Shown here: positions 1 to 64,000 of the stretch, piece by piece | Numbering within the stretch: the first letter of the stretch is position 1 | Layout: each line of letters opens with the position of its first letter | From: Sinohyriopsis cumingii | Taxonomy: Eukaryota; Mollusca; Bivalvia; Unionida; Unionidae | Direction: 5' to 3' | Length of the DNA: 64,000 bases | Assembly (NCBI GenBank): GCA_028554795.2 | Contig: CM068825.1 | Location: 156,623,053-156,687,052, forward strand | The notes under the pieces: generated by a model | Database searches by the model: none | Told to the model about the DNA's origin: nothing | The model's input: only the letters and a program-made list of their open reading frames with translations | Made by a program: the position numbers and the translations under genes

Positions 1-195
1 CCAGTCTCTTGCATGCATTCGAAATCGAAAAAGATGAAATTGCCTTTCTTCTTGTGACCGTCCTCTTTCTCTGGTGGGGGTTGGTATTTTTGCACGTAGC
101 ACTCGTGTTCCAAGTCCACGATGTGGTGACGAATGTGACATTTTTTCTTTCCTCGACATACGTGTGCCTTGGTACTGTTGGTACGTATGCCTTGT

Positions 196-1443
196 CTACA
201 CGTAGGGCACAATCTCAGGAGTTGACATGGAACATTTCTTCTGTGAACCTTGTGTTTTCAAATGTTGTTGGTAACAGGTAGGGCTGACAAAAGTGCGCAG
301 ACAAGTCGAACAAGGCACTGGTTCTTCGCTCAGACAGGGTGGAGAGGCCAAACATCCTTGGCATGTCCATCCACAATGCTTGTGTTGCTCTCGATTATTA
401 TAACCATAGTCACATTTCTCACAGTAATATCTGTATCCCAGGAATCCGGTGATAGTGGTAATGGTATCGAAATGGTCATCGTGATGATAAACATGAATGT
501 ATTTTCCGTCCTTAAAGTCTTGGCCTCTAAACAACAGAGGTCCGCGCATTTCTTGAGGGTGCACTTTCAAGGTGTAGCGTGGAGCTAGGGCATCTTGCAA
601 TTTTTGCATCTCAGGAATGCCACAGGGTGTGTCTTTGGACAGGCCAGCTTGTTGCAACAGGAGTTCTGCTTCGTTTCGTTGTTTGGTTCGGTTCGATTTT
701 CGAATGTTCTCCCAGGTTCTTTTCCATTCTACCGTGTCGTTCTTGTTGGCATAGGTTCGTCCCACCACGATGGCACGGGCTAAGCACATCTGGTCTTGAG
801 GGTTGTTAATTCGGACGAGACTTGTTTTGGTGTTGCGAAGGTCGTCCACCAATAACATCTTTTTGCGTCCTGTCCCTTGAGGAAGAGAGACGTGAGCCAT
901 TTTCAGTGTGGCTTTACCATCGGTGATGTCAAACTGGTCATTAGATTGTTGTACGTGTTGAATCTTGTCCATGACTTTGGAAGGGGTTAGTTCTGCGGGT
1001 CTGCTAAACTCGATCCAAACAGGGGATTTCAAACCGTCGTGATCTATGGATAGTGTCAAGCGATCGTCTTCTTTGGGTTGACATTGTCGCTTGAGTGAGG
1101 TGAGCAAAGAATCCCACATCTCGGTGATAAACCCTTCTGCTTTCTCCAAGGGTACGTCGGCCTTGAAATCTTTAAACTTCACCGTGTAGGTGTAAGCCGT
1201 GGTTCTAAATTTTCTAGAGGAGCGCTTTTCCGTCTCTCGAATGGAATAGTACTTTTCAGGGTTGACTAAGGGTGGTGAACTTGGTTTAGAGGGTTCGGAT
1301 TCTGGTTCACTCATGTCCTCTTCAAAATCACTGGCATGAATTTGTGCCAAGATTTCAGCCCTGGTACGAGGCGATAGATCACGTTTCTGCCTCTTACTTT
1401 CTTCTTCTTCTTCTTTCTTCTCGAATGAATAGGATCGTTTCAT
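196..1443 (-). CDS. Polinton DNA polymerase B, N-terminal region (element 1 fossil)
   Basis: This 415-residue open region is closely similar to the start of the polymerase B gene of Polinton 2 (12387 onward). It has a charged N-terminus rich in Lys and Glu, then a globular region, then a Cys/His-rich C-terminal part with repeated CxxC and CxxH pairs, which precedes the exonuclease domain in the other copy. The polymerase signal continues to the window edge at 1. The ATG at 1443 follows a short leader with a TATA box about 50 bp upstream, shared divergently with the CCHC gene. Polintons encode a protein-primed family B polymerase that replicates the element; the catalytic domains of this copy would lie outside the window. 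Assignment rests on the neighbouring complete copy. Confidence 0.8.
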   Translation of the reverse strand: MKRSYSFEKKEEEEESKRQKRDLSPRTRAEILAQIHASDFEEDMSEPESEPSKPSSPPLVNPEKYYSIRETEKRSSRKFRTTAYTYTVKFKDFKADVPLEKAEGFITEMWDSLLTSLKRQCQPKEDDRLTLSIDHDGLKSPVWIEFSRPAELTPSKVMDKIQHVQQSNDQFDITDGKATLKMAHVSLPQGTGRKKMLLVDDLRNTKTSLVRINNPQDQMCLARAIVVGRTYANKNDTVEWKRTWENIRKSNRTKQRNEAELLLQQAGLSKDTPCGIPEMQKLQDALAPRYTLKVHPQEMRGPLLFRGQDFKDGKYIHVYHHDDHFDTITTITGFLGYRYYCEKCDYGYNNREQHKHCGWTCQGCLASPPCLSEEPVPCSTCLRTFVSPTCYQQHLKTQGSQKKCSMSTPEIVPYV

Positions 1444-1576
1444 CTTGAGTGCAAAACGTCAAATGACTCAAGTTTAACACCATAGACTAATTTATAGTCA
1501 TGACAAACCAGCGTATATAAAAGGGTGTGTGTCTTGTCCTTTCACTATTCATTTCACTCTCAAACCGAGCACAACG
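1444..1576. promoter_or_regulatory. Divergent promoter between polB and the CCHC gene, Polinton 1
   Basis: A TATA box (TATATAAAAG, 1514-1523) lies 54 bp before the CCHC gene ATG at 1577. On the other strand, TATAAATTAG around 1487-1496 lies upstream of the polymerase ATG at 1443. The matching interval in Polinton 2 (12253-12386) keeps the same arrangement, including the TGACGT-like motif near the polymerase start. Conservation in both elements supports a real bidirectional promoter. Confidence 0.6.
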
Positions 1577-2068
1577 ATGGAAGAGACTACCCAGATGGAA
1601 CGTTTCGTCAGAGCTTTGCGAGGGGTCATTAGAAAATTCTCTTCAGACCAGCCTACGGACTACTCTCCTTCCTTTCGAGATAAAAGTCAGGATACTTGCT
1701 ATATCTGTCAGAAGAAAGGGCATTGGTCTTCAGAGTGTCCAGACCGTCAAAAAAGAAAAAAAACAGGGGCTAAAAAAGACAAAAGTCAAGATACCTGTTA
1801 TTATTGTAAAGAAAAAGGACATTGGTCTTCAGATTGCCCAAAAAAGAAACAAGAGGAGTCAGAAGAAAAGAAGGATTCTTCAGAAGAAGAGAGGGATTCT
1901 TCGGAAGAAGAGAGGGATTCTTCGAAAGAAGAGAGGGATTCTTCAGAGGAAGAAGAGGAAGAAAGAAGACAATTCTATTTAAAAGAGGCAAAGAAACAGG
2001 AGAAGAAAAGAAGAAGGGAAGAAAATGAGGAAAAAACGGTGAAGATTTTCAAAAAACAGAGAGACTAA
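1577..2068 (+). CDS. Double CCHC zinc-knuckle protein with acidic Ser/Glu repeats (Polinton 1)
   Basis: This encodes 163 residues. Two retroviral-type zinc knuckles of the form CxxCxxxGHxxxxC lie at about residues 41-54 and 74-87, joined by a Lys-rich linker. They are followed by tandem DSSEEER repeats of seven residues (21-bp units) and a highly charged Lys/Arg/Glu tail. CCHC knuckles bind single-stranded nucleic acid, so a role in packaging or handling of RNA or DNA is likely but is inference. The start chosen is the ATG at 1577, which sits at a normal distance from the TATA box at 1514; the frame is open upstream but has no ATG. A homologue sits at the same place in Polinton 2 (11735-12252, opposite strand), so it is a regular gene of this element family. 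Confidence 0.75.
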   Translation: MEETTQMERFVRALRGVIRKFSSDQPTDYSPSFRDKSQDTCYICQKKGHWSSECPDRQKRKKTGAKKDKSQDTCYYCKEKGHWSSDCPKKKQEESEEKKDSSEEERDSSEEERDSSKEERDSSEEEEEERRQFYLKEAKKQEKKRRREENEEKTVKIFKKQRD

Positions 2069-2308
2069 ATAATGAGAAAGAAGAAGTGTACGAACTTTTT
2101 AAAGTGTTCTGTGGTGAATTGTGAATTGGATTGTAAAAAATGGATAAAAGAATACATGAATGATATAAGGTAAGTGTCTTTGAGTTTTGATTTTAAAATA
2201 AGAAGCTACACTCACGCACTCATACACAGACACGTACTATAAGGGTAAAATGGGTGGGTTTTTTTTTTTTTTTTTTTTTTTTTGAGTTATTGGCAAATTG
2301 AAATTGTA
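2069..2308. other. Intergenic spacer with T-tract, Polinton 1
   Basis: This lies between the converging 3' ends of the CCHC gene and the coiled-coil gene. It holds an uninterrupted run of about 23 T at 2261-2283 and no convincing ORF. No histone-type stem-loop is present on the CCHC-gene side; the one at 2331 belongs to the minus-strand gene. Confidence 0.6.
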
Positions 2309-2346
2309 TTTCTTTTCGAGAAATTTGGGTGGCCCTGAAAAGGGCC
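2309..2346 (-). promoter_or_regulatory. Histone-type mRNA 3' processing signal (stem-loop plus downstream element)
   Basis: On the minus strand, 28 bp after the stop of the 2374-2925 gene, AAAAAA leads into the perfect stem-loop GGCCCTTTTCAGGGCC (2331-2346), then ACCCA (2326-2330), then TTTCTCGAAAAGAAAT (2309-2324). This reproduces the replication-dependent histone mRNA 3' end: a 6-bp stem with a 4-nt loop, cleavage after ACCCA, and a purine-rich element that pairs with U7 snRNA. Confidence 0.75.
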
Positions 2347-2373
2347 TTTTTTCTTTATGGTGTTGGAGTGAGT

Positions 2374-2925
2374 TTAACCAATCAACTTTAACTTCCTTAA
2401 GCCTTTGCCACGGCCAAGGCCTACTTCTGATGATTGGGTTGAAATCACTAAGGGTGGTACGACAGGCTTAGTCACAGGGTTGGCGTGTTTAGCTCGGGAA
2501 GGTCGTATTCTCTTCGGTCGTGATAAAGAAGTCTGATACATTTGTTTCAGACTTCTTAACTCCGCTAAAATGTCCAACAGTACCGTAGCCGTTTGATTTT
2601 CACCCTCTTGTTTCTTTGCTGCTACTTCTTCTTGCTGTTGTTGCTGTTGTTTTTTTCTTACCTCTTCTTGTTGCTGTTGCTGTTGCTGTAGGAGAAAAGC
2701 TTGTTCCGCTTCCTTTTGTCGTTGCATAAATTTCTCCAATTCTTCTTTCTGTCTCTGTCTAAAATTCTCCACTTGCGGTAATGACGAAGGTTCCGGAACA
2801 AATTCTTGCGAGGTAAGAAAATCCACAAAATCCCAATGTACCTCTTCTGAAAGTAAGTCCGGGTTCCCTTGGGCGGTCTCCCCTGCTGGTGCACCCCAAT
2901 GGATCGTTTTCTGAATTTCCGTCAT
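2374..2925 (-). CDS. Gln/Glu-rich coiled-coil protein of Polinton end (element 1)
   Basis: This encodes 183 residues and is open from the ATG at 2925. After a ~50-residue N-terminus comes a long predicted coiled coil (about residues 50-110) with QRQKEELEKFMQRQKEAEQ-type heptads and two glutamine runs encoded by impure CAA/CAG repeats. An amphipathic helix follows (LLDILAELRSLKQMYQ), then a basic Arg/Lys/Pro tail ending in GLGRGKGLRKLKL. A homologue occupies the same position in Polinton 2 (10975-11524). The helix plus basic tail suggests an oligomeric DNA- or capsid-associated protein, but I do not recognise a named family. A histone-type 3' signal follows the stop, and a TATA box with a CRE-like site lies upstream. 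Confidence 0.75.
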   Translation of the reverse strand: MTEIQKTIHWGAPAGETAQGNPDLLSEEVHWDFVDFLTSQEFVPEPSSLPQVENFRQRQKEELEKFMQRQKEAEQAFLLQQQQQQQEEVRKKQQQQQQEEVAAKKQEGENQTATVLLDILAELRSLKQMYQTSLSRPKRIRPSRAKHANPVTKPVVPPLVISTQSSEVGLGRGKGLRKLKLIG

Positions 2926-3144
2926 GTTGAATCACTGTCGCATAGATTGACTGCACACAAGCGCTAACGAATCTATATAGACCAACTGACGTCACAGACT
3001 AATCTCTTCGGATTGGATGCGGGCTGACTGAATTTTGTAACGCGTGTTTGGATTGGAGAATGAACTCAATCCGTTTCAATCCTACCTCTACCTATAAATA
3101 AGCGCAGTTCAGTGCATTGATTCACCTGTTCTCGTCGCTTCAAG
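2926..3144. promoter_or_regulatory. Divergent promoter with CRE palindrome, Polinton 1
   Basis: For the minus-strand coiled-coil gene there is a TATA box CTATATAGA (2972-2980) with a perfect CRE/ATF palindrome TGACGTCA at 2987-2994. For the plus-strand basic gene, TATAAATA lies at 3093-3100, 45 bp before its ATG. Polinton 2 has the same two-TATA layout and a GATGTCAC variant at the CRE position (10758-10974). Confidence 0.6.
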
Positions 3145-3378
3145 ATGTGGACCGATGTGCAATCTTCTACGCTTGTGTCTTCCATGATGTTCCGGACGGA
3201 CATACCCATGTATGTCCGATCCAAGTGGACCGTTGTCCACAGGACAACCACCAGTCTGTGGATACGTAGGATCTACGTAGAAAGACAAGGATGCCTGAAA
3301 AGAGTCCTGATTTACGGTCCTACAGTGAAACGTAGCCTAAGGACAAGAAGAAGACCAATGCGGTACCCTTTATGTTAA
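3145..3378 (+). CDS. Small Arg-rich protein at Polinton end (element 1)
   Basis: This encodes 77 residues, strongly basic, with a beta-strand-like alternation of hydrophobic and basic residues and an Arg-rich C-terminus (SLRTRRRPMRYPLC). A coding region of exactly the same length lies at the same place in Polinton 2 (10520-10753, minus strand). It is therefore a genuine terminal gene of the family. No known domain is recognised; a nucleic-acid-binding role is inferred from charge alone. It is flanked by its own TATA box upstream and a histone-type 3' signal 24 bp after the stop. Confidence 0.65.
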   Translation: MWTDVQSSTLVSSMMFRTDIPMYVRSKWTVVHRTTTSLWIRRIYVERQGCLKRVLIYGPTVKRSLRTRRRPMRYPLC

Positions 3379-3402
3379 TGGATACATTAACATAAACCCA
3401 AA

Positions 3403-3442
3403 GGCCCTTTTCAGGGCCAGCCATATTTCTCGAAAAGAGATA
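3403..3442 (+). promoter_or_regulatory. Histone-type mRNA 3' processing signal
   Basis: CCCAAA precedes the perfect stem-loop GGCCCTTTTCAGGGCC (3403-3418). AGCCA follows, then TTTCTCGAAAAGAGATAG (about 3425-3442) in the position of a histone downstream element. It closes the 3145-3378 gene and marks the inner boundary of the terminal inverted repeat. Confidence 0.72.
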
Positions 3443-3734
3443 GCCTTTCCATTGCCTACCCTTTTTTAAATTTAAATTTAAATTTAAATTTAAAAAAACT
3501 TTTTCAAAAAAAAATCCCATATTCAATTCCCCTTGTCCCTAGACAAACCCAAACTCTATTCCCATGTTCAATTCCCCTTGTCCCTAGACAAGCCCAAACT
3601 CTATGTTAAATTCCCATTGTCCCTAGAGTGACCCACGATTTTTCTCCATGTTAAATTTCCATTGTCCCTAGAGTGGCCCAGGGGTGTTTTTAATGCTAAG
3701 TCCCATTGTCCCTAGGGTGGCCCCATTTACTACT
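3443..3734 (-). repeat. Terminal inverted repeat of Polinton 1 with subterminal repeats
   Basis: This is the terminal repeat region. A palindromic (AAATTT)n stretch at about 3466-3494 is followed by several degenerate ~46-bp units, each carrying the core TGTCCCTAGAC or TGTCCCTAGAG and a CCCATGTTAAATT-like spacer, and then the terminus ending in ACTACT at 3734. Polinton 2 has the same core repeats in both of its ends. Confidence 0.75.
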
Positions 3735-3845
3735 TATATATAATTGGTAAGGTACCAGCTCTAATATTTATACACACAACTTTAATAATTCTATTTTGTA
3801 CCACATATAATTAGTTATGTTAGAGAATATGCAAATGACCCGCTT

Positions 3846-3846
3846 A

Positions 3847-3879
<33 letters not shown>

Positions 3880-4005
3880 AGGGTTTAAGCCAATTTTCAG
3901 CACAAGATAGGCTATACATTGCGGCATTATTAACTGGTAGAGGAAGAATCCTGGAAAACCCGGGTAGAACAACAATCCCACGAGAAGCCGTTTACCTGTA
4001 GCAAA
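3846..4005 (-). repeat. tRNA-derived SINE fragment, body and (AAC)n tail (copy 1)
   Basis: Read on the minus strand, this matches the 3' body of the full SINE at 38999-39253: the segment around GCTATACATTGCGGC, then a (GTT)n/(AAC)n tail at 3846-3879. The tRNA-like head is missing. The same fragment lies at the equivalent place in copy 2, so the insertion predates the duplication. Confidence 0.65.
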
Positions 4006-4589
4006 CGTCATTAATTATTCCTATATAGAATTCATTCCTAAATGAGTTTGTAATTTATCTACGTACGTCATATCCTTTTCCATACTAGTATATATACCAC
4101 TTCTCCGTCTTGTTATTAATCTCATGAAAGAGGAAATACAGATAAGATAAAGGTAAAGAAAGCAAATTGACTTTTTTGTCCTTTCAGGCAATACATACCA
4201 GTGCAAATATTGAGAACTTGTAATGACGTTTCATAACAACTATCCTATGTCATTTTCAAGTAAACATTGATATGTAAGATAAGAGATAGAACAAATAAAG
4301 TCTGAGCAGATATAGTGCAAACAGTTCTCTACAAATATTTATTTCCCTACATTGTACAACAGGCTCTATTCTAATTAAAGTACTATCGATGGTTGAATGG
4401 CGATGATTGCTGATCATGAAAAAGGCAGAAACCAGAAACCTGGGAAATTCCACAATTATTTTCGTTTAAATTGCTTGCAATCTGTTGTTTAGATATTAAC
4501 AATAAAACCGGTTAGTGTTAAATTTTTGTAAGATATTAAATTTTTGTAAGATATATAAATTCCTAGTCTGATTATCTGCTTTTTGTTAA

Positions 4590-5640
4590 ATTCAAGCATC
4601 TCTTTTAAAAGATAACTGTCTAGGACAGTCTACTGTAATTTCACCAAAATCAATTAACTGTGACTTTAGCCGAAAATGTCGATGAGTTATTTTTAATGTA
4701 ATATTTAGATTAAAATGTTTGATCTTGACACCGATACTCGAAGTAGGAACGACAGAGGTGAGAGGCGAGTGCATTACCAATACACTTTACAGGCAAATAT
4801 ACAAACTACGCAAAATTCTTCGTTGCAACGGATTGCTAAGACTTGCTGTTCTTCGATATACCTTACAGACCCTGTTAAAGAAAAAGGTGTGAAATTATTG
4901 TTGATGAATAAATTTGAAGATTATTATCAAAGAACTTCATTACCTCCTGACTCACAGCTCCCTGGAATCCAGTTTATGTGCCATATATGAACTTTCTCGC
5001 CGAAAACTTAACAACGTTTAAACTTATGTCATCAGCACGGACCACAATAATCACCCAAATGCCTGTCGGGAAGTTGTCTACTTTCTCATCGAACTCAGTG
5101 TAGACTATTCTGATTCCTATAGATTACTTGATGTCGAACACGATATCATACTCTTTATGAGACGAAATACCGTGTCCATTCAATTCCAAAATGCCATATT
5201 ACAATGACTGTTTTCTTGTGCTTGGACAACATTGTATATAGCTTTTTCAAGAACATGGTGTTGAATTCTCATTGAATAGTAACAAACATGTTCTGAACGC
5301 GATTTTTCTACGAACGAATCACAAAAAGAAATATACATTTTGATGAGCATGGCAAAGTGTTTTCTTTAGATCAAAGCGTAATGTATATCGATGGCAAAAT
5401 AACACAATACCCGATCATTGGAAGTATATTCTTTATCTCAAAGGCGTCAACCCTGTAAATGCTTTCATAATGAACATTTTTGTGTATTTGTAAAGACTGT
5501 ATATGAGGAGGACAGGATTAGCTCTAATCTTCCCTCTTTAATCCTTATCGTATTAAGTTAGAAATTCTTATCAAAAATGTTGTAGCCGAAGAAGGATGTA
5601 ATGATGTTGGATGTTTTTCAAATATCGATATTGATATTCT
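4590..5640 (+). pseudogene. Decayed protein-like block, origin unknown, copy-1 only
   Basis: The clearest open stretch is 4715-4990 (91 codons), and further protein-like stretches follow to about 5450 in changing frames. Composition looks like former coding sequence rather than random AT-rich DNA, with many breaks. Copy 2 lacks the whole segment. No family was recognised. Because a nearby block shares a promoter motif with Polinton 2, a virus-like source is possible, so it is treated as a fossil and not reconstructed. Confidence 0.4.
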
Positions 5641-5677
5641 TCTCTCTCTCTCTCATTCTCTGTCTCTGTCTCTCTCT

Positions 5678-5741
<64 letters not shown>
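5640..5741. repeat. (CT)n-(AT)n microsatellite, copy 1
   Basis: A CT-rich stretch is followed by about 60 bp of (AT)n. The homologous position in copy 2 holds (AT)n-(GT)n at 32770-32866. Confidence 0.95.
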
Positions 5742-5744
<3 letters not shown>

Positions 5745-5785
5745 ATCTTTCACATCTTTGTAAGAGGATCATTTTTCCTGTTCTT

Positions 5786-5870
5786 GTATAAAACCTAAAA
5801 GATGTTTTTCTTCACATCCGCAAATTTACCAGTCTTGGTCTTCACCGTCTACTAGTCCGTGATTAAACAA
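5786..5870 (+). promoter_or_regulatory. Promoter-like leader shared with Polinton genes
   Basis: GATGTTTTTCTTCACATCCG (5801-5820) is nearly identical to the upstream motif at 24537 in Polinton 2 (GATGTTTTTCTTCACGTCCG), and resembles a third copy at 25697. A CAGTCT initiator-like element follows at 5831, about 40 bp before the ATG at 5871; the Polinton gene has CAGTCT about 37 bp before its ATG. The copy-2 equivalent lies near 32905-32960. Confidence 0.45.
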
Positions 5871-6420
5871 TGAGTGCGCCAGGCATTATAGGCACATTAA
5901 GTGCGACCATGGGCTTGATCAAAAAACAAAATGAAGTACGTCCTGGGGTGTGCAGAAGAACTCGAAGTATACGTTACAAGCTTGGTTTAAGAGAGAGATG
6001 GCTGTCTTCGAAAAGACACAGAATCCCTTGACGTAGGAGAATATTTAAAGGGAGCGTGAAGAGCTAGTGAAGGTGCATCAGTTGAGAGAGAGGTTTCAGC
6101 AGAGTATCATGCAGACGGAAAAACGAAAAGAGTAAAATATGGAACTGGAACTGGAACTGTAGCAACAGCCACAGCTACCAAAACAGACCCTGATCACACA
6201 AATGGAGAATCGGGAGGTGAACGAAGATGAAGCTACTTTTAGACTATCCATCACTGTCAACAGATGGCCTGTCTATAATGAGATGTACCCAAGCTGTCAA
6301 GACCCACGAGACAGGTGCAGTAGTCCTTGATATCGATACAATGAATGATCCAGGGAAAATGACCAACACGCTTTCATTTCCACCACGTTCTCTCTCTGAA
6401 ACAGGGATACTGATCTAGAA
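5871..6420 (+). pseudogene. Decayed coding block with coiled-coil character (copy 1)
   Basis: Starting at the ATG at 5871, short open stretches encode a coiled-coil-like, Glu/Gln-rich segment followed by a more globular part. Copy 2 has the equivalent at about 32970-33510, with similar open stretches and its own breaks. No family is recognised. The promoter-like leader resembles Polinton promoters, so this may be a relic of a virus-like element. It is described only as a fossil with many breaks. Confidence 0.4.
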
Positions 6421-6542
6421 TTCCCTACAAACTATCTTTTAAATGTCTTTGCTGTTCACAACTAAACATTTGAGCTTCCTCTCAACTCTTCTTTCTTGTG
6501 TGTAGTGTAAACACACCTACTCTCTTGTTTGTGATAAAGTGA

Positions 6543-6577
<35 letters not shown>

Positions 6578-7669
6578 TGCGAACCGTGTGAAAACTCCTG
6601 CTACTTTTCTCCCCTTTCACTCCACCGGTGATATAATATAGGTATGTTTGTGTCTATAATGTGAAAAAAACTCATACTCATTTCTTTTCTTATACATCAA
6701 AGTGTTCATAGTTTATATGTGTGTTTGTGTAGTGTTTAAGCACTCTTACCCCTTGCATTTGTTTTAAGTATAGGTAGAGGTCAGTTGAAATGTGGTGAAA
6801 GTTTTCCACGTTGCATATTCCCTTGAGGCCAATATTAATATTAGTTTCCATTTTTCTGTATAGTCTGTTTCAATTTAATCCTATAGACTTTTTAACATCA
6901 TCTTTACCATTGAGTCGAGAACACTGTATCCGTATCTAATACTGAAACCAATTACGGAATCAAGGAGAAATGTCATGTGAATTCCTTAATATTAAATTCC
7001 CCTTGGCCACAAATTTCCATTGGCATTTTGGAGGCTTTAATGCTACATTCCTTTGACTCCATACTCCCAAATCGCATTTTAAACCTATGATAAAACCTGA
7101 TGGAATTCCCATTGGCTTCATACTATAATATTTTCAAAATGGCTACCATCTTAACTACACTAGCAACACAGGGTGTGTGAGCAGACTTGTCGGAAGGCTT
7201 GCTCCCGCGCGTGGTTATGAGTAGTTGTTAGCATGCCTCGCTAGGACTTTTAGAACGAGTATAGGTGGATCTTCGGGTTCCAATTGCGGTTTTCAAGAAT
7301 GTTTACACGCACGCTTAGGTCTCAGCACGCACTATTAATAAATTATTAATTGAAAAGATACTTTTATTACTGAATCACACCTTGCTACAATCGCCAATGG
7401 ACTGATGAGGATTATTAAAATAGATTTTCAAAGACGGTCACCGAGTTACTACAGCGACATTCTTAAATTGAACCTGTTATTGAACGTATGTGCTTTAAGA
7501 ACGGGGTAGGCCGAGTCTCGAGTTACACGGAAAGGACGCCACCAAGATATTACGCCGTATCTTAGAAATCTTCGATACATTATCGTCTATGACCCACACA
7601 TTTAGACACATGTGCCCGTGAAACTATTAATCTCTTGTCTGACTAAAATCATCTTCAGGTTATCTAATG

Positions 7670-8700
7670 TATCACACGCGACGACGTCATCGATAAGTGG
7701 GTGATCATGAGTAAGATAGAACATGTCCTGAATGGCAGTCGATGCGGACTAATCGTCGTTGTATTATCAAGAACATCACTATCGAACCTACCGATTCCTA
7801 CCTATTGGTATAGATAAGCCTTGCTATGAGAAAGTATATCCGGTGACCGAAGTTGTACATGGCATCTCTGTGATGAGTGTGCAACATCATCACGCGTTAT
7901 TACCAATGTGGAACGGCGTGATGAACTGTGTAGCTCAACGTTGTATTGTGCAATTTACTACTGCGTGTCGCGGAAATGGATTGACTGAACAACGATTTGA
8001 AAATATTTTCGCGTGGGAATAGCTGGTTGGTTTATGCAGATCTAAACTGTCAGATGTTGGCAAGTTGGAAAATTCAATAAAATGTCCAGTAGTGACCAAA
8101 ATGAAAACGGGAAATATTCTGTACAATTCTAGTAAATATCGAAATTTGAAAGTTAGAGTATCATTGAAAGAATTGATTGCAATGCACATCGGTGGACTCT
8201 ATCTTGAAACTTCCTGTTAAAGGCACAGTCAGATTATATTACGGTGATACCTACCGCGCAATAGCTCATGATCGATTTGGTTTTTGGTCACGATTCTCTT
8301 TTGGACCCGGTCGACAAGTTTGTTCTAACATCCGGTGACTGCTATCACATTTACAACGACACAACCAAGTGCGTATGGAAGCACTCAAAGATTGATATGA
8401 CAACGATTACATCAAAAATTCATTTACAATCAAGTCCTTGGCTGACAATTGTACACAACACAAAGCAATTAGAGACAAACTACAAACAGCTTTCCTGTGT
8501 CAGGTATGGGAACGGTGGTCTCTAGAAAAACAAGAAGAACGTTGATGATGTTGTCAACGTCCATATGGTCGTGTGCTACAGTGTCAATTTGTTTCGGACG
8601 CGGTGAATGTCAATCGCATTTTAAACAAGTCGGACATCCAATGCGTGAACTTATGCGCGTGGCCATCAATAAACCGTGAACTGATATTGTCTTGACTGGA
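7670..8700 (+). pseudogene. Decayed coding block, unknown family (copy 1)
   Basis: Several open stretches with protein-like composition lie here (best 7759-8022, 87 codons, and 8268-8525). Copy 2 has the matching block at about 34200-35250, where the corresponding open stretches (34295-34504 and 34963-35220) retain clear amino-acid similarity, such as the shared run EKVYPVTE and the shared GISVMSV. Both copies carry many breaks. I do not recognise the family; it could be an old host paralogue or a virus-like relic. Confidence 0.4.
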
Positions 8701-9341
8701 TTTGCCGAGATAAACAGTTGAGTTCCATCCAGATGCTTATTTGGTTGTCCACTTCAAAGTGTCACGTCCCGATGAAGTATCAATAAAACGCTTGGATCAG
8801 CCCCAATTGGTTTACTTCGCATCAAGTTTGAAATAAACATACTAACATGTCTTACTTGTCAAAGAAATCATCACATATAAGCAACAAAACTTGTTTGACT
8901 TTCTGAGCCTTCTACGTACACCGCCATATAGGACGAAAGCTTATTAGCAGATTTACCACAAGTGCTTCTTGCAATTGTACGCGTCTTTATGATAGACTTG
9001 TATTTGATCAAGCATAATTAGAGTTTATGGTTCTGGATTCCGTACACAGCGGTGTTTTCCCTTCTAATAAAATAGATAACATGTCATGGACCAATAATTC
9101 CAATTGTTATGAATGGCCCGAAGTTTCTGCAATCTGATTGGATACAGCGGTCATGTGATACTAATGCATCTGTCAACACGCATTTAGCGATATATTGTTA
9201 TCATTAGATGTTACACCATACAGTCAATGAAGACTCAACGAAGATCACTCCCATCAAGAATCCGCATATTGCGTCGATGTGGAAGAATGACGTCATAACA
9301 ATAATTTCGCGCCAACGTCAACTTCGTCATTGATCAACAAT

Positions 9342-9659
9342 TCAATCTCGCGTCATAATTTTTTTTATCTTTATAGGTTTGGAGGTTCTGGCAAACACCG
9401 CTTGCGCAAACAACTTATTCCCTGAGTAAAATATTCGCAGGAGCCTATATATAGGGTTATTTATGTTAATATTATAGGATGTTAAAGATAAGGAACTTGC
9501 AGTTGAGAACCTGACTGACACAGCATTTTCAGTAATACGAGAACGCTTGCGGTCACTTGTGCCTGGACTAGTGGGACGTTTTGTGCTATTAGTGATACCT
9601 TCCGCACCTTCATCAGCATGATTAGTCGTCGAAGTTGAATTAACGCGTACCTCTGACAC
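9342..9659 (-). CDS. 105-residue ORF with nuclear-localisation-like motif, uncertain
   Basis: This is open from an ATG at 9659. The N-terminal half is Ser/Thr-rich with a basic cluster SDRKRSR that resembles a nuclear localisation signal; the C-terminal half is hydrophobic and basic. The equivalent region of copy 2 (around 35900-36200) is not open over the same length. It may be a remnant of the decayed block next to it rather than a live gene. Confidence 0.25.
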   Translation of the reverse strand: MSEVRVNSTSTTNHADEGAEGITNSTKRPTSPGTSDRKRSRITENAVSVRFSTASSLSLTSYNININNPIYRLLRIFYSGNKLFAQAVFARTSKPIKIKKIMTRD

Positions 9660-10095
9660 GCCCGAGGAAATAAAATAAATAACAAAATGTGCAGCACAGC
9701 AGCTTCAACAGGAGCTAGGTCCTGCACATGTGACCACATGTGTGTCCAGCTACATTACCGGGAAGAGTAGCAACATGACGTACACAAAGATACATTTCCT
9801 CACACCGACCTCCTTCTTAGAAAAATAAGTAACGTGATGGTTCAGCTTACTCTAACGTGTAATCCCGATTTCAAACATTGCGTGGTCTGACAAACGTAGC
9901 ATGGGAATGCTTCCTATTCATCGGGATTAGTTTTCTGGGTTGGCGTTTTCGAGATGGAATTGATATACATAGTGCCTACGCTACTGTTTTATCTTTCAGT
10001 CTTGACATCTATTTACGAAACACTATTGCACATGGTTTCGTATTATTTCAAGTCAATGCTGATTTCAAACGCATCTCACTCCATTGCACCGAGAC

Positions 10096-10101
10096 TATGG
10101 C
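10096..10101 (+). repeat. Polinton 2 target-site duplication, left copy (TATGGC)
   Basis: TATGGC immediately precedes the AGTAGTG terminus, and TATGCC at 26852-26857 immediately follows the other end. Polintons make 6-bp duplications. The unoccupied homologous site in copy 2 reads TAGGGC at 37858-37863. Confidence 0.85.
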
Positions 10102-10451
10102 AGTAGTGAATAGGGGCACCCTAGGGACAATGGGACTTACCATTAAAAACAGGGTCCCGGCACTCTGGGGACTATGTAAATTTAACATGGGGAAAACTGG
10201 CCCGGCACTCTGGGGACAATTGTAATTTAACATGGGAATATATTTTGGGCCTGTCTAGGGACAATGGGAAGTTAACATGGGAATATATTTTGGGCCTGTC
10301 TAGGGATAATGGGAATTTAACATGGGAACATATTTTGGGTCTCTCTAGGGACAATGGAAAAGGAACAGGAGAGAGTGATATACAACACAGACAATAGACA
10401 ACAGACATTTTTAAAAATTTAAAAAAAGAGAAAAATTTAGGCATGAAAGTG
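10102..10451 (+). repeat. Left terminal inverted repeat of Polinton 2
   Basis: The first ~70 bp are identical to the inverse of the right end. Subterminal ~46-bp units follow, each with GTCTAGGGACAATGGGAA-type core and an AACATGGGAATATATTTTGG spacer, fewer than in the right repeat. Similarity to the right end continues through the histone-type signal to about 10500. Confidence 0.9.
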
Positions 10452-10491
10452 AATGTCTTTTCGAGGCATGGGAGTGGCCCTGAAAAGGGCC
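10452..10491 (-). promoter_or_regulatory. Histone-type mRNA 3' processing signal
   Basis: On the minus strand, after the small basic gene, AAACCAAA leads into GGCCCTTTTCAGGGCC (10476-10491), then ACTCCC, then GCCTCGAAAAGACATT (about 10452-10467). The stem is perfect, and the downstream purine element matches the other five copies. Confidence 0.72.
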
Positions 10492-10519
10492 TTTGGTTTT
10501 ATGTTAACATACCATACTG

Positions 10520-10753
10520 TTAACACAGAGGGTACCTCATTGGTCTTCTTCTTGTCCGTAAACTCTGTCTTACTTCTGGGCCGTAAATCAAGACCCTCTT
10601 TTAGCAACCTTGTCTTTCGACGTATATTCTTCTTTTCCACACACAGGTATCCGTCCTCTTGACAATGACCCACGACGATCGGACGTACATGGGTAAGTCA
10701 GTTCTAAACGTCATGGAAGAGACGAGAGTAGACGATTCTACGTCGGTCCACAT
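10520..10753 (-). pseudogene. Small Arg-rich protein at Polinton end (element 2 fossil)
   Basis: This is the counterpart of the 77-residue gene at 3145-3378 of Polinton 1, with the same length (234 bp), clear similarity throughout, and the same Arg-rich end. It is preserved as a fossil. It diverges from the coiled-coil gene across the promoter at 10754-10974 and ends at a histone-type 3' signal. Confidence 0.6.
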
Positions 10754-10974
10754 CTTGGTGACGAGAACAGGTAAAGGAATGAAGTGAACGGCGGTTATTT
10801 ATAGGGAGAGGGAGGATTGAAACGGATTGAGTTCATTGACCAATCCAAACACACGTTACAAAATTCAGTCACCCTTTGTCCAATCGGAAGAGAGCAGTCC
10901 GTGATGTCACATTCCCTATATAGAGGCACTAGCGTTTGTGCGCAGTCAATCCAAGCGACACAGTGAGCATAAAC
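10754..10974. promoter_or_regulatory. Divergent promoter, Polinton 2 left end
   Basis: This matches 2926-3144 of Polinton 1. CCTATATAGAGG at about 10915 serves the plus-strand coiled-coil gene, with a GATGTCAC CRE-like variant just upstream; TATAAATA on the minus strand near 10797-10804 serves the small basic gene. Confidence 0.55.
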
Positions 10975-11524
10975 ATGGCGGCATGAATTGGGGCGCACCG
11001 ACCGTGGAGAATACCCAAGGGAACCCGGACTTACTTCCGAAGAGGTAAATTGGGATTTTGTGGATTTTCTTTCGCAAGAATTTGTTCCGGAACCAGTACC
11101 TTTGCCACCTTCTCCTTCTTTAACACACGTGGAGAATTTTAAACAGAGACAGAAAGAAGAATTGAAGAAATTTATACAACAGCAAAAGGAAGCGGGACAA
11201 GCTTTTCTCCTACAGCAACAGCAAGAAGAAGAGATAAGAAAAAAACAACAACAAGAAGCAGCCAAGAAACAAGAGGGTGAAAGTCAAACCATGACGGTAC
11301 TGTTAGACATTTTAGGGGAGTTAAGAAGTCTGAAACAAATGTAACAGACTTCTTTATTACGACCGAAGAGAAAAAGACCTTCCCGAGCTAAACAACCCAA
11401 CCCTGTGACAACACCTACCATACCACCCTTAGTGATTTCTACCAAATCATCGACAGTACGCAGGCCAGAAGTAGGCCTTGGCCGTGGCAAAGGCTTAAGG
11501 CAGTTAAAGTTGATTGCTTCCTAA
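10975..11524 (+). pseudogene. Gln/Glu-rich coiled-coil protein (element 2 fossil)
   Basis: Homologue of 2374-2925. It shares the NPDLL-type N-terminal segment, the FKQRQKEELKKFIQQQKEAG coiled coil, Gln-rich stretches, the LLDILGELRSLKQM helix and the GLGRGKGLRQLKL tail. An open stretch covers most of the coiled coil (10988-11344). It ends just before a histone-type 3' signal. Confidence 0.65.
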
Positions 11525-11556
11525 GTTTTGTTATTTAAAACCCACCAAGACTCAAA

Positions 11557-11600
11557 GGCCCCTTTCAGGGCCATCCATGTCTCTCGAAAAGAGATAGTAT
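11557..11600 (+). promoter_or_regulatory. Histone-type mRNA 3' processing signal
   Basis: ACTCAAA precedes GGCCCCTTTCAGGGCC (11557-11572), then ATCCA, then TCTCTCGAAAAGAGATAG (about 11581-11598). Five of six stem pairs are kept. It lies 33 bp after the stop of the coiled-coil gene, matching the position of 2309-2346 in Polinton 1. Confidence 0.68.
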
Positions 11601-11734
11601 TTCAATAGCCAACATCAGTTAAAACTCAAAAACCCATATTTTTAGCCTAGTGTATGTGTGAATGTCTGAGTGCTTGAGTGTAGATTCTTATTCTAAAAAT
11701 CAAAACCAAAAGACACCTGCTTTTTATAGACTGT

Positions 11735-12252
11735 TTATTCTGGTACAAATTTTACAATCCAAATCACAACACCACATAACATTTTAAAAAGTTCATAGGC
11801 TCCTTCTTCTTTTTCTGTTTTCACTCTCTCTTTTTTTTTAAATGTCTTCACTTTCACAGCTTTTTCCTCCTCTTCATTCTCACTTTCTTCCCTTCTTTTT
11901 TTCTCCTGTTTCTGTTTCTTCACCTGTCTGCTTTCTGTATCTTCTTCCTCTCCATCACTCCCCTCTTCTTCTTCTTGCTCCTGTTGTTTCTTAGGGCAAT
12001 CTGGAGATCAGTGTCCTTTTTCTTGACAATGATAACAGGTATCTTCACTTTTGTCTCTTTTAGCCCCTGTTTTGCTTTTTGACGGTCTGGACACTCTGAA
12101 GACCAATGCCCTTTCTTCTGACAGATATAGCAAGTATCTTGACTTTTATCTCGAAAGGAGGGTGAGTAGTCCGTCGGCTGGTCTGAAGAAAATTTTCGGA
12201 TGACCCTTCGCAAAGCTCTGATGAAAAGTTCGATCTGTGTAGTCTCGTCCAT
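11735..12252 (-). pseudogene. Double CCHC zinc-knuckle protein (element 2 fossil)
   Basis: Homologue of 1577-2068 in the corresponding orientation. The first knuckle, CYICQKKGHWSSEC, is identical to that of Polinton 1. A second knuckle region and a Lys/Glu-rich charged tail follow. The promoter on its 5' side carries TATATAAAAG (minus strand, about 12309-12318). It is divergently arranged with polymerase B. Confidence 0.65.
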
Positions 12253-12386
12253 CGTTCTGCTCGGTTTGAGAGTGAAATGAATAGTGGAAGGACAAGACAC
12301 ACACCCTTTTATATACGCTGGTCTGTCATGGCTATAAAGTAAACCATGGTGTTTAAACTTTAGTCATTTGACGTCTTCCAGTCAAG
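12253..12386. promoter_or_regulatory. Divergent promoter between CCHC gene and polB, Polinton 2
   Basis: Minus-strand TATATAAAAG (about 12309-12318) serves the CCHC gene. Plus-strand CTATAAAGTA (about 12333-12342) serves polymerase B with ATG at 12387. TTTGACGTC near 12367 is shared with Polinton 1. Confidence 0.55.
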
Positions 12387-15300
12387 ATGAAACGATCCAA
12401 TCCAATCGAGAAGAAGGAAGAAGAAAGTAAGAGACAGAAACGTGACCTATCGCCCCGTACCATGGCTGAAGCCTTGGCACAAATTCATGCCAGTGATTTT
12501 GAAGATGACATGAGTGAACCAGAATCAAAACCCAGAGAGTCTGCACCTAGCCCAAGTTCAACAGTCAACCCTGAAAAGTACTATTCCATTCGAGAGACGG
12601 AAAAGCGTCTCTCTAGAAAATTTAGAACCACGGCTTACAAATACACGGTGAAGTTTAAAGATTTCAAGTCCGAAGTACCGTTAGAGAAAGCAGAAGGGTT
12701 CATCACCGAGATGTGGGATTCTTTGCTCACCACACTCAAGCGAAAATGTCAACCCAAAGAATACGATCGTTTGAGACTTTCCATACAACACGACGGCTTG
12801 AAATCCCCTGTTTGGATCGAGTTTAGCAGCCCTGCAGAATTGACCCCTTCCAAAGTCATGGACAAGACTCAACACGTGCAACAATCCAATGACCAGTTTG
12901 ACATCACCGATGGAAAAGCCACACTGGACATGATCCACGTCTCTCCTCCTCAAGGGACTGGCCGCAAAAAGATCTTATTGGAGAACGGCCTTCGCAACAC
13001 CGAAACAAGCCTCGTCCAAATTCACAATTCTCAAGACCAGATGTATTTAGCTAGGGCTATCGTGGTGGGACGAACCTATGCCGACAAGAGCGACACGGCA
13101 GAATGGAAAAGAGCCTGGGAGGACATTCGAAAATCGGACCGAGCCAAACAACGAAGTGAAGCAGAACTCCTGTTACAACAAGCCTGCTTGCCCAAAGACA
13201 AACCCTGTGGCATTCCTGAAATGCAAAAATTGCAAGATGTGCTAGCTCCCCGCCACACCTTGAAAGTGTACCCTTAAGAAGTGAGCGGACCTCTGTAGTT
13301 TCGAGGGAAAGACTTTAAGGATGGAAAATACATTCATGTCTATCATCACGATGAACATTTCGATACCATTACAAGTACCACCGCATTCCTAGGATACATT
13401 TATTACTGTGAGAAATGTGACTATGGCTATACCAATCGAGGGCAACACAAGCCTTGTGGATCGAAATGCTCAGGATGTTTAGCTTCTTAACCCTGTCTGG
13501 ACGAAGGACAAGAACGACTGCATTGTCTTGCTTGTCTGCGTACTTTTGTCAGTCCTACCTGTTACCAACAACATTTGAAGACGCAAGGTTCACAGAAGAA
13601 ATGTGCTTGTCAACTGCTGCGATTGTGCCTCACGTGTGGACAAGGCATATGTACCAATACTACCAAGGCACACGTATGTTCAGGAAAGAAAAAATGTCAC
13701 ATTTGTCACCGAATCGTGGACTTGGAACATCAATGCTACATGCAAATATGCCATCCCCAACAAGAGAAAGAGCATGGTCACAAGAAGAAAGGCAATTTCA
13801 TCTTTTTCGATTTCGAATGCATGCAAGAGACTGGCATTCACATTCCTAATTTCTGCGTGGTTCATCGAGCGTGCGAGAAGTGCATTCAAAAACCTATCTT
13901 CAGGCATTGCCCTCACTGCAGCAAGATTTCTGGAGGACGTGAAAAAATATTACGGGGACCGAACACGCTAGCCGATTTAGCTCGATGGGTCTTAGACACC
14001 CTCGACAAGACGTGGAGCCAAGAGGACATCGAACGTTACGGAGATTGTCATCGTTATGCCACGGTGATGGCTCACAATTTCTCCTGATACGATGGACAGT
14101 TTCTTCTCAGATACTATACGGAACATGGTACCGAGCGTCCTAAAGTCACTTTGAACGGAGCCAAAATCATTTTCATGCAAGTGGGACAAGTACATTTTAA
14201 AGATTCGATGAGTTACTTGGCCATGCCTTTGAGTCGAATGCCTAAAACGTTTGGAATGACAGAAATGGCTAAAGGGTATTTTCCACACTTTTACAATACT
14301 GAAGCTAATCAACATGCCGTTCTACCCCATTTGCCTGAGGCTCACTATTACGACCCCGACAACATGCGTACCGAACAACGAGAAGCTTTCTACGCTTGGT
14401 ACCAGGCTCACGCCTCGGACCCTTTTGACTTTCAGGAAGAAATGCTAAAGTATTGTCGCTCCGTCGTGGACATTTTACGACGTTGCTGTGGAAAATTTCG
14501 AGAACTGTTCATGGAACGCGGAGGGGTCGATCCTTTGGAAGAAGCTTGCACCATTGCCAAAGCATGTTCCTTAGTGTACCGACAACGATTCATGCCTGAA
14601 AACACCGTTGCTGTCATCAGTCCTCAATCAACCAACTCTGTCAAACGTCAGTACTCGGTCAAAGCCCTACGCTGGTTACATTACTTGTGCGACAAGGAAG
14701 ACAAATGGATTCATCATGCCCGTAACGTAGGGGGCGAAAAGAGCATCGGAACGTATTCGGTCGATGGATGGGACTTAGAAAACCCCAAGATCGTGTACGA
14801 GTTTGATGGTTGCTTATTTTACGGATGTCCTGTCTGTTACCCTGATCGTGGCACTAAAAGTCCGTTTTTACAACGAACCATGGAAGACTTGTACCAGGCC
14901 ATTTGTCAGCGACGCCTAAAGTTAAAGCAGCAAGGATACCAAGTGGTGGAAATGTGGGAACACGAATACGATCACCGTTTGAAAACCGATCCCGAGTTTA
15001 AACGCATCGCGGAAAGTTACCAGTTCACGGACCCCCTGAATCCGAGGGATAGTTTGTACGGAGGAAGGACCAATGCCACCTGTTTTCTGTACCAAGCCGA
15101 CGAAGAGAAAGGAGAAGAAATCAAATACTTGGACGTGTGTTCGCTGTATCCCTACGTGTGCAAATATTGTCGCTTTCCTGTAGGGCAAACGCAATTGTTA
15201 ACGGAACACATCGACCTGAAAAACATTCGACAATACGAAGGCTTGATCAAATGTAAAGTTTTGCCTCCCACGGATTTGTACCATCCCGTGTTACCTCACC

Positions 15301-16450
15301 ATTGCCAAGACAAACTGATGTTTCCTTTGTGCCGTACTTGTGCCGAAACGTGTAACCAAGACCAGCCTTGTCAGCACACCCAGGAAGAACGTGCCTTGAC
15401 GAGGACGTGGGTCAGCGTGAAATTGTTCAAAGCTCTGGATATGGCATACCAACTGTTAGAAGTGTACGAAATTTACCACTTTCCCAAGACACAATAATGC
15501 CACAAGGGTGGCCCCACTCAGAAAGGCATTTTCGCAGACTACGTGGATGCTTTTTTGAAACTGAAGCAAGAGGCCAGTGGCTATCCTTCCTGATGTCACA
15601 CTCCCGAAGACCAAAAGACATTCAAAGAGAAATACTGGGCACAAGAAGGCATTTCTTTAGATCACATAGAGAAAAACGAAGGCAGGCGATCGTTTGCCAA
15701 AATGATGTTAAATTGCTTGTGGGGTAAAATGGCACAACGACCAAGACGGAGTATTTGACAGAACCTTCCAGCTACTTTCAGATGATTCACGACAAAACCA
15801 AATACATGAAACAAGTGGACGTCGTTCTTGAGGATTTGATCTTAGTCAGTTAAGAAGAAGATCTGGACTTTGTGGAAGCCTACCCCTTTGGAAATGTCAT
15901 CATTGCGGCTTACGTGACAGCTCATGCTCGCTTAAAATTGTACGAAGCTTTAGAACTGTTATGGGAACGTGTCCTGTACTTTGACACGGAAAGTTGCATC
16001 TACATCGATCACCCGAGTCAACAGCACCCTAGTATCGAAGGAGACCGTTTAAGAGCCCGGACAGACGAGCACCCCGACGACAAGATTCTCAGTTTCGCGA
16101 GTGGTGGTCCTAAAAATTACGGCTACGAATACCGGGACAAACAAGGAGAAGTGCACACGGAGTGTAAAGTGAAAGGACTGACTCTGAATTATCGTACCAG
16201 TCAAGTGGTGAACTTTAGCGTATTGAAAGAAGCCTTGCAGTCTGGAGAAGATGACAACTTTAAAGTGACCACCTATCAGCCAAACAAGATTGTACGTTTA
16301 CCCACTCACAACATCGTCAGTCGACCCTCGGAAAAAGTCCATCAAATCGTGTACCAGAAGCGAGTGCGACTTCCCAATCACTTCACTTTGCCGTACGGAC
16401 ATGTTGGTATTGGTCTGTATATAAAAAGGGACAATGTCCAAGATCGATAG
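12387..16450 (+). pseudogene. Protein-primed DNA polymerase B, Polinton 2 (fossil)
   Basis: The span is about 4.06 kb, the usual size for Polinton polymerase B (around 1,300 residues). In order it shows a charged N-terminal region and a Cys/His-rich zinc-binding part (about 13400-13790). Next come the exonuclease motif FFDFEC (about 13800) and a second exonuclease region with DSMSYLAMPLSRMPKTFG (about 14195). Polymerase motif A is DVCSLYPYV (about 15132), motif B is MMLNCLWGK (about 15700), and motif C is YFDTES (about 15977). This is the family B, protein-primed type that replicates Polintons. It has several breaks. A TATA box for the next gene lies inside its 3' end. Confidence 0.9.
16418..16426 (+). 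promoter_or_regulatory. TATA box of the BIR gene
   Basis: TATATAAAA lies 57 bp before the ATG at 16483, within the 3' end of the polymerase gene. Individual TATA boxes for closely packed genes are a repeated feature of this element. Confidence 0.5.
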
Positions 16451-16482
16451 TTTATTGTGACTACCAAAACCAAGCGAACAAG

Positions 16483-16968
16483 ATGAATCCTTTGAAAGAG
16501 ACATCGTTCCAGTTTTGGGATTGTAAAAAAGTTTTACCTTCCCCTAGTGTGACTAATATTGGATGGATAAGACCCATGCATTGCGACGGAAAATGTCCGG
16601 AAGGAAACTGAAAGTGTCCATGCGGTTAACATTGTCAATGCGTAACGGAGTTTGCAGACGAGTGCGATTGTGAGCCTTGCGATTGAAGCGATGCTGTATG
16701 TTGTGACCTTAGTGATGCCGTAAAGCATCATGGGAACTGTATTCTCTCTACTCCTATCAAAGGAAAATGGCCTAAGTATCTGGGATTATCGACCCCCGAA
16801 GAATTAGCCAGAACCGGATTGTTCTACTTGGGCGAAGGGGATAAAGTCAAGTGCTTCAGTTGGGGTGTGTCACTTCACCAATGGGAACTACAAGATTCGG
16901 CCTACCTGGAACATGCTCGATGGTCACCGAATTGTCATTACTTACCCTTAGTGGGACCGAGACATTGA
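16483..16968 (+). pseudogene. IAP-like BIR-domain protein captured in Polinton 2 (fossil)
   Basis: The C-terminal part (about 16770-16965) reads as a BIR domain: a helix with STPEELARTGLFYLGEGDKV, then CF, a Trp-containing segment WELQDSAYLEHARWSPNC and a final CxY. This is the layout of the zinc-binding baculoviral IAP repeat. IAP proteins block caspases and are often acquired by large DNA viruses from hosts. A Cys-rich segment precedes the domain. It is placed between polymerase and the F-box-like genes with its own TATA box, suggesting a host-interaction gene. It is preserved as a fossil. Confidence 0.7.
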
Positions 16969-16979
16969 AGTAACTTACC

Positions 16980-17369
16980 ATGTCGTTGAAGAAGAAACCA
17001 GATTGGCTAGGAGTCAAATGTTGGACATCACCGAGACCAGTATTTAAACTTCATTTCAAAAATGATATTGAATCATTACCTAAAGAACTGCAAGAGAAGA
17101 TCTACAAGGAAGTTTGGCAGGGACTTCCCAGAGTGAAATCTCAATGGGTAACTGTAGAACTTTTGTGTCGAGAAATTCACAAGAGGAAAGTGAAAAAAGT
17201 TAACCAGTGTGTTAGATTTCTCTGGATCAAGGGTGCATTCATCCTATTATACCGCTTTAGACCGTTTACATTACAAGATTTCAGTGAGATTCTTGGACGT
17301 TACCCTGAGTGGCAGTGGTCAGAAATTACTTACTATGTGGATTTCTTTTGCTCTTGGAGAAGATTGTAA
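16980..17369 (+). CDS. F-box-like small protein 1 (Polinton 2)
   Basis: This encodes 129 residues, open. After ~30 residues comes SLPKELQEKIYKEVW, which resembles the LPxELxxxIxxxL core of an F-box. The remainder is helical and rich in Trp and aromatic residues. It is a diverged relative of the two following genes and starts 11 bp after the BIR gene. F-box proteins recruit substrates to SCF ubiquitin ligases through Skp1; that role here is inference from a short motif only. No other domain is recognised. Confidence 0.55.
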   Translation: MSLKKKPDWLGVKCWTSPRPVFKLHFKNDIESLPKELQEKIYKEVWQGLPRVKSQWVTVELLCREIHKRKVKKVNQCVRFLWIKGAFILLYRFRPFTLQDFSEILGRYPEWQWSEITYYVDFFCSWRRL

Positions 17370-17390
17370 ATTGTACTGACTGACCTATTC

Positions 17391-17846
17391 ATGGATACTT
17401 TACAAGAGAACATTCGTGCTTTGCCTGTGGAGTTGAGAGAACGCATTTACCGAGAACTGGTCAAAATACAAGTGATACGTAAAGAACAGTTGCATCCGTT
17501 ACGTCACCGATTTTTAAATCACTGGTACCTGAATGCTTTACAAGGACTGATTGATTTGAAAGTGTTCCATTGTACAGACATTGATGAACGACCCCATGGT
17601 TTTAAAAAGGATTGGTTTGCTATTGATGATTCTATGTACTACATTGTAAACTTACTGCATCGAATTCCAGAGGAAGAGTTAAAGACTTACCAACATCTTT
17701 TACACAATGTCAACTTAATGAAAGAGGAAACTTCTGAACGAATTGTAATGTGTAAATTAGTGACTCAACGATATAAATTAGACACTGAAGTAAAACCATG
17801 TCTGTGCAAACGGTACATTTCTTATGTCAGACAAAAGAGGATTTAG
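17391..17846 (+). CDS. F-box-like small protein 2 (Polinton 2)
   Basis: This encodes 151 residues, open. The N-terminus ALPVELRERIYRELVKIQ is F-box-like; further helices, the motif RIPEEELKTYQHLLH and a basic C-terminus with a Cys pair follow. The next gene is a tandem paralogue: the first ~60 codons are nearly identical and the rest much more divergent. Spacing to the neighbours is only 21 and 12 bp, so transcripts may be shared or the promoters may lie within the upstream coding sequence. Confidence 0.6.
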   Translation: MDTLQENIRALPVELRERIYRELVKIQVIRKEQLHPLRHRFLNHWYLNALQGLIDLKVFHCTDIDERPHGFKKDWFAIDDSMYYIVNLLHRIPEEELKTYQHLLHNVNLMKEETSERIVMCKLVTQRYKLDTEVKPCLCKRYISYVRQKRI

Positions 17847-17858
17847 TATGACCAATTC

Positions 17859-18305
17859 ATGGATACTTTACAAGAGAACATTCGTGGTTTGGCTGTGGAG
17901 TTGAGAGAACGCATTTACCGAGAACTGGTCAAAATACAAGTCAAACGTAAAGAACAATTGCATCCATTACGTCACCAGATGTTTAACCACTGGTACCTGA
18001 ATGCTATAAGAGAACTGATTCGTCAGAAATTGTTTCAGTGGTCAGAGCTTGTTCAATACTTCCAAGCCTCAAATGATCGACATGTTTGTGATTTTGGTTA
18101 CTTCGAGATTCACCTAGTGCAACGAATTGAGGAAGACGAGTTAAAGGATTACCAACATATTTTACGTGGAATCTGCTTAGAGAAAGAGGAAACTTCTAAT
18201 CGAACTCTGAAGTGTAGGTTACAGTTTGGAGCATTTAAATTTCCAACTGGAGAACGAAGATCTCTGGGTAGAAAGTACGTGTATTGCTTCCGAAAAAAAA
18301 GATAG
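17859..18305 (+). CDS. F-box-like small protein 3 (Polinton 2)
   Basis: This encodes 148 residues, open. It is a paralogue of 17391-17846, with GLAVELRERIYRELVKIQ at the N-terminus and RIEEDELKDYQHILRG in the middle. The strong N-terminal conservation against a divergent C-terminal half is what one expects if the N-terminus binds a common partner such as Skp1 and the C-terminus binds different targets; this is inference. Three adjacent relatives indicate expansion by tandem duplication within the element. Confidence 0.6.
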   Translation: MDTLQENIRGLAVELRERIYRELVKIQVKRKEQLHPLRHQMFNHWYLNAIRELIRQKLFQWSELVQYFQASNDRHVCDFGYFEIHLVQRIEEDELKDYQHILRGICLEKEETSNRTLKCRLQFGAFKFPTGERRSLGRKYVYCFRKKR

Positions 18306-18322
18306 TATAAAAACAGGCTGCC

Positions 18323-18445
18323 ATGCCAAGGCTTTTATCACATGTAATTGAACAGATTCCGTGGGAGGAACTCAATGACACTATTCAAACCGTGGATAAT
18401 TACCATCAATTATTACAAGAACTGTTTCCGTTCAGTTTGGGTTGA
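18323..18445 (+). CDS. Short ORF, possible fourth F-box-family remnant
   Basis: This is a 40-residue frame from the ATG at 18323, preceded closely by AGTATAAAAAC at 18304-18313. It contains QIPWEELND and YHQLLQELF, resembling the RIPEEELKTYQHLL segment of the preceding paralogues. It is probably a remnant; whether it is expressed cannot be judged. Confidence 0.3.
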   Translation: MPRLLSHVIEQIPWEELNDTIQTVDNYHQLLQELFPFSLG

Positions 18446-18543
18446 CAAGTGGTGTGTGTCTTAGTGACTTGTTTTCTGGGATTTCGTTTACCAGCCGATT
18501 CCTTGTGGACTCTTTACGAACAGTACTTACCACCCAATTAAAC

Positions 18544-18789
18544 ATGAAAGTGGTGCCTTTAAATGGTCACGAAAGACTCATTTTGCTCAATGTTTTGCGT
18601 TTTCATCTGGATACTTCTCGACCTCTACAGGAAAAAAAGATTCGTCAACTTTTAGCTACAGAAGACGTGTATGACGATGTGTGTGTAGCTTGTGACTTAC
18701 ACCCCCATTGGACAGATGTACGTGCCTGGAAAAAAGGGGGTTTTGAGGCTTGGACCCAAGAAGTGGCCCAGAATGCTCGGGAGTTGTGA
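18544..18789 (+). CDS. Unknown small Polinton 2 protein
   Basis: An 81-residue frame from the ATG at 18544 (the frame is open further upstream to 18442 but without ATG). It is helical with a CVACDLHPHW segment and WKKGGFEAWTQEV near the end. It sits between the F-box-like family and the membrane protein gene. No family is recognised. Confidence 0.35.
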   Translation: MKVVPLNGHERLILLNVLRFHLDTSRPLQEKKIRQLLATEDVYDDVCVACDLHPHWTDVRAWKKGGFEAWTQEVAQNAREL

Positions 18790-18839
18790 TCCTTCCTTTC
18801 TACGTCCAAAGAAAAAAGGTCACTTTTCAACCTGTGTTA

Positions 18840-19079
18840 ATGACGGTACCAGAAGAAGAACTCGTCACTCAGGACAGGACTGTCGTGGACATTCCTGAAA
18901 GACCCTTTCGGGAGGACACTTGTGTGACCTTACCCCCTGTTGAACTGGTCAGAACATTACCCAAAACATGTTGTACAGAATCTTGTTTCTATTCCACGTT
19001 GATCGTTTTTATGTGCCTTTTATCGCTGTACTTAAGCCTTTGGCTTTTATGTATCTTAGTCTTTCGTGTTCATGTTTAA
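18840..19079 (+). CDS. Small single-pass membrane protein (Polinton 2)
   Basis: This encodes 79 residues from the ATG at 18840 (the frame is open further upstream without ATG). A polar N-terminal part is followed by a C-terminal hydrophobic segment of about 25 residues (STLIVFMCLLSLYLSLWLL onward) that ends close to the C-terminus. It is therefore predicted to be tail-anchored. A polyadenylation signal AATAAA lies 8 bp past the stop. Function is unknown. Confidence 0.5.
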   Translation: MTVPEEELVTQDRTVVDIPERPFREDTCVTLPPVELVRTLPKTCCTESCFYSTLIVFMCLLSLYLSLWLLCILVFRVHV

Positions 19080-19086
19080 AAACCTC

Positions 19087-19092
19087 AATAAA
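19087..19092 (+). terminator. Polyadenylation signal AATAAA
   Basis: AATAAA directly follows the membrane-protein gene, with a T/G-rich downstream region (TTGTCTTGTCTGTTTTCGTG at about 19120). It shows that internal genes of the element can use ordinary poly(A) signals, in contrast to the histone-type ends of the terminal genes. Confidence 0.5.
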
Positions 19093-19162
19093 CTTGTCCT
19101 GAAAAAAGTATCAAAACTCTTGTCTTGTCTGTTTTCGTGTTACAAGTGACAATGCTAACACT

Positions 19163-19880
19163 ATGGTCACCTCTTCTCTCTCTGCTCCCTCTTCCTCTAC
19201 TGTCAAAGTCATCGACGAACACTTAGATCGTGCGAGTTGGGAGGCTTTGTATCTTCGCCATCCCTTTAACATGCTCATTGCTGGACCTAGCGGTTCAGGC
19301 AAAACCGAATTTGTCAAACGTTTGATCGAACATAAACATCATTTGATCGATCGTCCATCGTGTGGTGTTACAAAGAGTGGCAATCGGCGTACAGCCTCCT
19401 ACGAGAAAGTCAAGGCGATTCCATCGTGTTTGTGGAAGGCATTCCTAAAGAACACGACGGAATCGTGTCTGACTCCCGTCAAATCCATTTGGTCATTTTC
19501 GACGACATGTTAGGAGAAGACGAAGAAGAAATTAAACTGTGGCTTACACGCAAAGGGCATCATCGTAATGCCAGTGTCGTTTACATCACTCAAAATTTGT
19601 TTCAACAAAGTAAAGCCCATCGCACCATCAGTCTCAATGCCCATTACGTGGTCTTGTTTAAAAGCCCTCGAGATAAATCGCAAGTGCAAGTCTTAGCCAA
19701 ACAGTTAGGAACGCCTTGGCTGACTAAGGCGTACGACGATGCCATTCAAACTCCACACGCCTAATTATTCGTCGATTGAAACACACTACCCCCGATGATT
19801 TGCGATTTCGTACCCAATTGTTTCACCACTGGTGCCAAGACGGAGGGCCTGTCCCGTACAAGTCTCCGTCCTCGACTTAA
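19163..19880 (+). pseudogene. A32/HerA-FtsK-type packaging ATPase (Polinton 2 fossil)
   Basis: Walker A motif GPSGSGKT lies at about 19283-19306 within HPFNMLIAGPSGSGKTEFV, and a Walker B-like LVIFDDML at about 19490. The motif VVYITQNLFQQ follows, typical of the sensor strand in this family. Polinton and large-DNA-virus ATPases of this type (around 230 residues) drive DNA into the capsid. The length and motif order agree. It is present as a fossil. Confidence 0.82.
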
Positions 19881-19892
19881 CCCCACAAAAAA

Positions 19893-19902
19893 TCTATATA
19901 AA
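19893..19902 (+). promoter_or_regulatory. TATA box of the basic core-like gene
   Basis: CTATATAAAC lies 47 bp before the ATG at 19940; the leader CACAGTCTCAAC between them fits an initiator. Confidence 0.5.
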
Positions 19903-19939
19903 CATTAGACACTTTTAGTCTGTCTCACACAGTCTCAAC

Positions 19940-20905
19940 ATGACGTCCTTTCAGTCGCATCTTCCCGTCAAATTGATTCGTGCCTTGTATGGCATCAGTC
20001 GCGAAAAATATCCACAAATGCTGGCTAGTGTCTTATAAGCCAGTCACAAAGAAGTCTTACGATGGTTCACGGTGACAGCACGTCAATTACTACAAGGAAT
20101 CATTCAGATTCCTCATCAAACCAAACGCTTTTTTTTATCGAAACAAAGTCGCTTTGACCCAACTGGCCGATCCCCGCATCGACACTCAAACCAAAAGCAA
20201 ATCATTTTGAAACCTGGAGGAAGCGGTACTCTAGAAGGTGTCATCATTCGCTCTTTCTTAAGATGGGATCCTAATGCTCCCAAAGTTCTCCCCAAGAAAA
20301 AAGCCAAACGAAGCTCCAAGAAGAAAAAGAGCCACGGTGTCAAGACTAGGTCCCCAAGGAGACCCGTGTCTCCAAGAACTTCTCCAGTGGCGGGACCCTC
20401 CTCTTACCAGTCACCACCCAGGAAAAAGAAAAGCCCACAGAAAAAGAAACAGAGAAAAAGTCCCCAGAAAAAGAAAAACCCACAGAAAACTAGTCGCAAG
20501 AGAGGCACTTCGGCCAGGACACAACCTTACACTCGCAAACCACGACCTACAAGGACGGTGACCGCGTCTCCGGTAGCCTCATGTTCATTCACTTCTCAAT
20601 TGATGACACCAAGAACTGAGAAGTACTTGGAGACGTTGATAACACCAAGAACGTCTCCGTTGATGACCCCAAGAACTTCTCCAGTGGCAGGACCCTCCTG
20701 TTTAGCGGCAGTGGCCGCTGCTCACAAAGTAACTTCTCCCAAAATCAAAGTCCAAGAGAGATCGGGCATGTTACAAAGTTTGCTGGATTTGTCCAAGCAA
20801 GAACTGGCTCGATTTAGTCCGTTGCGTACCCATGCACGACGTGTCATGCCTGTCCTCAAGTTAATACGACGTAAAGACAATCAGTGGCGACGCGTTCCAG
20901 TATAA
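19940..20905 (+). pseudogene. Highly basic core-like protein with SP-rich repeats (Polinton 2)
   Basis: The long open part (20072-20905) is Lys/Arg/Ser/Pro-rich, with runs such as KKKSPQKKKQRKSPQKKKNP and repeated TPRTSP and VAGPS motifs, and ends in a globular basic segment (SLLDLSKQELARFSPLRTH). This composition resembles DNA-condensing core proteins such as adenoviral protein VII or sperm-type SPKK proteins. Packaging of element DNA is a plausible but inferred role. The likely start is the ATG at 19940, after a TATA box at 19893. Confidence 0.5.
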
Positions 20906-20909
20906 AAAA
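20901..20909 (+). promoter_or_regulatory. TATA box of the 20962 gene
   Basis: TATAAAAAA overlaps the end of the basic core-like gene and precedes the next ATG (20962) by 61 bp. Confidence 0.45.
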
Positions 20910-20961
20910 GGTCTGTGACAAAGTAGGGTATCAGTGTTTTGGTGCTCCTGAAGACTCAAAG

Positions 20962-21267
20962 ATGTCACCCTCCAGAAAACATCCCTCTTCTAAACGCCAA
21001 GGAAAGAAAAGGAAAAGACCGCCTCCTCGTTTAGGACATGTGGACATGTTATCTGTTCTGTCCAAAGCTTCTCCACCCCTACGAAAAAAACTCATTCAAA
21101 CAGCCTTCAAAGAGGTCATCGATATCGTGTGCGAATGTTGTTTGAACGTTTTGAAAGGCACGATCCCTTTGTCCAAACACCAGAAACAATGCTTAGGCAA
21201 ACATCGTCACGTTCTTCGCCAAATGGTTCAAAAAAAATCCCCCTTCGTCAAAAGAAGAAGATGTTAG
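20962..21267 (+). CDS. Basic protein with conserved SKHQKQxLxxHRHxLR motif (Polinton 2)
   Basis: This encodes 101 residues, open. A Lys/Arg-rich N-terminus is followed by a conserved helical region with VCECCLNVLKGTIPLSKHQK and then a HRHVLRQM motif. From memory, this motif pattern recurs in multicopy genes of invertebrate virus-like elements, next to a hydrophobic pX-like peptide. Function is unknown; a nucleoprotein role is inferred from charge. Its last codons overlap the start of the next reading frame. Confidence 0.55.
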   Translation: MSPSRKHPSSKRQGKKRKRPPPRLGHVDMLSVLSKASPPLRKKLIQTAFKEVIDIVCECCLNVLKGTIPLSKHQKQCLGKHRHVLRQMVQKKSPFVKRRRC

Positions 21268-21359
21268 TCCAACGTGGAGGAATTTTACCCCTCTTGTTAG
21301 GCCCATTGCTGAAAGGAGTCTTGGGAACCATGTTGGGAGGACTCGTAGGAGCAAGATAA
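21261..21359 (+). CDS. pX-like hydrophobic peptide (Polinton 2)
   Basis: A 32-residue peptide starting MLVQRGGILPLLLGPLLK and continuing with a Gly-rich hydrophobic stretch that ends in Arg. It overlaps the preceding gene by 7 bp in another frame. Hydrophobic GGxLPxLL peptides of this kind recall the adenoviral pX (pre-mu) C-terminus and accompany the SKHQK motif protein in related elements. Whether it is made separately or as a fusion with the preceding frame cannot be told. Confidence 0.45.
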   Translation: MLVQRGGILPLLLGPLLKGVLGTMLGGLVGAR

Positions 21360-21407
21360 AAAGGACCTCTGGAGACCCTAGATCTCAGAATTGACCCTTG
21401 ACATCCC

Positions 21408-22040
21408 ATGGAAGTACGAAAACTAGCTTTAGTGCCTTACAAACGATGGATGGAATACCATCTTTGGCAAGAACAGCGGACCCCGCATTTGCCTTCCAAT
21501 CCCAATTTGAGTGAGATGTCCCAGTTACAACACGAACTGCAGTCCTTGATGGATCGCCAAGATTTGTCCGAAACAGAAAAATCGCAAAAGTACGGTCAAC
21601 TCTTGCAACTACTGCAACTCTTTCACCAAAAAGCTTTAGACGAAACAGCTCTACCCACTCTGAAAGATTTTAAGACCTTGATGAAAAGTCCATCCCCCAC
21701 ACCATCACCACTACCACCTCCACTACTACCATCCCCAGGGGTCACCAGAGACGCTACCCAACGAAGGCCTGAGGAAGAAGAGATACGAGAAGTTTTTCAG
21801 CAGCTCCCATTTCTAGTAAGATTGCAGCGTCCTTGTTGACCCCGTCCCCCACACCCCAAAGAGAAGAAAGAAGGGAAACCAGAAGTGAAGAAAGAAAAGA
21901 AGACCAATGTCATTCCATTACCACCTCCACTACTACCATCGACTTCTACTCCCGTAGCCCATCGGACACGTAAATCCGTTTCCAAACCACCCTTTCGTCC
22001 CGCCCAAAGTAGCATCCTCGAAGAGTGGGTGCCTTATTAA
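21408..22040 (+). pseudogene. LVPYKRW-type Pro-rich protein (Polinton 2 fossil)
   Basis: The N-terminus MEVRKLALVPYKRWMEY is followed by Gln/Leu-rich helices (open 21408-21839), a Pro/Ser-rich linker and a final segment ending in ILEEWVPY. A short conserved 'LVPY' start is, from memory, a recurring gene in this element type, next to the pX-like gene and before the integrase. Function is unknown. Confidence 0.45.
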
Positions 22041-22053
22041 GAAACAAACAAAA

Positions 22054-23146
22054 ATGGAAAAGGTGTTAGCTGAAATTTACTACGATCCATCCCATCCTGC
22101 AGGTTACGGAGGAATTCAAAAATTGTATCGTGCTGCCAAAACTCGACTGAAAAGTCTCCGTTTACCTCAAGTGCAACGATGGTTGTTACAAGAACAAGCT
22201 ACCTACACTTTACACAAACCCATTCGACGCAAGTTTTCCAGAAGTCGCACCCGAGTGGAAGGCATCGATCATCAATGGCAAGCCGATTTAGCCGATGTCT
22301 TTCATTTGGCCAGCTACAATCGCGGCTACAAATATTTGTTTTGTGTCATCGACGTCTTTTCCAAATTTGCCTGGGTCGTACCCTTGACTTCCAAATCGAG
22401 CAGTGAGTTAGTGCGAGCCCTGCAACGGGTGTTGAAGAAAAGTGGTTGTCACCCTCTTCGATGGCAAACAGACAAAGGCACCGAATTTCTGAACCAAGCT
22501 TTCCAAAAAGAATTTTTGTACCACTGAGAATCCTGAAACCAAAGCCAGCATCGTGGAACGTTTTCAACGCACTTTGAAAGAACGCATGTGGAAATATTTT
22601 ACGCATCACCACACTCTGAAGTACATCGACATCTTACCTCACCTGGTGCAAGCGTACAACCAATCTTACCATCGAAGCATTGGACGTGCCCCCCAAGAGG
22701 TGACTCCGGACAACGAAGTGCTAGTGTCTGATCATCTCTTTGGTACGTCCCCGACGAGGACTGTCCCCAAGAAAAGTGGAGTGTTGGCCGTAGGAGATTG
22801 GGTACGCATTGGCAAAACCAAACGCACTTTCGACAAAGGTGACTTACCTAACTGGACCACCGAATTGTTTCGTGTCACTGAACGAGTGCGTGGTCGTCAT
22901 CCTGCCGTCTATAAATTGGAAGACATGAACGGAGAAGTGTTAAAAGGAACGTTTTACTTACCCGAGTTACAACGTATCACCAAAAAAGAAGACGACGTGT
23001 ACGACATCGAAAGCATTCTCGAAAGCAGAACCCGTAAAGTAGGCAAACGACGTGTCAAAGAAGTCAAAGTACGTTGGAAAGGATATCCACCCAGTTTTGA
23101 TTCTTGGATCGACGCTTCGCAAGTCGTGGACTATAAAAAGAAGTGA
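22054..23146 (+). pseudogene. DDE integrase with C-terminal chromodomain (Polinton 2 fossil)
   Basis: Retroviral-type (RVE) integrase core: HQWQADLADVFHLASYNRGY with the first catalytic Asp (about 22283), WQTDKGTEF with the second (about 22471) and SIVERFQRTLKERMW with the Glu (about 22555). A chromodomain occupies the C-terminus (about 23000-23140), with VYDIESILESR and VRWKGYPPSFDSWI. The Polinton integrase inserts the linear DNA; a chromodomain may guide target choice to modified chromatin. It is nearly whole, with very few breaks. Confidence 0.9.
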
Positions 23147-23151
23147 CCATC

Positions 23152-23390
23152 ATGACCTTTCACACTGACTCAGCTACTGCGACCACTCCTTCACCCAGTT
23201 CTTCTCTGCAAGATTTACAAAAATAACCCTTGTGGGTGTGGTTTGGAGAACGTGTGCCTAAAACGCAAATCGTCTTTTTCTGCCAAATCTTTGTGGTGTA
23301 TTGTGTCATCGGTGCAGCCATTGCCAATTTGAGTTTGCAACAAGGACACAAACAATTGTGGACCATTTTATTAAGCAGTTGCATCGATTA
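23152..23390 (+). pseudogene. Small transmembrane protein (Polinton 2 fossil)
   Basis: A Ser/Thr-rich N-terminus is followed by PLWVWFGERVPKTQIVFFCQ and a strongly hydrophobic segment (IFVVYCVIGAAIANLSL), then LWTILLSSCI. The 'VPKTQIVFFCQ' pattern recurs, from memory, in small membrane genes next to the integrase in related invertebrate elements. The ATG at 23152 lies 5 bp after the integrase stop. About 23390-23558 holds no further convincing gene. Confidence 0.45.
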
Positions 23391-23558
23391 ACTGCTTCCC
23401 AATACCTCCCTGAAATTCACATCGAACGGCAGCAACGGGAACGTTGTGTCCAGTGCCAGTGCCAGTCACCACTCCAACAGCAATAACAATCCCATTTTGG
23501 GCGGAGACACGCCTCTGACTTCCAGTAACCTCTAGGACAGCCACAGAACTCTGGAATT

Positions 23559-24468
23559 ATGAACACTAACAACCAATTTTACTTAACCTTACCCGGTGAC
23601 AGTTCCATGGAGGTGTTTCCCATGAACACTTTGTGCTGTTACACGGTCAAATTACCTCAGACCATCCAATTAGATCACGAGGCCAATTGGGAAGTGGCTT
23701 TAGTGGAAATCGTTCACCCGACTCAAGTCCTCAATGTCCTTCCCAATCAAAATTATTTTTCAGTGGAAGTTCATGACGAACAATTGCAAAAGTACTTGAA
23801 TACCCATGTCAAATATGACAATAAAACCTATGTTGACAAAACTCAAAAGTGGACCTGTCACATGTTCGTTCCCCCAGGCTATTATTTTAGTGGTCAACTT
23901 TTGGTCAGCACCATAGCATCCAGATTTAATGTCGCGTTTCTGAAAACTTTGGAAAGTGTCAGAAAAATGTGTCACCATGGAGTACCACAAAGCAGCTCGT
24001 CGCTTCCTGATGAAATTTGACGGGAGTAAAATCATGTCTATTTTATTTTGTCCTGAATTGTTTGACATGTTGGGCGGGGAGATGGACATGAGGATGACCA
24101 TGATGAAGAAAAACGAATTACCAGTCATTTCCGACAACGATTCTTTTAGCAAGTTTTTTCGTTCCCCGGTAGAAATGAACCAAGGACTGAATTTGATCTT
24201 TGTGTTCTCTGATGTGGTGGAGTACAATGTGGTGGGACACACCTCCGTACCGTTACTGCGTGTCATTCCTTTCAAAGTGGATTCTGTCACGAACGCTGAC
24301 GAGGAAGGTGGAAACACTTATCACGTACACCGCGAATTCGTACATCCTCACTATTTGCCTGTCAGCAAGTCTTATTTGGACACGGTCAACATTGCTATAA
24401 AAGGAGATCTGGGACAAAATTTTCCATTCACCAAAGGAAAAGTCACGGTGAAACTCCATTGTGAGTGA
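23559..24468 (+). pseudogene. 'FYLTLPxxSS' structural-type protein (Polinton 2 fossil)
   Basis: The N-terminus MNTNNQFYLTLPGDSSMEVF, then NWEVALVEIVHP and VLPNQNYFSV, matches a ubiquitous multicopy invertebrate gene family starting FYLTLPSNSS (recognised from memory). Two long open parts cover about 23559-24020 and 23956-24468. Size (about 300 residues) and beta-rich composition suit a virion protein such as a minor capsid or spike; that role is inference. It is the last large gene before the regulatory right end. Confidence 0.6.
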
Positions 24469-24536
24469 GTGTTTCTTTTAGGTCCGCAGGTTTTTCCGTC
24501 AGTATCTATGTAACATAAGTTTTGTGTCTTAGGGGG

Positions 24537-24572
24537 ATGTTTTTCTTCACGTCCGCGCTTTTAGTATAAATT
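24537..24572 (+). promoter_or_regulatory. Promoter with TTCACGTCCGC motif and TATA box
   Basis: GATGTTTTTCTTCACGTCCG (24537-24556) is followed by AGTATAAATT (24563-24572) and an initiator-like CAGTCT about 25 bp on, before the ATG at 24625. The same TTCACGTCCGCGCTTTTA run recurs at 25704, and a close variant lies at 5801 outside the element. Confidence 0.6.
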
Positions 24573-24624
24573 GAAAAAAGGCTCGGCAGTCTGGTTACCC
24601 TTGTTGACTGATCAACACTAGAGA

Positions 24625-25082
24625 ATGAACACCAGACTAGCTAAACTGTTAGAACTCCAGATGCATCTGGAATATGCCAGGCGCTTACTTAATGAACTGG
24701 CCCCGGAGGCCATCGTCGAAGAGGAAAGGATGAAAGAGGAGGAGGAAGAGACAAGAAAGAAAGAAGAGGAAGAAAAAAGAGAGAGATCAGGTGTCACCCT
24801 ATGATGAACCCTGTGTGCAAGGTGACACCTGAGGCAAGGACACCTCCCCAACCTGTAACTGCACCACAGCCACAACCACAACAGGAGGTAAGGATGCCAA
24901 TTCATCCTAGAATTAGAAATAGAAGAAGAGAAAGGGACGTCTTCACTATTCCAGAGACAGAAGATTGGAATAGTGAAGCCACTCAACCCGCCTCTACGCT
25001 TCCAGCGACAATGGTGAATTGGCAAGGAGTAATGAGTCAGAGATGCGTGTACGGTGCCAGACCAGGAAGGTGCCAACATTAG
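24625..25082 (+). pseudogene. Coiled-coil, Glu-rich protein of the Polinton right end (fossil)
   Basis: The N-terminal part is a leucine-rich helix (LAKLLELQMHLEYARRLLNE) running into a Glu/Lys-rich coiled coil. A Pro/Gln-rich middle and a C-terminal part with RIRNRRRERDVF and ATMVNWQGVMSQRCVYG follow (open 24801-25082). No family is recognised. It has a strong promoter upstream and a histone-type 3' signal 27 bp after its end, like the left-end genes. Confidence 0.45.
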
Positions 25083-25109
25083 ATAGGTGCATCTGGAGTT
25101 CAAACAAAC

Positions 25110-25150
25110 AGCCCTTTTCAGGGCTACCCAATACTCTAGAAAAGAAATAG
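25110..25150 (+). promoter_or_regulatory. Histone-type mRNA 3' processing signal with compensatory change
   Basis: AACAAAC precedes AGCCCTTTTCAGGGCT (25110-25125), then ACCCA (25126-25130), then ACTCTAGAAAAGAAATAG. The outer stem pair is A-T here but G-C in the other copies, so both partners changed together and pairing is kept. Confidence 0.75.
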
Positions 25151-25284
25151 TAATCCATTTGCCAAAGTGTGAATGTGGAGTAGTGTGAAAATAAACACTC
25201 ATTTCTTTCCTGGTGTGATTGTATGTGTTTATGTGTGTGTGATTGTGTGTGTGATTGTAAGCGCTGACGTAGATAGTAGATAAT

Positions 25285-25680
25285 GGTCATGTTTTTGCTG
25301 CTTAGCGTGTATGGATAGTATATTTGGGCTTGGTTTTGCTGATTGTCGTGTGTGGATAGTAGATTTAGGGTTTGATTTTGCTGCTTAGCGTGTGTGGATA
25401 GTATAATTTGGTTATGTTTTTTTTTTTTTTTTTTTTTGCTGCTTAGGGTGCGTGGATGGTAGATTATGGGGTTTGATTTGGCATTTCTGTGTGTATATAG
25501 TAGAGTATGGGTTTAAGTTTGCTGCTTAGCTTGTGTGGATAGTAGATTTTGGGTTTGATTTTGATGCTTGACGTGTGTGAATAGTAGATTTGGGTTTGTT
25601 TTTGCTGCTTGGCGTGTGCGGATAGCATATTTGGGTTTGATTTTGCTGCTTCAAGTGTGTGGATAGTAGATAATATGAGA
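25285..25680 (+). repeat. Degenerate ~45-bp minisatellite inside Polinton 2
   Basis: About nine imperfect units built on GCTGCTTAGCGTGTGTGGAT followed by AGTAGATTTGGGTTTGATTTT. A poly(T) run of about 21 lies inside at about 25420-25436. No gene is visible. It sits between two right-end coiled-coil genes. Confidence 0.85.
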
Positions 25681-25696
25681 TGACAAAAGTAGGTGA

Positions 25697-25727
25697 TGCT
25701 TTCCTTCACGTCCGCGCTTTTATATAA
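25697..25727 (+). promoter_or_regulatory. Second TTCACGTCCGC promoter with TATA box
   Basis: GATGCTTTCCTTCACGTCCG continues into CGCTTTTATATAAG; the TATA box at about 25721 lies 59 bp before the ATG at 25780. It is nearly identical to the promoter at 24537. Confidence 0.6.
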
Positions 25728-25779
25728 GAACCCACAATGTTTGTCGCTCGCACCATTCTAAGGAATAAAGACAAGGAAG

Positions 25780-26286
25780 ATGGTGACTGTATCAGAATTG
25801 TTTAACCAGTTGAAGGACATTTGGTATTGGATGGTGGATAGAGCCTATGTAGTGGAAAGGATTGAACGTGAATGGAAGCATGAAGTTACCCGGGATTTTG
25901 TCAGAAGGCAAGTGACAAACCTGAAATTAGCTATGGATCTGGTGAAATAGATGATAGAAGAAGAAGTGAAAAGACTAAGAGGCTTTATCGATCCCGAGTA
26001 TGTAAAGATTGGTCATTTGAAGGAAGCCATGGATAATGTGATAGAAGTAAGGTGCTTTTTGGAAGACGTAATGGAATGGACAGAGTGGTCCTTTGTCAAA
26101 AAAGGCCTGGACCAGCTTAAGAAATCGGAAGAACTTATGAGAAAAGTGATGGAGGAAGAAGTAAAGAAGATCAAAGACAAGTGGAATAAAGAACGAAAGG
26201 ATAAAGAAAACTTAAAGAAAAACGAGGCCTTTGAAAAACTCAACAACAATTGGATCATGATACAGGAGAAATTCAGAGCGATATGA
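25780..26286 (+). pseudogene. Helical coiled-coil protein of the Polinton right end (fossil)
   Basis: The beginning MVTVSELFNQLKDIWYWMVD is followed by a long charged helical region; the main open part (25951-26286) is rich in Glu/Lys with KKSEELMRKVMEEEVKKIKD-type heptads. It resembles the other terminal coiled-coil genes in composition, not in sequence. The downstream A/G-rich stretch leads into a histone-type 3' signal. Function is unknown. Confidence 0.4.
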
Positions 26287-26418
26287 CATCCTGACAGGTT
26301 ACCAGAGTCAGAAATAAAGAAGAAGAAAGGAATGATGGAAAAAGTGAGAAATTGGTGAAAGAAGTGGAGGAAGTAGAAGAAGAAAAAGAAGATGAAGAAG
26401 AAGAAGAAAAAACCCAAA

Positions 26419-26455
26419 GGCCATTTTCAGGGCCACTCCCATGCCTCGAAAAGTC
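26419..26455 (+). promoter_or_regulatory. Histone-type mRNA 3' processing signal, right TIR boundary
   Basis: AACCCAAA precedes GGCCATTTTCAGGGCC (26419-26434), then ACTCCC, then GCCTCGAAAAGTCATT. One internal stem pair is imperfect. It is the mirror partner of 10452-10491 within the terminal inverted repeat. Confidence 0.62.
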
Positions 26456-26851
26456 ATTCACTTTCATGCCTAACGTTTTGTCTTTTCTTAATTTTTAAAC
26501 ATGTCTGCTGTCTATTGTCTGTGTTGTATATCCCTCTCCCCTGTTCCATTTCCATTGTCCCTAGACAGACCCAAAATATGTTCCCATGTTAAATTCCCAT
26601 TGTCCCTAGACAGGCCCAAAATATATTCCATGTTAAATTCCCATTGTCCCTAGACAGGCCCAAAATATATTCCCATGTTAAATTCCCATTGTCCCTAGAC
26701 AGGCCCAAAATATATTCCCATGTTAAATTCCCATTGTCCCTAGACAGGCCCAAAATATATTCCCATGTTAAATTCCAATTGTCCCCAGAGTGCCGGGACC
26801 CTGTTTTTAATGGTAAGTCCCATTGTCCCTAGGGTGCCCCTATTCACTACT
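26456..26851 (-). repeat. Right terminal inverted repeat of Polinton 2
   Basis: This is the inverse of 10102-10451 with more subterminal ~46-bp units (CATTGTCCCTAGACAGGCCC followed by AAAATATATTCCCATGTTAA), about five against three on the left. It ends ...GCCCCTATTCACTACT, followed by the target duplication TATGCC at 26852-26857. Confidence 0.9.
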
Positions 26852-27954
26852 TATGCCAATTTATTTCACTGTAAATCATTCGCAACTGACGATAAGCGCG
26901 GAAGCTGTTGAATGTGTTGAGCCAACACAGGTAGCCCTCCCGTCTCACTTGTTGTCGTCTTTAATGCTGATCGCAAGCGCAAACTCTGCAACTAGTGGTC
27001 CTGAAACAATACGACAGAGTTTACTTGATGGGGCCAAAACCTCATTTTAAAGTCGGCATTTTCCGATTTCCATGGTTATAGACCTCTTTTGTCTCGTTGT
27101 TGGGCAAGGTGTAATTTTTATCACGTCGAAAATTTGGTTGTCTGTAAATGAGGATTATCTATCATGTATACGTCGATGATTAGCAACAGCTTTTGCCATT
27201 TCCGTTTTACTATAGTTAAATACGCCGACGACGCTGTAATTAGCGTCGCTATGAAAGTTTCGCATTTGTGGAAAAACCAACTCCTTGAACTAGCGTTTTC
27301 GCGATTGTTAACAAAGTATATTATATTGAACAATTCTCTGTCTGGGTCTGTGGCTTTTGATATGCGTCGCCTCAACTTCGCTGGTGGTGGTTAATAAGAT
27401 TTTGTACAAACAAGGATAGTTTAACATTTTAGTTGATCTGGTAAACAGAAAAGGTAAAAGGTTCCATAAAAAGTATCAAGGGATATTTAACTGAGGTCTG
27501 TAGTATCAATTACAACATAATGGTGTAATCATTCCAACTTTTTCAGATTTATTAGTTTTAAATAATGTCAGCAATAAATCAAATAAACGGAATTGATAAG
27601 TATAGTTTCTCTGTCCTCCAGTGATTGGAATGCACTATATAAATTTCGTATGCTGAATCAGTCTTCGTCTGGAATTGTGCCTTGCCCACTGACCCTTATT
27701 TAGAATTATAACATGAGAGTAAAGTTCCAGATTAAATGAAGATAATCCACTCTCTGACATCTAAATGCAATCTTGGTCCCATTTTCTCATTCCAATGATG
27801 TGGATTTAAACATATAGTATAACATATAAGACGCAAGATCTAATTAAGTACGTCACGCTGGTACTCTAAGATAGGATGCATCCGTTTTAGTGATGCTCCA
27901 TCGGGCCTGAACATGTGCTTTCCAGCTTCCCAGCTATCCACATAGATTTTCTAA

Positions 27955-29060
27955 GCCTTGATATCTCTCTTACACACTTGTAATTTGGTGTGTTCAGTGC
28001 GTTTGTTGTTGTTCCAGATCCTTCTGCACAAACTGGGCTCGCTGAAGCCGCCATCAAAATGCGGTGGTTGAAGTCTCTGTCAAGAGTGTGGTTTTAAGTG
28101 ATGGTGTATCCAAGATATGTGAGCTTGATGACAACCTCAAGTTCTTAGCTGTTGATGGTGATGGAGGGTGGCTATTTAGAAGCTTGATTCATGTCTATTG
28201 TCTTTTTCCGCTGAAGTTTTGGAGAGGAGCCTCTGTGCTATGTGTGGCTTGTCACTGCCGCATCATGTTCAAAGAGTAGGATACAGATGAGAACTTCACG
28301 GATCATGGTTTTAAGACGTAAAAGGTTTTAAAGTATAAGGTCTAACATTGTGTGAAGGCCAAAAGCGTGTTTCAGCTTGATTTGGAAGAATATCTCGAAC
28401 AGGGTAAGTGCACGAACACATATCTTTTTGACGTTACTACATATCGCAAATGCCTCTGAGACGGAGTCATCAAATTGAAATATATCAAGTACGTTTTAAT
28501 GGAACAATTGGTTCATGCTGAGGAGCTTTGTGAGAAATCTAACATTTTCCAGAGCTTGAACAAACCTCGTCTGTAGGCGGATTACCATGAGTGTCTCTGA
28601 ACAGCCTTTGAGATGAATGCCAGAAGCGTGTTTTTCTTTTACTGTGATGCTTCTTTATGTAAAGACTACAGTTGCCAGAATACGGTGTAATTTTTCTCTC
28701 TAAGAGACCCATTCCATGCAAGGCGTGTTTCTTGGATATATGCTAAGTAAACGTTTAATATTTTCAGCACGACTTTGATCACATAAATTTTACCTGTATC
28801 GTTGAGGTGTTTGGAAAGCCTATTTGGCATAGTTCTGATATTCCAGCAGCCTATTCTTTGGGTTGGTTGTTTCTTTCGCCTCCCTATTAAAGCATGCAGT
28901 ACACGGTGGGTATGTACCTTGTTGTGTAGAAACTCCTCAATTTGATGCCGCACGGTAGATGTCCATCGAGATTAGAGGAACTTTCCAATCTAAGACTCTG
29001 ACACACATTCTCCACGTCAAATCATGATAGGGCTTACAAACAGTAAATGCTGACTGCCGT
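27955..29060 (-). repeat. LINE remnant, copy 1 (endonuclease and partial RT)
   Basis: On the minus strand, RIGCWNIRTMPNRLSKH and YIQETRLAW (28666-28953) are the start of an APE-type endonuclease, as in RTE/Jockey-type elements. Downstream, short fragments correspond to the reverse-transcriptase end seen better in copy 2 (40100-41560). Many stops and deletions are present; one deletion relative to copy 2 removes about 200 bp between short TACAC repeats. Confidence 0.65.
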
Positions 29061-29926
29061 GTTGATTTGAGGATGAAGTGACCTTTACAGCACGGAGACC
29101 TAAGTAGATTAATATGCAGACCCTAATATACCCAAGGCTCAAAGCCTCCCTACTCCGCGTTGGGTGTTAACGAAAGGAGTAACCAGTGCAGTTTGGAACC
29201 ATTTCAGGAGTTGTCGGCGAGATGTATAAATTGACACGAGAAGCCTTGCGGGCTGCTCTTAGTATAATCTTGACAGGGTTTACATTCCTAGTCTTCCTCT
29301 CCTGCGGTAAGCCACAATACAGAGGGACGGTTGGCCCATATATGGGTGGGGAATACGAATGTTTAGTTCACCTGCTGATAGGGTTTGCTAGAATGTAGCC
29401 GCCATGATCAAGCAGCTAGGGTTAGAGCAGTAAGTTGAGTGTGGGTGATGAACAGTGATTCCTACTACCCAGAGGTACAGCTGCAAGAATACCAAAGTTA
29501 CTACCTTTATCCAACAATCCATAGGTACAGTTCTAAGAATGCCACAGTTACTATCTCTCTCTAACAACCTATACACCCCTTCCTCATACTGAAAGCAATA
29601 CACATCATTCTAATGGAATATAGCCAAAACAAACTTAAATACACAATTGTTGATTTAATTGGAAAGAGGAGACATACATTCCGATAAATGGAATAAAACC
29701 TAATAGTAAACTCCTTACTTTTAAATGATGAAACTATGGGGCTTTTCTCTTCCTAAATTATAAGAAAAAAGATATTTATATAAAAAAAACATGCTATGGA
29801 ATGACCAACATTTTGAGAAAATAGTATTAATCATTTAAAGAGTTTTCTCACAAGGCCAAATTTCTCATAACTAGAGTATTTAAATTGTGATGCATTCGAT
29901 CACATATATAAATGATTTTTTTGTAG

Positions 29927-30214
29927 TTGGTTTGTTTGTTCTCTAAAACAGTTACGTTCAATGAGATGATGAAATTCGTTAAACATGCATTTTTTCATGC
30001 AAAGTTTTGTACAATCTTTTATGCCTGGGTACATCTTCACATCTTCCATTCTTTTTCGGTAAACAATGATTACATTGCAAATAAAGTTAAAAAGGATCTT
30101 AGATTATCATCAGCTCTGTCAATCTTTATGACCTTATCTATTATTGAAACAGCTCTTCAAATATTAATTGTTTGTGAATTTTTAGCAGTACTCAGAGTCG
30201 TACTAATAAAATAA
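29927..30214 (+). CDS. Short ORF conserved between duplication copies, unknown
   Basis: Up to 95 codons, with a paralogue at 42365-42628. The shared core includes FCTIFYAW, HLHIFHSFSVNN, YIANKVKKDLRLSSAL and IIETALQILIVCE. Both are open despite surrounding divergence and indels. A hydrophobic helix lies near the C-terminus. It could be an exon or an old repeat; no family is recognised. Confidence 0.25.
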   Translation: MVCLFSKTVTFNEMMKFVKHAFFHAKFCTIFYAWVHLHIFHSFSVNNDYIANKVKKDLRLSSALSIFMTLSIIETALQILIVCEFLAVLRVVLIK

Positions 30215-30664
30215 GGATCGCACTTAAGCAAATTGTTAGTACCCCTAGAGGCACGACAAATCTGACCCAGGTCAACTCCTCGGTTAATGTAGGCACGATC
30301 TAATAAATTGTTGTTCAAAGGGCTTGTGGTTTATTTGTATGTGTTCCAAGAAAACAACCATAAACTAATTTAGTCATACTCGCTTGTCGGATACCTTCAT
30401 ATCACAGATGGCTTGCCCATAAGGGACAGATAAAAAAATAGTTATTTCATTAAAATCTGCACACCTCTTTGTGGCGGATATTGGTCGTCAAGGAAAAAAA
30501 GCTAGATGATTCATTAACTGCCCTTTAGCAAGATATTTCATTGCAATCGAACACACTGTCTTATTAAACTGACTTCACTGTAATGGAAGATACCGTTCAT
30601 TGTCTATAACATTTATTATTTTGTAACAAAGACTGTCTTCATTGTGGCTCATGAACCTCTCCCT

Positions 30665-30868
<204 letters not shown>

Positions 30869-31803
30869 TGTGTGTGCGAAAGCTTAAAGTATTTTTACGT
30901 GGGCCCGTGGTTCTTAAATATATTTTAATGTATCATGTGTAAATTAGTAAGGTAGGTGCCATCATCTTTTGAACTGATCAAAGATCATAATATCTCGATC
31001 AGTTTCGGTTTTTTAAACTGTGTTCCAAGCCATTAATTTTAGGCTATTGGAATTCACTCGGAACATTATGTATTTTTGGAATTGTGGAAAGACCTTTAGA
31101 ATTATTTGGCATTTGATCCACATACAAGATGGCCACTATCGCTTAACTGGCTTGTGGCAACTGTTCTGGATTTTTGTACCGTTTTTCATGACATATGTGC
31201 TTGTTGTCTGTCTACGTTATTGTGTTCATCATACATGGGCTGTTCTGTTATAATGTATTTCTTCGTCTTTTTGTTTTGAAAACGAGAACAATGAGACTTT
31301 TTCACAGCTATCGTGCTCCACTGCTACAACATTCGTTTTTGTGCAACAAAGCGCCATCACTTTATACTTTCCAGTCCACCCGTTTATGCTTTGATGGACC
31401 CACATTAACTGCTTTAAATGACCACTCCTTGCCTTTCGCTGCAGACATTGTAGCGATATGACTTAGAAATTGTTAAAGCCACGTTAACAACACCAAATGA
31501 CACAAACACACTAAACAAGTCAAACATGAACAAGGGACTGAGATTAACATTGCCATTCTTAGAATATCTCTGTACCATAATTTCGATGGCAAACATTTGA
31601 TTCAAGACGTAATTGACTGTGAGGTCTTAGTTAATCAGGATACATGTTTGGGGACAAATCATCACGTATTTTAAAGCAACATCTCTTTTTCAGTCCAAGG
31701 AATAGCAAATATATATTCGTATGGTACTCAGCTCTAATATTTATACACACAACTTTGATAATTCTATTTTATACCACATATATTTAGTTGTGTTAGAGAA
31801 TAT

Positions 31804-31970
31804 CCCTTTATGCCCTTTCCGCCACGCCAATTTAAAAACTCGGTCGTTAATTAAGATAACCAAATTAAAATCCCATTTCAATCTTTAACCTTTGTGTCAA
31901 CTATCCACGACATAAAACTGCGTATTGCATAATTCAATGCCCAATCAGTAGGACGACTGGAAAAGCGCAC
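31804..31970. mobile_element. 167-bp short interspersed unit with 9-bp duplication
   Basis: Flanked by direct repeats AGAGAATAT (31795-31803 and 31971-31979); copy 1 has a single AGAGAATAT (3832-3840) with nothing inserted. A second copy with the same limits, starting CCCTT.ATGC and ending AAAGCGCAC, lies at 44129-44294. No terminal inverted repeat and no poly(A) are seen. It could be a small non-autonomous element of unknown class; precise loss from copy 1 is the alternative. Confidence 0.55.
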
Positions 31971-31990
31971 AGAGAATATGCAAATGACCC

Positions 31991-32130
31991 GTTTATCAGT
32001 TGTTGATGTTGTTGTAGGGTTTAACGCCATATTTCAGCACAATATAGGCTATACATATCGGCCAGTATAACTGGTGGAGGGAAAACCCGAGAAGAGCTAC
32101 AGACCAACGAGAAGCCGTTTATCTGTAGAA
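31991..32130 (-). repeat. tRNA-derived SINE fragment (copy 2)
   Basis: The paralogous counterpart of 3846-4005, with a shorter GTT tail and the GGCTATACATATCGGCCAG body segment. Confidence 0.6.
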
Positions 32131-32766
32131 AACGTCTTTAATATTTTCTATATATAATGAATTCCTAAATGTATTTGTAATTTATATATGTACGTCATGT
32201 CCTTTTCCATTCTAGTATATGTGCCACTTATGTGTCTTGTTATTAATCTCATGAAGGAGGACATAAAGATAAGATAAAGGTAAAGAAAGCAAATTGACCT
32301 TTTTGTCCTTTCAAGCAATAAGTACCAGTACAAATATTGAGAACCTGTAATAAAGTTTCATAACAGCTATCCTATGTCATTTTCAAGTAAATTTTGATCT
32401 TTAAGATGAGAGATAGAACAAATAAAGTCTTAGCAGTTATAGTGCAAATAGTTCTCAACAAATATTTATTTTCCTACATTGTACAACAGGCTTTGTTCTA
32501 ATTAAAGTACTATCGATGGTTAAATGGCGATGATTGACGATCATGAAAATGGTAGAAACCAGAAACCTGGGAAATTCCACAAGTATTTTGCTTTAAATTG
32601 CTTGCGACCTGTTTTTTTATAGATATTAATTGATAAATTCCTCATTGCAGAAGTCAAATATTGAGATTGAGAAAATTGAATGCTTTTCTATCTATACCTT
32701 AATAATTTCTATTAATAATTGAGAATTAAAATTTAGTTTATTTTTATTATTGGTGCACAATAGTCT

Positions 32767-32870
<104 letters not shown>

Positions 32871-32969
32871 TAATCATTTTTGCTGTTCTTGTATAAAACC
32901 TGAAGGATATTTTTTCACATTCGCAACGTTACCTGTCTTGGTCTTCATCATCGACGAGTCCATGAAGAA

Positions 32970-33510
32970 ACAATGAGTACGCCAGTCATTATACGTAAAT
33001 TAAGTGAGACCATGGGCTTGATCAACAAACAAAATGAAGTACGTCCTGGGGCGAATTGAATAACTCGAAGTATGCATTACTCGTTTAGCTTAAGAGTGAG
33101 AGGGCTGTTTTTGAACGGATACAGAATACCTGGAAGTAGGAGAATAGGTAACGGGAACGTAACATTCTGGTCAAGGTTGATCCGCAGTGAGGTTTCACCT
33201 GATTCTCATGCAGACAGAGAAACGAAAAGAGTAAAATGTGGTACTGGAACTGGAACTGTAGCAACAGCCAAAGCTGCAAGAACAGACCATGGTCACACAA
33301 ATTGAGAACTTAGAGATGAAAGAAGATGAAACTACTTTTAGACTCTTTGTTATCGTCGACTGAGGGACTATCTATAATCAGATGTGTCCATGCTGTCAAG
33401 ACCCACCATATAGGTGCAGTTGTCCTAGATATCGATAACATGAATTATCCAGAAAAATTACCAACACTCTTTCATTTCTACCACGGTCTCTCTCTGAAAC
33501 AGAGATAATG
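32970..33510 (+). pseudogene. Decayed coding block with coiled-coil character (copy 2)
   Basis: Counterpart of 5871-6420, with the same ATG context (AAACAATGAGTACGCCAG) and its own set of breaks. Unknown family; treated as a fossil. Confidence 0.4.
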
Positions 33511-34199
33511 ATTAAGAATTGCCTACAAACTATCTTTTTAATGTCTTAGCTATTCACAACTGAACGTTTGAGCCTCCTCTCAACTTTTCTATCTCGTGTG
33601 TTGTGTAAACACACCAACTCTCTTGTTTGCGATAAAATGATAGTAAGTTTGTAAGAACTCTGTGAGAGTAGTTCTTTCATGCCTTGCTAGGTATTTTAGA
33701 ACAGATTTTCGGGTTCCAACTGCGGTTTTCAGTATATTTTACACGCGCACTCCTCGGTCTCCCGCGGAAAAAGAACCCAACATGCACAATTAATAAATTA
33801 TTCATTGAAAAGATACTGTTATTAGTGAAGCACACTTTGTTAGAATCGTCGATCGACTGGTGAGGATTATTCATATAGACTGCCAAAGAGGGTCAACGAG
33901 GTACTAAGCGACATTATCAAGTTGAACCTATTATTGAAGCGCGTTTGATCTTGACTGGTCAGTTCCTAACGCTCTGTAACTTCTATGAAAATGATATGCT
34001 GCTGGATTAACTTCGAGATGCCAAATAAATTTGTTTTCTATATTTTTACAACGTGGCAGGTCGAGCATCGAGTTATACAAACATGATCCCACCAATATAT
34101 TACGCCATATCTTAGAATCCGGCGACATATAGTCTATGACCTAGACATTTACGACACATGTGCTCGTTGAACTATTAATCTCTTGTCTGACTAAAATCA

Positions 34200-35250
34200 T
34201 CTTCAGGTTATCAAATGTATCACACGCGACAAGTGGGTGATTCGGAGAAAAATGGAACATGCCCTGAATGGGCGACCATGCAGACTGATCGTCGTTGTAT
34301 TATCAAGGACATCACCATCGAACCTATCGATTCATATCGTTTAGCATAGATGAGCCTTTCTATGAAAAAGTATATCCGGTCACCGAAATTGTATATGGCA
34401 TTTCTGTGATGAGTGTGCCAGATCATCATGCGTTATTACCAATGCGGAACGGCGTGATGAACTGTGTAGATCAACGTTTTATTGCGCATTTTACTAATGC
34501 GTGACGTGAGCATCGATTGGCTGAACAATGACTTGAAAATATTTTTGCGTGGGAATAGCTGGTTGGTTTATGCAGAGCTTAACTAACAGACGTTGTCACG
34601 TTGCAAAGTTCAATGAAACGTTGTTTAGTTACCAATATGAAAACGGGAAATACTCTGTACAATTCTATTAAATATCGAAATTAAATGCGAACGTATCATT
34701 GAACATATTGATTACAACACACATTGGTGGACTCCCAACTTGAAGTTTTCTGTTAAACGCACAGTCAGATTATATGTCGGTGATACCTACCGCGCGATAG
34801 CAGATGTCAAAAATAATAATCCAGTGTTGATTTGGCTTTAGGTCACGATTCTCTTTCGGACTGCTATCAAATGTACAACGACACAAGCAAGTGTGTACCG
34901 ATGCACTCAAATTCTGATTTGACATCGTTTACATCGTCGAAAAGTCATTCACGTTCACGTCCTTGGCTGACAATTGTACACAACACAAAGCAATTAGAGA
35001 CAAACTACAAACAACTTTCCTGTGTCAAGGATGGGAACGGTGGTTTCTAGAAAACTCAGTAGAACCTCTAAGATGTTGTCAGCGTCCATACGGTCGTGTG
35101 CTACCGCGCGAATTTGTTTCGGACGCGGTGAATGACAATCTCATTTTAAACGATTCGGACATCCAGTGCGTGAACCCATGCGCGTGGCCATTAATGAACC
35201 TTGAACTGATATTGTCTTGACTGGATTTGCCGAGATAAACAGTTGAGTTC
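34200..35250 (+). pseudogene. Decayed coding block, unknown family (copy 2)
   Basis: Counterpart of 7670-8700. Open stretches 34295-34504 and 34963-35220 keep amino-acid similarity to copy 1; the second includes QRPYGRVLPREFVSDAVND and AWPLMN. Many breaks. No family is recognised. Confidence 0.4.
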
Positions 35251-36211
35251 CATCCAGATGTTTATTTGGTTGTCCACGTGAAAGTGTCACGTCCCGATGA
35301 AGTATCAATAAAACGCTTGGATCTGTCCCAACTGGTTTACTTCGCATCAAGTTTGAAAAAAAAACATACTAACAGGTCTTACTTGTCAAAGAAATCATCA
35401 CATATAAGTAACAAAACTTGTTTGGCATTCTGAGCTTTCTACGCACGCCGCCAAAGATATCGGACGAAAGCTTATTAGCAGATTTACCACAAGTGCTTCT
35501 TGCATTTGTTGGCGTCTTTGTCATAGGCGTGCATTTGATCAGGCATAATAAGAGTTTCTGGTTCAGGATTCCGTACGCAGCGATGTTTCCTTTCAAAGCA
35601 AACCGATAACATGTCATGGGCCAATAATTTCAATTGTTATGAATGGACCGAAGTTTCTGCAATCTAACTGGATGCAAAGGTAACGTGACACTGATGTATC
35701 TGTAAACACGCATTTAGCGATAGATTGATATCAGCAGATACTACATCATACAGTCAATGAAGACTCAAAGAAGATTATTTGTACTCCCACCAAGAATTCT
35801 CAGATTACGTGGATGTGGAAGAATGACGTCATATCAAGAATCTCGGGGCAATATAAATAGCACCATTGTTAAAAAATGTACATTTCGCATCATAAATTTG
35901 TTTATCTGAATAGGTGTGAAGACTCTGGCAAACACCACTCGCGCAAATAACTTATTCCCCGAGTACAAAACTTCGCACGAGCCAATATATAGGGCTGTTT
36001 ATGGCAATATCATAGGTTGTTAAAGATAAGGCACTTGCAGTTGAGAACCTGACAGACACAGCATTTTCAGCAATACCAGAACGGTTGCGGTCACTTGTGC
36101 GTGGACTAATGAGACCACTAATTGCCAGTAGTGAACCCTTCCCGCACCTGCGTCAACAAGGTTAGTCGTCAAGTTGAATTAACGCGTACCTCTGACATAC
36201 TTTATGCAATA

Positions 36212-37449
36212 AGCGAGTTCACGGAAGGTTACTTCGCATGTGCAGGGATTTCACAGCTGTTTCCGGGTTAAAGGTCAAAAGGACTCATATCACATACAGA
36301 GATTAGCATTGTCTCACATCAGTAGCTAACAAGTATATTATTCCATGTAACAGGCTATGTGTTTTTACATACTGGTAGGTAGACATGAACCAGTAATTGC
36401 ATGTAAACTATCTTTAAGAATATACATTTGCATGGTTGTTAATTTATATACTGAAATAAACTGTGTAACATAATGCATTCTTTGTTTTATGTTGAATCTA
36501 TCATGATTAAATAATTATAAAACAAGGATTTCACAAGCCAAAATTCATAGTAATTGCTTTCAGTAATGAGAAAATCAGACTGTAACAAACAATTTGCATA
36601 AACACTTTACATTATACACATGTTCAAAGGAATTCATATGCAACATAAATTTATGTCTTGGCTAAGCATCTTTCACAATACCATTTGTCATGTTCAACTT
36701 CTTTGCTTTTGTGGGTGATATGCAGGCACTTCCAATGGAACCATGTTTTACAATAATCACAACAAATACTGTTGTCATCATCATTCACGATATCCTCAGG
36801 TTCCTTGCTAACTGAATCACACAGCCTGCATATTACATTATTATGCACTGTTTTATTGCATTTCTCTCCTTTTCTCATTGTTCGCGAGACTCCAGTTGCC
36901 TTTTCATTAAGGTTGTGGACCATGGGTTTTTTGGATACGTCATTTTTGCTTGGTAAACATGATGGTGTCTTTTTCTCAATGCATACAGCTGCATTACACA
37001 GCAGTCTGGGTACCACATGTTTTGTGAAGAAATGCGCAAACTTCGGCTGCACACCTTCCCAAAACTCTGAATGGCACTCTTTCCTGGTAGTGACTTTTTG
37101 TGGTGTACACATAAAAATCACACCATTTTCGACCACTTTCGTTTTTCTGTCAACTTCTTCCTGAGCTGGTACTAAGGGTAGCTTCTGTTCATTCGCTACA
37201 GATACTCGAGCAACTAATTCCTTTTTTGTCCCCACTGTCGATAGCCCTCTTTTCTTCAAAAACACCTTCAAGCTATCGACTTTCCATGTTTCTATAGCGT
37301 CAAGAGACAAATTCTCCACGCCAAAAGACATCGTTCACTCGTGTTAAATGGCGTGATGAAGGAGGGTGTACTGCTTAGGTCCCTTTGACCTTTGACTCTT
37401 GACGTCACAACAAATATGGCGGCACGCTGTATATTATCGTGAACTCGCT
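36212..37449 (-). mobile_element. 1,238-bp TIR element with TA target duplication
   Basis: Ends read AGCGAGTTCACG... and its inverse. A second TIR patch, AAAGGTCAAA(A/G)GGAC, lies at nearly equal distance from each end (46 against 44 bp), so the TIR is about 75-80 bp with a diverged middle. TA flanks both ends (36210-36211 and 37450-37451). The paralogous site in copy 1 (about 9665-9690) is unoccupied, with a single TA in an A/T-rich run. It carries one intact minus-strand gene. TA duplication suits Tc1/mariner-like or related superfamilies, but the encoded protein is not a transposase, so it may be non-autonomous with a captured gene. Confidence 0.75.
36651..37331 (-). CDS. SAP domain and PHD finger protein carried by TIR element
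   Basis: This encodes 226 residues and is uninterrupted. A SAP-like DNA-binding motif lies at about residues 12-45 (WKVDSLKVFLKKRGL, then GTKKELVARV). A PHD finger sits at the C-terminus with a full C4HC3 set: C168, C171, C191, C194, H199, C202, C219, C222. SAP motifs bind AT-rich scaffold DNA, and PHD fingers read histone tails, mostly methylated H3K4. From memory, similar SAP N-termini recur in multicopy mollusc and cnidarian mobile-element proteins. The gene fills most of a 1.24 kb TIR element, with its ATG 118 bp from the right end. The domains suggest a chromatin-targeting factor. No DDE motif is present. Confidence 0.75.
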   Translation of the reverse strand: MSFGVENLSLDAIETWKVDSLKVFLKKRGLSTVGTKKELVARVSVANEQKLPLVPAQEEVDRKTKVVENGVIFMCTPQKVTTRKECHSEFWEGVQPKFAHFFTKHVVPRLLCNAAVCIEKKTPSCLPSKNDVSKKPMVHNLNEKATGVSRTMRKGEKCNKTVHNNVICRLCDSVSKEPEDIVNDDDNSICCDYCKTWFHWKCLHITHKSKEVEHDKWYCERCLAKT

Positions 37450-38998
37450 TATAAAAGAAATTTTAAAAAATGCTGCACAGCTACTAAATCAGGAGCTAGG
37501 TCCTGCACATGCGACCACACATGTGTCCAGCTACATTACCGGAACGTGGAACAACATGAAGTACACAAACCTATATTTCGTCCTCATCCTTAGAAACATA
37601 TGCAACGTGATGGTTCAGCTTACTCAAACGTATAATCCCTGATTTAATTTATTGTGTGGTCGGACAACGTACCATCGAATTACTTCACAAATTTCGGGAT
37701 CAGATTTTTTGGGTTGGCGTTTTAAAGATGTAATTGATATACGTTACTGTTTTATTTTTTAGTCTTGACCTCTATTTACGAAAAACTATTGCACATGGCT
37801 TCGTATTATTTCATGTCAATGCTGATTTCGAACGCATCTCACTCCATTGCACCAATATTAGGGCACTTTATTTGACTGAAAATCATTCACAACTTGCAAT
37901 AAACGTGGAAGCTGTTGAAAGTGTTGCGCCAACACAGGTAGTCCTCCCGTCTCACTTGTTGTCGTCTTTAATGCTAATCGCAAACGCTACCTCTGCAACT
38001 GGTGGTCCCGCACAATACAACAAAGTTTACTTGATTTGGCCAAAACCTCATTTTAAAGTCGGCATTTTCTGATTTCCATGGTTATAGACCTCTTTCGTCT
38101 CGTTGTGGGGCAAGGTGTAATTTTCATCATGTCGAAAATTTGGTAGTCTTTAAATGAGGCATATCTCTCATGTATACGTCGAGGATTAGTAATAGCTTGT
38201 GAATATTTACCATTTCCGTGTTACTCTAGTTAAATACGCCAACGACGCTATATTTAGAGTCGCTATGAAAGTTTAGCGCTTGTGGGAAAACCATCTCCTC
38301 GCACTAGCGTTTGCGCGAATGTTAACAAAGTATATTATATTGACCAATGCTCTGACTGGGTCTGTGGTATTTGAACAGGTGATATGCCCGGATTCAATTT
38401 CGCTCGTGGCGTTTAATGAGATTTTGTGCAAGGATAGTTTAACATTTTGGTTGATCTGACGAACATACATGCTTTAAGTGAAAAGTTCTATAGAAAGTAT
38501 CACAATTCCAGGTGGGTAACAGAACATAAACAATATAAAATCGGTACTGCAGACCGCAGTTTCTGAAATAACCTTCGATCACAACAAGGCGATTGGGCGT
38601 GTCTGCTTCACGCTTCTATACTATCATTAAATGTTATATTGATTCATATAGCGTTAGCTCGCATCTATTGGTACGAGACATTGACGCATTTCGTCAACAG
38701 GGCAGATCGAATAAAGTTTCTTCCCCAACATTCATCAACATCTCGCGGCTCTGTGCCAACATCGATAAGTTCAACACACCCAATAATATTCTGTATAGGA
38801 AAAACAGTAATATGCCACAAGTTTATTTTAAGCTAGTTTAACGTTGCGTAGTGTATATTTGGCTTTGATTGGTTATTTCACAAAATGCTGCTCAAAAAGC
38901 TAGGTAAAGAAATGAAAATGCTACTATCACTTTTCTATTCTAATTTTGGAAAGAAGGTATTCTGAATCAAATGTTAGGTTATTCATTTCAGTTCTAAC

Positions 38999-39253
38999 GG
39001 GGGCCACGGATGGCCGAGTGGTCTAGAGCACACACCTTTACCGATCACTGCCATCCACCCTCATACCCTTCTGATGTCTCACCCTTGGCCAATGTGGGTA
39101 TGTGAAAACTCTTGTCAGTAGCTTCCCTTGGGTCAGTAGTTTGTAGTAGCGATTTCCTGGGTTATTTCTCCACCAGTTACTTAAACCGCCATGTATAGCC
39201 AGCCAATCGTGTGCTTAACAATGGTGTTACGCCCACAACTACAACAACAACAT
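38999..39253 (+). repeat. Full-length tRNA-derived SINE with (AAC)n tail
   Basis: The head GGCCACGGATGGCCGAGTGG carries a pol III A box (TGGCCGAGTGG, 39011-39021) as in Ser/Leu-type tRNAs. The body contains a conserved region (GCCATGTATAGCCAGCCAAT), and the tail is ACAACTACAACAACAACA. It lies inside the ~1.2 kb segment that copy 1 lacks. Related fragments are at 3846, 31991 and 59240. Confidence 0.75.
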
Positions 39254-40099
39254 AATCAAACTCTTATTATTGGGCGTGGTTAATCTAGTTGAATTTGGCA
39301 ATCACTGATCGCAAATTGTGGTGTAGGTGTGAGCAGTCTTTTATAATCAGAGAATTATCGGAATTTAATAACCTTTAAGAGTGAACATATGAATAATTCA
39401 AACATGGTAATATAACTTTTGTTTGGTCTCCATTTTGTAATCACGATATAATAAAGCAAATCGTAGCATTCCAGGAAGCACACCTCCATTGTATCTAATA
39501 ATTTGATACACGTTAAGCCTTTGGATTCGCTTTTTGCCACTAATAGTCTATTATTAGCTATAATAATATCAATATATTGCATGTTAAATATTCGAGAAAG
39601 ATAATGCTTTAAATTATATTAACATTCTGTATAATATCTTCATGATAACGAAGATAAAGTCCCAACTTGTTTGACAGCTGTACCCTGAGACTATCTCTGT
39701 ATCAAGCGATAAGTAACTGAGGTCAGTAATATCGATTACAACATAGTGGTGTACTCTGCCCAATTTTTATAAGCTTTATTACTTCTAAATAATGCCAGCA
39801 ATAAATTCAAAAAACGGACTTGAAAAGCACAATTATTATGTCCTCCAGTGATTGAAATGTACTACGGAAATTTTGTATCCTGAATCAGCTTTTTCGTCTG
39901 AAAATTTGCCTCTCCCAGTCAACCTTATTAGGAGTTATAACATCAGAGTAAACTTCCGGATTCCAATGAAGATCAGCGACTCTCTGACATCTAAATGCAA
40001 TCTTGATCCCATTTTCTCCTTCCAATGATGCTGATTTAAACATAGTATGGCATCAGACACGCAAGATCAACTTAAATACGTCACGCTGGTAATTTAAGA

Positions 40100-41560
40100 T
40101 AGGATATTTTCGTTATAGTGATGCTTGTTTGGTCCTGAAAATGTGTTTCCCATATCTCCACAAAGATTTTCAAATTATTGATGTCTCTCTTACACACATC
40201 GATGACGCGCAAGTGTTGTCGACTTAGCTGCTTTTGACCATCTGAGCCACAGTATGCGACGCGGTCTTTGTAGTGTAGCCATGCTGGAGATCTAAACATG
40301 CTCTAGGACCTCAGTGCTGTGAACTTTATCTTCTTTTCATGATGCGAGTACAGTGGCTATGACACAATGCCATAGATGAACATGCTGATAACGTAGGCCT
40401 GGTACACTTGTAATTTGGTGTGTTCAGTGTGTTTGATGTTGTTATTGATCATTCTGCACAAACTACGCTCGCTGAAGCCGCCTTTAAAATGCGGAGGTTG
40501 AAGTCTCCGTCAAAAGATTCAAGATATGTGAGCTTGATGACAACCTCAAGTTTGTAGAAGTTGATGGTGATGGAGGGTGGCTCTTCAGCAGCTTGATTCA
40601 TGCCTATTGTCATTTCCGGCTGTGGTTTTGAAGATGAGCTTCTGTGTTCAGTGTGGTTTGTCACTGCCGCATCATGTTCAAAGAGTAGGACAAGATGAGA
40701 AATTTGTGGATCATGGTTTTGTTCCTGAGATGTGCAAGGTTTTAAAGTATAAGATATAACGTTGTGTGAAGGCCAAAAGCGTGTTTCATCATGATTAGGA
40801 AGAATATCCAGGAACAGGATATGAGCAAAAACACATCCTTGTTTGACGTCACTAAAGAACGCAAATGCCTCTGAGACGGAGTCATCAAAGTGAAATATAT
40901 CAAGTATGTTTTAATGGAACAACTGGTCATGCTGAGGAGCATTGTGAGAAATCTAATCTTTTTCAGAGCTTGAACAAACCACGTCTCTTCGCGGATTACC
41001 ATGGCTGTCTCTGAACCGTTTGAGAGTGTTGATGCATGCCAGAAGCGTGTTTTCCTTTTACTGTGAAGTTTACTAATTGCCCACTTCTATATTTAATCTT
41101 ACAGTTGCCAGAATATTTGTGTAATTTTTCTTTTTAAGAGATTCAGCCCCTGCAAGGCGTGTTTCTTGTATATATGCTATGCCAACGTTTAGTATTTTCA
41201 GCTCGACTTTGATCAAATACATTTTATCTGTATCGTTGAGCTGTTGAGGGTGTTTGGAAAGCCTATTTGGCATAGTTCTGATATTCCAGCAGCCTATTCT
41301 TACGCTTGGTTGCTTCTTGTTATTGGTCTTTGTCTTGCCTGTTAAAATCCCTAAGATTCGCTCACCTATTAAGGTAGGCAGACCGCGTTGGTATTGCACT
41401 TTACTATGTACGGACTTCTCAATTTTATGCCGCGCGGTAGATGTTCATTGATATTAGAGGAACTCTCCAATCCAAGACCCTGGCACACATTCTCCGCTCC
41501 AATCGAGCTAGGACTTAAAACCAATAAATGATGCATTCCGTGTTGTGTCGACGCTGTGAA
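40100..41560 (-). repeat. LINE remnant, copy 2 (endonuclease and RT parts)
   Basis: On the minus strand, VRIGCWNIRTMPNRLSKH and IAYIQETRLAG (41073-41399) mark the APE endonuclease. Near the RT end, PPSITINFYKLEVVIKLTYL (40449-40664) matches the post-palm segment ITINxxxLEVVxxFxYLGS of RTE/Jockey-like reverse transcriptases. The RT core itself is largely gone. It is longer than the paralogous remnant in copy 1. Confidence 0.65.
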
Positions 41561-42364
41561 GCGAGGCTGGAGTGACCTCTACAGCGCGGAGGCCTTATCG
41601 ATCAATATGGAGAGCCTATTATGCCCAAGGCCCAAAGCCTTCCTCCTCGTCGTTGTTTCCTAACGAAAGTAGTAACCGATGCAGTTTCAACCCTTTCAGA
41701 AGTTGTCGGCGAGATGTTTAAATTGACATGGGAGGGGGGAGGGCTCCGCTTACTATAATCTTGACAGGGTTTACTTTCATTTTTCTTCCTCTTGCACAAT
41801 AAGCCACAAGACAGAGGGACTGTTAACCCATATATGGGGGAGAAACACGTAAGTTTAGTTCACCTGCTTGTACAGTTTGCCAGTGTGTAGCCGCCGATAT
41901 CAGGCAGCTAAAGTTAAAGCAGTAAGTTGCGTGTTGGGTGACTACCAGTGGTTCCTACCACCCAGAGGTGCATCTGTAAGAATGCCAAACTTACTACATC
42001 TCTCTTATAACCCATACACCCCTTCCTCATATTGAAAGCAATACACAGTGTTCTAATGGAATATAAGCAAATAAATACTTAAATACACGATTGTTGATAA
42101 ATATTGGAAAGAAAAGACATGCATTACGATACAAATTAATAAGAAACTGCTTACTTTAAAATAAGTTATCAATAGGGATTTTCTTCTCCTAAATAATGAA
42201 AAAAGAATAAGATACACATCGATAAAAATGATATAGAATAACCACAATTTTGAGAAAATAGTATCAATTATTGAAAGAGCTTTCTTACAACGCCAAACGT
42301 ATCATAACTGAAACAGTATTTAACTTGTGATGAATTCGATAACATACATTTTTTTGTAGTTTGT

Positions 42365-42628
42365 TTGTTCTCTAAAACAGTTACATTCTATGAGATCATG
42401 ACCTTCTTTAAATACGAAGTTCTGCATGCAAAGTTTTGTACAATCTTTTATGCCTGGGCACACCTTCACATCTTCCATTCTTTTTCGGTAAACAATGAGT
42501 ACATTGCAAATAAAGTTAAAAAGGATCTTAGATTATCATCAGCTCTATCAGTCGTTATGACTTTAGCTATTATTGAAACAGCTCTTCAAATATTAATTGT
42601 TTGTGAACTTTTAGCAGTACTCAGATAA
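42365..42628 (+). CDS. Short ORF conserved between duplication copies, unknown (copy 2)
   Basis: 87 codons, the paralogue of 29927-30214 with about 80% shared residues in the common part. See that entry for motifs. No function can be assigned. Confidence 0.25.
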   Translation: MFSKTVTFYEIMTFFKYEVLHAKFCTIFYAWAHLHIFHSFSVNNEYIANKVKKDLRLSSALSVVMTLAIIETALQILIVCELLAVLR

Positions 42629-43066
42629 GCATGCACTTAAGCAAATGTATTAGTACCGCTAGACGTACGATAAATTTGACCCGGGTTATCTCCTTGGTTA
42701 ATATAGGCACGATCTAATAAATTGTTGTTCAAAGGGCTTGTGGTTTATTTGTATGTGATTCACGAAAGCGACCATAAAATAATTTAGTCATACTCGCTTG
42801 TCGGACACCTTCATATCACAAATGACTTGTCCTTAAAGGACAGTTTAAAAGAAAAGTTATTTCATTAATATCTGCACACATGTTTGTAGCGGATATTGGT
42901 CGTCAAGGAAAAAGCTAGATGATTTATTAACTGCCCTTTAACACGAGATTTCATTGCAATCGAACACACTGTCTTATTAAACTGATTTCACTGTAATGGA
43001 AGATACCGTTCATTGTCTATAACATTTATTATATTGTACCAAAGACTATCTTCGCTGCGGCTCATG

Positions 43067-43074
<8 letters not shown>

Positions 43075-43150
<76 letters not shown>
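43075..43150. repeat. (CT)n-(AT)n microsatellite, copy 2
   Basis: (CT)n followed by (AT)n, with a separate (GT)n patch at about 43361-43402. Confidence 0.95.
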
Positions 43151-43151
<1 letters not shown>

Positions 43152-44128
43152 ATGTGTACGTGTGTGTGAAAGCTACAAGTATGTTTACGTGGGCCCGTGG
43201 TTCTTAAATATATTTTAATGTATCAGGTATACATAAGGAAAACTTCCACTACGCAGACATCAATCGCTCTATTACTTAGAATTATACTCAGCCATAACAT
43301 TTGTCCGGTAGCGATTCAAGTTTTCGATGTTCTAATATGCTAGAATGCATGAGCATGTTCGTGTGTGTGTGTGTGTGTGTGCCTATGCGCGCGTGTGTGT
43401 GTGTAAGGATCTCTAAATGAAATAAAAGCTACACACCATGTCGTCGCAGAAAAGTTGGAAATTTAGATTTTTCTTTCTTACAGAAACAGACGCAATAGTA
43501 ATATGTTTGACACTTTTTAATTTTTGATAACAATTATTAAGGTAGGTGCCATCGTTCTTTGAACTGATCAAAGATCATGATATCTGGATCAGTTTCGGTT
43601 TTTAGGGCTGTGTTCCAAACCATTAATATTAGACTTTTGGAATTCATTCGGAACATTATATATTTTTGGACTTGTGGAAAGACATTTAGAACTATCTGAG
43701 ATTTGATCCACACACAAGATGGCCACTATTGCTTAACTGGCTTGAGGCAGCTGTTTTGGATTTTTGTGCCGTTTTTCATGATATATGTGCTTGTTATCCG
43801 TCTTCGTCTACATTATTGTGTTCATCATGCATTGGCTGCACTGTTATAATGTATTTATTTGTCTTCTTGTTTTGAAAACGAGAACAATTAGACTATGTCA
43901 CAGCTATCGTGCTCCACTGCTACAACATTCTTTGATGTGCAACAAGCCGCCATCACATGATACTTTCCAGTCCACCCGTTTATGCTTTGAAGCACCACTC
44001 CTTGCCTCTCAACACTACATTGTGCACTAGATTAAATGGCCTGGTGCTACATTCATCATTACTTAAATGTAAACTGAAGCGATAAAAGAAACGTTGTTTC
44101 AAATCTGGATGAAGAACTCCAGTTATCT

Positions 44129-44294
44129 CCCTTATGCACTTTCCGCTAAGCCAATTTAAAACCTCGGCCGTTAATGTAGATAACCTAATTCAAATCCCTA
44201 TTGAATCGTCAACCTTAGTTTCAATTATCCAAGTCATAGCACTGCGTATCGCATTATGCGATGCCAAATCAGTAGGACCACCGAAAAAGCGCAC
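44129..44294. mobile_element. Second copy of the 167-bp short unit
   Basis: Same limits and about 75-80% identity to 31804-31970. Flanks show no clear duplication here. On the minus strand it ends with GCATAAGGGAGATAACT, a motif I remember as common in mollusc repeats. Confidence 0.5.
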
Positions 44295-44679
44295 AGAAAT
44301 AGTTAATTCTATCAACGATCAGAAAATATTGAAGTTTTTTCCTGACAGAAGCATGGCTAAAAACATCAGGCGATAAGCCCAAGTGCGCGGATCGAACACC
44401 AACCGGCTACTCCATCGAGTCGTTCCCCCGCCACTTTCATCGCAAACAACTCCAGGATTAACCGTCTTAACTACACTAAAATCTTCGATTTCTACCACAC
44501 ATCGTTTGAACGAGTCCATACCACACTCACACTGAAACAAAGGTTAGTCCATTTTTTCTGCCTCTACCGCTTTCCTCTTAGTAGAAACACAAGCTGACTG
44601 AATCTCTCTTTATGGAGCAGTTTCCGAGTTTCCGAATTTCCTGGAGTATAGCAATTCGATAGGTGGCAACCTGATTAAT

Positions 44680-47155
44680 CTTGGAGATTTCTTCTTTCAC
44701 TTTGACTGTCATGGAAACCCATATACATCAAAACTCCTAGCTTCCATTCACATGTTCAACCTCACATAGTCAGTTAGCCAACCCACCCATAAACATGGTC
44801 ACATTTCGACTAGATTCTTCATAGACCTGATGATAGTATTCTACAGTCATCCCTGGTGTCCTAGTAACTTGCTTCAGATCACCTCTGCATTGTATGCCAC
44901 CTTGACGTATCAGTCCCTAACCTTCCACCTTTATTTGCTACAAAAAGAAACCTCCTTATGATAAATAGAACCCAACTAATGCATGACATCCAAGCAAACC
45001 TAACAACGTGGTTACTTCCTACAGCAGAACAACTTGATAAATGCCTGCGTTCATTGCTTGACAAACATGCCCCAGCAACTATGTGCAGTTTATCAATTTA
45101 AAAGCGTTCTCCGTGTTAAGGATCCGATTCGTACTGCTAAAAGAGACCGCCGTAAAGCTGAGAGACTTTGACTTTCCACCAGACCAACTATTCATAAGCA
45201 AATATATGAAGCCGCTAAGAAGAATGCCACACACGTAGTCCATGCAGAGAAATCAGCCCCCTACAGTACTAAGATCATGGAAATTTCCAGCTGCAAAGAG
45301 CTCTTCGAAATTACTAACAAGCTACTATCAAGGAATAAACGTACACCACTTCCAACTACCCTCTCTCCAGTCGAACTTTCGGACCTGCTTGCAAATTTCT
45401 TCCGTGACAAAGTACAAACCATCAGAGATAAGCTTGACAACACAATTTCATTCGATTCGTCGTCACCATGCAGTTGCGATACATAATTTCAACATCACTG
45501 CTGCTTGAGACTAGATAGAATATTGTCTTAACTAACTGATGTTATTAACACCTCTCTCTCATCCGGGACATTCCCATCATTTTCAAACCGGCCATTGTAA
45601 AGCCTCTGCTGAAGAAACCAACGCTCGACCATAACGATTTGAAGAACTACCGTCCAGTTTCTAATCCTCCATTCATGTCAAATATCTTAGAAAAAGTTTT
45701 TCTATCCCAACTTGTATCTCATCTGAATTCAAGCAGTTGTTTTAGCACTGTACAGTCTGCATATCGCTCTTGCCACAGTACTGAAAATAATCTTCTAAAA
45801 GTAGTTAAAGGCCTTCTTTTTGCTTTGGATAGCAGAAAGATTACAGTCCTCACCCTCTTTGACGTGTCTGCAGCATTTGACACAATAGACCATGATATAT
45901 TACTAAACCGTATCCAGCATGTATTTGGCAATCACAATGCAGCCTTATCATTGTTCAAGTCCTACTAGGTCAACATGACACTAATGGTGCCCGTAAATGG
46001 AAAACACTTCAGCCCAGTTAATGTATTTTGTGGTATTCCATAAGGGTCTGTTCTTGGACCTGTTCTCTTCATTCCACACTCACAGCAGCTATCAGGTGTC
46101 ATAGATCATCATCCAGAGTCTCATCAGTTACACGCTGATGACACCCAAATATACAAATCTAGCCACCCAACTGAAGTTGATGCTACCATCCAAGGTGTAG
46201 ATAGGTGCATTTCCGATGTGAAATGATGGATAAAATGTAACCTGTTGCAGGTGAATGACGATAAAACTGACGCCATTCTGATTACAACACAAAGACTTTC
46301 ACATTCACATCCTTTACCCCAAACAATAAATATCAGAAACACCAACATTAAATTCACACACTCAGTACGGAACCTAGGTAGCATTCTCTCAATGCACCAA
46401 CATGTCATGAACATATACAAGGCTTCATCTCTTGAGCTGATACGCAACAGCTCTATTCTCGACTATCTTTCAGTTGATGTCACTACAGAACGTATGTGTT
46501 CCTTAGTACTTTCAAGACTGGACTATTGTACCTCAACTCTGTCTGGTTCGTGTCAATATCTACTCCAGAAACTTCAAAATGTTCAAAACACAGCTGCTCG
46601 GATCATCCTTAGAGTACTTCAATCAGAGCACACACACCCTGCTCTGTACCCTACACTGGCTATCCATTCGATCCAGATTCAAACACAAAATTTGTTCTCT
46701 GTGCTATGTTTCACTGACTGGCTCGAGTTCAACATACCTATCAGACCTCACCCATGTGTACACACCAGCCTGATACTTACGCTCCTCTTATAACGCTCGT
46801 ATTGTCATCATTTCCACTATGAAAATGAAGTCATATGGACAATGTTCTTTTGAATACCATGGCTCAGCAACGTGGAACGAAGTGCACACTGAACTTAGAC
46901 ACAACGACACAGCGATCTCATTCAATAGCGTTCTTAAAACGTATCTATTTCGACTGCAAGAAAAAAACTCAAAGACCTAATAATGTTTCCTTACCTTGAT
47001 TTTTTTCAGCATACTTTACTTTATCTAATTTCATGGTGTTTGTATTTTTTTAACTCATATTATTGTATAGGTGTTATCCAATATTGTAAAGCACTTAGAG
47101 CTTCTAAAGATTGGACGCTATCCAAAGTCCTCATTATTATTATTATTATTATTAC
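44680..47155 (+). repeat. L2/CR1-like LINE, 5'-truncated
   Basis: An endonuclease C-terminal part lies at about 44700-45110 (VSQPTHKHGH; later RTAKRDRRKAERL). The RT domain is at about 45600-46260: LKNYRPVSNPPFMSNILEKV, the palm motif FDVSAAFDTIDHDILLNRI, and LHADDTQIY in the catalytic ADD motif (about 46130). The thumb and C-terminal region (LQNVQNTAARIIL) runs to about 46790. The 3' end has AAGCACTTAGAGC and an (ATT)n tail at about 47130-47155, typical of L2/CR1-like elements. The 320-bp longest frame (45639-45968) and others are separated by several stops and frameshifts, so the copy is dead. Confidence 0.85.
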
Positions 47156-48100
47156 GGTGATTGTTTCTTAACTTTTCACTATGAAACTTCAAGAAAACAA
47201 TAATTTGTTGATTTTCCTTAACCTCTTTGATTTCTCTTCTTTCTGTTACTTAGTTTAAAACCGTAACAATACATTAACAATAAGTAGTTTTGAAAGTGCT
47301 TTTGTCACTGTAAATATTTTCATAGAATGCGTTTAACCATCATTCGACAACAACTTTCCATATAATGTAGCTCTTCGACCCCAACTATGAATAAATTGGC
47401 CAAGCTGCATGACCAATGATACGAAATCCTCTATTCTTCCAGATAGTTTGGTTTAAACACATTCAATACAAACATGATTCATTTGATAAATAATAACTAC
47501 ATCACAAAAAATGGGCTCTTATTTAAGCAGTAGCAGACTGTATGTCAGCAAGCACTTGGTTATATTTGATTGATATACATTCTCCGTAATTAACGAGGTG
47601 CGCGTAGTAGCAATAGCTCAGAACGCGATAATACGCTTTGATCTTTAAAGGTGTCCTCCATAATTCCCTGGATACAAAATCACTTTAATACCATTTTGTG
47701 GATCGAGAGAGAAGGACTTACGTGCAACTTTTCAACAGAATTTTCTCATATCAATGCCCATATTGCTGATCCATAATTAATATTTGGTGAAATTAGTATG
47801 TCAGAAACGTATGGCTTTTACCTCTGAGCACATTGTTAAATTTTTAAATAACATGTATCGTGGCGTACGCACATAACGGCAAGGGCGAGTTGCCTTCGCC
47901 TGGATTTCACCTCTAAGTATGTTTCGGCCTACATCCGTAAAACGTAATCACTGACTACTACATGTTCCGCAACTCTAACCTCGAACATAATTCTACGGGC
48001 GCCCTTGACATGTACTGAATTTTTACCACACATAGCAGTCTTCGGATACTCGAGAATTCAGAATTTGTTTTTTATTAGTTTGTGACGCACTTTCAATATT
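47156..48100. other. AT-rich intergenic DNA
   Basis: No coding signal, repeat family or RNA gene could be recognised on either strand. Confidence 0.5.
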
Positions 48101-48104
48101 TTAT

Positions 48105-48242
48105 TTAGCCTAATCGTGCTGATGGATTGTGAAGCAAATGCCGAAGGACACACCGAAGGGTTTGCTTGGGCGTGCATTAAACCCGCTACCTTTGGATATC
48201 TCGTCCGACACTCCACTGGATGGTCTACCGCTGATCAGTCTC
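48105..48242 (-). repeat. tRNA-derived SINE fragment of a second family
   Basis: On the minus strand, a box-B-like GCGGGTTTAATGCACG (about 48172-48187) is followed by CCAAGCAAACCCTTCGGTGT and GTCCTTCGGC, the tRNA-3'-half plus GTGTCCTTxGGC body often seen in invertebrate SINEs. No clear A box. Confidence 0.45.
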
Positions 48243-50500
48243 TTCAGAAGACAATGATGTAACAGTTTCACCCATAAATATCTATTTTGCTTTCTTTCTT
48301 TCTGAATAAATTTGTTGTTCAATCTATTTTTTCATTCATTCACATCATTTGAAGTCCATCGGACCAGCTTAAAAATCGAGCGCAGTTGACTATTTTATAC
48401 ACGAAATGAATTCCCAATATACAATATACTACGTTGTATGAGAGAAAGAATTTAAAAACAATGAAATTGTCCTAAATCTTAGCATGAATGATACCTGACA
48501 CTGCATTGCATCAGTTGTGTATACTATAAAAAGCGAAACACAGACAGAGCCGGGCTTATGTATTGTAATAAATGTCATATAATATAGATGTATCGAAATG
48601 AGGCAAGCAGAGGATAGGTAAGGGAAAATAAGCAAACCAATTCATATGATAACTAAGCAATTGACACAAACGACAGAGCGAAATGATGAATCTGTAACAA
48701 TATTACAAAGAATTGATGGAAGTTATACTAGCATTATTGTTCATATACTATACCATACCGGTGAAAAGACCGTTTACAGCAATCTTTTTTTTGTGAAGCA
48801 TTTCGTCGTCAAAAGGGGTGCTTGACAATAGTAGCTACACTTTTTTTCCTCCAGTGAAACTCTATAATCCTTAAAAATAAAATCTTAAAAGCAATATTTA
48901 TCACCAACCTAATCCAAACAATTTTACAAAATATTTTTAAAAGAATACTATAACACTCATAACAAATTTTAGGAGAATTAAAAATCAACAAAACCTACTC
49001 TATAATATCGCACAAAGCGTTTGCAAACTTTTCCGGCTAACAAACGTAAAGGTTATACAAAACAAGAACATATATAATCGCAGATATTTTAGAAAATGTT
49101 CGAGACAATAACATCGCCATAGCTCATTTAAAAATAAAATCATTACAAGAGACCCGAGTGATAAGATACTTCGAATTACTGAAATACCCCTTATTACATT
49201 ATTCGCGCAACCGAAACAAAAGAATAAGAGTGACAATGTAAAAGAATTGCAAATATGATACATAAAAGAGGTCAATATTTAATAGCTGTTTTACCATTAA
49301 TTTGGATCAAAATATTAATTTATCTTTTGAATTGCTTAAACGCCAACCACTAAAAACGGGAAGGCATGAAATGCCATGCAGTTATGACTGGCGGTGCAAT
49401 ATATAACAGTTTAGCGTTGAGAAATTGTATTTTACAAATTTTGTTGATACCAAAGGAGTTGATGAAAATAATTTAAAGCACGATAAATCCATTGAAGCAT
49501 TGAAGAAAATCTCAGATTCACATAAAATGATATGTTAGTATGCTGACATATCAATAACATTAAACTGCATACGTTGAATGTATGAAATTTTTCTAATTGC
49601 AAGTGATATATCATTTGGAAGTTTAAAATATTCGTTTCTTTAGTGAATATTTTTATTTTATTTCCTTTCGAAAGTTTCTATACGTTTACCGAGGACAACA
49701 CTAGTCCAAAACGTAAAGATAGCCACTTCAAACTCAGTTTTGCTTCCTGTCAAAAGAAAAATATTCGATCTATGTATAATTTTAATCATGGCTCTGGATA
49801 TCCTGCATACCAGTTTTAATTCTAAATGAACAACTTCACGACATAATTCGTGCATTGAATAACATACATTTGTTTTCTTTTTGAAGTGCGGAATAATTTA
49901 GATTCTGAAAATTGTTGTAAACATTTTATCATTTACCATTTTCTTTTGAATTACAATATATAAGACTCTTGATGAGTTATTTTTTCATGTGATAAAGAAT
50001 TGTCTTTAAAAAAAAAGTCTTGCTAATGTTCTGGTACTTCCTAATCTGTCTTTAAAATACCATCGAAAATTGCATGGTGAAAAAAAATTTAATTAATGAA
50101 CCATGACGCACGATTTATTTATTGGTATTGTATTTTGTAATATGGGCAGGTGGCCTATATTAGTGAATAAAGCAATTGTATTCTTATTATGTACTCGGCG
50201 TCATGATTTTGTTGTTGTTTTCAATATACTACTTTGTTTCACCATATGTATTGTGTACCAAAGATAACAGCTACTTTAACGTTAGATTACATCATAAGAA
50301 ACGTATTTTAATATGTAAGTCTAATCCTACCTTTAGTTAAGTATTTTCACGTTTTCATCTTAAGCTAGTCGAGATTTATAAACATATGGTACTAGATCTG
50401 GTTTATTTTAAAATAAACGATAAATTGCGCTGAAGTATCTTTCTGATGTAACAGTCATGAAATTCACCAATAATTATTAATATAAAATGTTTTGAAGCAA
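48243..50500. other. AT-rich intergenic DNA
   Basis: Only short, compositionally biased ORFs are found. No domain, repeat array or RNA gene is recognised. Confidence 0.5.
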
Positions 50501-50502
50501 CC

Positions 50503-50785
50503 CTAACATACTGGCAATATTCTCTGTTGTTCCTGATTTTCTGAGGTTTTAACGAAATTTATCAATTGTTTATGCAGTTTCTTTAAACCTTTGAAAGCCT
50601 CCATGCACTCCAACAGATAAATATATTTTCTCAAATACGCTTTTTCCATTCCTCCAGATGTTTGCATTGCTTTTGTGACTCCGTCATTGTTTAGACTATT
50701 TAGTAATTGGCTCATTAACCCAAAGCTATTTAAAATATAATTGTCCACACTATGGACTTCTTTCTTCGTTGTTCTTTCTAAATAT
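50503..50785 (-). CDS. Possible terminal coding exon, unknown
   Basis: An open segment of about 93 codons without an initial ATG, preceded by a TTTAG that could be a splice acceptor. It reads as a helical, non-biased protein: LNSFGLMSQLLNSLNNDG, AYLRKYIYLLECMEAFKGLK, LHKQLINFVKTSENQEQQ. The rest of the neighbourhood gives only AT-biased frames, so this stands out. No family is recognised, no partner exon found. Confidence 0.3.
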
Positions 50786-53680
50786 GTAGGCTATGAAATT
50801 CTCACTTAATGAACCTTACTTTTCATTATTACACGATGCTGTTCATAATTCTTGATTTGGACTTTTGCTTTATTCTTTATAATCAGATGATAATTCTAAC
50901 CAGACAAACGATGAATTAGTGTGCTAGGTATTGTAGATTTTTGTAATTAAAATACACGTTTTTCGCAGGACCTCTCTATTAACGTTGCAAACAACAATGA
51001 TCTCTTTCGTTATGATTGGTTTAACTTTCATTATCCTTCCTAGCCTCATCAATCTCCATCGAGCAAATACGTCATATGCTGGTAGAAATATATAGCTATT
51101 TTCCTTCTTTTCATAATATTAGTTCAGTAACGTGTTGGTATCTAAGGTCTTCGTATACAGTTTCTTCGATTGTTTGCAAATAGTGGTAATGTTTATTATT
51201 ACAGTCTGCTTTTATGTAATTTGAGGCTCGATAGTCTTTATCAATTCATTTAATGTAAAGACAAAATCATTATGAAATACGTTTTGCTGCTTTGATTGTC
51301 GATGGTGTATTTGTTCCTCGCTTACAATTGCTTATTTGCTCCATGGTGATTTCAACATTACAATACGGAAAAGAGAACTTTAGTCGTTGGTAGTCTTCGC
51401 AACCCTTATCTATTGAAATGCTTATTGTCTTGTAATCCCGTAATTATAATACAGAATAAATATTACTTAGGCATTTCTTATAACATTATATGTAGTATTT
51501 TTGTAAACCTATTTTTTTCAAATTCGTCGTCTCCAATTCTTTTATGTCGTCTGTGAAACATATGTTCAGATTTAAGTTTGTATTTTTACTGTCTACCCAG
51601 ATGATCGTTTGACAATTTTTTTCAATGATTCTTCAGACTATTTTTAAAAGAAAACCATCAATATACTTTTATTATTTTTAACATTTAATTTTTTCCCATT
51701 CTGTTTTTTTTTTGTCTACTACTCTTTGGCCTATATATAACTAGCTCTAATGTTTGATAATTTATCAGTCATAATCTATGCTATCTTGTTGAACAAAATT
51801 GTGTCACGCAAGTCAAACTTTATTTCATTAACTATTTCACTTTCATTTATGTTCATTATGTTGAATGACAATGTTCATTATATTTAAGGACACTGTTAAT
51901 TATGTTTAATGCCATTGTTTTTTTGTTTTTTTTTTATGTACCAATCTACACATTAGCTACACATCGAGTCCTACAATCATGCAAGTCCAGATCGTGCCGT
52001 GGTGTGTCCTCCAAGTGCTTTTGCTCTAATTAATCTTGATGTTCCAGTGCTTTAAACTCGAAACCAAATCAATCTACTTATCTTGTTTATTTATCTGTTT
52101 CTATTATGTGTTTAATTGATAAATGAAACAAATTGAACTTTTAGTTACCCAATCAGGGTTTCCACCTATTCTCTTCTTTAAGTATGATTCAACTTCTTTG
52201 AAAATATTCACCTAGATAAACAACGTTTTGTATCCCGTTTTAAAAATAAATATTTAATTTAAGCCCTATTAAATGAGTTATGGATCTTGATGGATATTAT
52301 CGTTAATTTTTAATTTGTCTAATAATTATATTTATTTATCTTCCCCCTGGAAGACGAATTTAAATTTCTTCTTTCAATTTTGAGTATTTTGAAGCATGTA
52401 TTGTTACCATTTCGATGGTGCTGTGTTTCAGAGTATGAAATTGACTATTGTTGTGAACGTCCATTGACCATTTTTGTCACAACAATTCTTTTCTGCTTGT
52501 TTTAATTTTTTCCTCCATTGCAATGCCAGTTTAATATCATGAACTTAATGTACTGCATTTACCACTGGTGTTGTGAATGTATACTATTATGCCTCTATGG
52601 TCTTAAACTTAACAACAGAAAAGGAACAAAACCAACAAGTTTTGTAAAATTCAACAAATAACTTATTTCCATGGAATACAAAGTGAATATTTAAAAGAAC
52701 TTATGGTATTGTGAATGAAATGGTCCTAAAAGTTGTAAGTTGTATCAGACGTCCAAAATTTATCGAGTTCCAAACGAATTCCAGTGGTGTTGCAAATCAA
52801 TTTCAATGTTGACTGAGCTAATGTGTTTGTAGTCTCGAATGTGGTAATAAGCTAAAAATCGTGTCATTTATTACCTTGACATAATCCAAAGATGTCCTTG
52901 AATGAATTTACTATAATTCAAAATAAATGATTTAATCCAAGAAGTAGTAATGAGCACGTTCTAATTCCAGTGAATAATTTAAATAAATAAATCCACCCAA
53001 ATTAAAAAGTGGATACAACAATAAGACTGATTCTACTTCGGATATTAAGGTAGTAATGACTAATTTTGAAATAAACAAAGTTTTTGATGTCGAAAGCTAA
53101 GACACATATAGCTAAGCTGTAGGCCAGTTTTCTTTCTAAAACATTCTTTGTTGTCAACTAAATTAGGAATTTTCGAGTTAAAATTTAATGACCTATACTT
53201 TGATTCAAATAAATATGTGTACCTCCATTAATAATGATCTGACTATTTAATATATAGCACTAGAGAAATATTACCTATTGATATATTATTTATAAATAAA
53301 TGTCACTAGTCAGGTAGACCATCAACTTTATTTTGGACAATAGTCAGTTGCAAAATACAAATATACATGACATACAATTATTGAGAAAATCCAGAAAACA
53401 ATACAAATTTAATATCCATACACTACATTCTTTGTGGCTGATAGGTCTTTTTGCAACATCGAAAACATATTATTATATACCATTTAATATTATCTGAACG
53501 TTTACAGTAGGATCACCTACAATTACTTGCCCGATATTAAAAAATCTCTTCCATACAGTTAGGAAGGTAGCCTTTCGCAACAAAAGAATAAATATTTGGA
53601 GATCCTAAATTTCTCACGTCAACCATTTTCAGGAATTCCATATTTTTTCAGTTTTTAGATGAACAGATAAGTTCATGTAT
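50786..53680. other. AT-rich intergenic DNA
   Basis: About 2.9 kb with very low GC, many A/T runs and no convincing ORF. No repeat family is recognised. Confidence 0.5.
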
Positions 53681-53983
53681 ACTATGGTCTTGTTTTTCAT
53701 CAGGAGTCATATCAATTTACCTGTCTTGTTTTTCATACTACATCAGGAGTCATATCAATTTACCTGTCTTGTTTTTCATAGTACATCAGGAGTTATATCA
53801 ATTTACCTGTCTTGTTTTTCATACTACATCAGGAGTCATATCAATTTACTTGTCTTGTTTTTCATACTACATCAGGAGTCATATCAATTTACCTGTCTTG
53901 TTTTTCATACTACATCAGGAGTCATATCAATTTACCTGTCTTGTTTTTCATACTACATCAGGAGTCATATCAATTTACCTGTG
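53681..53983 (+). repeat. 43-bp minisatellite, about seven units
   Basis: The unit GTCTTGTTTTTCATACTACA-TCAGGAGTCATATCAATTTACCT starts at 53687 (shortened by 7 bp), 53723, 53766, 53809, 53852, 53895 and 53938. Units are nearly identical, so the expansion is recent. Because 43 is not a multiple of three and no stop occurs in the forward frames, long artefactual ORFs span it. Confidence 0.95.
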
Positions 53984-55017
53984 ATACGTACTATTACCCT
54001 CATCGATGTGGTTAGGCAATATATCTACCCCTTTTCTAGACTAATTTTGAATAAAATAGTTCAACATTCAGGTTTTCAAGGTTCCATAAAACCTTTTCAT
54101 TAAGCACATCTTGTGGGAGTCAATTGAAAGTTTCGTGCTTGTCGTCTTCCGCTCTTCTTATAACTTTCTTAACTAAAACGCATTTTGAGAAGACATAGGT
54201 TGTTGCAGAGGTAAACTGTTAGCTTAGCCATTTTTTTTTTCAAGTCAGCATATGCTTTTTTTCTTCATAAGCTTAATTTGTTTCCTCGACTGATCGATAT
54301 TTTTGCAAGTAAGTCTAATTGTGAGATTTTAGCATATATGCTTTAACTATTGCTTTTGGCATACTTCTATACCATAACCATTTATGTTATAATATGTCGC
54401 ATTTTAAGTGAGATCTATTATAATCAAGTAGAACAGATCTTAAAACTTAGATTGTGTAACTTCTGGCTTATATGATGAAGCAACAATGTCGGTATATGAA
54501 AGCAACATCTTTTATTTTAAGATTTGGAATTACGCATGAGAGACACCAAACAGCAATAATTTCCTCGTATATAATATAACAAACGAGCTCTTCCATTTGT
54601 CAGAAGAAAAGCAGAAGAGCATGAAACGTGTAATAAAAATGACAAGAAAATTAGTAGCTCTTTTATTATTCGGAGCAAAGTGAACAAAATCAAACGGCGA
54701 ATCACACTATTGAACGCTAACTTGAAATATATTACATGAGTGTATATCACATTCGCCACCAATAAAAATCTATATTCTTTGTCAGCTGTCTAAATATCAC
54801 AGCTTCTAGACACTTCAACGTTTGTCACATCTCTCTTGCTCTCACGAGATGTAAACGTTTTCAGTAAAAGGAAACGAGGCTTGCGAGTTTCCTTGAAATT
54901 AAAACTTTATTCAACGAGTGGTATATAATTAATACAGCATACATACTATACATGTATTTTATTTATATCACATACAATTACACATATTTGCCCTTTAAAC
55001 GGAGTTACGACTGACTA
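53984..55017. other. AT-rich intergenic DNA
   Basis: Nothing recognisable apart from short biased frames. Confidence 0.5.
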
Positions 55018-57417
55018 CACTGGACAACAAATTTTTACAAAAGTCATGTTACTGAAATAAAATTAGTCAATTCTTATCAATTTTTATGTGCTGAACACGA
55101 ATATGACAGTCAAATTGCAAAATTGGCTCTAGTTTTTTTGTAATCTGCAAGAAATTAATGTTTACATAACGAAATGCATTCCAATAGTAAAAGGTCAACT
55201 GTAATAGCCTACCTATAAAAAATCAAGTCATTGACTACATCTTAGATTTCTTCGCCTGTCTCTTGTACAGCTGTTCGGGAGCATCTCTGAGGAGTGTCCA
55301 GCAGTAGTCAGCCAGCATTGTAGTGGACCATTTTCCCTGGTATCTTTGTTCCATTGTTGCGATATCTTGATGAAAACGTTCGCCGTGTTCATCACTAACA
55401 ATACCACAGTTGCTAGGAAAGAAATCCAAATGGGAATGAAGGAAGTGAATCTTTAGAGACATATTGCAGCCAAGTTTCTTATACTTCATCAACATGTCTT
55501 CTACTAGTTCCTTATAGTTTTCTGCCCTAACATTTCCGAGGAAGTTTGTAGAAACTAGGCGAAAAGCATTCCATGCTTGTTTCGCGTCACCTTCCAGCAA
55601 GTTGTTGAACCGGTCATCTTTGAAAAGCTCTCGAATCTGAGGACCCACAAAAACTCCCTCTTTAATCTTTGCTTCGCTGAGTCGAGGGAATTTTTCATGC
55701 AGGTATCGGAATGCTGGCAAAGTCCGGTCAATGGCTTTCACGAAGTTCTTCATCAAACCTAGTTTGATGTGAAGGGGTGGTAGCAAGATTTTCTGAGCCT
55801 CAACCAGAGCTGGGTGTTGGATATTCTTCTCTCCAATGGCTACATTCTGCCTGTGAGTCCATTCCTTCCTCATGTAGTGCATTTCCCTTGCTCGGCTATC
55901 CCACTCGCATAAGAAACACATGTATTTTGTATATCCTTGCTGCAGTCCCATTAAAAGGGCAACTACCTTCAAATCACCACAGAGGTGCCAGCTGTACTTG
56001 TTATACTCAATGGAATTCAGTAGCTGCCTTAAGTTATCGTATGTCTCTTTCATGTGGACAGCATACGCTACTGGAATAGATGGAAGAATGTTTCCATTGT
56101 GCAAAAGCACAGCCTTGAGACTCAGTTTTGAAGAGTCCACAAATAGTTTCCATTCTTGTGGGTCATGAGTGATTTTTAAAGCATTCATGAGGCCCTCAAT
56201 ATCGGAACAGAATATCAGATTACTTTCCTTTCTGAAGAAAGGCTCCAATTGCTGGTGGCGCTTTCGATATGCAGTAATTGTGACATCTTCTTCTAGAAGA
56301 TTCCATTGTTGGAGTCTTGATCCTAGCAATTCTGCCTTGTTCTTTGATAAGTCCAAATCACGAATCAGGTCATTTAGTTCTTCCTGTGTTATTCTGTGTG
56401 GGGTTGATGATGCACCACAGTGAAAATCTGGATCACTGCATGCTGATGGACCAGGAGAAGAACAGGTCGACTCACCTTTGTCTTCGTCAGATGAATCAAG
56501 AGAATATTCTGCTGGAGGTTCTGGAATAGGAAGTCCCTCACCATGTGGAACTGGTCTCAATGCAGACGGAATGTTTGGGTAGACTATTCTCGACTTCTTT
56601 CGCTTCGTTATTCCGCCGGAAAGAGGAGGAACCAAGCAGAAGTAACAGTCATTTAGGTGGTTGCTTGGCTCTCTCCACACCATTGGGACTGCAAACGGCA
56701 TTGATGACCTTTTGCAATTCAACCACTGTGAAAGCTGTGTTGTACATGTAGCACAGCATATATGCGGAGCCCAAGGCTTGTCTTGGTCACCAACCTTGCA
56801 TCCGAAGTAAAGATGATATGCCTTCTTCACTTGAGAATTGATACTTTTCTTCTGGTTGGCAAATGTCACTTCCCCACAAATATAGCAAAAATTGTCCGCG
56901 GTATTAACACACTTTCGAGGCATTACTGTTCTTTATTGTACGTAAATGGATAAAATAATAAGTTTTATGTAACAGTAGCTTGAACTGTATCGCACAACGT
57001 CTAAAATATTTTAAATGCTGAACCTATCTGATTGGGCTTTATATAGTACACTGCTTACGTCAGCTTCAGCAGCCGCCTGGCATTAGTATAATAGGCCTAC
57101 ACATGTATAGTACACTGCTGACGTCAACTTACTTCAGCAGCCGCATGGCATTAGTATTGCATTGCATCAGAAAATGATGCAATCAACTGTGGATGATGTG
57201 AGCATGATGGTATTATGCAATGTTACATCATTATTCCGGATGTTGCTGCAATCCTACTGGAGAAATTTACACAGTGAAACATAGAAAATGAGGTATATGA
57301 ATATCTTCAAAACGAGAGCCAATACAAATTTTTCACGGTTATATTCGTGTTCGGCACACCAAAATACTACAGATTAGGGCCTTTTCAAGTCAGTAATGAT
57401 TTCACTGTTGACCAGTG
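55018..57417 (-). mobile_element. Complete DNA transposon with CACTGG ends and CTA target duplication
   Basis: 2,400 bp. Left end CACTGGACAACAAATTTTTA; right end, inverted, CACTGGTCAACAGTGAAATC. Imperfect inverted similarity continues inward, with a shared block GTGCTGAACACGAATAT against GTGCCGAACACGAATAT and then TTGGCTCT(A/C)GTTTT. CTA flanks both sides (55015-55017 and 57418-57420). CAC termini with a 3-bp duplication fit the CMC (CACTA-Mirage-Chapaev) group, notably Chapaev3 or EnSpm-like. The single gene is uninterrupted and fills most of the element, so the copy may be young or still competent. A ~64-bp direct repeat (TATAGTACACTGC at 57042 and 57106) lies upstream of the gene. Confidence 0.85.
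55235..56923 (-). CDS. Transposase-like protein of the CACTGG element (562 residues)
   Basis: Uninterrupted from the ATG at 56923. The N-terminal Cys/His region (about residues 1-100) has CYICGEV, a KPWAPHICCATC stretch and CYFC, suggesting a zinc-binding DNA-recognition domain. A Ser/Asp-rich linker follows. The middle has LFVDSSKLSLKAVLLHNG (D263), then HLCGDLKVVALLMGLQQGY (D317) directly followed by CFLC (C336, C339), then PPLHIKLGLMKN (H385). Near the end is SDEHGERFHQDI (E512/E515). D...D-CxxC...H...E is the layout of several RNase H-fold DDE transposases. From memory, this family (MPRKC..., PFAVPMVWREP...) is widespread and multicopy in invertebrates and usually left uncharacterised. 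Two 5'-flanking repeats carry ACGTCA sites. Confidence 0.75.
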   Translation of the reverse strand: MPRKCVNTADNFCYICGEVTFANQKKSINSQVKKAYHLYFGCKVGDQDKPWAPHICCATCTTQLSQWLNCKRSSMPFAVPMVWREPSNHLNDCYFCLVPPLSGGITKRKKSRIVYPNIPSALRPVPHGEGLPIPEPPAEYSLDSSDEDKGESTCSSPGPSACSDPDFHCGASSTPHRITQEELNDLIRDLDLSKNKAELLGSRLQQWNLLEEDVTITAYRKRHQQLEPFFRKESNLIFCSDIEGLMNALKITHDPQEWKLFVDSSKLSLKAVLLHNGNILPSIPVAYAVHMKETYDNLRQLLNSIEYNKYSWHLCGDLKVVALLMGLQQGYTKYMCFLCEWDSRAREMHYMRKEWTHRQNVAIGEKNIQHPALVEAQKILLPPLHIKLGLMKNFVKAIDRTLPAFRYLHEKFPRLSEAKIKEGVFVGPQIRELFKDDRFNNLLEGDAKQAWNAFRLVSTNFLGNVRAENYKELVEDMLMKYKKLGCNMSLKIHFLHSHLDFFPSNCGIVSDEHGERFHQDIATMEQRYQGKWSTTMLADYCWTLLRDAPEQLYKRQAKKSKM

Positions 57418-57420
57418 CTA

Positions 57421-58190
57421 TAGGCAAGTGTGTATTGACAGAGTGAATGAACTCACATGCCTCCCGAGTGTGTCTGCTACAAAATGTAGTTATGTGCCTT
57501 TTTGTTTTAACTAATCACAATCACCTTTGCATATTGATAAGTTAATTGTTTTCTTTTGAGTTTCTGTTTTTATTTACATTTATGAAATCAATATAAGATC
57601 TGCTTATGATTTAAACATGAAAAATGGTTTCGATGAACAAAGCAGAGCACAGCAAACACTGGAGCTGATCTGGCTATAATTTCAGAGAGGGATTTACGAA
57701 AAATCGGAGACCAAATACTATCAAAGTCTAATCGAAAACTGTATGGACCTGAACTCTGAACTTAAAGTGCTGGGAAAATTTACATGTGAACTGGAATAAG
57801 ACAATGCGTTCAGTGTACTAGAGATATTTGTTGTAAAATGACTGAATCATGCACACTTGGACAGGCCCGCGATTCAAGCTCTCAAGATTATTGAACAGGT
57901 AAATATATCCTCAGTAAATGCCTCAGATAAAAACTCACAAAATGCAAGCAAAAGTCACGATTAATCTATACATTCAGATGCGGCTTATCGCCAGAAATTC
58001 CCAAATTTGTTTAAAGGTATAGGGAAAACAAAATGGTTCTATAACTCAGGACAAAAATGACACACCTTTTGCCTTATTTACCCCAAGAAAGGTTCCTATC
58101 CCTTCAGTGAATAAAGTTCAATAGGAGTTTGATAGAAAGGAAAAACAATAATGTTATTTCAGAAGTAAGGGGTGCTCATGGAGGGATAGT
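57421..58190. other. Intergenic DNA
   Basis: No ORF, repeat or RNA feature recognised. Confidence 0.5.
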
Positions 58191-58199
58191 ACATCTGGT

Positions 58200-60860
58200 G
58201 CGGGTAGCAGTCGTAGTTCCTTGGGGTAGCTAGTCTACTCTTGGTCCCCACTTTGCGCTCAGCTCTCACCTGTGGCTCAAAGAAGCTGTAGCATGCGCAG
58301 CGGCCACTCCACGGGCAACGGCTTCAACTGGACGACTAAAGCAGGCTGAGGGTAACCAGAGGGTCTTAAGTCCTCAGTGAGTTAGTGATTGGCACCCATT
58401 GCATGTGAAGACTGGACAACGGGCAGAAAGGTGAACCACAAAAAGCGATGTGGATCGCTAAGAGCATGGCAAAACACGTAGGACGCCTTGGTCATCCACT
58501 GCATCCAGTCTCCATTCCAGCCGTCTTTACTATGTATTGCAACTGGACAAAGTGGGGCCTGGACGAGAAAGTGAGGCTGACCCAGCTCAACTCTCTCTCA
58601 ATTTAATCCAACTCACGCGCAAGCCATTTATGTCACCACCCGTGCCCAGCTCCTGCGACGATGGGCCAGCTGCGACACGGCAGGTGTGGATGCACTGGCA
58701 GCCGTAGTGGTGGACCTGAACAAAGGCGGCTCAGACCGTAGGGTCGTCTTCCATTGACCTGAAGCAAAAATGGATATCGGCAGCCAGCCGAACGACTAAG
58801 CAGATCTCTTCAGGATAGCGCTGCTTACCTCCGTAACCTGAGGAAGAGGCTAGAAAATGTGCCCTAAGAAAGCCTACTTCAACTACCCTGACCAGCTTAT
58901 CGCGGATGGAAGGAATCTCATTATTGCCGTCGAAACACACAGAAAACCCGAAAGGTTTCACTCGCTCTTGGTGCGTGGAACATGCAGAAGCTGACAGACC
59001 GGAGAAAAGAACTGCCATTCTTGTAAGAGAACTTGCTCGCAACAAGATAGAGATAGCAGCCCTGAATGAAAATAGCTTGGCCGACCAGGGCTAGTAGACT
59101 GAAGTTGTAGCTGGCTACACCTTTTTATGGCGTGGACGTGGCGCAGATGAACGTCGTGAATCTGGAGTTTGTTTCGCTGTCAAGTGGAGTTAGGTGAACA
59201 CGTTCCCCATCTTAATAAAGGGAATTAATAACCGGCTTATAGTGCTGAAGTGATTCCTAACGGAGAGGGCTTTAGACCACTCGGCCACTCAGGGCCCCAC
59301 CGTTGGAATGACAGGCAGGATGTCCGTGTGACCAAAGCCATGGGTGGTGCCGACTGCAAAACAGACCACAGGCTATTGATTTCCTAGATATCTCTTAGAA
59401 TTCAACCTATCAGATGTGCAAAGGGAAATAAAGTCCCAAAGCGACTCAATTTCTCCAGGCTGAAAGTCATAAACACTGAAAAAGTTCTGTCTGAAGCTCA
59501 GACAAGCAAGCGAGAAATCACATACATCTGATACCAACGACGTAGAGAAATGATGAGCGGGTTTCAAACAGTTGTTGTACTCTACTGCATCTGAAACCCT
59601 TGGCGTTATTGTGCGAAAGCACCAAGACTGGTTCGACGAGAACTGTGAAGAAATACAGTCCCTGTTAGAGGAGAATCATGGTCTCCATGGTGCGTACAAC
59701 ATCGCCCCCATATTTATGGTCCAATCGCAATCGCCAATCCTGCAAGAATCTCTCTACTCTGGATCGCAGGCACTGTCCTCGCCAGGCTACTGCTGAACAG
59801 ACTCACAGAGCACCTTGATCATGGCCTACTGCCAGAAAGTCATTGTGGCTTCAGAAAGAAGAGAGCTGCCATCGACATGATCTTTGCTACCAGGCAGATG
59901 CAATAAACGTGTCTTGAACAAAATGTACAGCTATACACCACTTTCGTTGACCTGACTAAGGCATTCGTCTCTGTCAGCCAGGAAGGCCATTGTAGTGATC
60001 ATGGCCAAATTTGGATGTTCTGAAGTCTTCATTGAAATTATGAGGTATTTTCATGATGGCATGCTTGCCAGAGTCCAGGACCAGGGTAATTATTTCGAAC
60101 CCTTTGGAGTTACGAATGTGCGAAAGTAGGATGTGTCATAGCCCCCATTCTTGTCAGCCTCATGTTCTCCGCAATGTTGATGGATGCTTTAGAGTGATGT
60201 GGGAGTAAGTATCCGATACTGTCTGGATGGAAAGTTGTTCAACATGAGGAGTCTTCAAGTCAAAACCAAAGGCCAAGTTGAGAACATTCACGACCTCCTG
60301 TTTGCAGATGATTGTGCCCTCAACTGCATCACGTAGGTAGTCACCATCTCTACCAGCATGACCGATATTCTGCATCAGCCAATTCCTGGAGAAGATTATC
60401 TGGAACCATCTATAACTGTCACTGGCCATAGATCCAAAAATGTAGACAGGTTCACTTACCTCGGCATCACCTTCTCACAAGCAGTCCACATAGACGATGA
60501 GGTCAACACCAGGATTGCCAAAGCCAGCGTAGCATTTGGCACACTAAGCTCAAATGTATTGGATAGGAGAGGCATTAGGCTGGCCATCAAACTCAAAGTC
60601 TATTTAGCGGTTGTTCTCCCACCCTCCTCTATTCTTGCATGACCTGAACTGTGTATAGCCGCCATGTTAAGGCACAACTCAGATGGGCTGGCCACCTTGT
60701 CCACATGCCCGTAGAACGTCTGCCTAAGAAGGTTTTATATGAAGAGCTACAGCAAGGCAAGAGATCTCACGTTGGTAAAAAACAGGTACTAGGACACCCT
60801 CAAGGCCATGCTGAAGAACTTAGGCATTGATCATGATAGCTGAGAGAGTGTCGCCGCTAA
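58200..60860 (+). repeat. RTE/Jockey-like LINE related to craniofacial-development-protein-2 type, decayed
   Basis: A GC-richer 5' region (58200-58600) precedes an APE endonuclease: RTAILVRELARNKIEIAALNE (about 58980-59060), GYTFLWRGRGADERRESGVCF (about 59110), then DCKTDHRLL (about 59350). RT parts follow: LARLLLNRLTEHLDHGLLPE (about 59780), SHCGFRKKRAAIDMIFATRQ, YTTFVDLTKAF in the palm (about 59935), HDLLFADDCALN with the catalytic ADD (about 60290) and TVTGHRSKNVDRFTYLGITF (about 60415). The C-terminal part ends near LPKKVLYEELQQGKRSH (about 60720). Stops and frameshifts are numerous, and a ~300-bp piece of the endonuclease is missing where a SINE head is found. Confidence 0.82.
59240..59305 (-). 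repeat. SINE tRNA-like head inside the LINE
   Basis: On the minus strand, GTGGGGCCCTGAGTGGCCGA then GTGGTCTAAAGCCCTCTCC, a tRNA-Ser/Leu-like 5' half with A box TGGCCGAGTGG. It lies between two endonuclease fragments of the LINE, so it inserted there or marks a rearrangement. Confidence 0.6.
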
Positions 60861-61082
60861 TCGATCTGCTTGGCGCAGTCAAGTCAATGCCAGTGCGGCA
60901 GTCTTTGAGAAGAAAAGACTGGTTGATGCAGCTGAGAAATGTGATCTGCTCAAATCCAGAAAGATCAGTTTCGTAACTCCCAGTCAACAGCCTGTACATC
61001 CATGTCTCGACTTCAATAGACTCTTCTGGGCCCGGATCGGACTGATAAGCCAACTCCAAACCCACCTACAGTGAATCGATGA

Positions 61083-63365
61083 CATTGAATGGTACTCATT
61101 GACGCCGATGGAAGAAAATCATATGTGCCCACTGAGTTGTGCGCAGCAACGGTTGTCGTTTTGAAACCAAACAAAACGGCAAACATTTGCGTGGATCTAA
61201 CTAAACTGAATGGATCAGTTAAAAGAGAGAACCACACGCTACCATCAAAACTAGCAGGTGAAGAGTTTTTCTTCAAACTTGATGCAAACTCAGGCTTTTA
61301 GCAGATAAACCTGTCAGGAGATTCACAGCGTCTTACAACTTTCTTTACTCCTTTTGGTAGGTTTTATTTTAATCGCTTTCACTCGGAATCTGTTCCGCGC
61401 CTGAGCTTTCTTTCAGAAAAGGATGTCAGACACTTGGAGCGACATGGCAAAACACTCTGTCACATGGACGATATTCTTGTTTTGGGAGAAACGCAGAAAC
61501 AGCATGACGAAAGAAATCAATAAAAAAAAAATCCGGTGTCATTTTGAACGCTAAAAAAGTGTGAATGTTCGAGATAATCTATCAGGTTTCTTGGGCATGT
61601 TGTTGACACAAATGGTGGCTGACCTGATCCGGAAAAAGTCAAAGCTATAACGGAAATGGCACTCCGAAAATGGTGACGGAGATACGACGATTTCTCGGTA
61701 TGGAAAATCAGCTTGGTAAATTCTCATCGCGAGGTGTCAGAAACTGAGCAACGCTATGCTCAAATATGCAATTACTTAAGCTTATAAACGTTTCAGTAGC
61801 TATTCAATTGGGTCACAATTCAAAATTGAAACTGACCATAAGCAATTAGTACCACAAATGAGCACACAAATCTAGGGCGATTTACACACACACCCCTCCC
61901 CAGAATTAAACGCTTTAGAATGCTTTTGTATAAGTCATGTTGCTTGCAAAAATATATTAACTGCTGATGCTCTATCCTGAGCACCTTCAGCTTATCACTC
62001 TGGGAGTGACAGAGAATTTCAGGCTGAAAATAACGCCTATGTTGATTTCATAGTTAGCAATTTGCCTGAATCAAATACCCCACTGGAGCAAATAAATTCT
62101 AAATATCGAAATGATTCGATTGCAAATACCTTGTACAATTCTGTGAAAACGGGTAGACAAAGAAATCCGCTACTTACGGAAAACTGTAATCGTACTAGGG
62201 AGAGAAGAGAATTTGCAATTCAAAACGGTCTTTAAATGAAAGGTACACGCCTGGTCGTACCAGAATCACTTCAAAAAGAAATCCTAGAGAGAATTCACGA
62301 TGGTCACCAAGGGACAGTTAAATGCCGAGAACGCACCAAATCGTCAGTTTGGTGGAAAGGACTAAGTACTCAGCTAGAACACATGGTAAAGTCTCGCCAA
62401 AATTGTACTGAAAACACGAGATCAAGCTGAACTAAATATACTGAGTGAGTTTCCAATTGACCTTGGCAAAGAATCACTTCAGATTTGTTTCAATTGAATG
62501 GTCAAACATATCTCTTGGTGATTGATTATTTCTCACGATACATCTAAATAGAAAAATTGCAAGGCACAGGTTCAAAAGCAATTGCCAATCACCTTGCACG
62601 GTATACCAGAAGTATTAGTTTCAGATAATGGTCCGCAATACACATTCGCAATACTCAAAGAATTTGCGACAAATTATGGATTCAGGCACAGTACAAGTAG
62701 TCCAAAATATCCATAGATGGTCTCGCCGAAAGAGCTGTTCAAACAATTAAAATAGTACTTTATAAAAGCTAACGATCCTTACATAGCTCTTTTGACATAT
62801 CGTGCAACAACATTACCAAATGGATACAGCCCTGCCTAATTAACGAATGGAAGAAAATTACAAATATCTTGCCAATGGCACCAGACAACTTAGTGCCAAA
62901 ATGGCCAGATTTAATTTAAATTAAGAAATAGGAAAACTATCAAAAGCAAACTAGAAAGAGAAATTATGATCGTGAAGATCGCTTCCGAAATATGAAAAAA
63001 CTTCGGGTAGGGAATAAAGTAGGGATTAAAGATCATTTTTCTTCAGGCATTATTAAATCTGAGTCATCTACACCTCGTTCATACATGGTAGAAACTGACG
63101 AGGGTGAGATACTGTGTAATAGAAGAAATTTAATTCCCATTTACATTGTCGGACCCTCTCAGATAAACTGTTTCAAACCCTGATACTTTGACTGACTGAT
63201 GAATGCAAAGCAGTGCCATCCAGTCAAAACGGATATTTCACACGTTCGGATTGTCAAAACCACCTGAGAGACTGAACTTGTAAACATGAAGCTGATATAG
63301 CTTAGTTAGAAATACGGTCATCAGATCACGTTTCGTTTTAATGTTAACATTCTCAAGAGGGGAAA
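61083..63365 (+). mobile_element. Gypsy-like LTR retrotransposon, internal part (fossil)
   Basis: RT-like region: LKPNKTANICVDLTKLNGSV (about 61160), then FFKLDANSGF, the palm segment (about 61270). A later part resembles the integrase zinc-binding region (LQKEILERIHDGHQGTVKCR at about 62270, with WWKGL). Further on, the integrase core and a C-terminal region (LRVGNKVGIKDH, then YMVETDEG) run to about 63180. The order RT-integrase fits the Ty3/Gypsy group (K02A2.6-like). It abuts the LINE on the left, so its 5' part is not seen. Old, with many breaks. Confidence 0.75.
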
Positions 63366-63420
63366 TGTAGTGTAAGCCTTAATCTAAAATATCACTTGAC
63401 GGTAAAATTAATCAGATATT
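63355..63420 (+). repeat. Polypurine tract and candidate 3' LTR start
   Basis: AAGAGGGGAAA (63355-63365) is followed by TGTAGTGTAAGCC from 63366, the usual PPT-then-TG start of a 3' LTR. The matching 5' LTR is not in the window, so the LTR end cannot be fixed. Confidence 0.45.
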
Positions 63421-63699
63421 CCACAATGGATTAGAGCTGATACATACAAACGGCTGGTTCATGTTGTACATTCGATAACGGTTTATGTTCCATAGGAAAA
63501 ATACTTTTAGGGAAGGCTTTATTCCCCTTACTCGCTGTATTGATGTATTGTATTTAATGACTAGTATAGAACGTCTTCTGTAGTTATTCTTCGATAACAA
63601 ATAACATTACAATTTTCATACATTTAGCGTTGATCTAAGTCATCCTTCTGTTTTGATTAACATTACTAAGGACGATAAATTGTTTCTCTCTCTCTCTTT

Positions 63700-63803
<104 letters not shown>

Positions 63804-64000
63804 CTTCGGTTGGTTTGACTTACCTTTTACCATCATATAGGTCCAGATACATCGTCTTTTGAAAACAAGCGAAAACCCTGTATGCTTGTCTTTTCATGGA
63901 TTTTCGCCCGTATCTTGCTACAGTTGCTCAGAGAGAGGGAGAGAGAGAGTTATGTACTGCAGGTATATACATCAAAGAGCAAATATATTTCTTTAAAATT

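Follow-up and report, generated by a model that had tools for sequence, protein, structure and literature searches.

To our knowledge, the hairpin and tag described below are otherwise reserved, in animals, for histone genes. In the mouse, an AAAGAG core pairs with the CUCUUU sequence of U7 (PMC7026596, in excerpt). Polintons, or Mavericks, are recognized by a type B DNA polymerase and an rve integrase between inverted repeats, together with a 6-bp target duplication. The marks given for adintoviruses are a chromodomain integrase, a recognisable hexon and an OTU-like domain in PolB (PMC11071296, in excerpt). Histone-type 3' ends in Polintons, Mavericks or adintoviruses were not found among the literature matches listed, and the text of PMC11071296 contains neither "stem-loop" nor "polyadenylat". 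We describe here histone-type 3'-end signals that lie on the coding strand at the terminal genes of a Polinton family in the bivalve Sinohyriopsis cumingii, that are maintained among its copies, and that match the histone genes of the host.

Histone-type hairpins in two Polinton elements

The window, a stretch of 64,000 nucleotides, contains two Polinton elements (Table 1). Element 2 carries the polymerase and integrase between inverted repeats and is flanked by TATGGC and TATGCC, which agree at five of six positions and read as a 6-bp target duplication with one mismatch. The integrase bears a chromodomain, one of the adintovirus marks; a weak A32-like ATPase was also matched, and an adenovirus-type protease was detected below cut-off in another copy. 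Queries of IMG/VR with PolB or integrase returned no relatives, and a relaxed histone-hairpin pattern matched 10 viral contigs, none of them over the Rfam Histone3 cut-off.

Table 1. Polinton features in the window, numbered from its first letter
Feature	Position	Strand	Remarks
Polinton element 1	1..3745	-	Cut fragment, left part only, leaves the window; right border estimated by eye; inverted repeats 77-92% alike with element 2
Purine element, gene B, element 1	2311..2320	-	CTCGAAAAGA; 9/10 identical to host histone CTAGAAAAGA, equal spacing
Hairpin after gene B, element 1	2331..2346	-	RF00032 39.7 bits, over cut-off
Gene B	2374..2925	-	183 aa; stop 27 nt before stem
Gene A	3145..3378	+	77 aa, very basic (pI 11.5); 24 nt from stop to stem; no Pfam match
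Hairpin after gene A, element 1	3403..3418	+	RF00032 35.6 bits, over cut-off
Purine element, gene A, element 1	3429..3438	+	CTCGAAAAGA
Polinton element 2	10102..26851	+	Ends AGTAGTGAATAGGGG...; DNA_pol_B_2, rve, Chromo
Left inverted repeat, element 2	10102..10500	+	83% to right repeat; gene A hairpin at inner end
Purine element, gene A, element 2	10456..10465	-	CTCGAAAAGA
Hairpin after gene A, element 2	10476..10491	-	RF00032 32.7 bits, below 34
Hairpin after gene B, element 2	11557..11572	+	RF00032 25.4 bits; stem damaged, one broken pair
Purine element, gene B, element 2	11583..11592	+	CTCGAAAAGA
Gene C	24625..25082	+	This copy has two overlapping frames; 27 nt from stop to stem
Hairpin after gene C	25110..25125	+	RF00032 33.5 bits, just below cut-off; stem AGCCCT/AGGGCT
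Purine element, gene C	25136..25145	+	CTAGAAAAGA; identical to host H3, H4, H2B, and to H1 one base further on
Gene D	25780..26286	+	Frame broken in this copy; stop 132 nt before stem
Right inverted repeat, element 2	26410..26851	-	Gene D hairpin at inner end
Hairpin after gene D	26419..26434	+	RF00032 22.1 bits, E 0.06 (28 kb); stem damaged, one broken pair
Purine element, gene D	26445..26454	+	CTCGAAAAGT

The sequence-only reading had reported six stem-loops, and all six are present where it placed them, on the same strands. Its proposed check against the Rfam histone model (RF00032, Histone3, curated cut-off 34 bits) gave a match at every site, with two over the cut-off and four below it (22.1-33.5 bits), at E values from 1.5e-8 to 0.06 for the 28 kb searched. 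A hairpin pattern allowing up to 3 mismatches also matched the window six times, against a mean of 0.17 and a maximum of 2 in 100 shuffles, which rules out a chance origin. The uniform GGCCCT/AGGGCC stem of that reading proved too simple: four of the six stems are fully paired, but one pair is broken in the hairpin at 11557 and one in that at 26419, as cmscan flags on both sides, and in the stem at 25110 the outer pair is altered on both sides. Likewise, the "six genes" are indeed six sites after genes, but only four kinds of gene (A-D), spread over two Polintons, are involved, not six independent genes; a fifth kind, E, is supplied by other copies of the family. In element 2, each inverted repeat contains one of the hairpins at 10476 and 26419, which are thus one sequence duplicated.

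Downstream of every hairpin in the window, the purine element occupies the interval 11-20 nt past the stem. Exact ACCCA follows the stem at two of the six sites (2331 and 25110); the others have AGCCA, ACTCC (twice) and ATCCA. No histone-type signal was found at the ends of the polymerase, the integrase and the other internal genes examined, so that the element seems to have two classes of 3' end. The accompanying proposal that the internal genes use AATAAA fared poorly: by eye, these hexamers are few and irregularly placed at the internal gene ends of the window.

In this adintovirus-like Polinton family, the left end holds genes A and B, and the right end holds E, C and D; the gene B frame of element 2 ends at 11522-11524. 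A Pfam scan of A-E gave no match over the curated cut-off. The first scan covered ten proteins, including B, and its frames at 10795-11265, 24618-25202 and 26013-26417 (minus strand) are antisense to or outside the B, C and D frames; C, D and E were covered by one further scan, and A, C and D by another. The low-confidence structure predicted for gene B is a single long helix (pTM 0.26). The C-terminal tails of two metagenomic proteins, P0013 (gene B, 61%) and P0027 (gene A, 78%), resemble a translated hairpin, as judged from the protein letters.

Other copies in the host genome

A search of the 2.9-Gb host genome with RF00032 scored 75 places, all over the cut-off, and 70 of these were read. 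A Polinton terminal gene lies upstream in 69 of the 70, the nearest being A in 25, B in 22, D in 12 and C in 10, and one place is unassigned. In the ten gene C cases the hairpin is 824-1336 nt past the stop, a distance that probably accommodates an unmatched gene. For A, B and D, the hairpin is on the coding strand and 18-27 nt past the stop in 51 of 59 cases. The idea that the hairpins mark histone genes is ruled out by the lack of any histone motif within 1.5 kb of these 70 hairpins, together with the lack of a Pfam histone match. An Rfam scan of four 7.3-kb element pieces found nine Histone3 hairpins, all of them after genes A-E and six over the cut-off.

Copies that had not been picked by their own hairpin allow the maintenance of the signal to be judged, with counts that are non-independent events, the element copies sharing ancestry. 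The hairpin is intact in 22/23 of these unselected copies for gene A, 17/22 for B and 15/19 for C, the stem being no longer intact in about one-fifth of the B and C copies; gene C has the hairpin in 16 of 20 copies when a chance hairpin (L004) is left out. The internal zinc-knuckle gene has it in none of eight copies. Pairwise identity in unselected A, B and C copies is.995,.957 and.948 for the stem and.975, 1.0 and.985 for GAAAAGA, as against.885,.831 and.724 for the spacer and.764,.891 and.865 for the remaining 3' region. In unselected A copies, where AGCCA is frequent, conservation of ACCCA falls short of that of the stem (.807 vs.995). The outer stem pair is A-T in 15 of 15 gene C copies, and among 39 copies of A and B it is G-C in 38 and G-T in one.

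Host histone genes and the processing machinery

The host comparison rests on one histone unit (L085), in which H3, H4, H2B, H2A and H1 each have a Histone3 hairpin over the cut-off. The comparison with host histone genes suggested by the sequence-only reading came out in its favour, the purine element and its spacing agreeing with this unit. The element is mostly CTAGAAAAGA in the host unit and mostly CTNGAAAAGA in the Polintons, at equal spacing. A match of at least 8/10 to host CTAGAAAAGA at the H3/H4/H2B spacing is found in 66/70 Rfam-selected hairpins, 52/54 unselected intact hairpins and all six in the window; the Rfam-selected set averages 8.74/10 at that spacing versus 1.1-6.2 at other offsets. 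Among pooled hairpins, 119/134 match the purine element, a set that includes 58 prefiltered for GAAA and a few antisense or degraded picks. The common form of the flanks in Polintons is CAAAGG...ACCCA; the four core histone genes read in the host have AAACGG...ACACA or a variant of it, and the host H1 flank is CAAAGG. Against the pan-animal hairpin model, the top-scoring Polinton copies surpass the host histone genes that were read (45.6 vs 39.4 bits at best).

Judging from their sequences, the hairpin-bearing histone genes imply an SLBP/U7 pathway in the host. The Rfam U7 model (RF00066) gave no match in the host genome among 65 scored of 801,960 candidates, and a U7 pattern search gave 157 matches versus 337 for the reversed control. 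Ten short stretches with the U7 pattern were read; two related copies on C4, L086 and L087, are U7-like, with AATTTGTCTA followed by a hairpin that is weaker in L087. The Rfam model does not match these candidates, and the pattern by which they were chosen already contains the complement, making a pairing test circular. The SLBP domain (PF15247) matched none of 14 candidates scored, in a genome where introns may split the domain, nor did any of the prokaryote controls match.

Possible roles of the hairpin

We consider it highly probable that the Polinton terminal genes carry functional histone-type 3'-end signals that are cut by host SLBP/U7 and tied to S phase. The full signal would comprise a 6-bp stem with a loop that is mostly TTTC, an ACCCA-type cleavage region, and a purine element about 11-14 nt past the stem. 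Host SLBP would bind the hairpin, U7 snRNP would pair with the purine element and cleave after ACCCA, and the mature mRNA would have the hairpin in place of a poly(A) tail and be favoured in S phase. It is from the signals that we infer the cleavage, the tailless ends and the S-phase timing. A rather unlikely alternative is that the hairpin serves SLBP binding for export, translation or stability, while the ends are formed by downstream polyadenylation, or by both routes according to cell state. Polyadenylated forms are known for some histone genes (PMC3661734, in excerpt), AATAAA occurs at 25190, about 65 nt beyond the gene C hairpin, and gene E is followed by AATATAAA, which is not a canonical signal; however, the purine element, which would be required only for U7 cleavage, is conserved to nearly the same degree as the stem and agrees with that of the host histones.

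The hairpin might instead act at the DNA level, as a part of the terminal repeats that is used in replication, packaging or integration and only resembles a histone signal. In element 2 the hairpins of A and D do lie inside the inverted repeats, but those of B and C are outside them, and in other pieces the B, C and E hairpins are inward of A and D. The coding-strand position just past the stop, the nearly fixed spacing of the purine element, and the agreement with both an RNA family model and the host histone genes also make this explanation very improbable. Slightly less probable still is a functionless histone 3' flank, captured from the host and passively copied. The shared hairpin and purine element could be accounted for in this way, but the Polinton flanks differ from those of the four host core histone genes (if not from H1), the best Polinton score exceeds that of the host unit, and the stem and purine element are more conserved than their surroundings, if only modestly for B. 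Moreover, several gene kinds keep the hairpin, and the stem change in gene C is two-sided.

Conclusions

The hairpin and tag on its terminal genes suggest that the Polinton borrows the replication-linked RNA machinery of its host to time them. We also think it fairly likely that, across an entire lineage of virus-like mobile elements in animals, the terminal non-histone genes produce messages that lack poly(A), are controlled by SLBP/U7, and are made only during host DNA replication. If so, histone-type mRNA ends would also be carried by a class of non-histone genes in animals, and the rule that the signal belongs to histones alone would be broken by several genes of a mobile element. There would also be a concrete route by which a Polinton could sense S phase. 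Its terminal genes would form an expression class of their own, one that might be absent from standard poly(A) transcriptomes.

The parallels with animal replication-dependent histone genes extend to the hairpin, its loop, the ACCCA-type region, the purine element, the spacing and the short distance from the stop, and in gene C the purine sequence is the same as in host H3, H4, H2B and H1. Unlike those genes, A-E encode no histone by Pfam and sit in a virus-like mobile element. That element resembles the Polintons/Mavericks and adintoviruses in its PolB, its rve-chromodomain integrase, its weak A32-like ATPase, its inverted repeats and a protease match below cut-off.

Histone-type hairpins in the two Polintons

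The window holds two Polintons: the left part of one, reversed, at 1-~3745, and a second element at 10102-26851, which carries a type B DNA polymerase gene, an rve integrase with a chromodomain and, by a weak match, an A32-like ATPase. The inverted repeats of the second element are 83% alike, and its termini begin AGTAGTGAATAGGGG and are flanked by TATGGC/TATGCC. By eye, a tandem unit of ~45-50 nt around CCCATTGTCCCTAGACAGGCCCAAAATAT can be seen within these repeats (10120-10400 and 26540-26790).

The sequence-only reading had placed six histone-type hairpins just after Polinton genes, and all six were recovered at their positions and on their strands (6 matches, compared with a shuffled mean of 0.17). 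A full Rfam scan of the 64-kb window at gathering thresholds reported a single family, Histone3 (RF00032, the histone 3' stem-loop, cut-off 34 bits), which two of the six hairpins pass; at a lax threshold over 1-28000 the same model matched all six, from 39.7 down to 22.1 bits. The gene A and gene D hairpins of the second element lie within the inner ends of its two inverted repeats, and are therefore not mutually independent.

Histone-type hairpins following terminal Polinton genes
Gene	Hairpin in window	Gene in another copy (L084)	Remark
A	3403		
A	10476		
B	2331		
B	11557		broken stem pair
C	25110		
D	26419		broken stem pair
E		4694-5059	hairpin 25 nt beyond stop

About 3.5 kb present in other copies is absent from the window element (24469-24624 compared with L084:1549-5100, L084 being another copy in the host genome), and this stretch contains capsid-like frames, named by eye, gene E and a protease of adenovirus type (Pfam Peptidase_C5, E 0.019, below cut-off). 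Two tandem related genes with a 208-nt direct repeat, 86% alike, lie at 17370-18305, the first giving no match in a Pfam scan. The frame at 20994-21359 ends in RGGILPLLLGPLLKGVLGTMLGGLVGAR, which we take to resemble the adenovirus pX/mu C-terminus. Outside the Polintons, a 562-aa open frame at 55235-56923 was without match in a Pfam scan.

Hairpins across the host genome

A search of the 2.9-Gb host assembly with RF00032 gave at least 75 scored matches from 589,472 first-look candidates, a lower bound that implies nothing about the nature of the unscored candidates. Seventy of the 75 loci were read, the host's own histone hairpins not being among them, and a histone motif was found at none of the 70 (six frames, within 1.5 kb on each side). 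The nearest upstream gene was A in 25 cases, B in 22, D in 12 and C in 10, with none at one locus (L067). The stem begins 18-27 nt beyond the stop in 51 of the 59 A, B and D cases (23/25, 22/22 and 6/12, respectively), and the others look like broken frames. At the ten loci assigned to C, the C stop lies 824-1336 nt from the hairpin, an interval that likely holds a D-like gene missed by the query.

A gene-blind scan for all Rfam families (E up to 1) took one 7.3-kb piece from each of four elements, in two of them from the left side and in two from the right. Nine Histone3 matches were found, six of them over the cut-off, and every one followed A, B, C, D or E; one further match was weak and unrelated. 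In these four pieces there was no Histone3 match at polymerase, ATPase, zinc-knuckle, integrase, penton-like or protease frames, the capsid-like names being given by eye to frames without a Pfam match. Gene E of a second locus, L083, has a decayed stem that the Rfam scan did not pick up.

Retention and conservation among copies

Because the loci had been picked by a hairpin, unselected copies were counted separately, with the control including only gene copies other than the one through whose hairpin the locus had been picked. An intact hairpin within 110 nt was present in 22/23 such copies of A, 17/22 of B and 15/19 of C, and in 0/8 of the internal zinc-knuckle gene. Over all copies the hairpin follows A in 45/47, B in 38/44, C in 16/20 (one chance hairpin left out), D in 12/13 and the zinc-knuckle gene in 0/11.

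Among copies of A, B and C, the stem and GAAAAGA are more alike than the spacer or the rest of the 3' region, with a modest contrast in gene B (stem.957 and GAAAAGA 1.0, versus.891 for the rest of the 3' region); the ACCCA part is less well kept in A (.807). Where the copy is unselected and its hairpin intact, the outer pair of the stem is G-C in 22/22 of A and 16/17 of B (one G-T), and A-T in 15/15 of C, a two-sided change that was probably a single event. A wider, partly filtered set (n=134) had G-C in 101, A-T in 19 and other combinations in 14. Pairing was seen in 698 of 732 stem cells from 122 distinct 60-mers, against a mean of 671 and a maximum of 681 in 2000 shuffles, an excess inflated by the kinship of the copies.

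Terminal gene products and their relatives

None of genes A-E has a Pfam match over the curated cut-off. The gene A product is a very basic protein of 77 aa (pI 11.5), and that of gene B is predicted, with low confidence, to be one long helix. Metagenomic data contain 20 relatives of gene B (54-87% identity), five of gene D and two of gene A. The C-terminal tails of P0013 (related to B) and P0027 (related to A), ...QWPISGPPTSLEKR... and ...TQKPFSGPLTLLEN..., look, from their protein letters, like a translation of the hairpin with its purine element, an indication that related elements have retained the signal.

Proposed processing of the terminal-gene mRNAs

Most likely, the terminal-gene mRNAs would undergo histone-type cleavage after ACCCA, and the genes would be expressed in S phase only. 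Cleavage, the lack of poly(A) and this timing are argued from histone biology as set out in PMC5011920, PMC7026596 and PMC6303110. Searches for host U7 and SLBP gave no firm match, and such searches cannot show absence. Two related U7-like candidates, each with AATTTGTCTA and then a hairpin, lie at ~8.41 and ~8.39 Mb of contig C4 of the host assembly (L086 and L087) and are unproven.

Among the matches listed in literature searches on Polintons, adintoviruses, viruses and transposons, which covered titles and abstract openings with subscription journals mostly outside, there was no description of histone-type 3' ends in Polintons or adintoviruses, which falls short of proof. In a text search of a survey including adintoviruses (PMC11071296), the term "stem-loop" occurs 0 times.

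Comparison with host histone genes

The strongest of the tests is the comparison with the host's own histone genes, made with one unit (L085) that carries H3, H4, H2B, H2A and H1 on one strand. After each of the five stands a Histone3 hairpin that scores above the cut-off, at 35.0-39.4 bits. Host histone units stand in tandem arrays of ~8.27-8.29 kb per unit (contigs C310, C531, C561 and others of the host assembly). H3, H4 and H2B have the downstream element CTAGAAAAGA, which in H1 lies one base further on; H2A has CCCGAAAAGG, with the same shift of one base. In mouse, U7 pairs through its CUCUUU with the core AAAGAG (PMC7026596).

The purine-rich element of the sequence-only reading held up well in this comparison: at the H3/H4/H2B spacing, at least 8 of 10 positions agree with CTAGAAAAGA at 6/6 window sites, as they do at 66/70 Rfam-selected Polinton sites and 52/54 unselected intact sites. 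Judged from sequence, the Polintons possess and have maintained the signals that SLBP binding and U7 cleavage require, and these signals match the host. Such a match might have arisen if the end of a host core-histone gene had been copied recently, an origin that appears unlikely because the flanks differ, being commonly CAAAGG...ACCCA in the Polintons whereas the host core histones have AAACGG...ACACA or a variant, and because the best Polinton site, at 45.6 bits, scores above all five host histone genes read.
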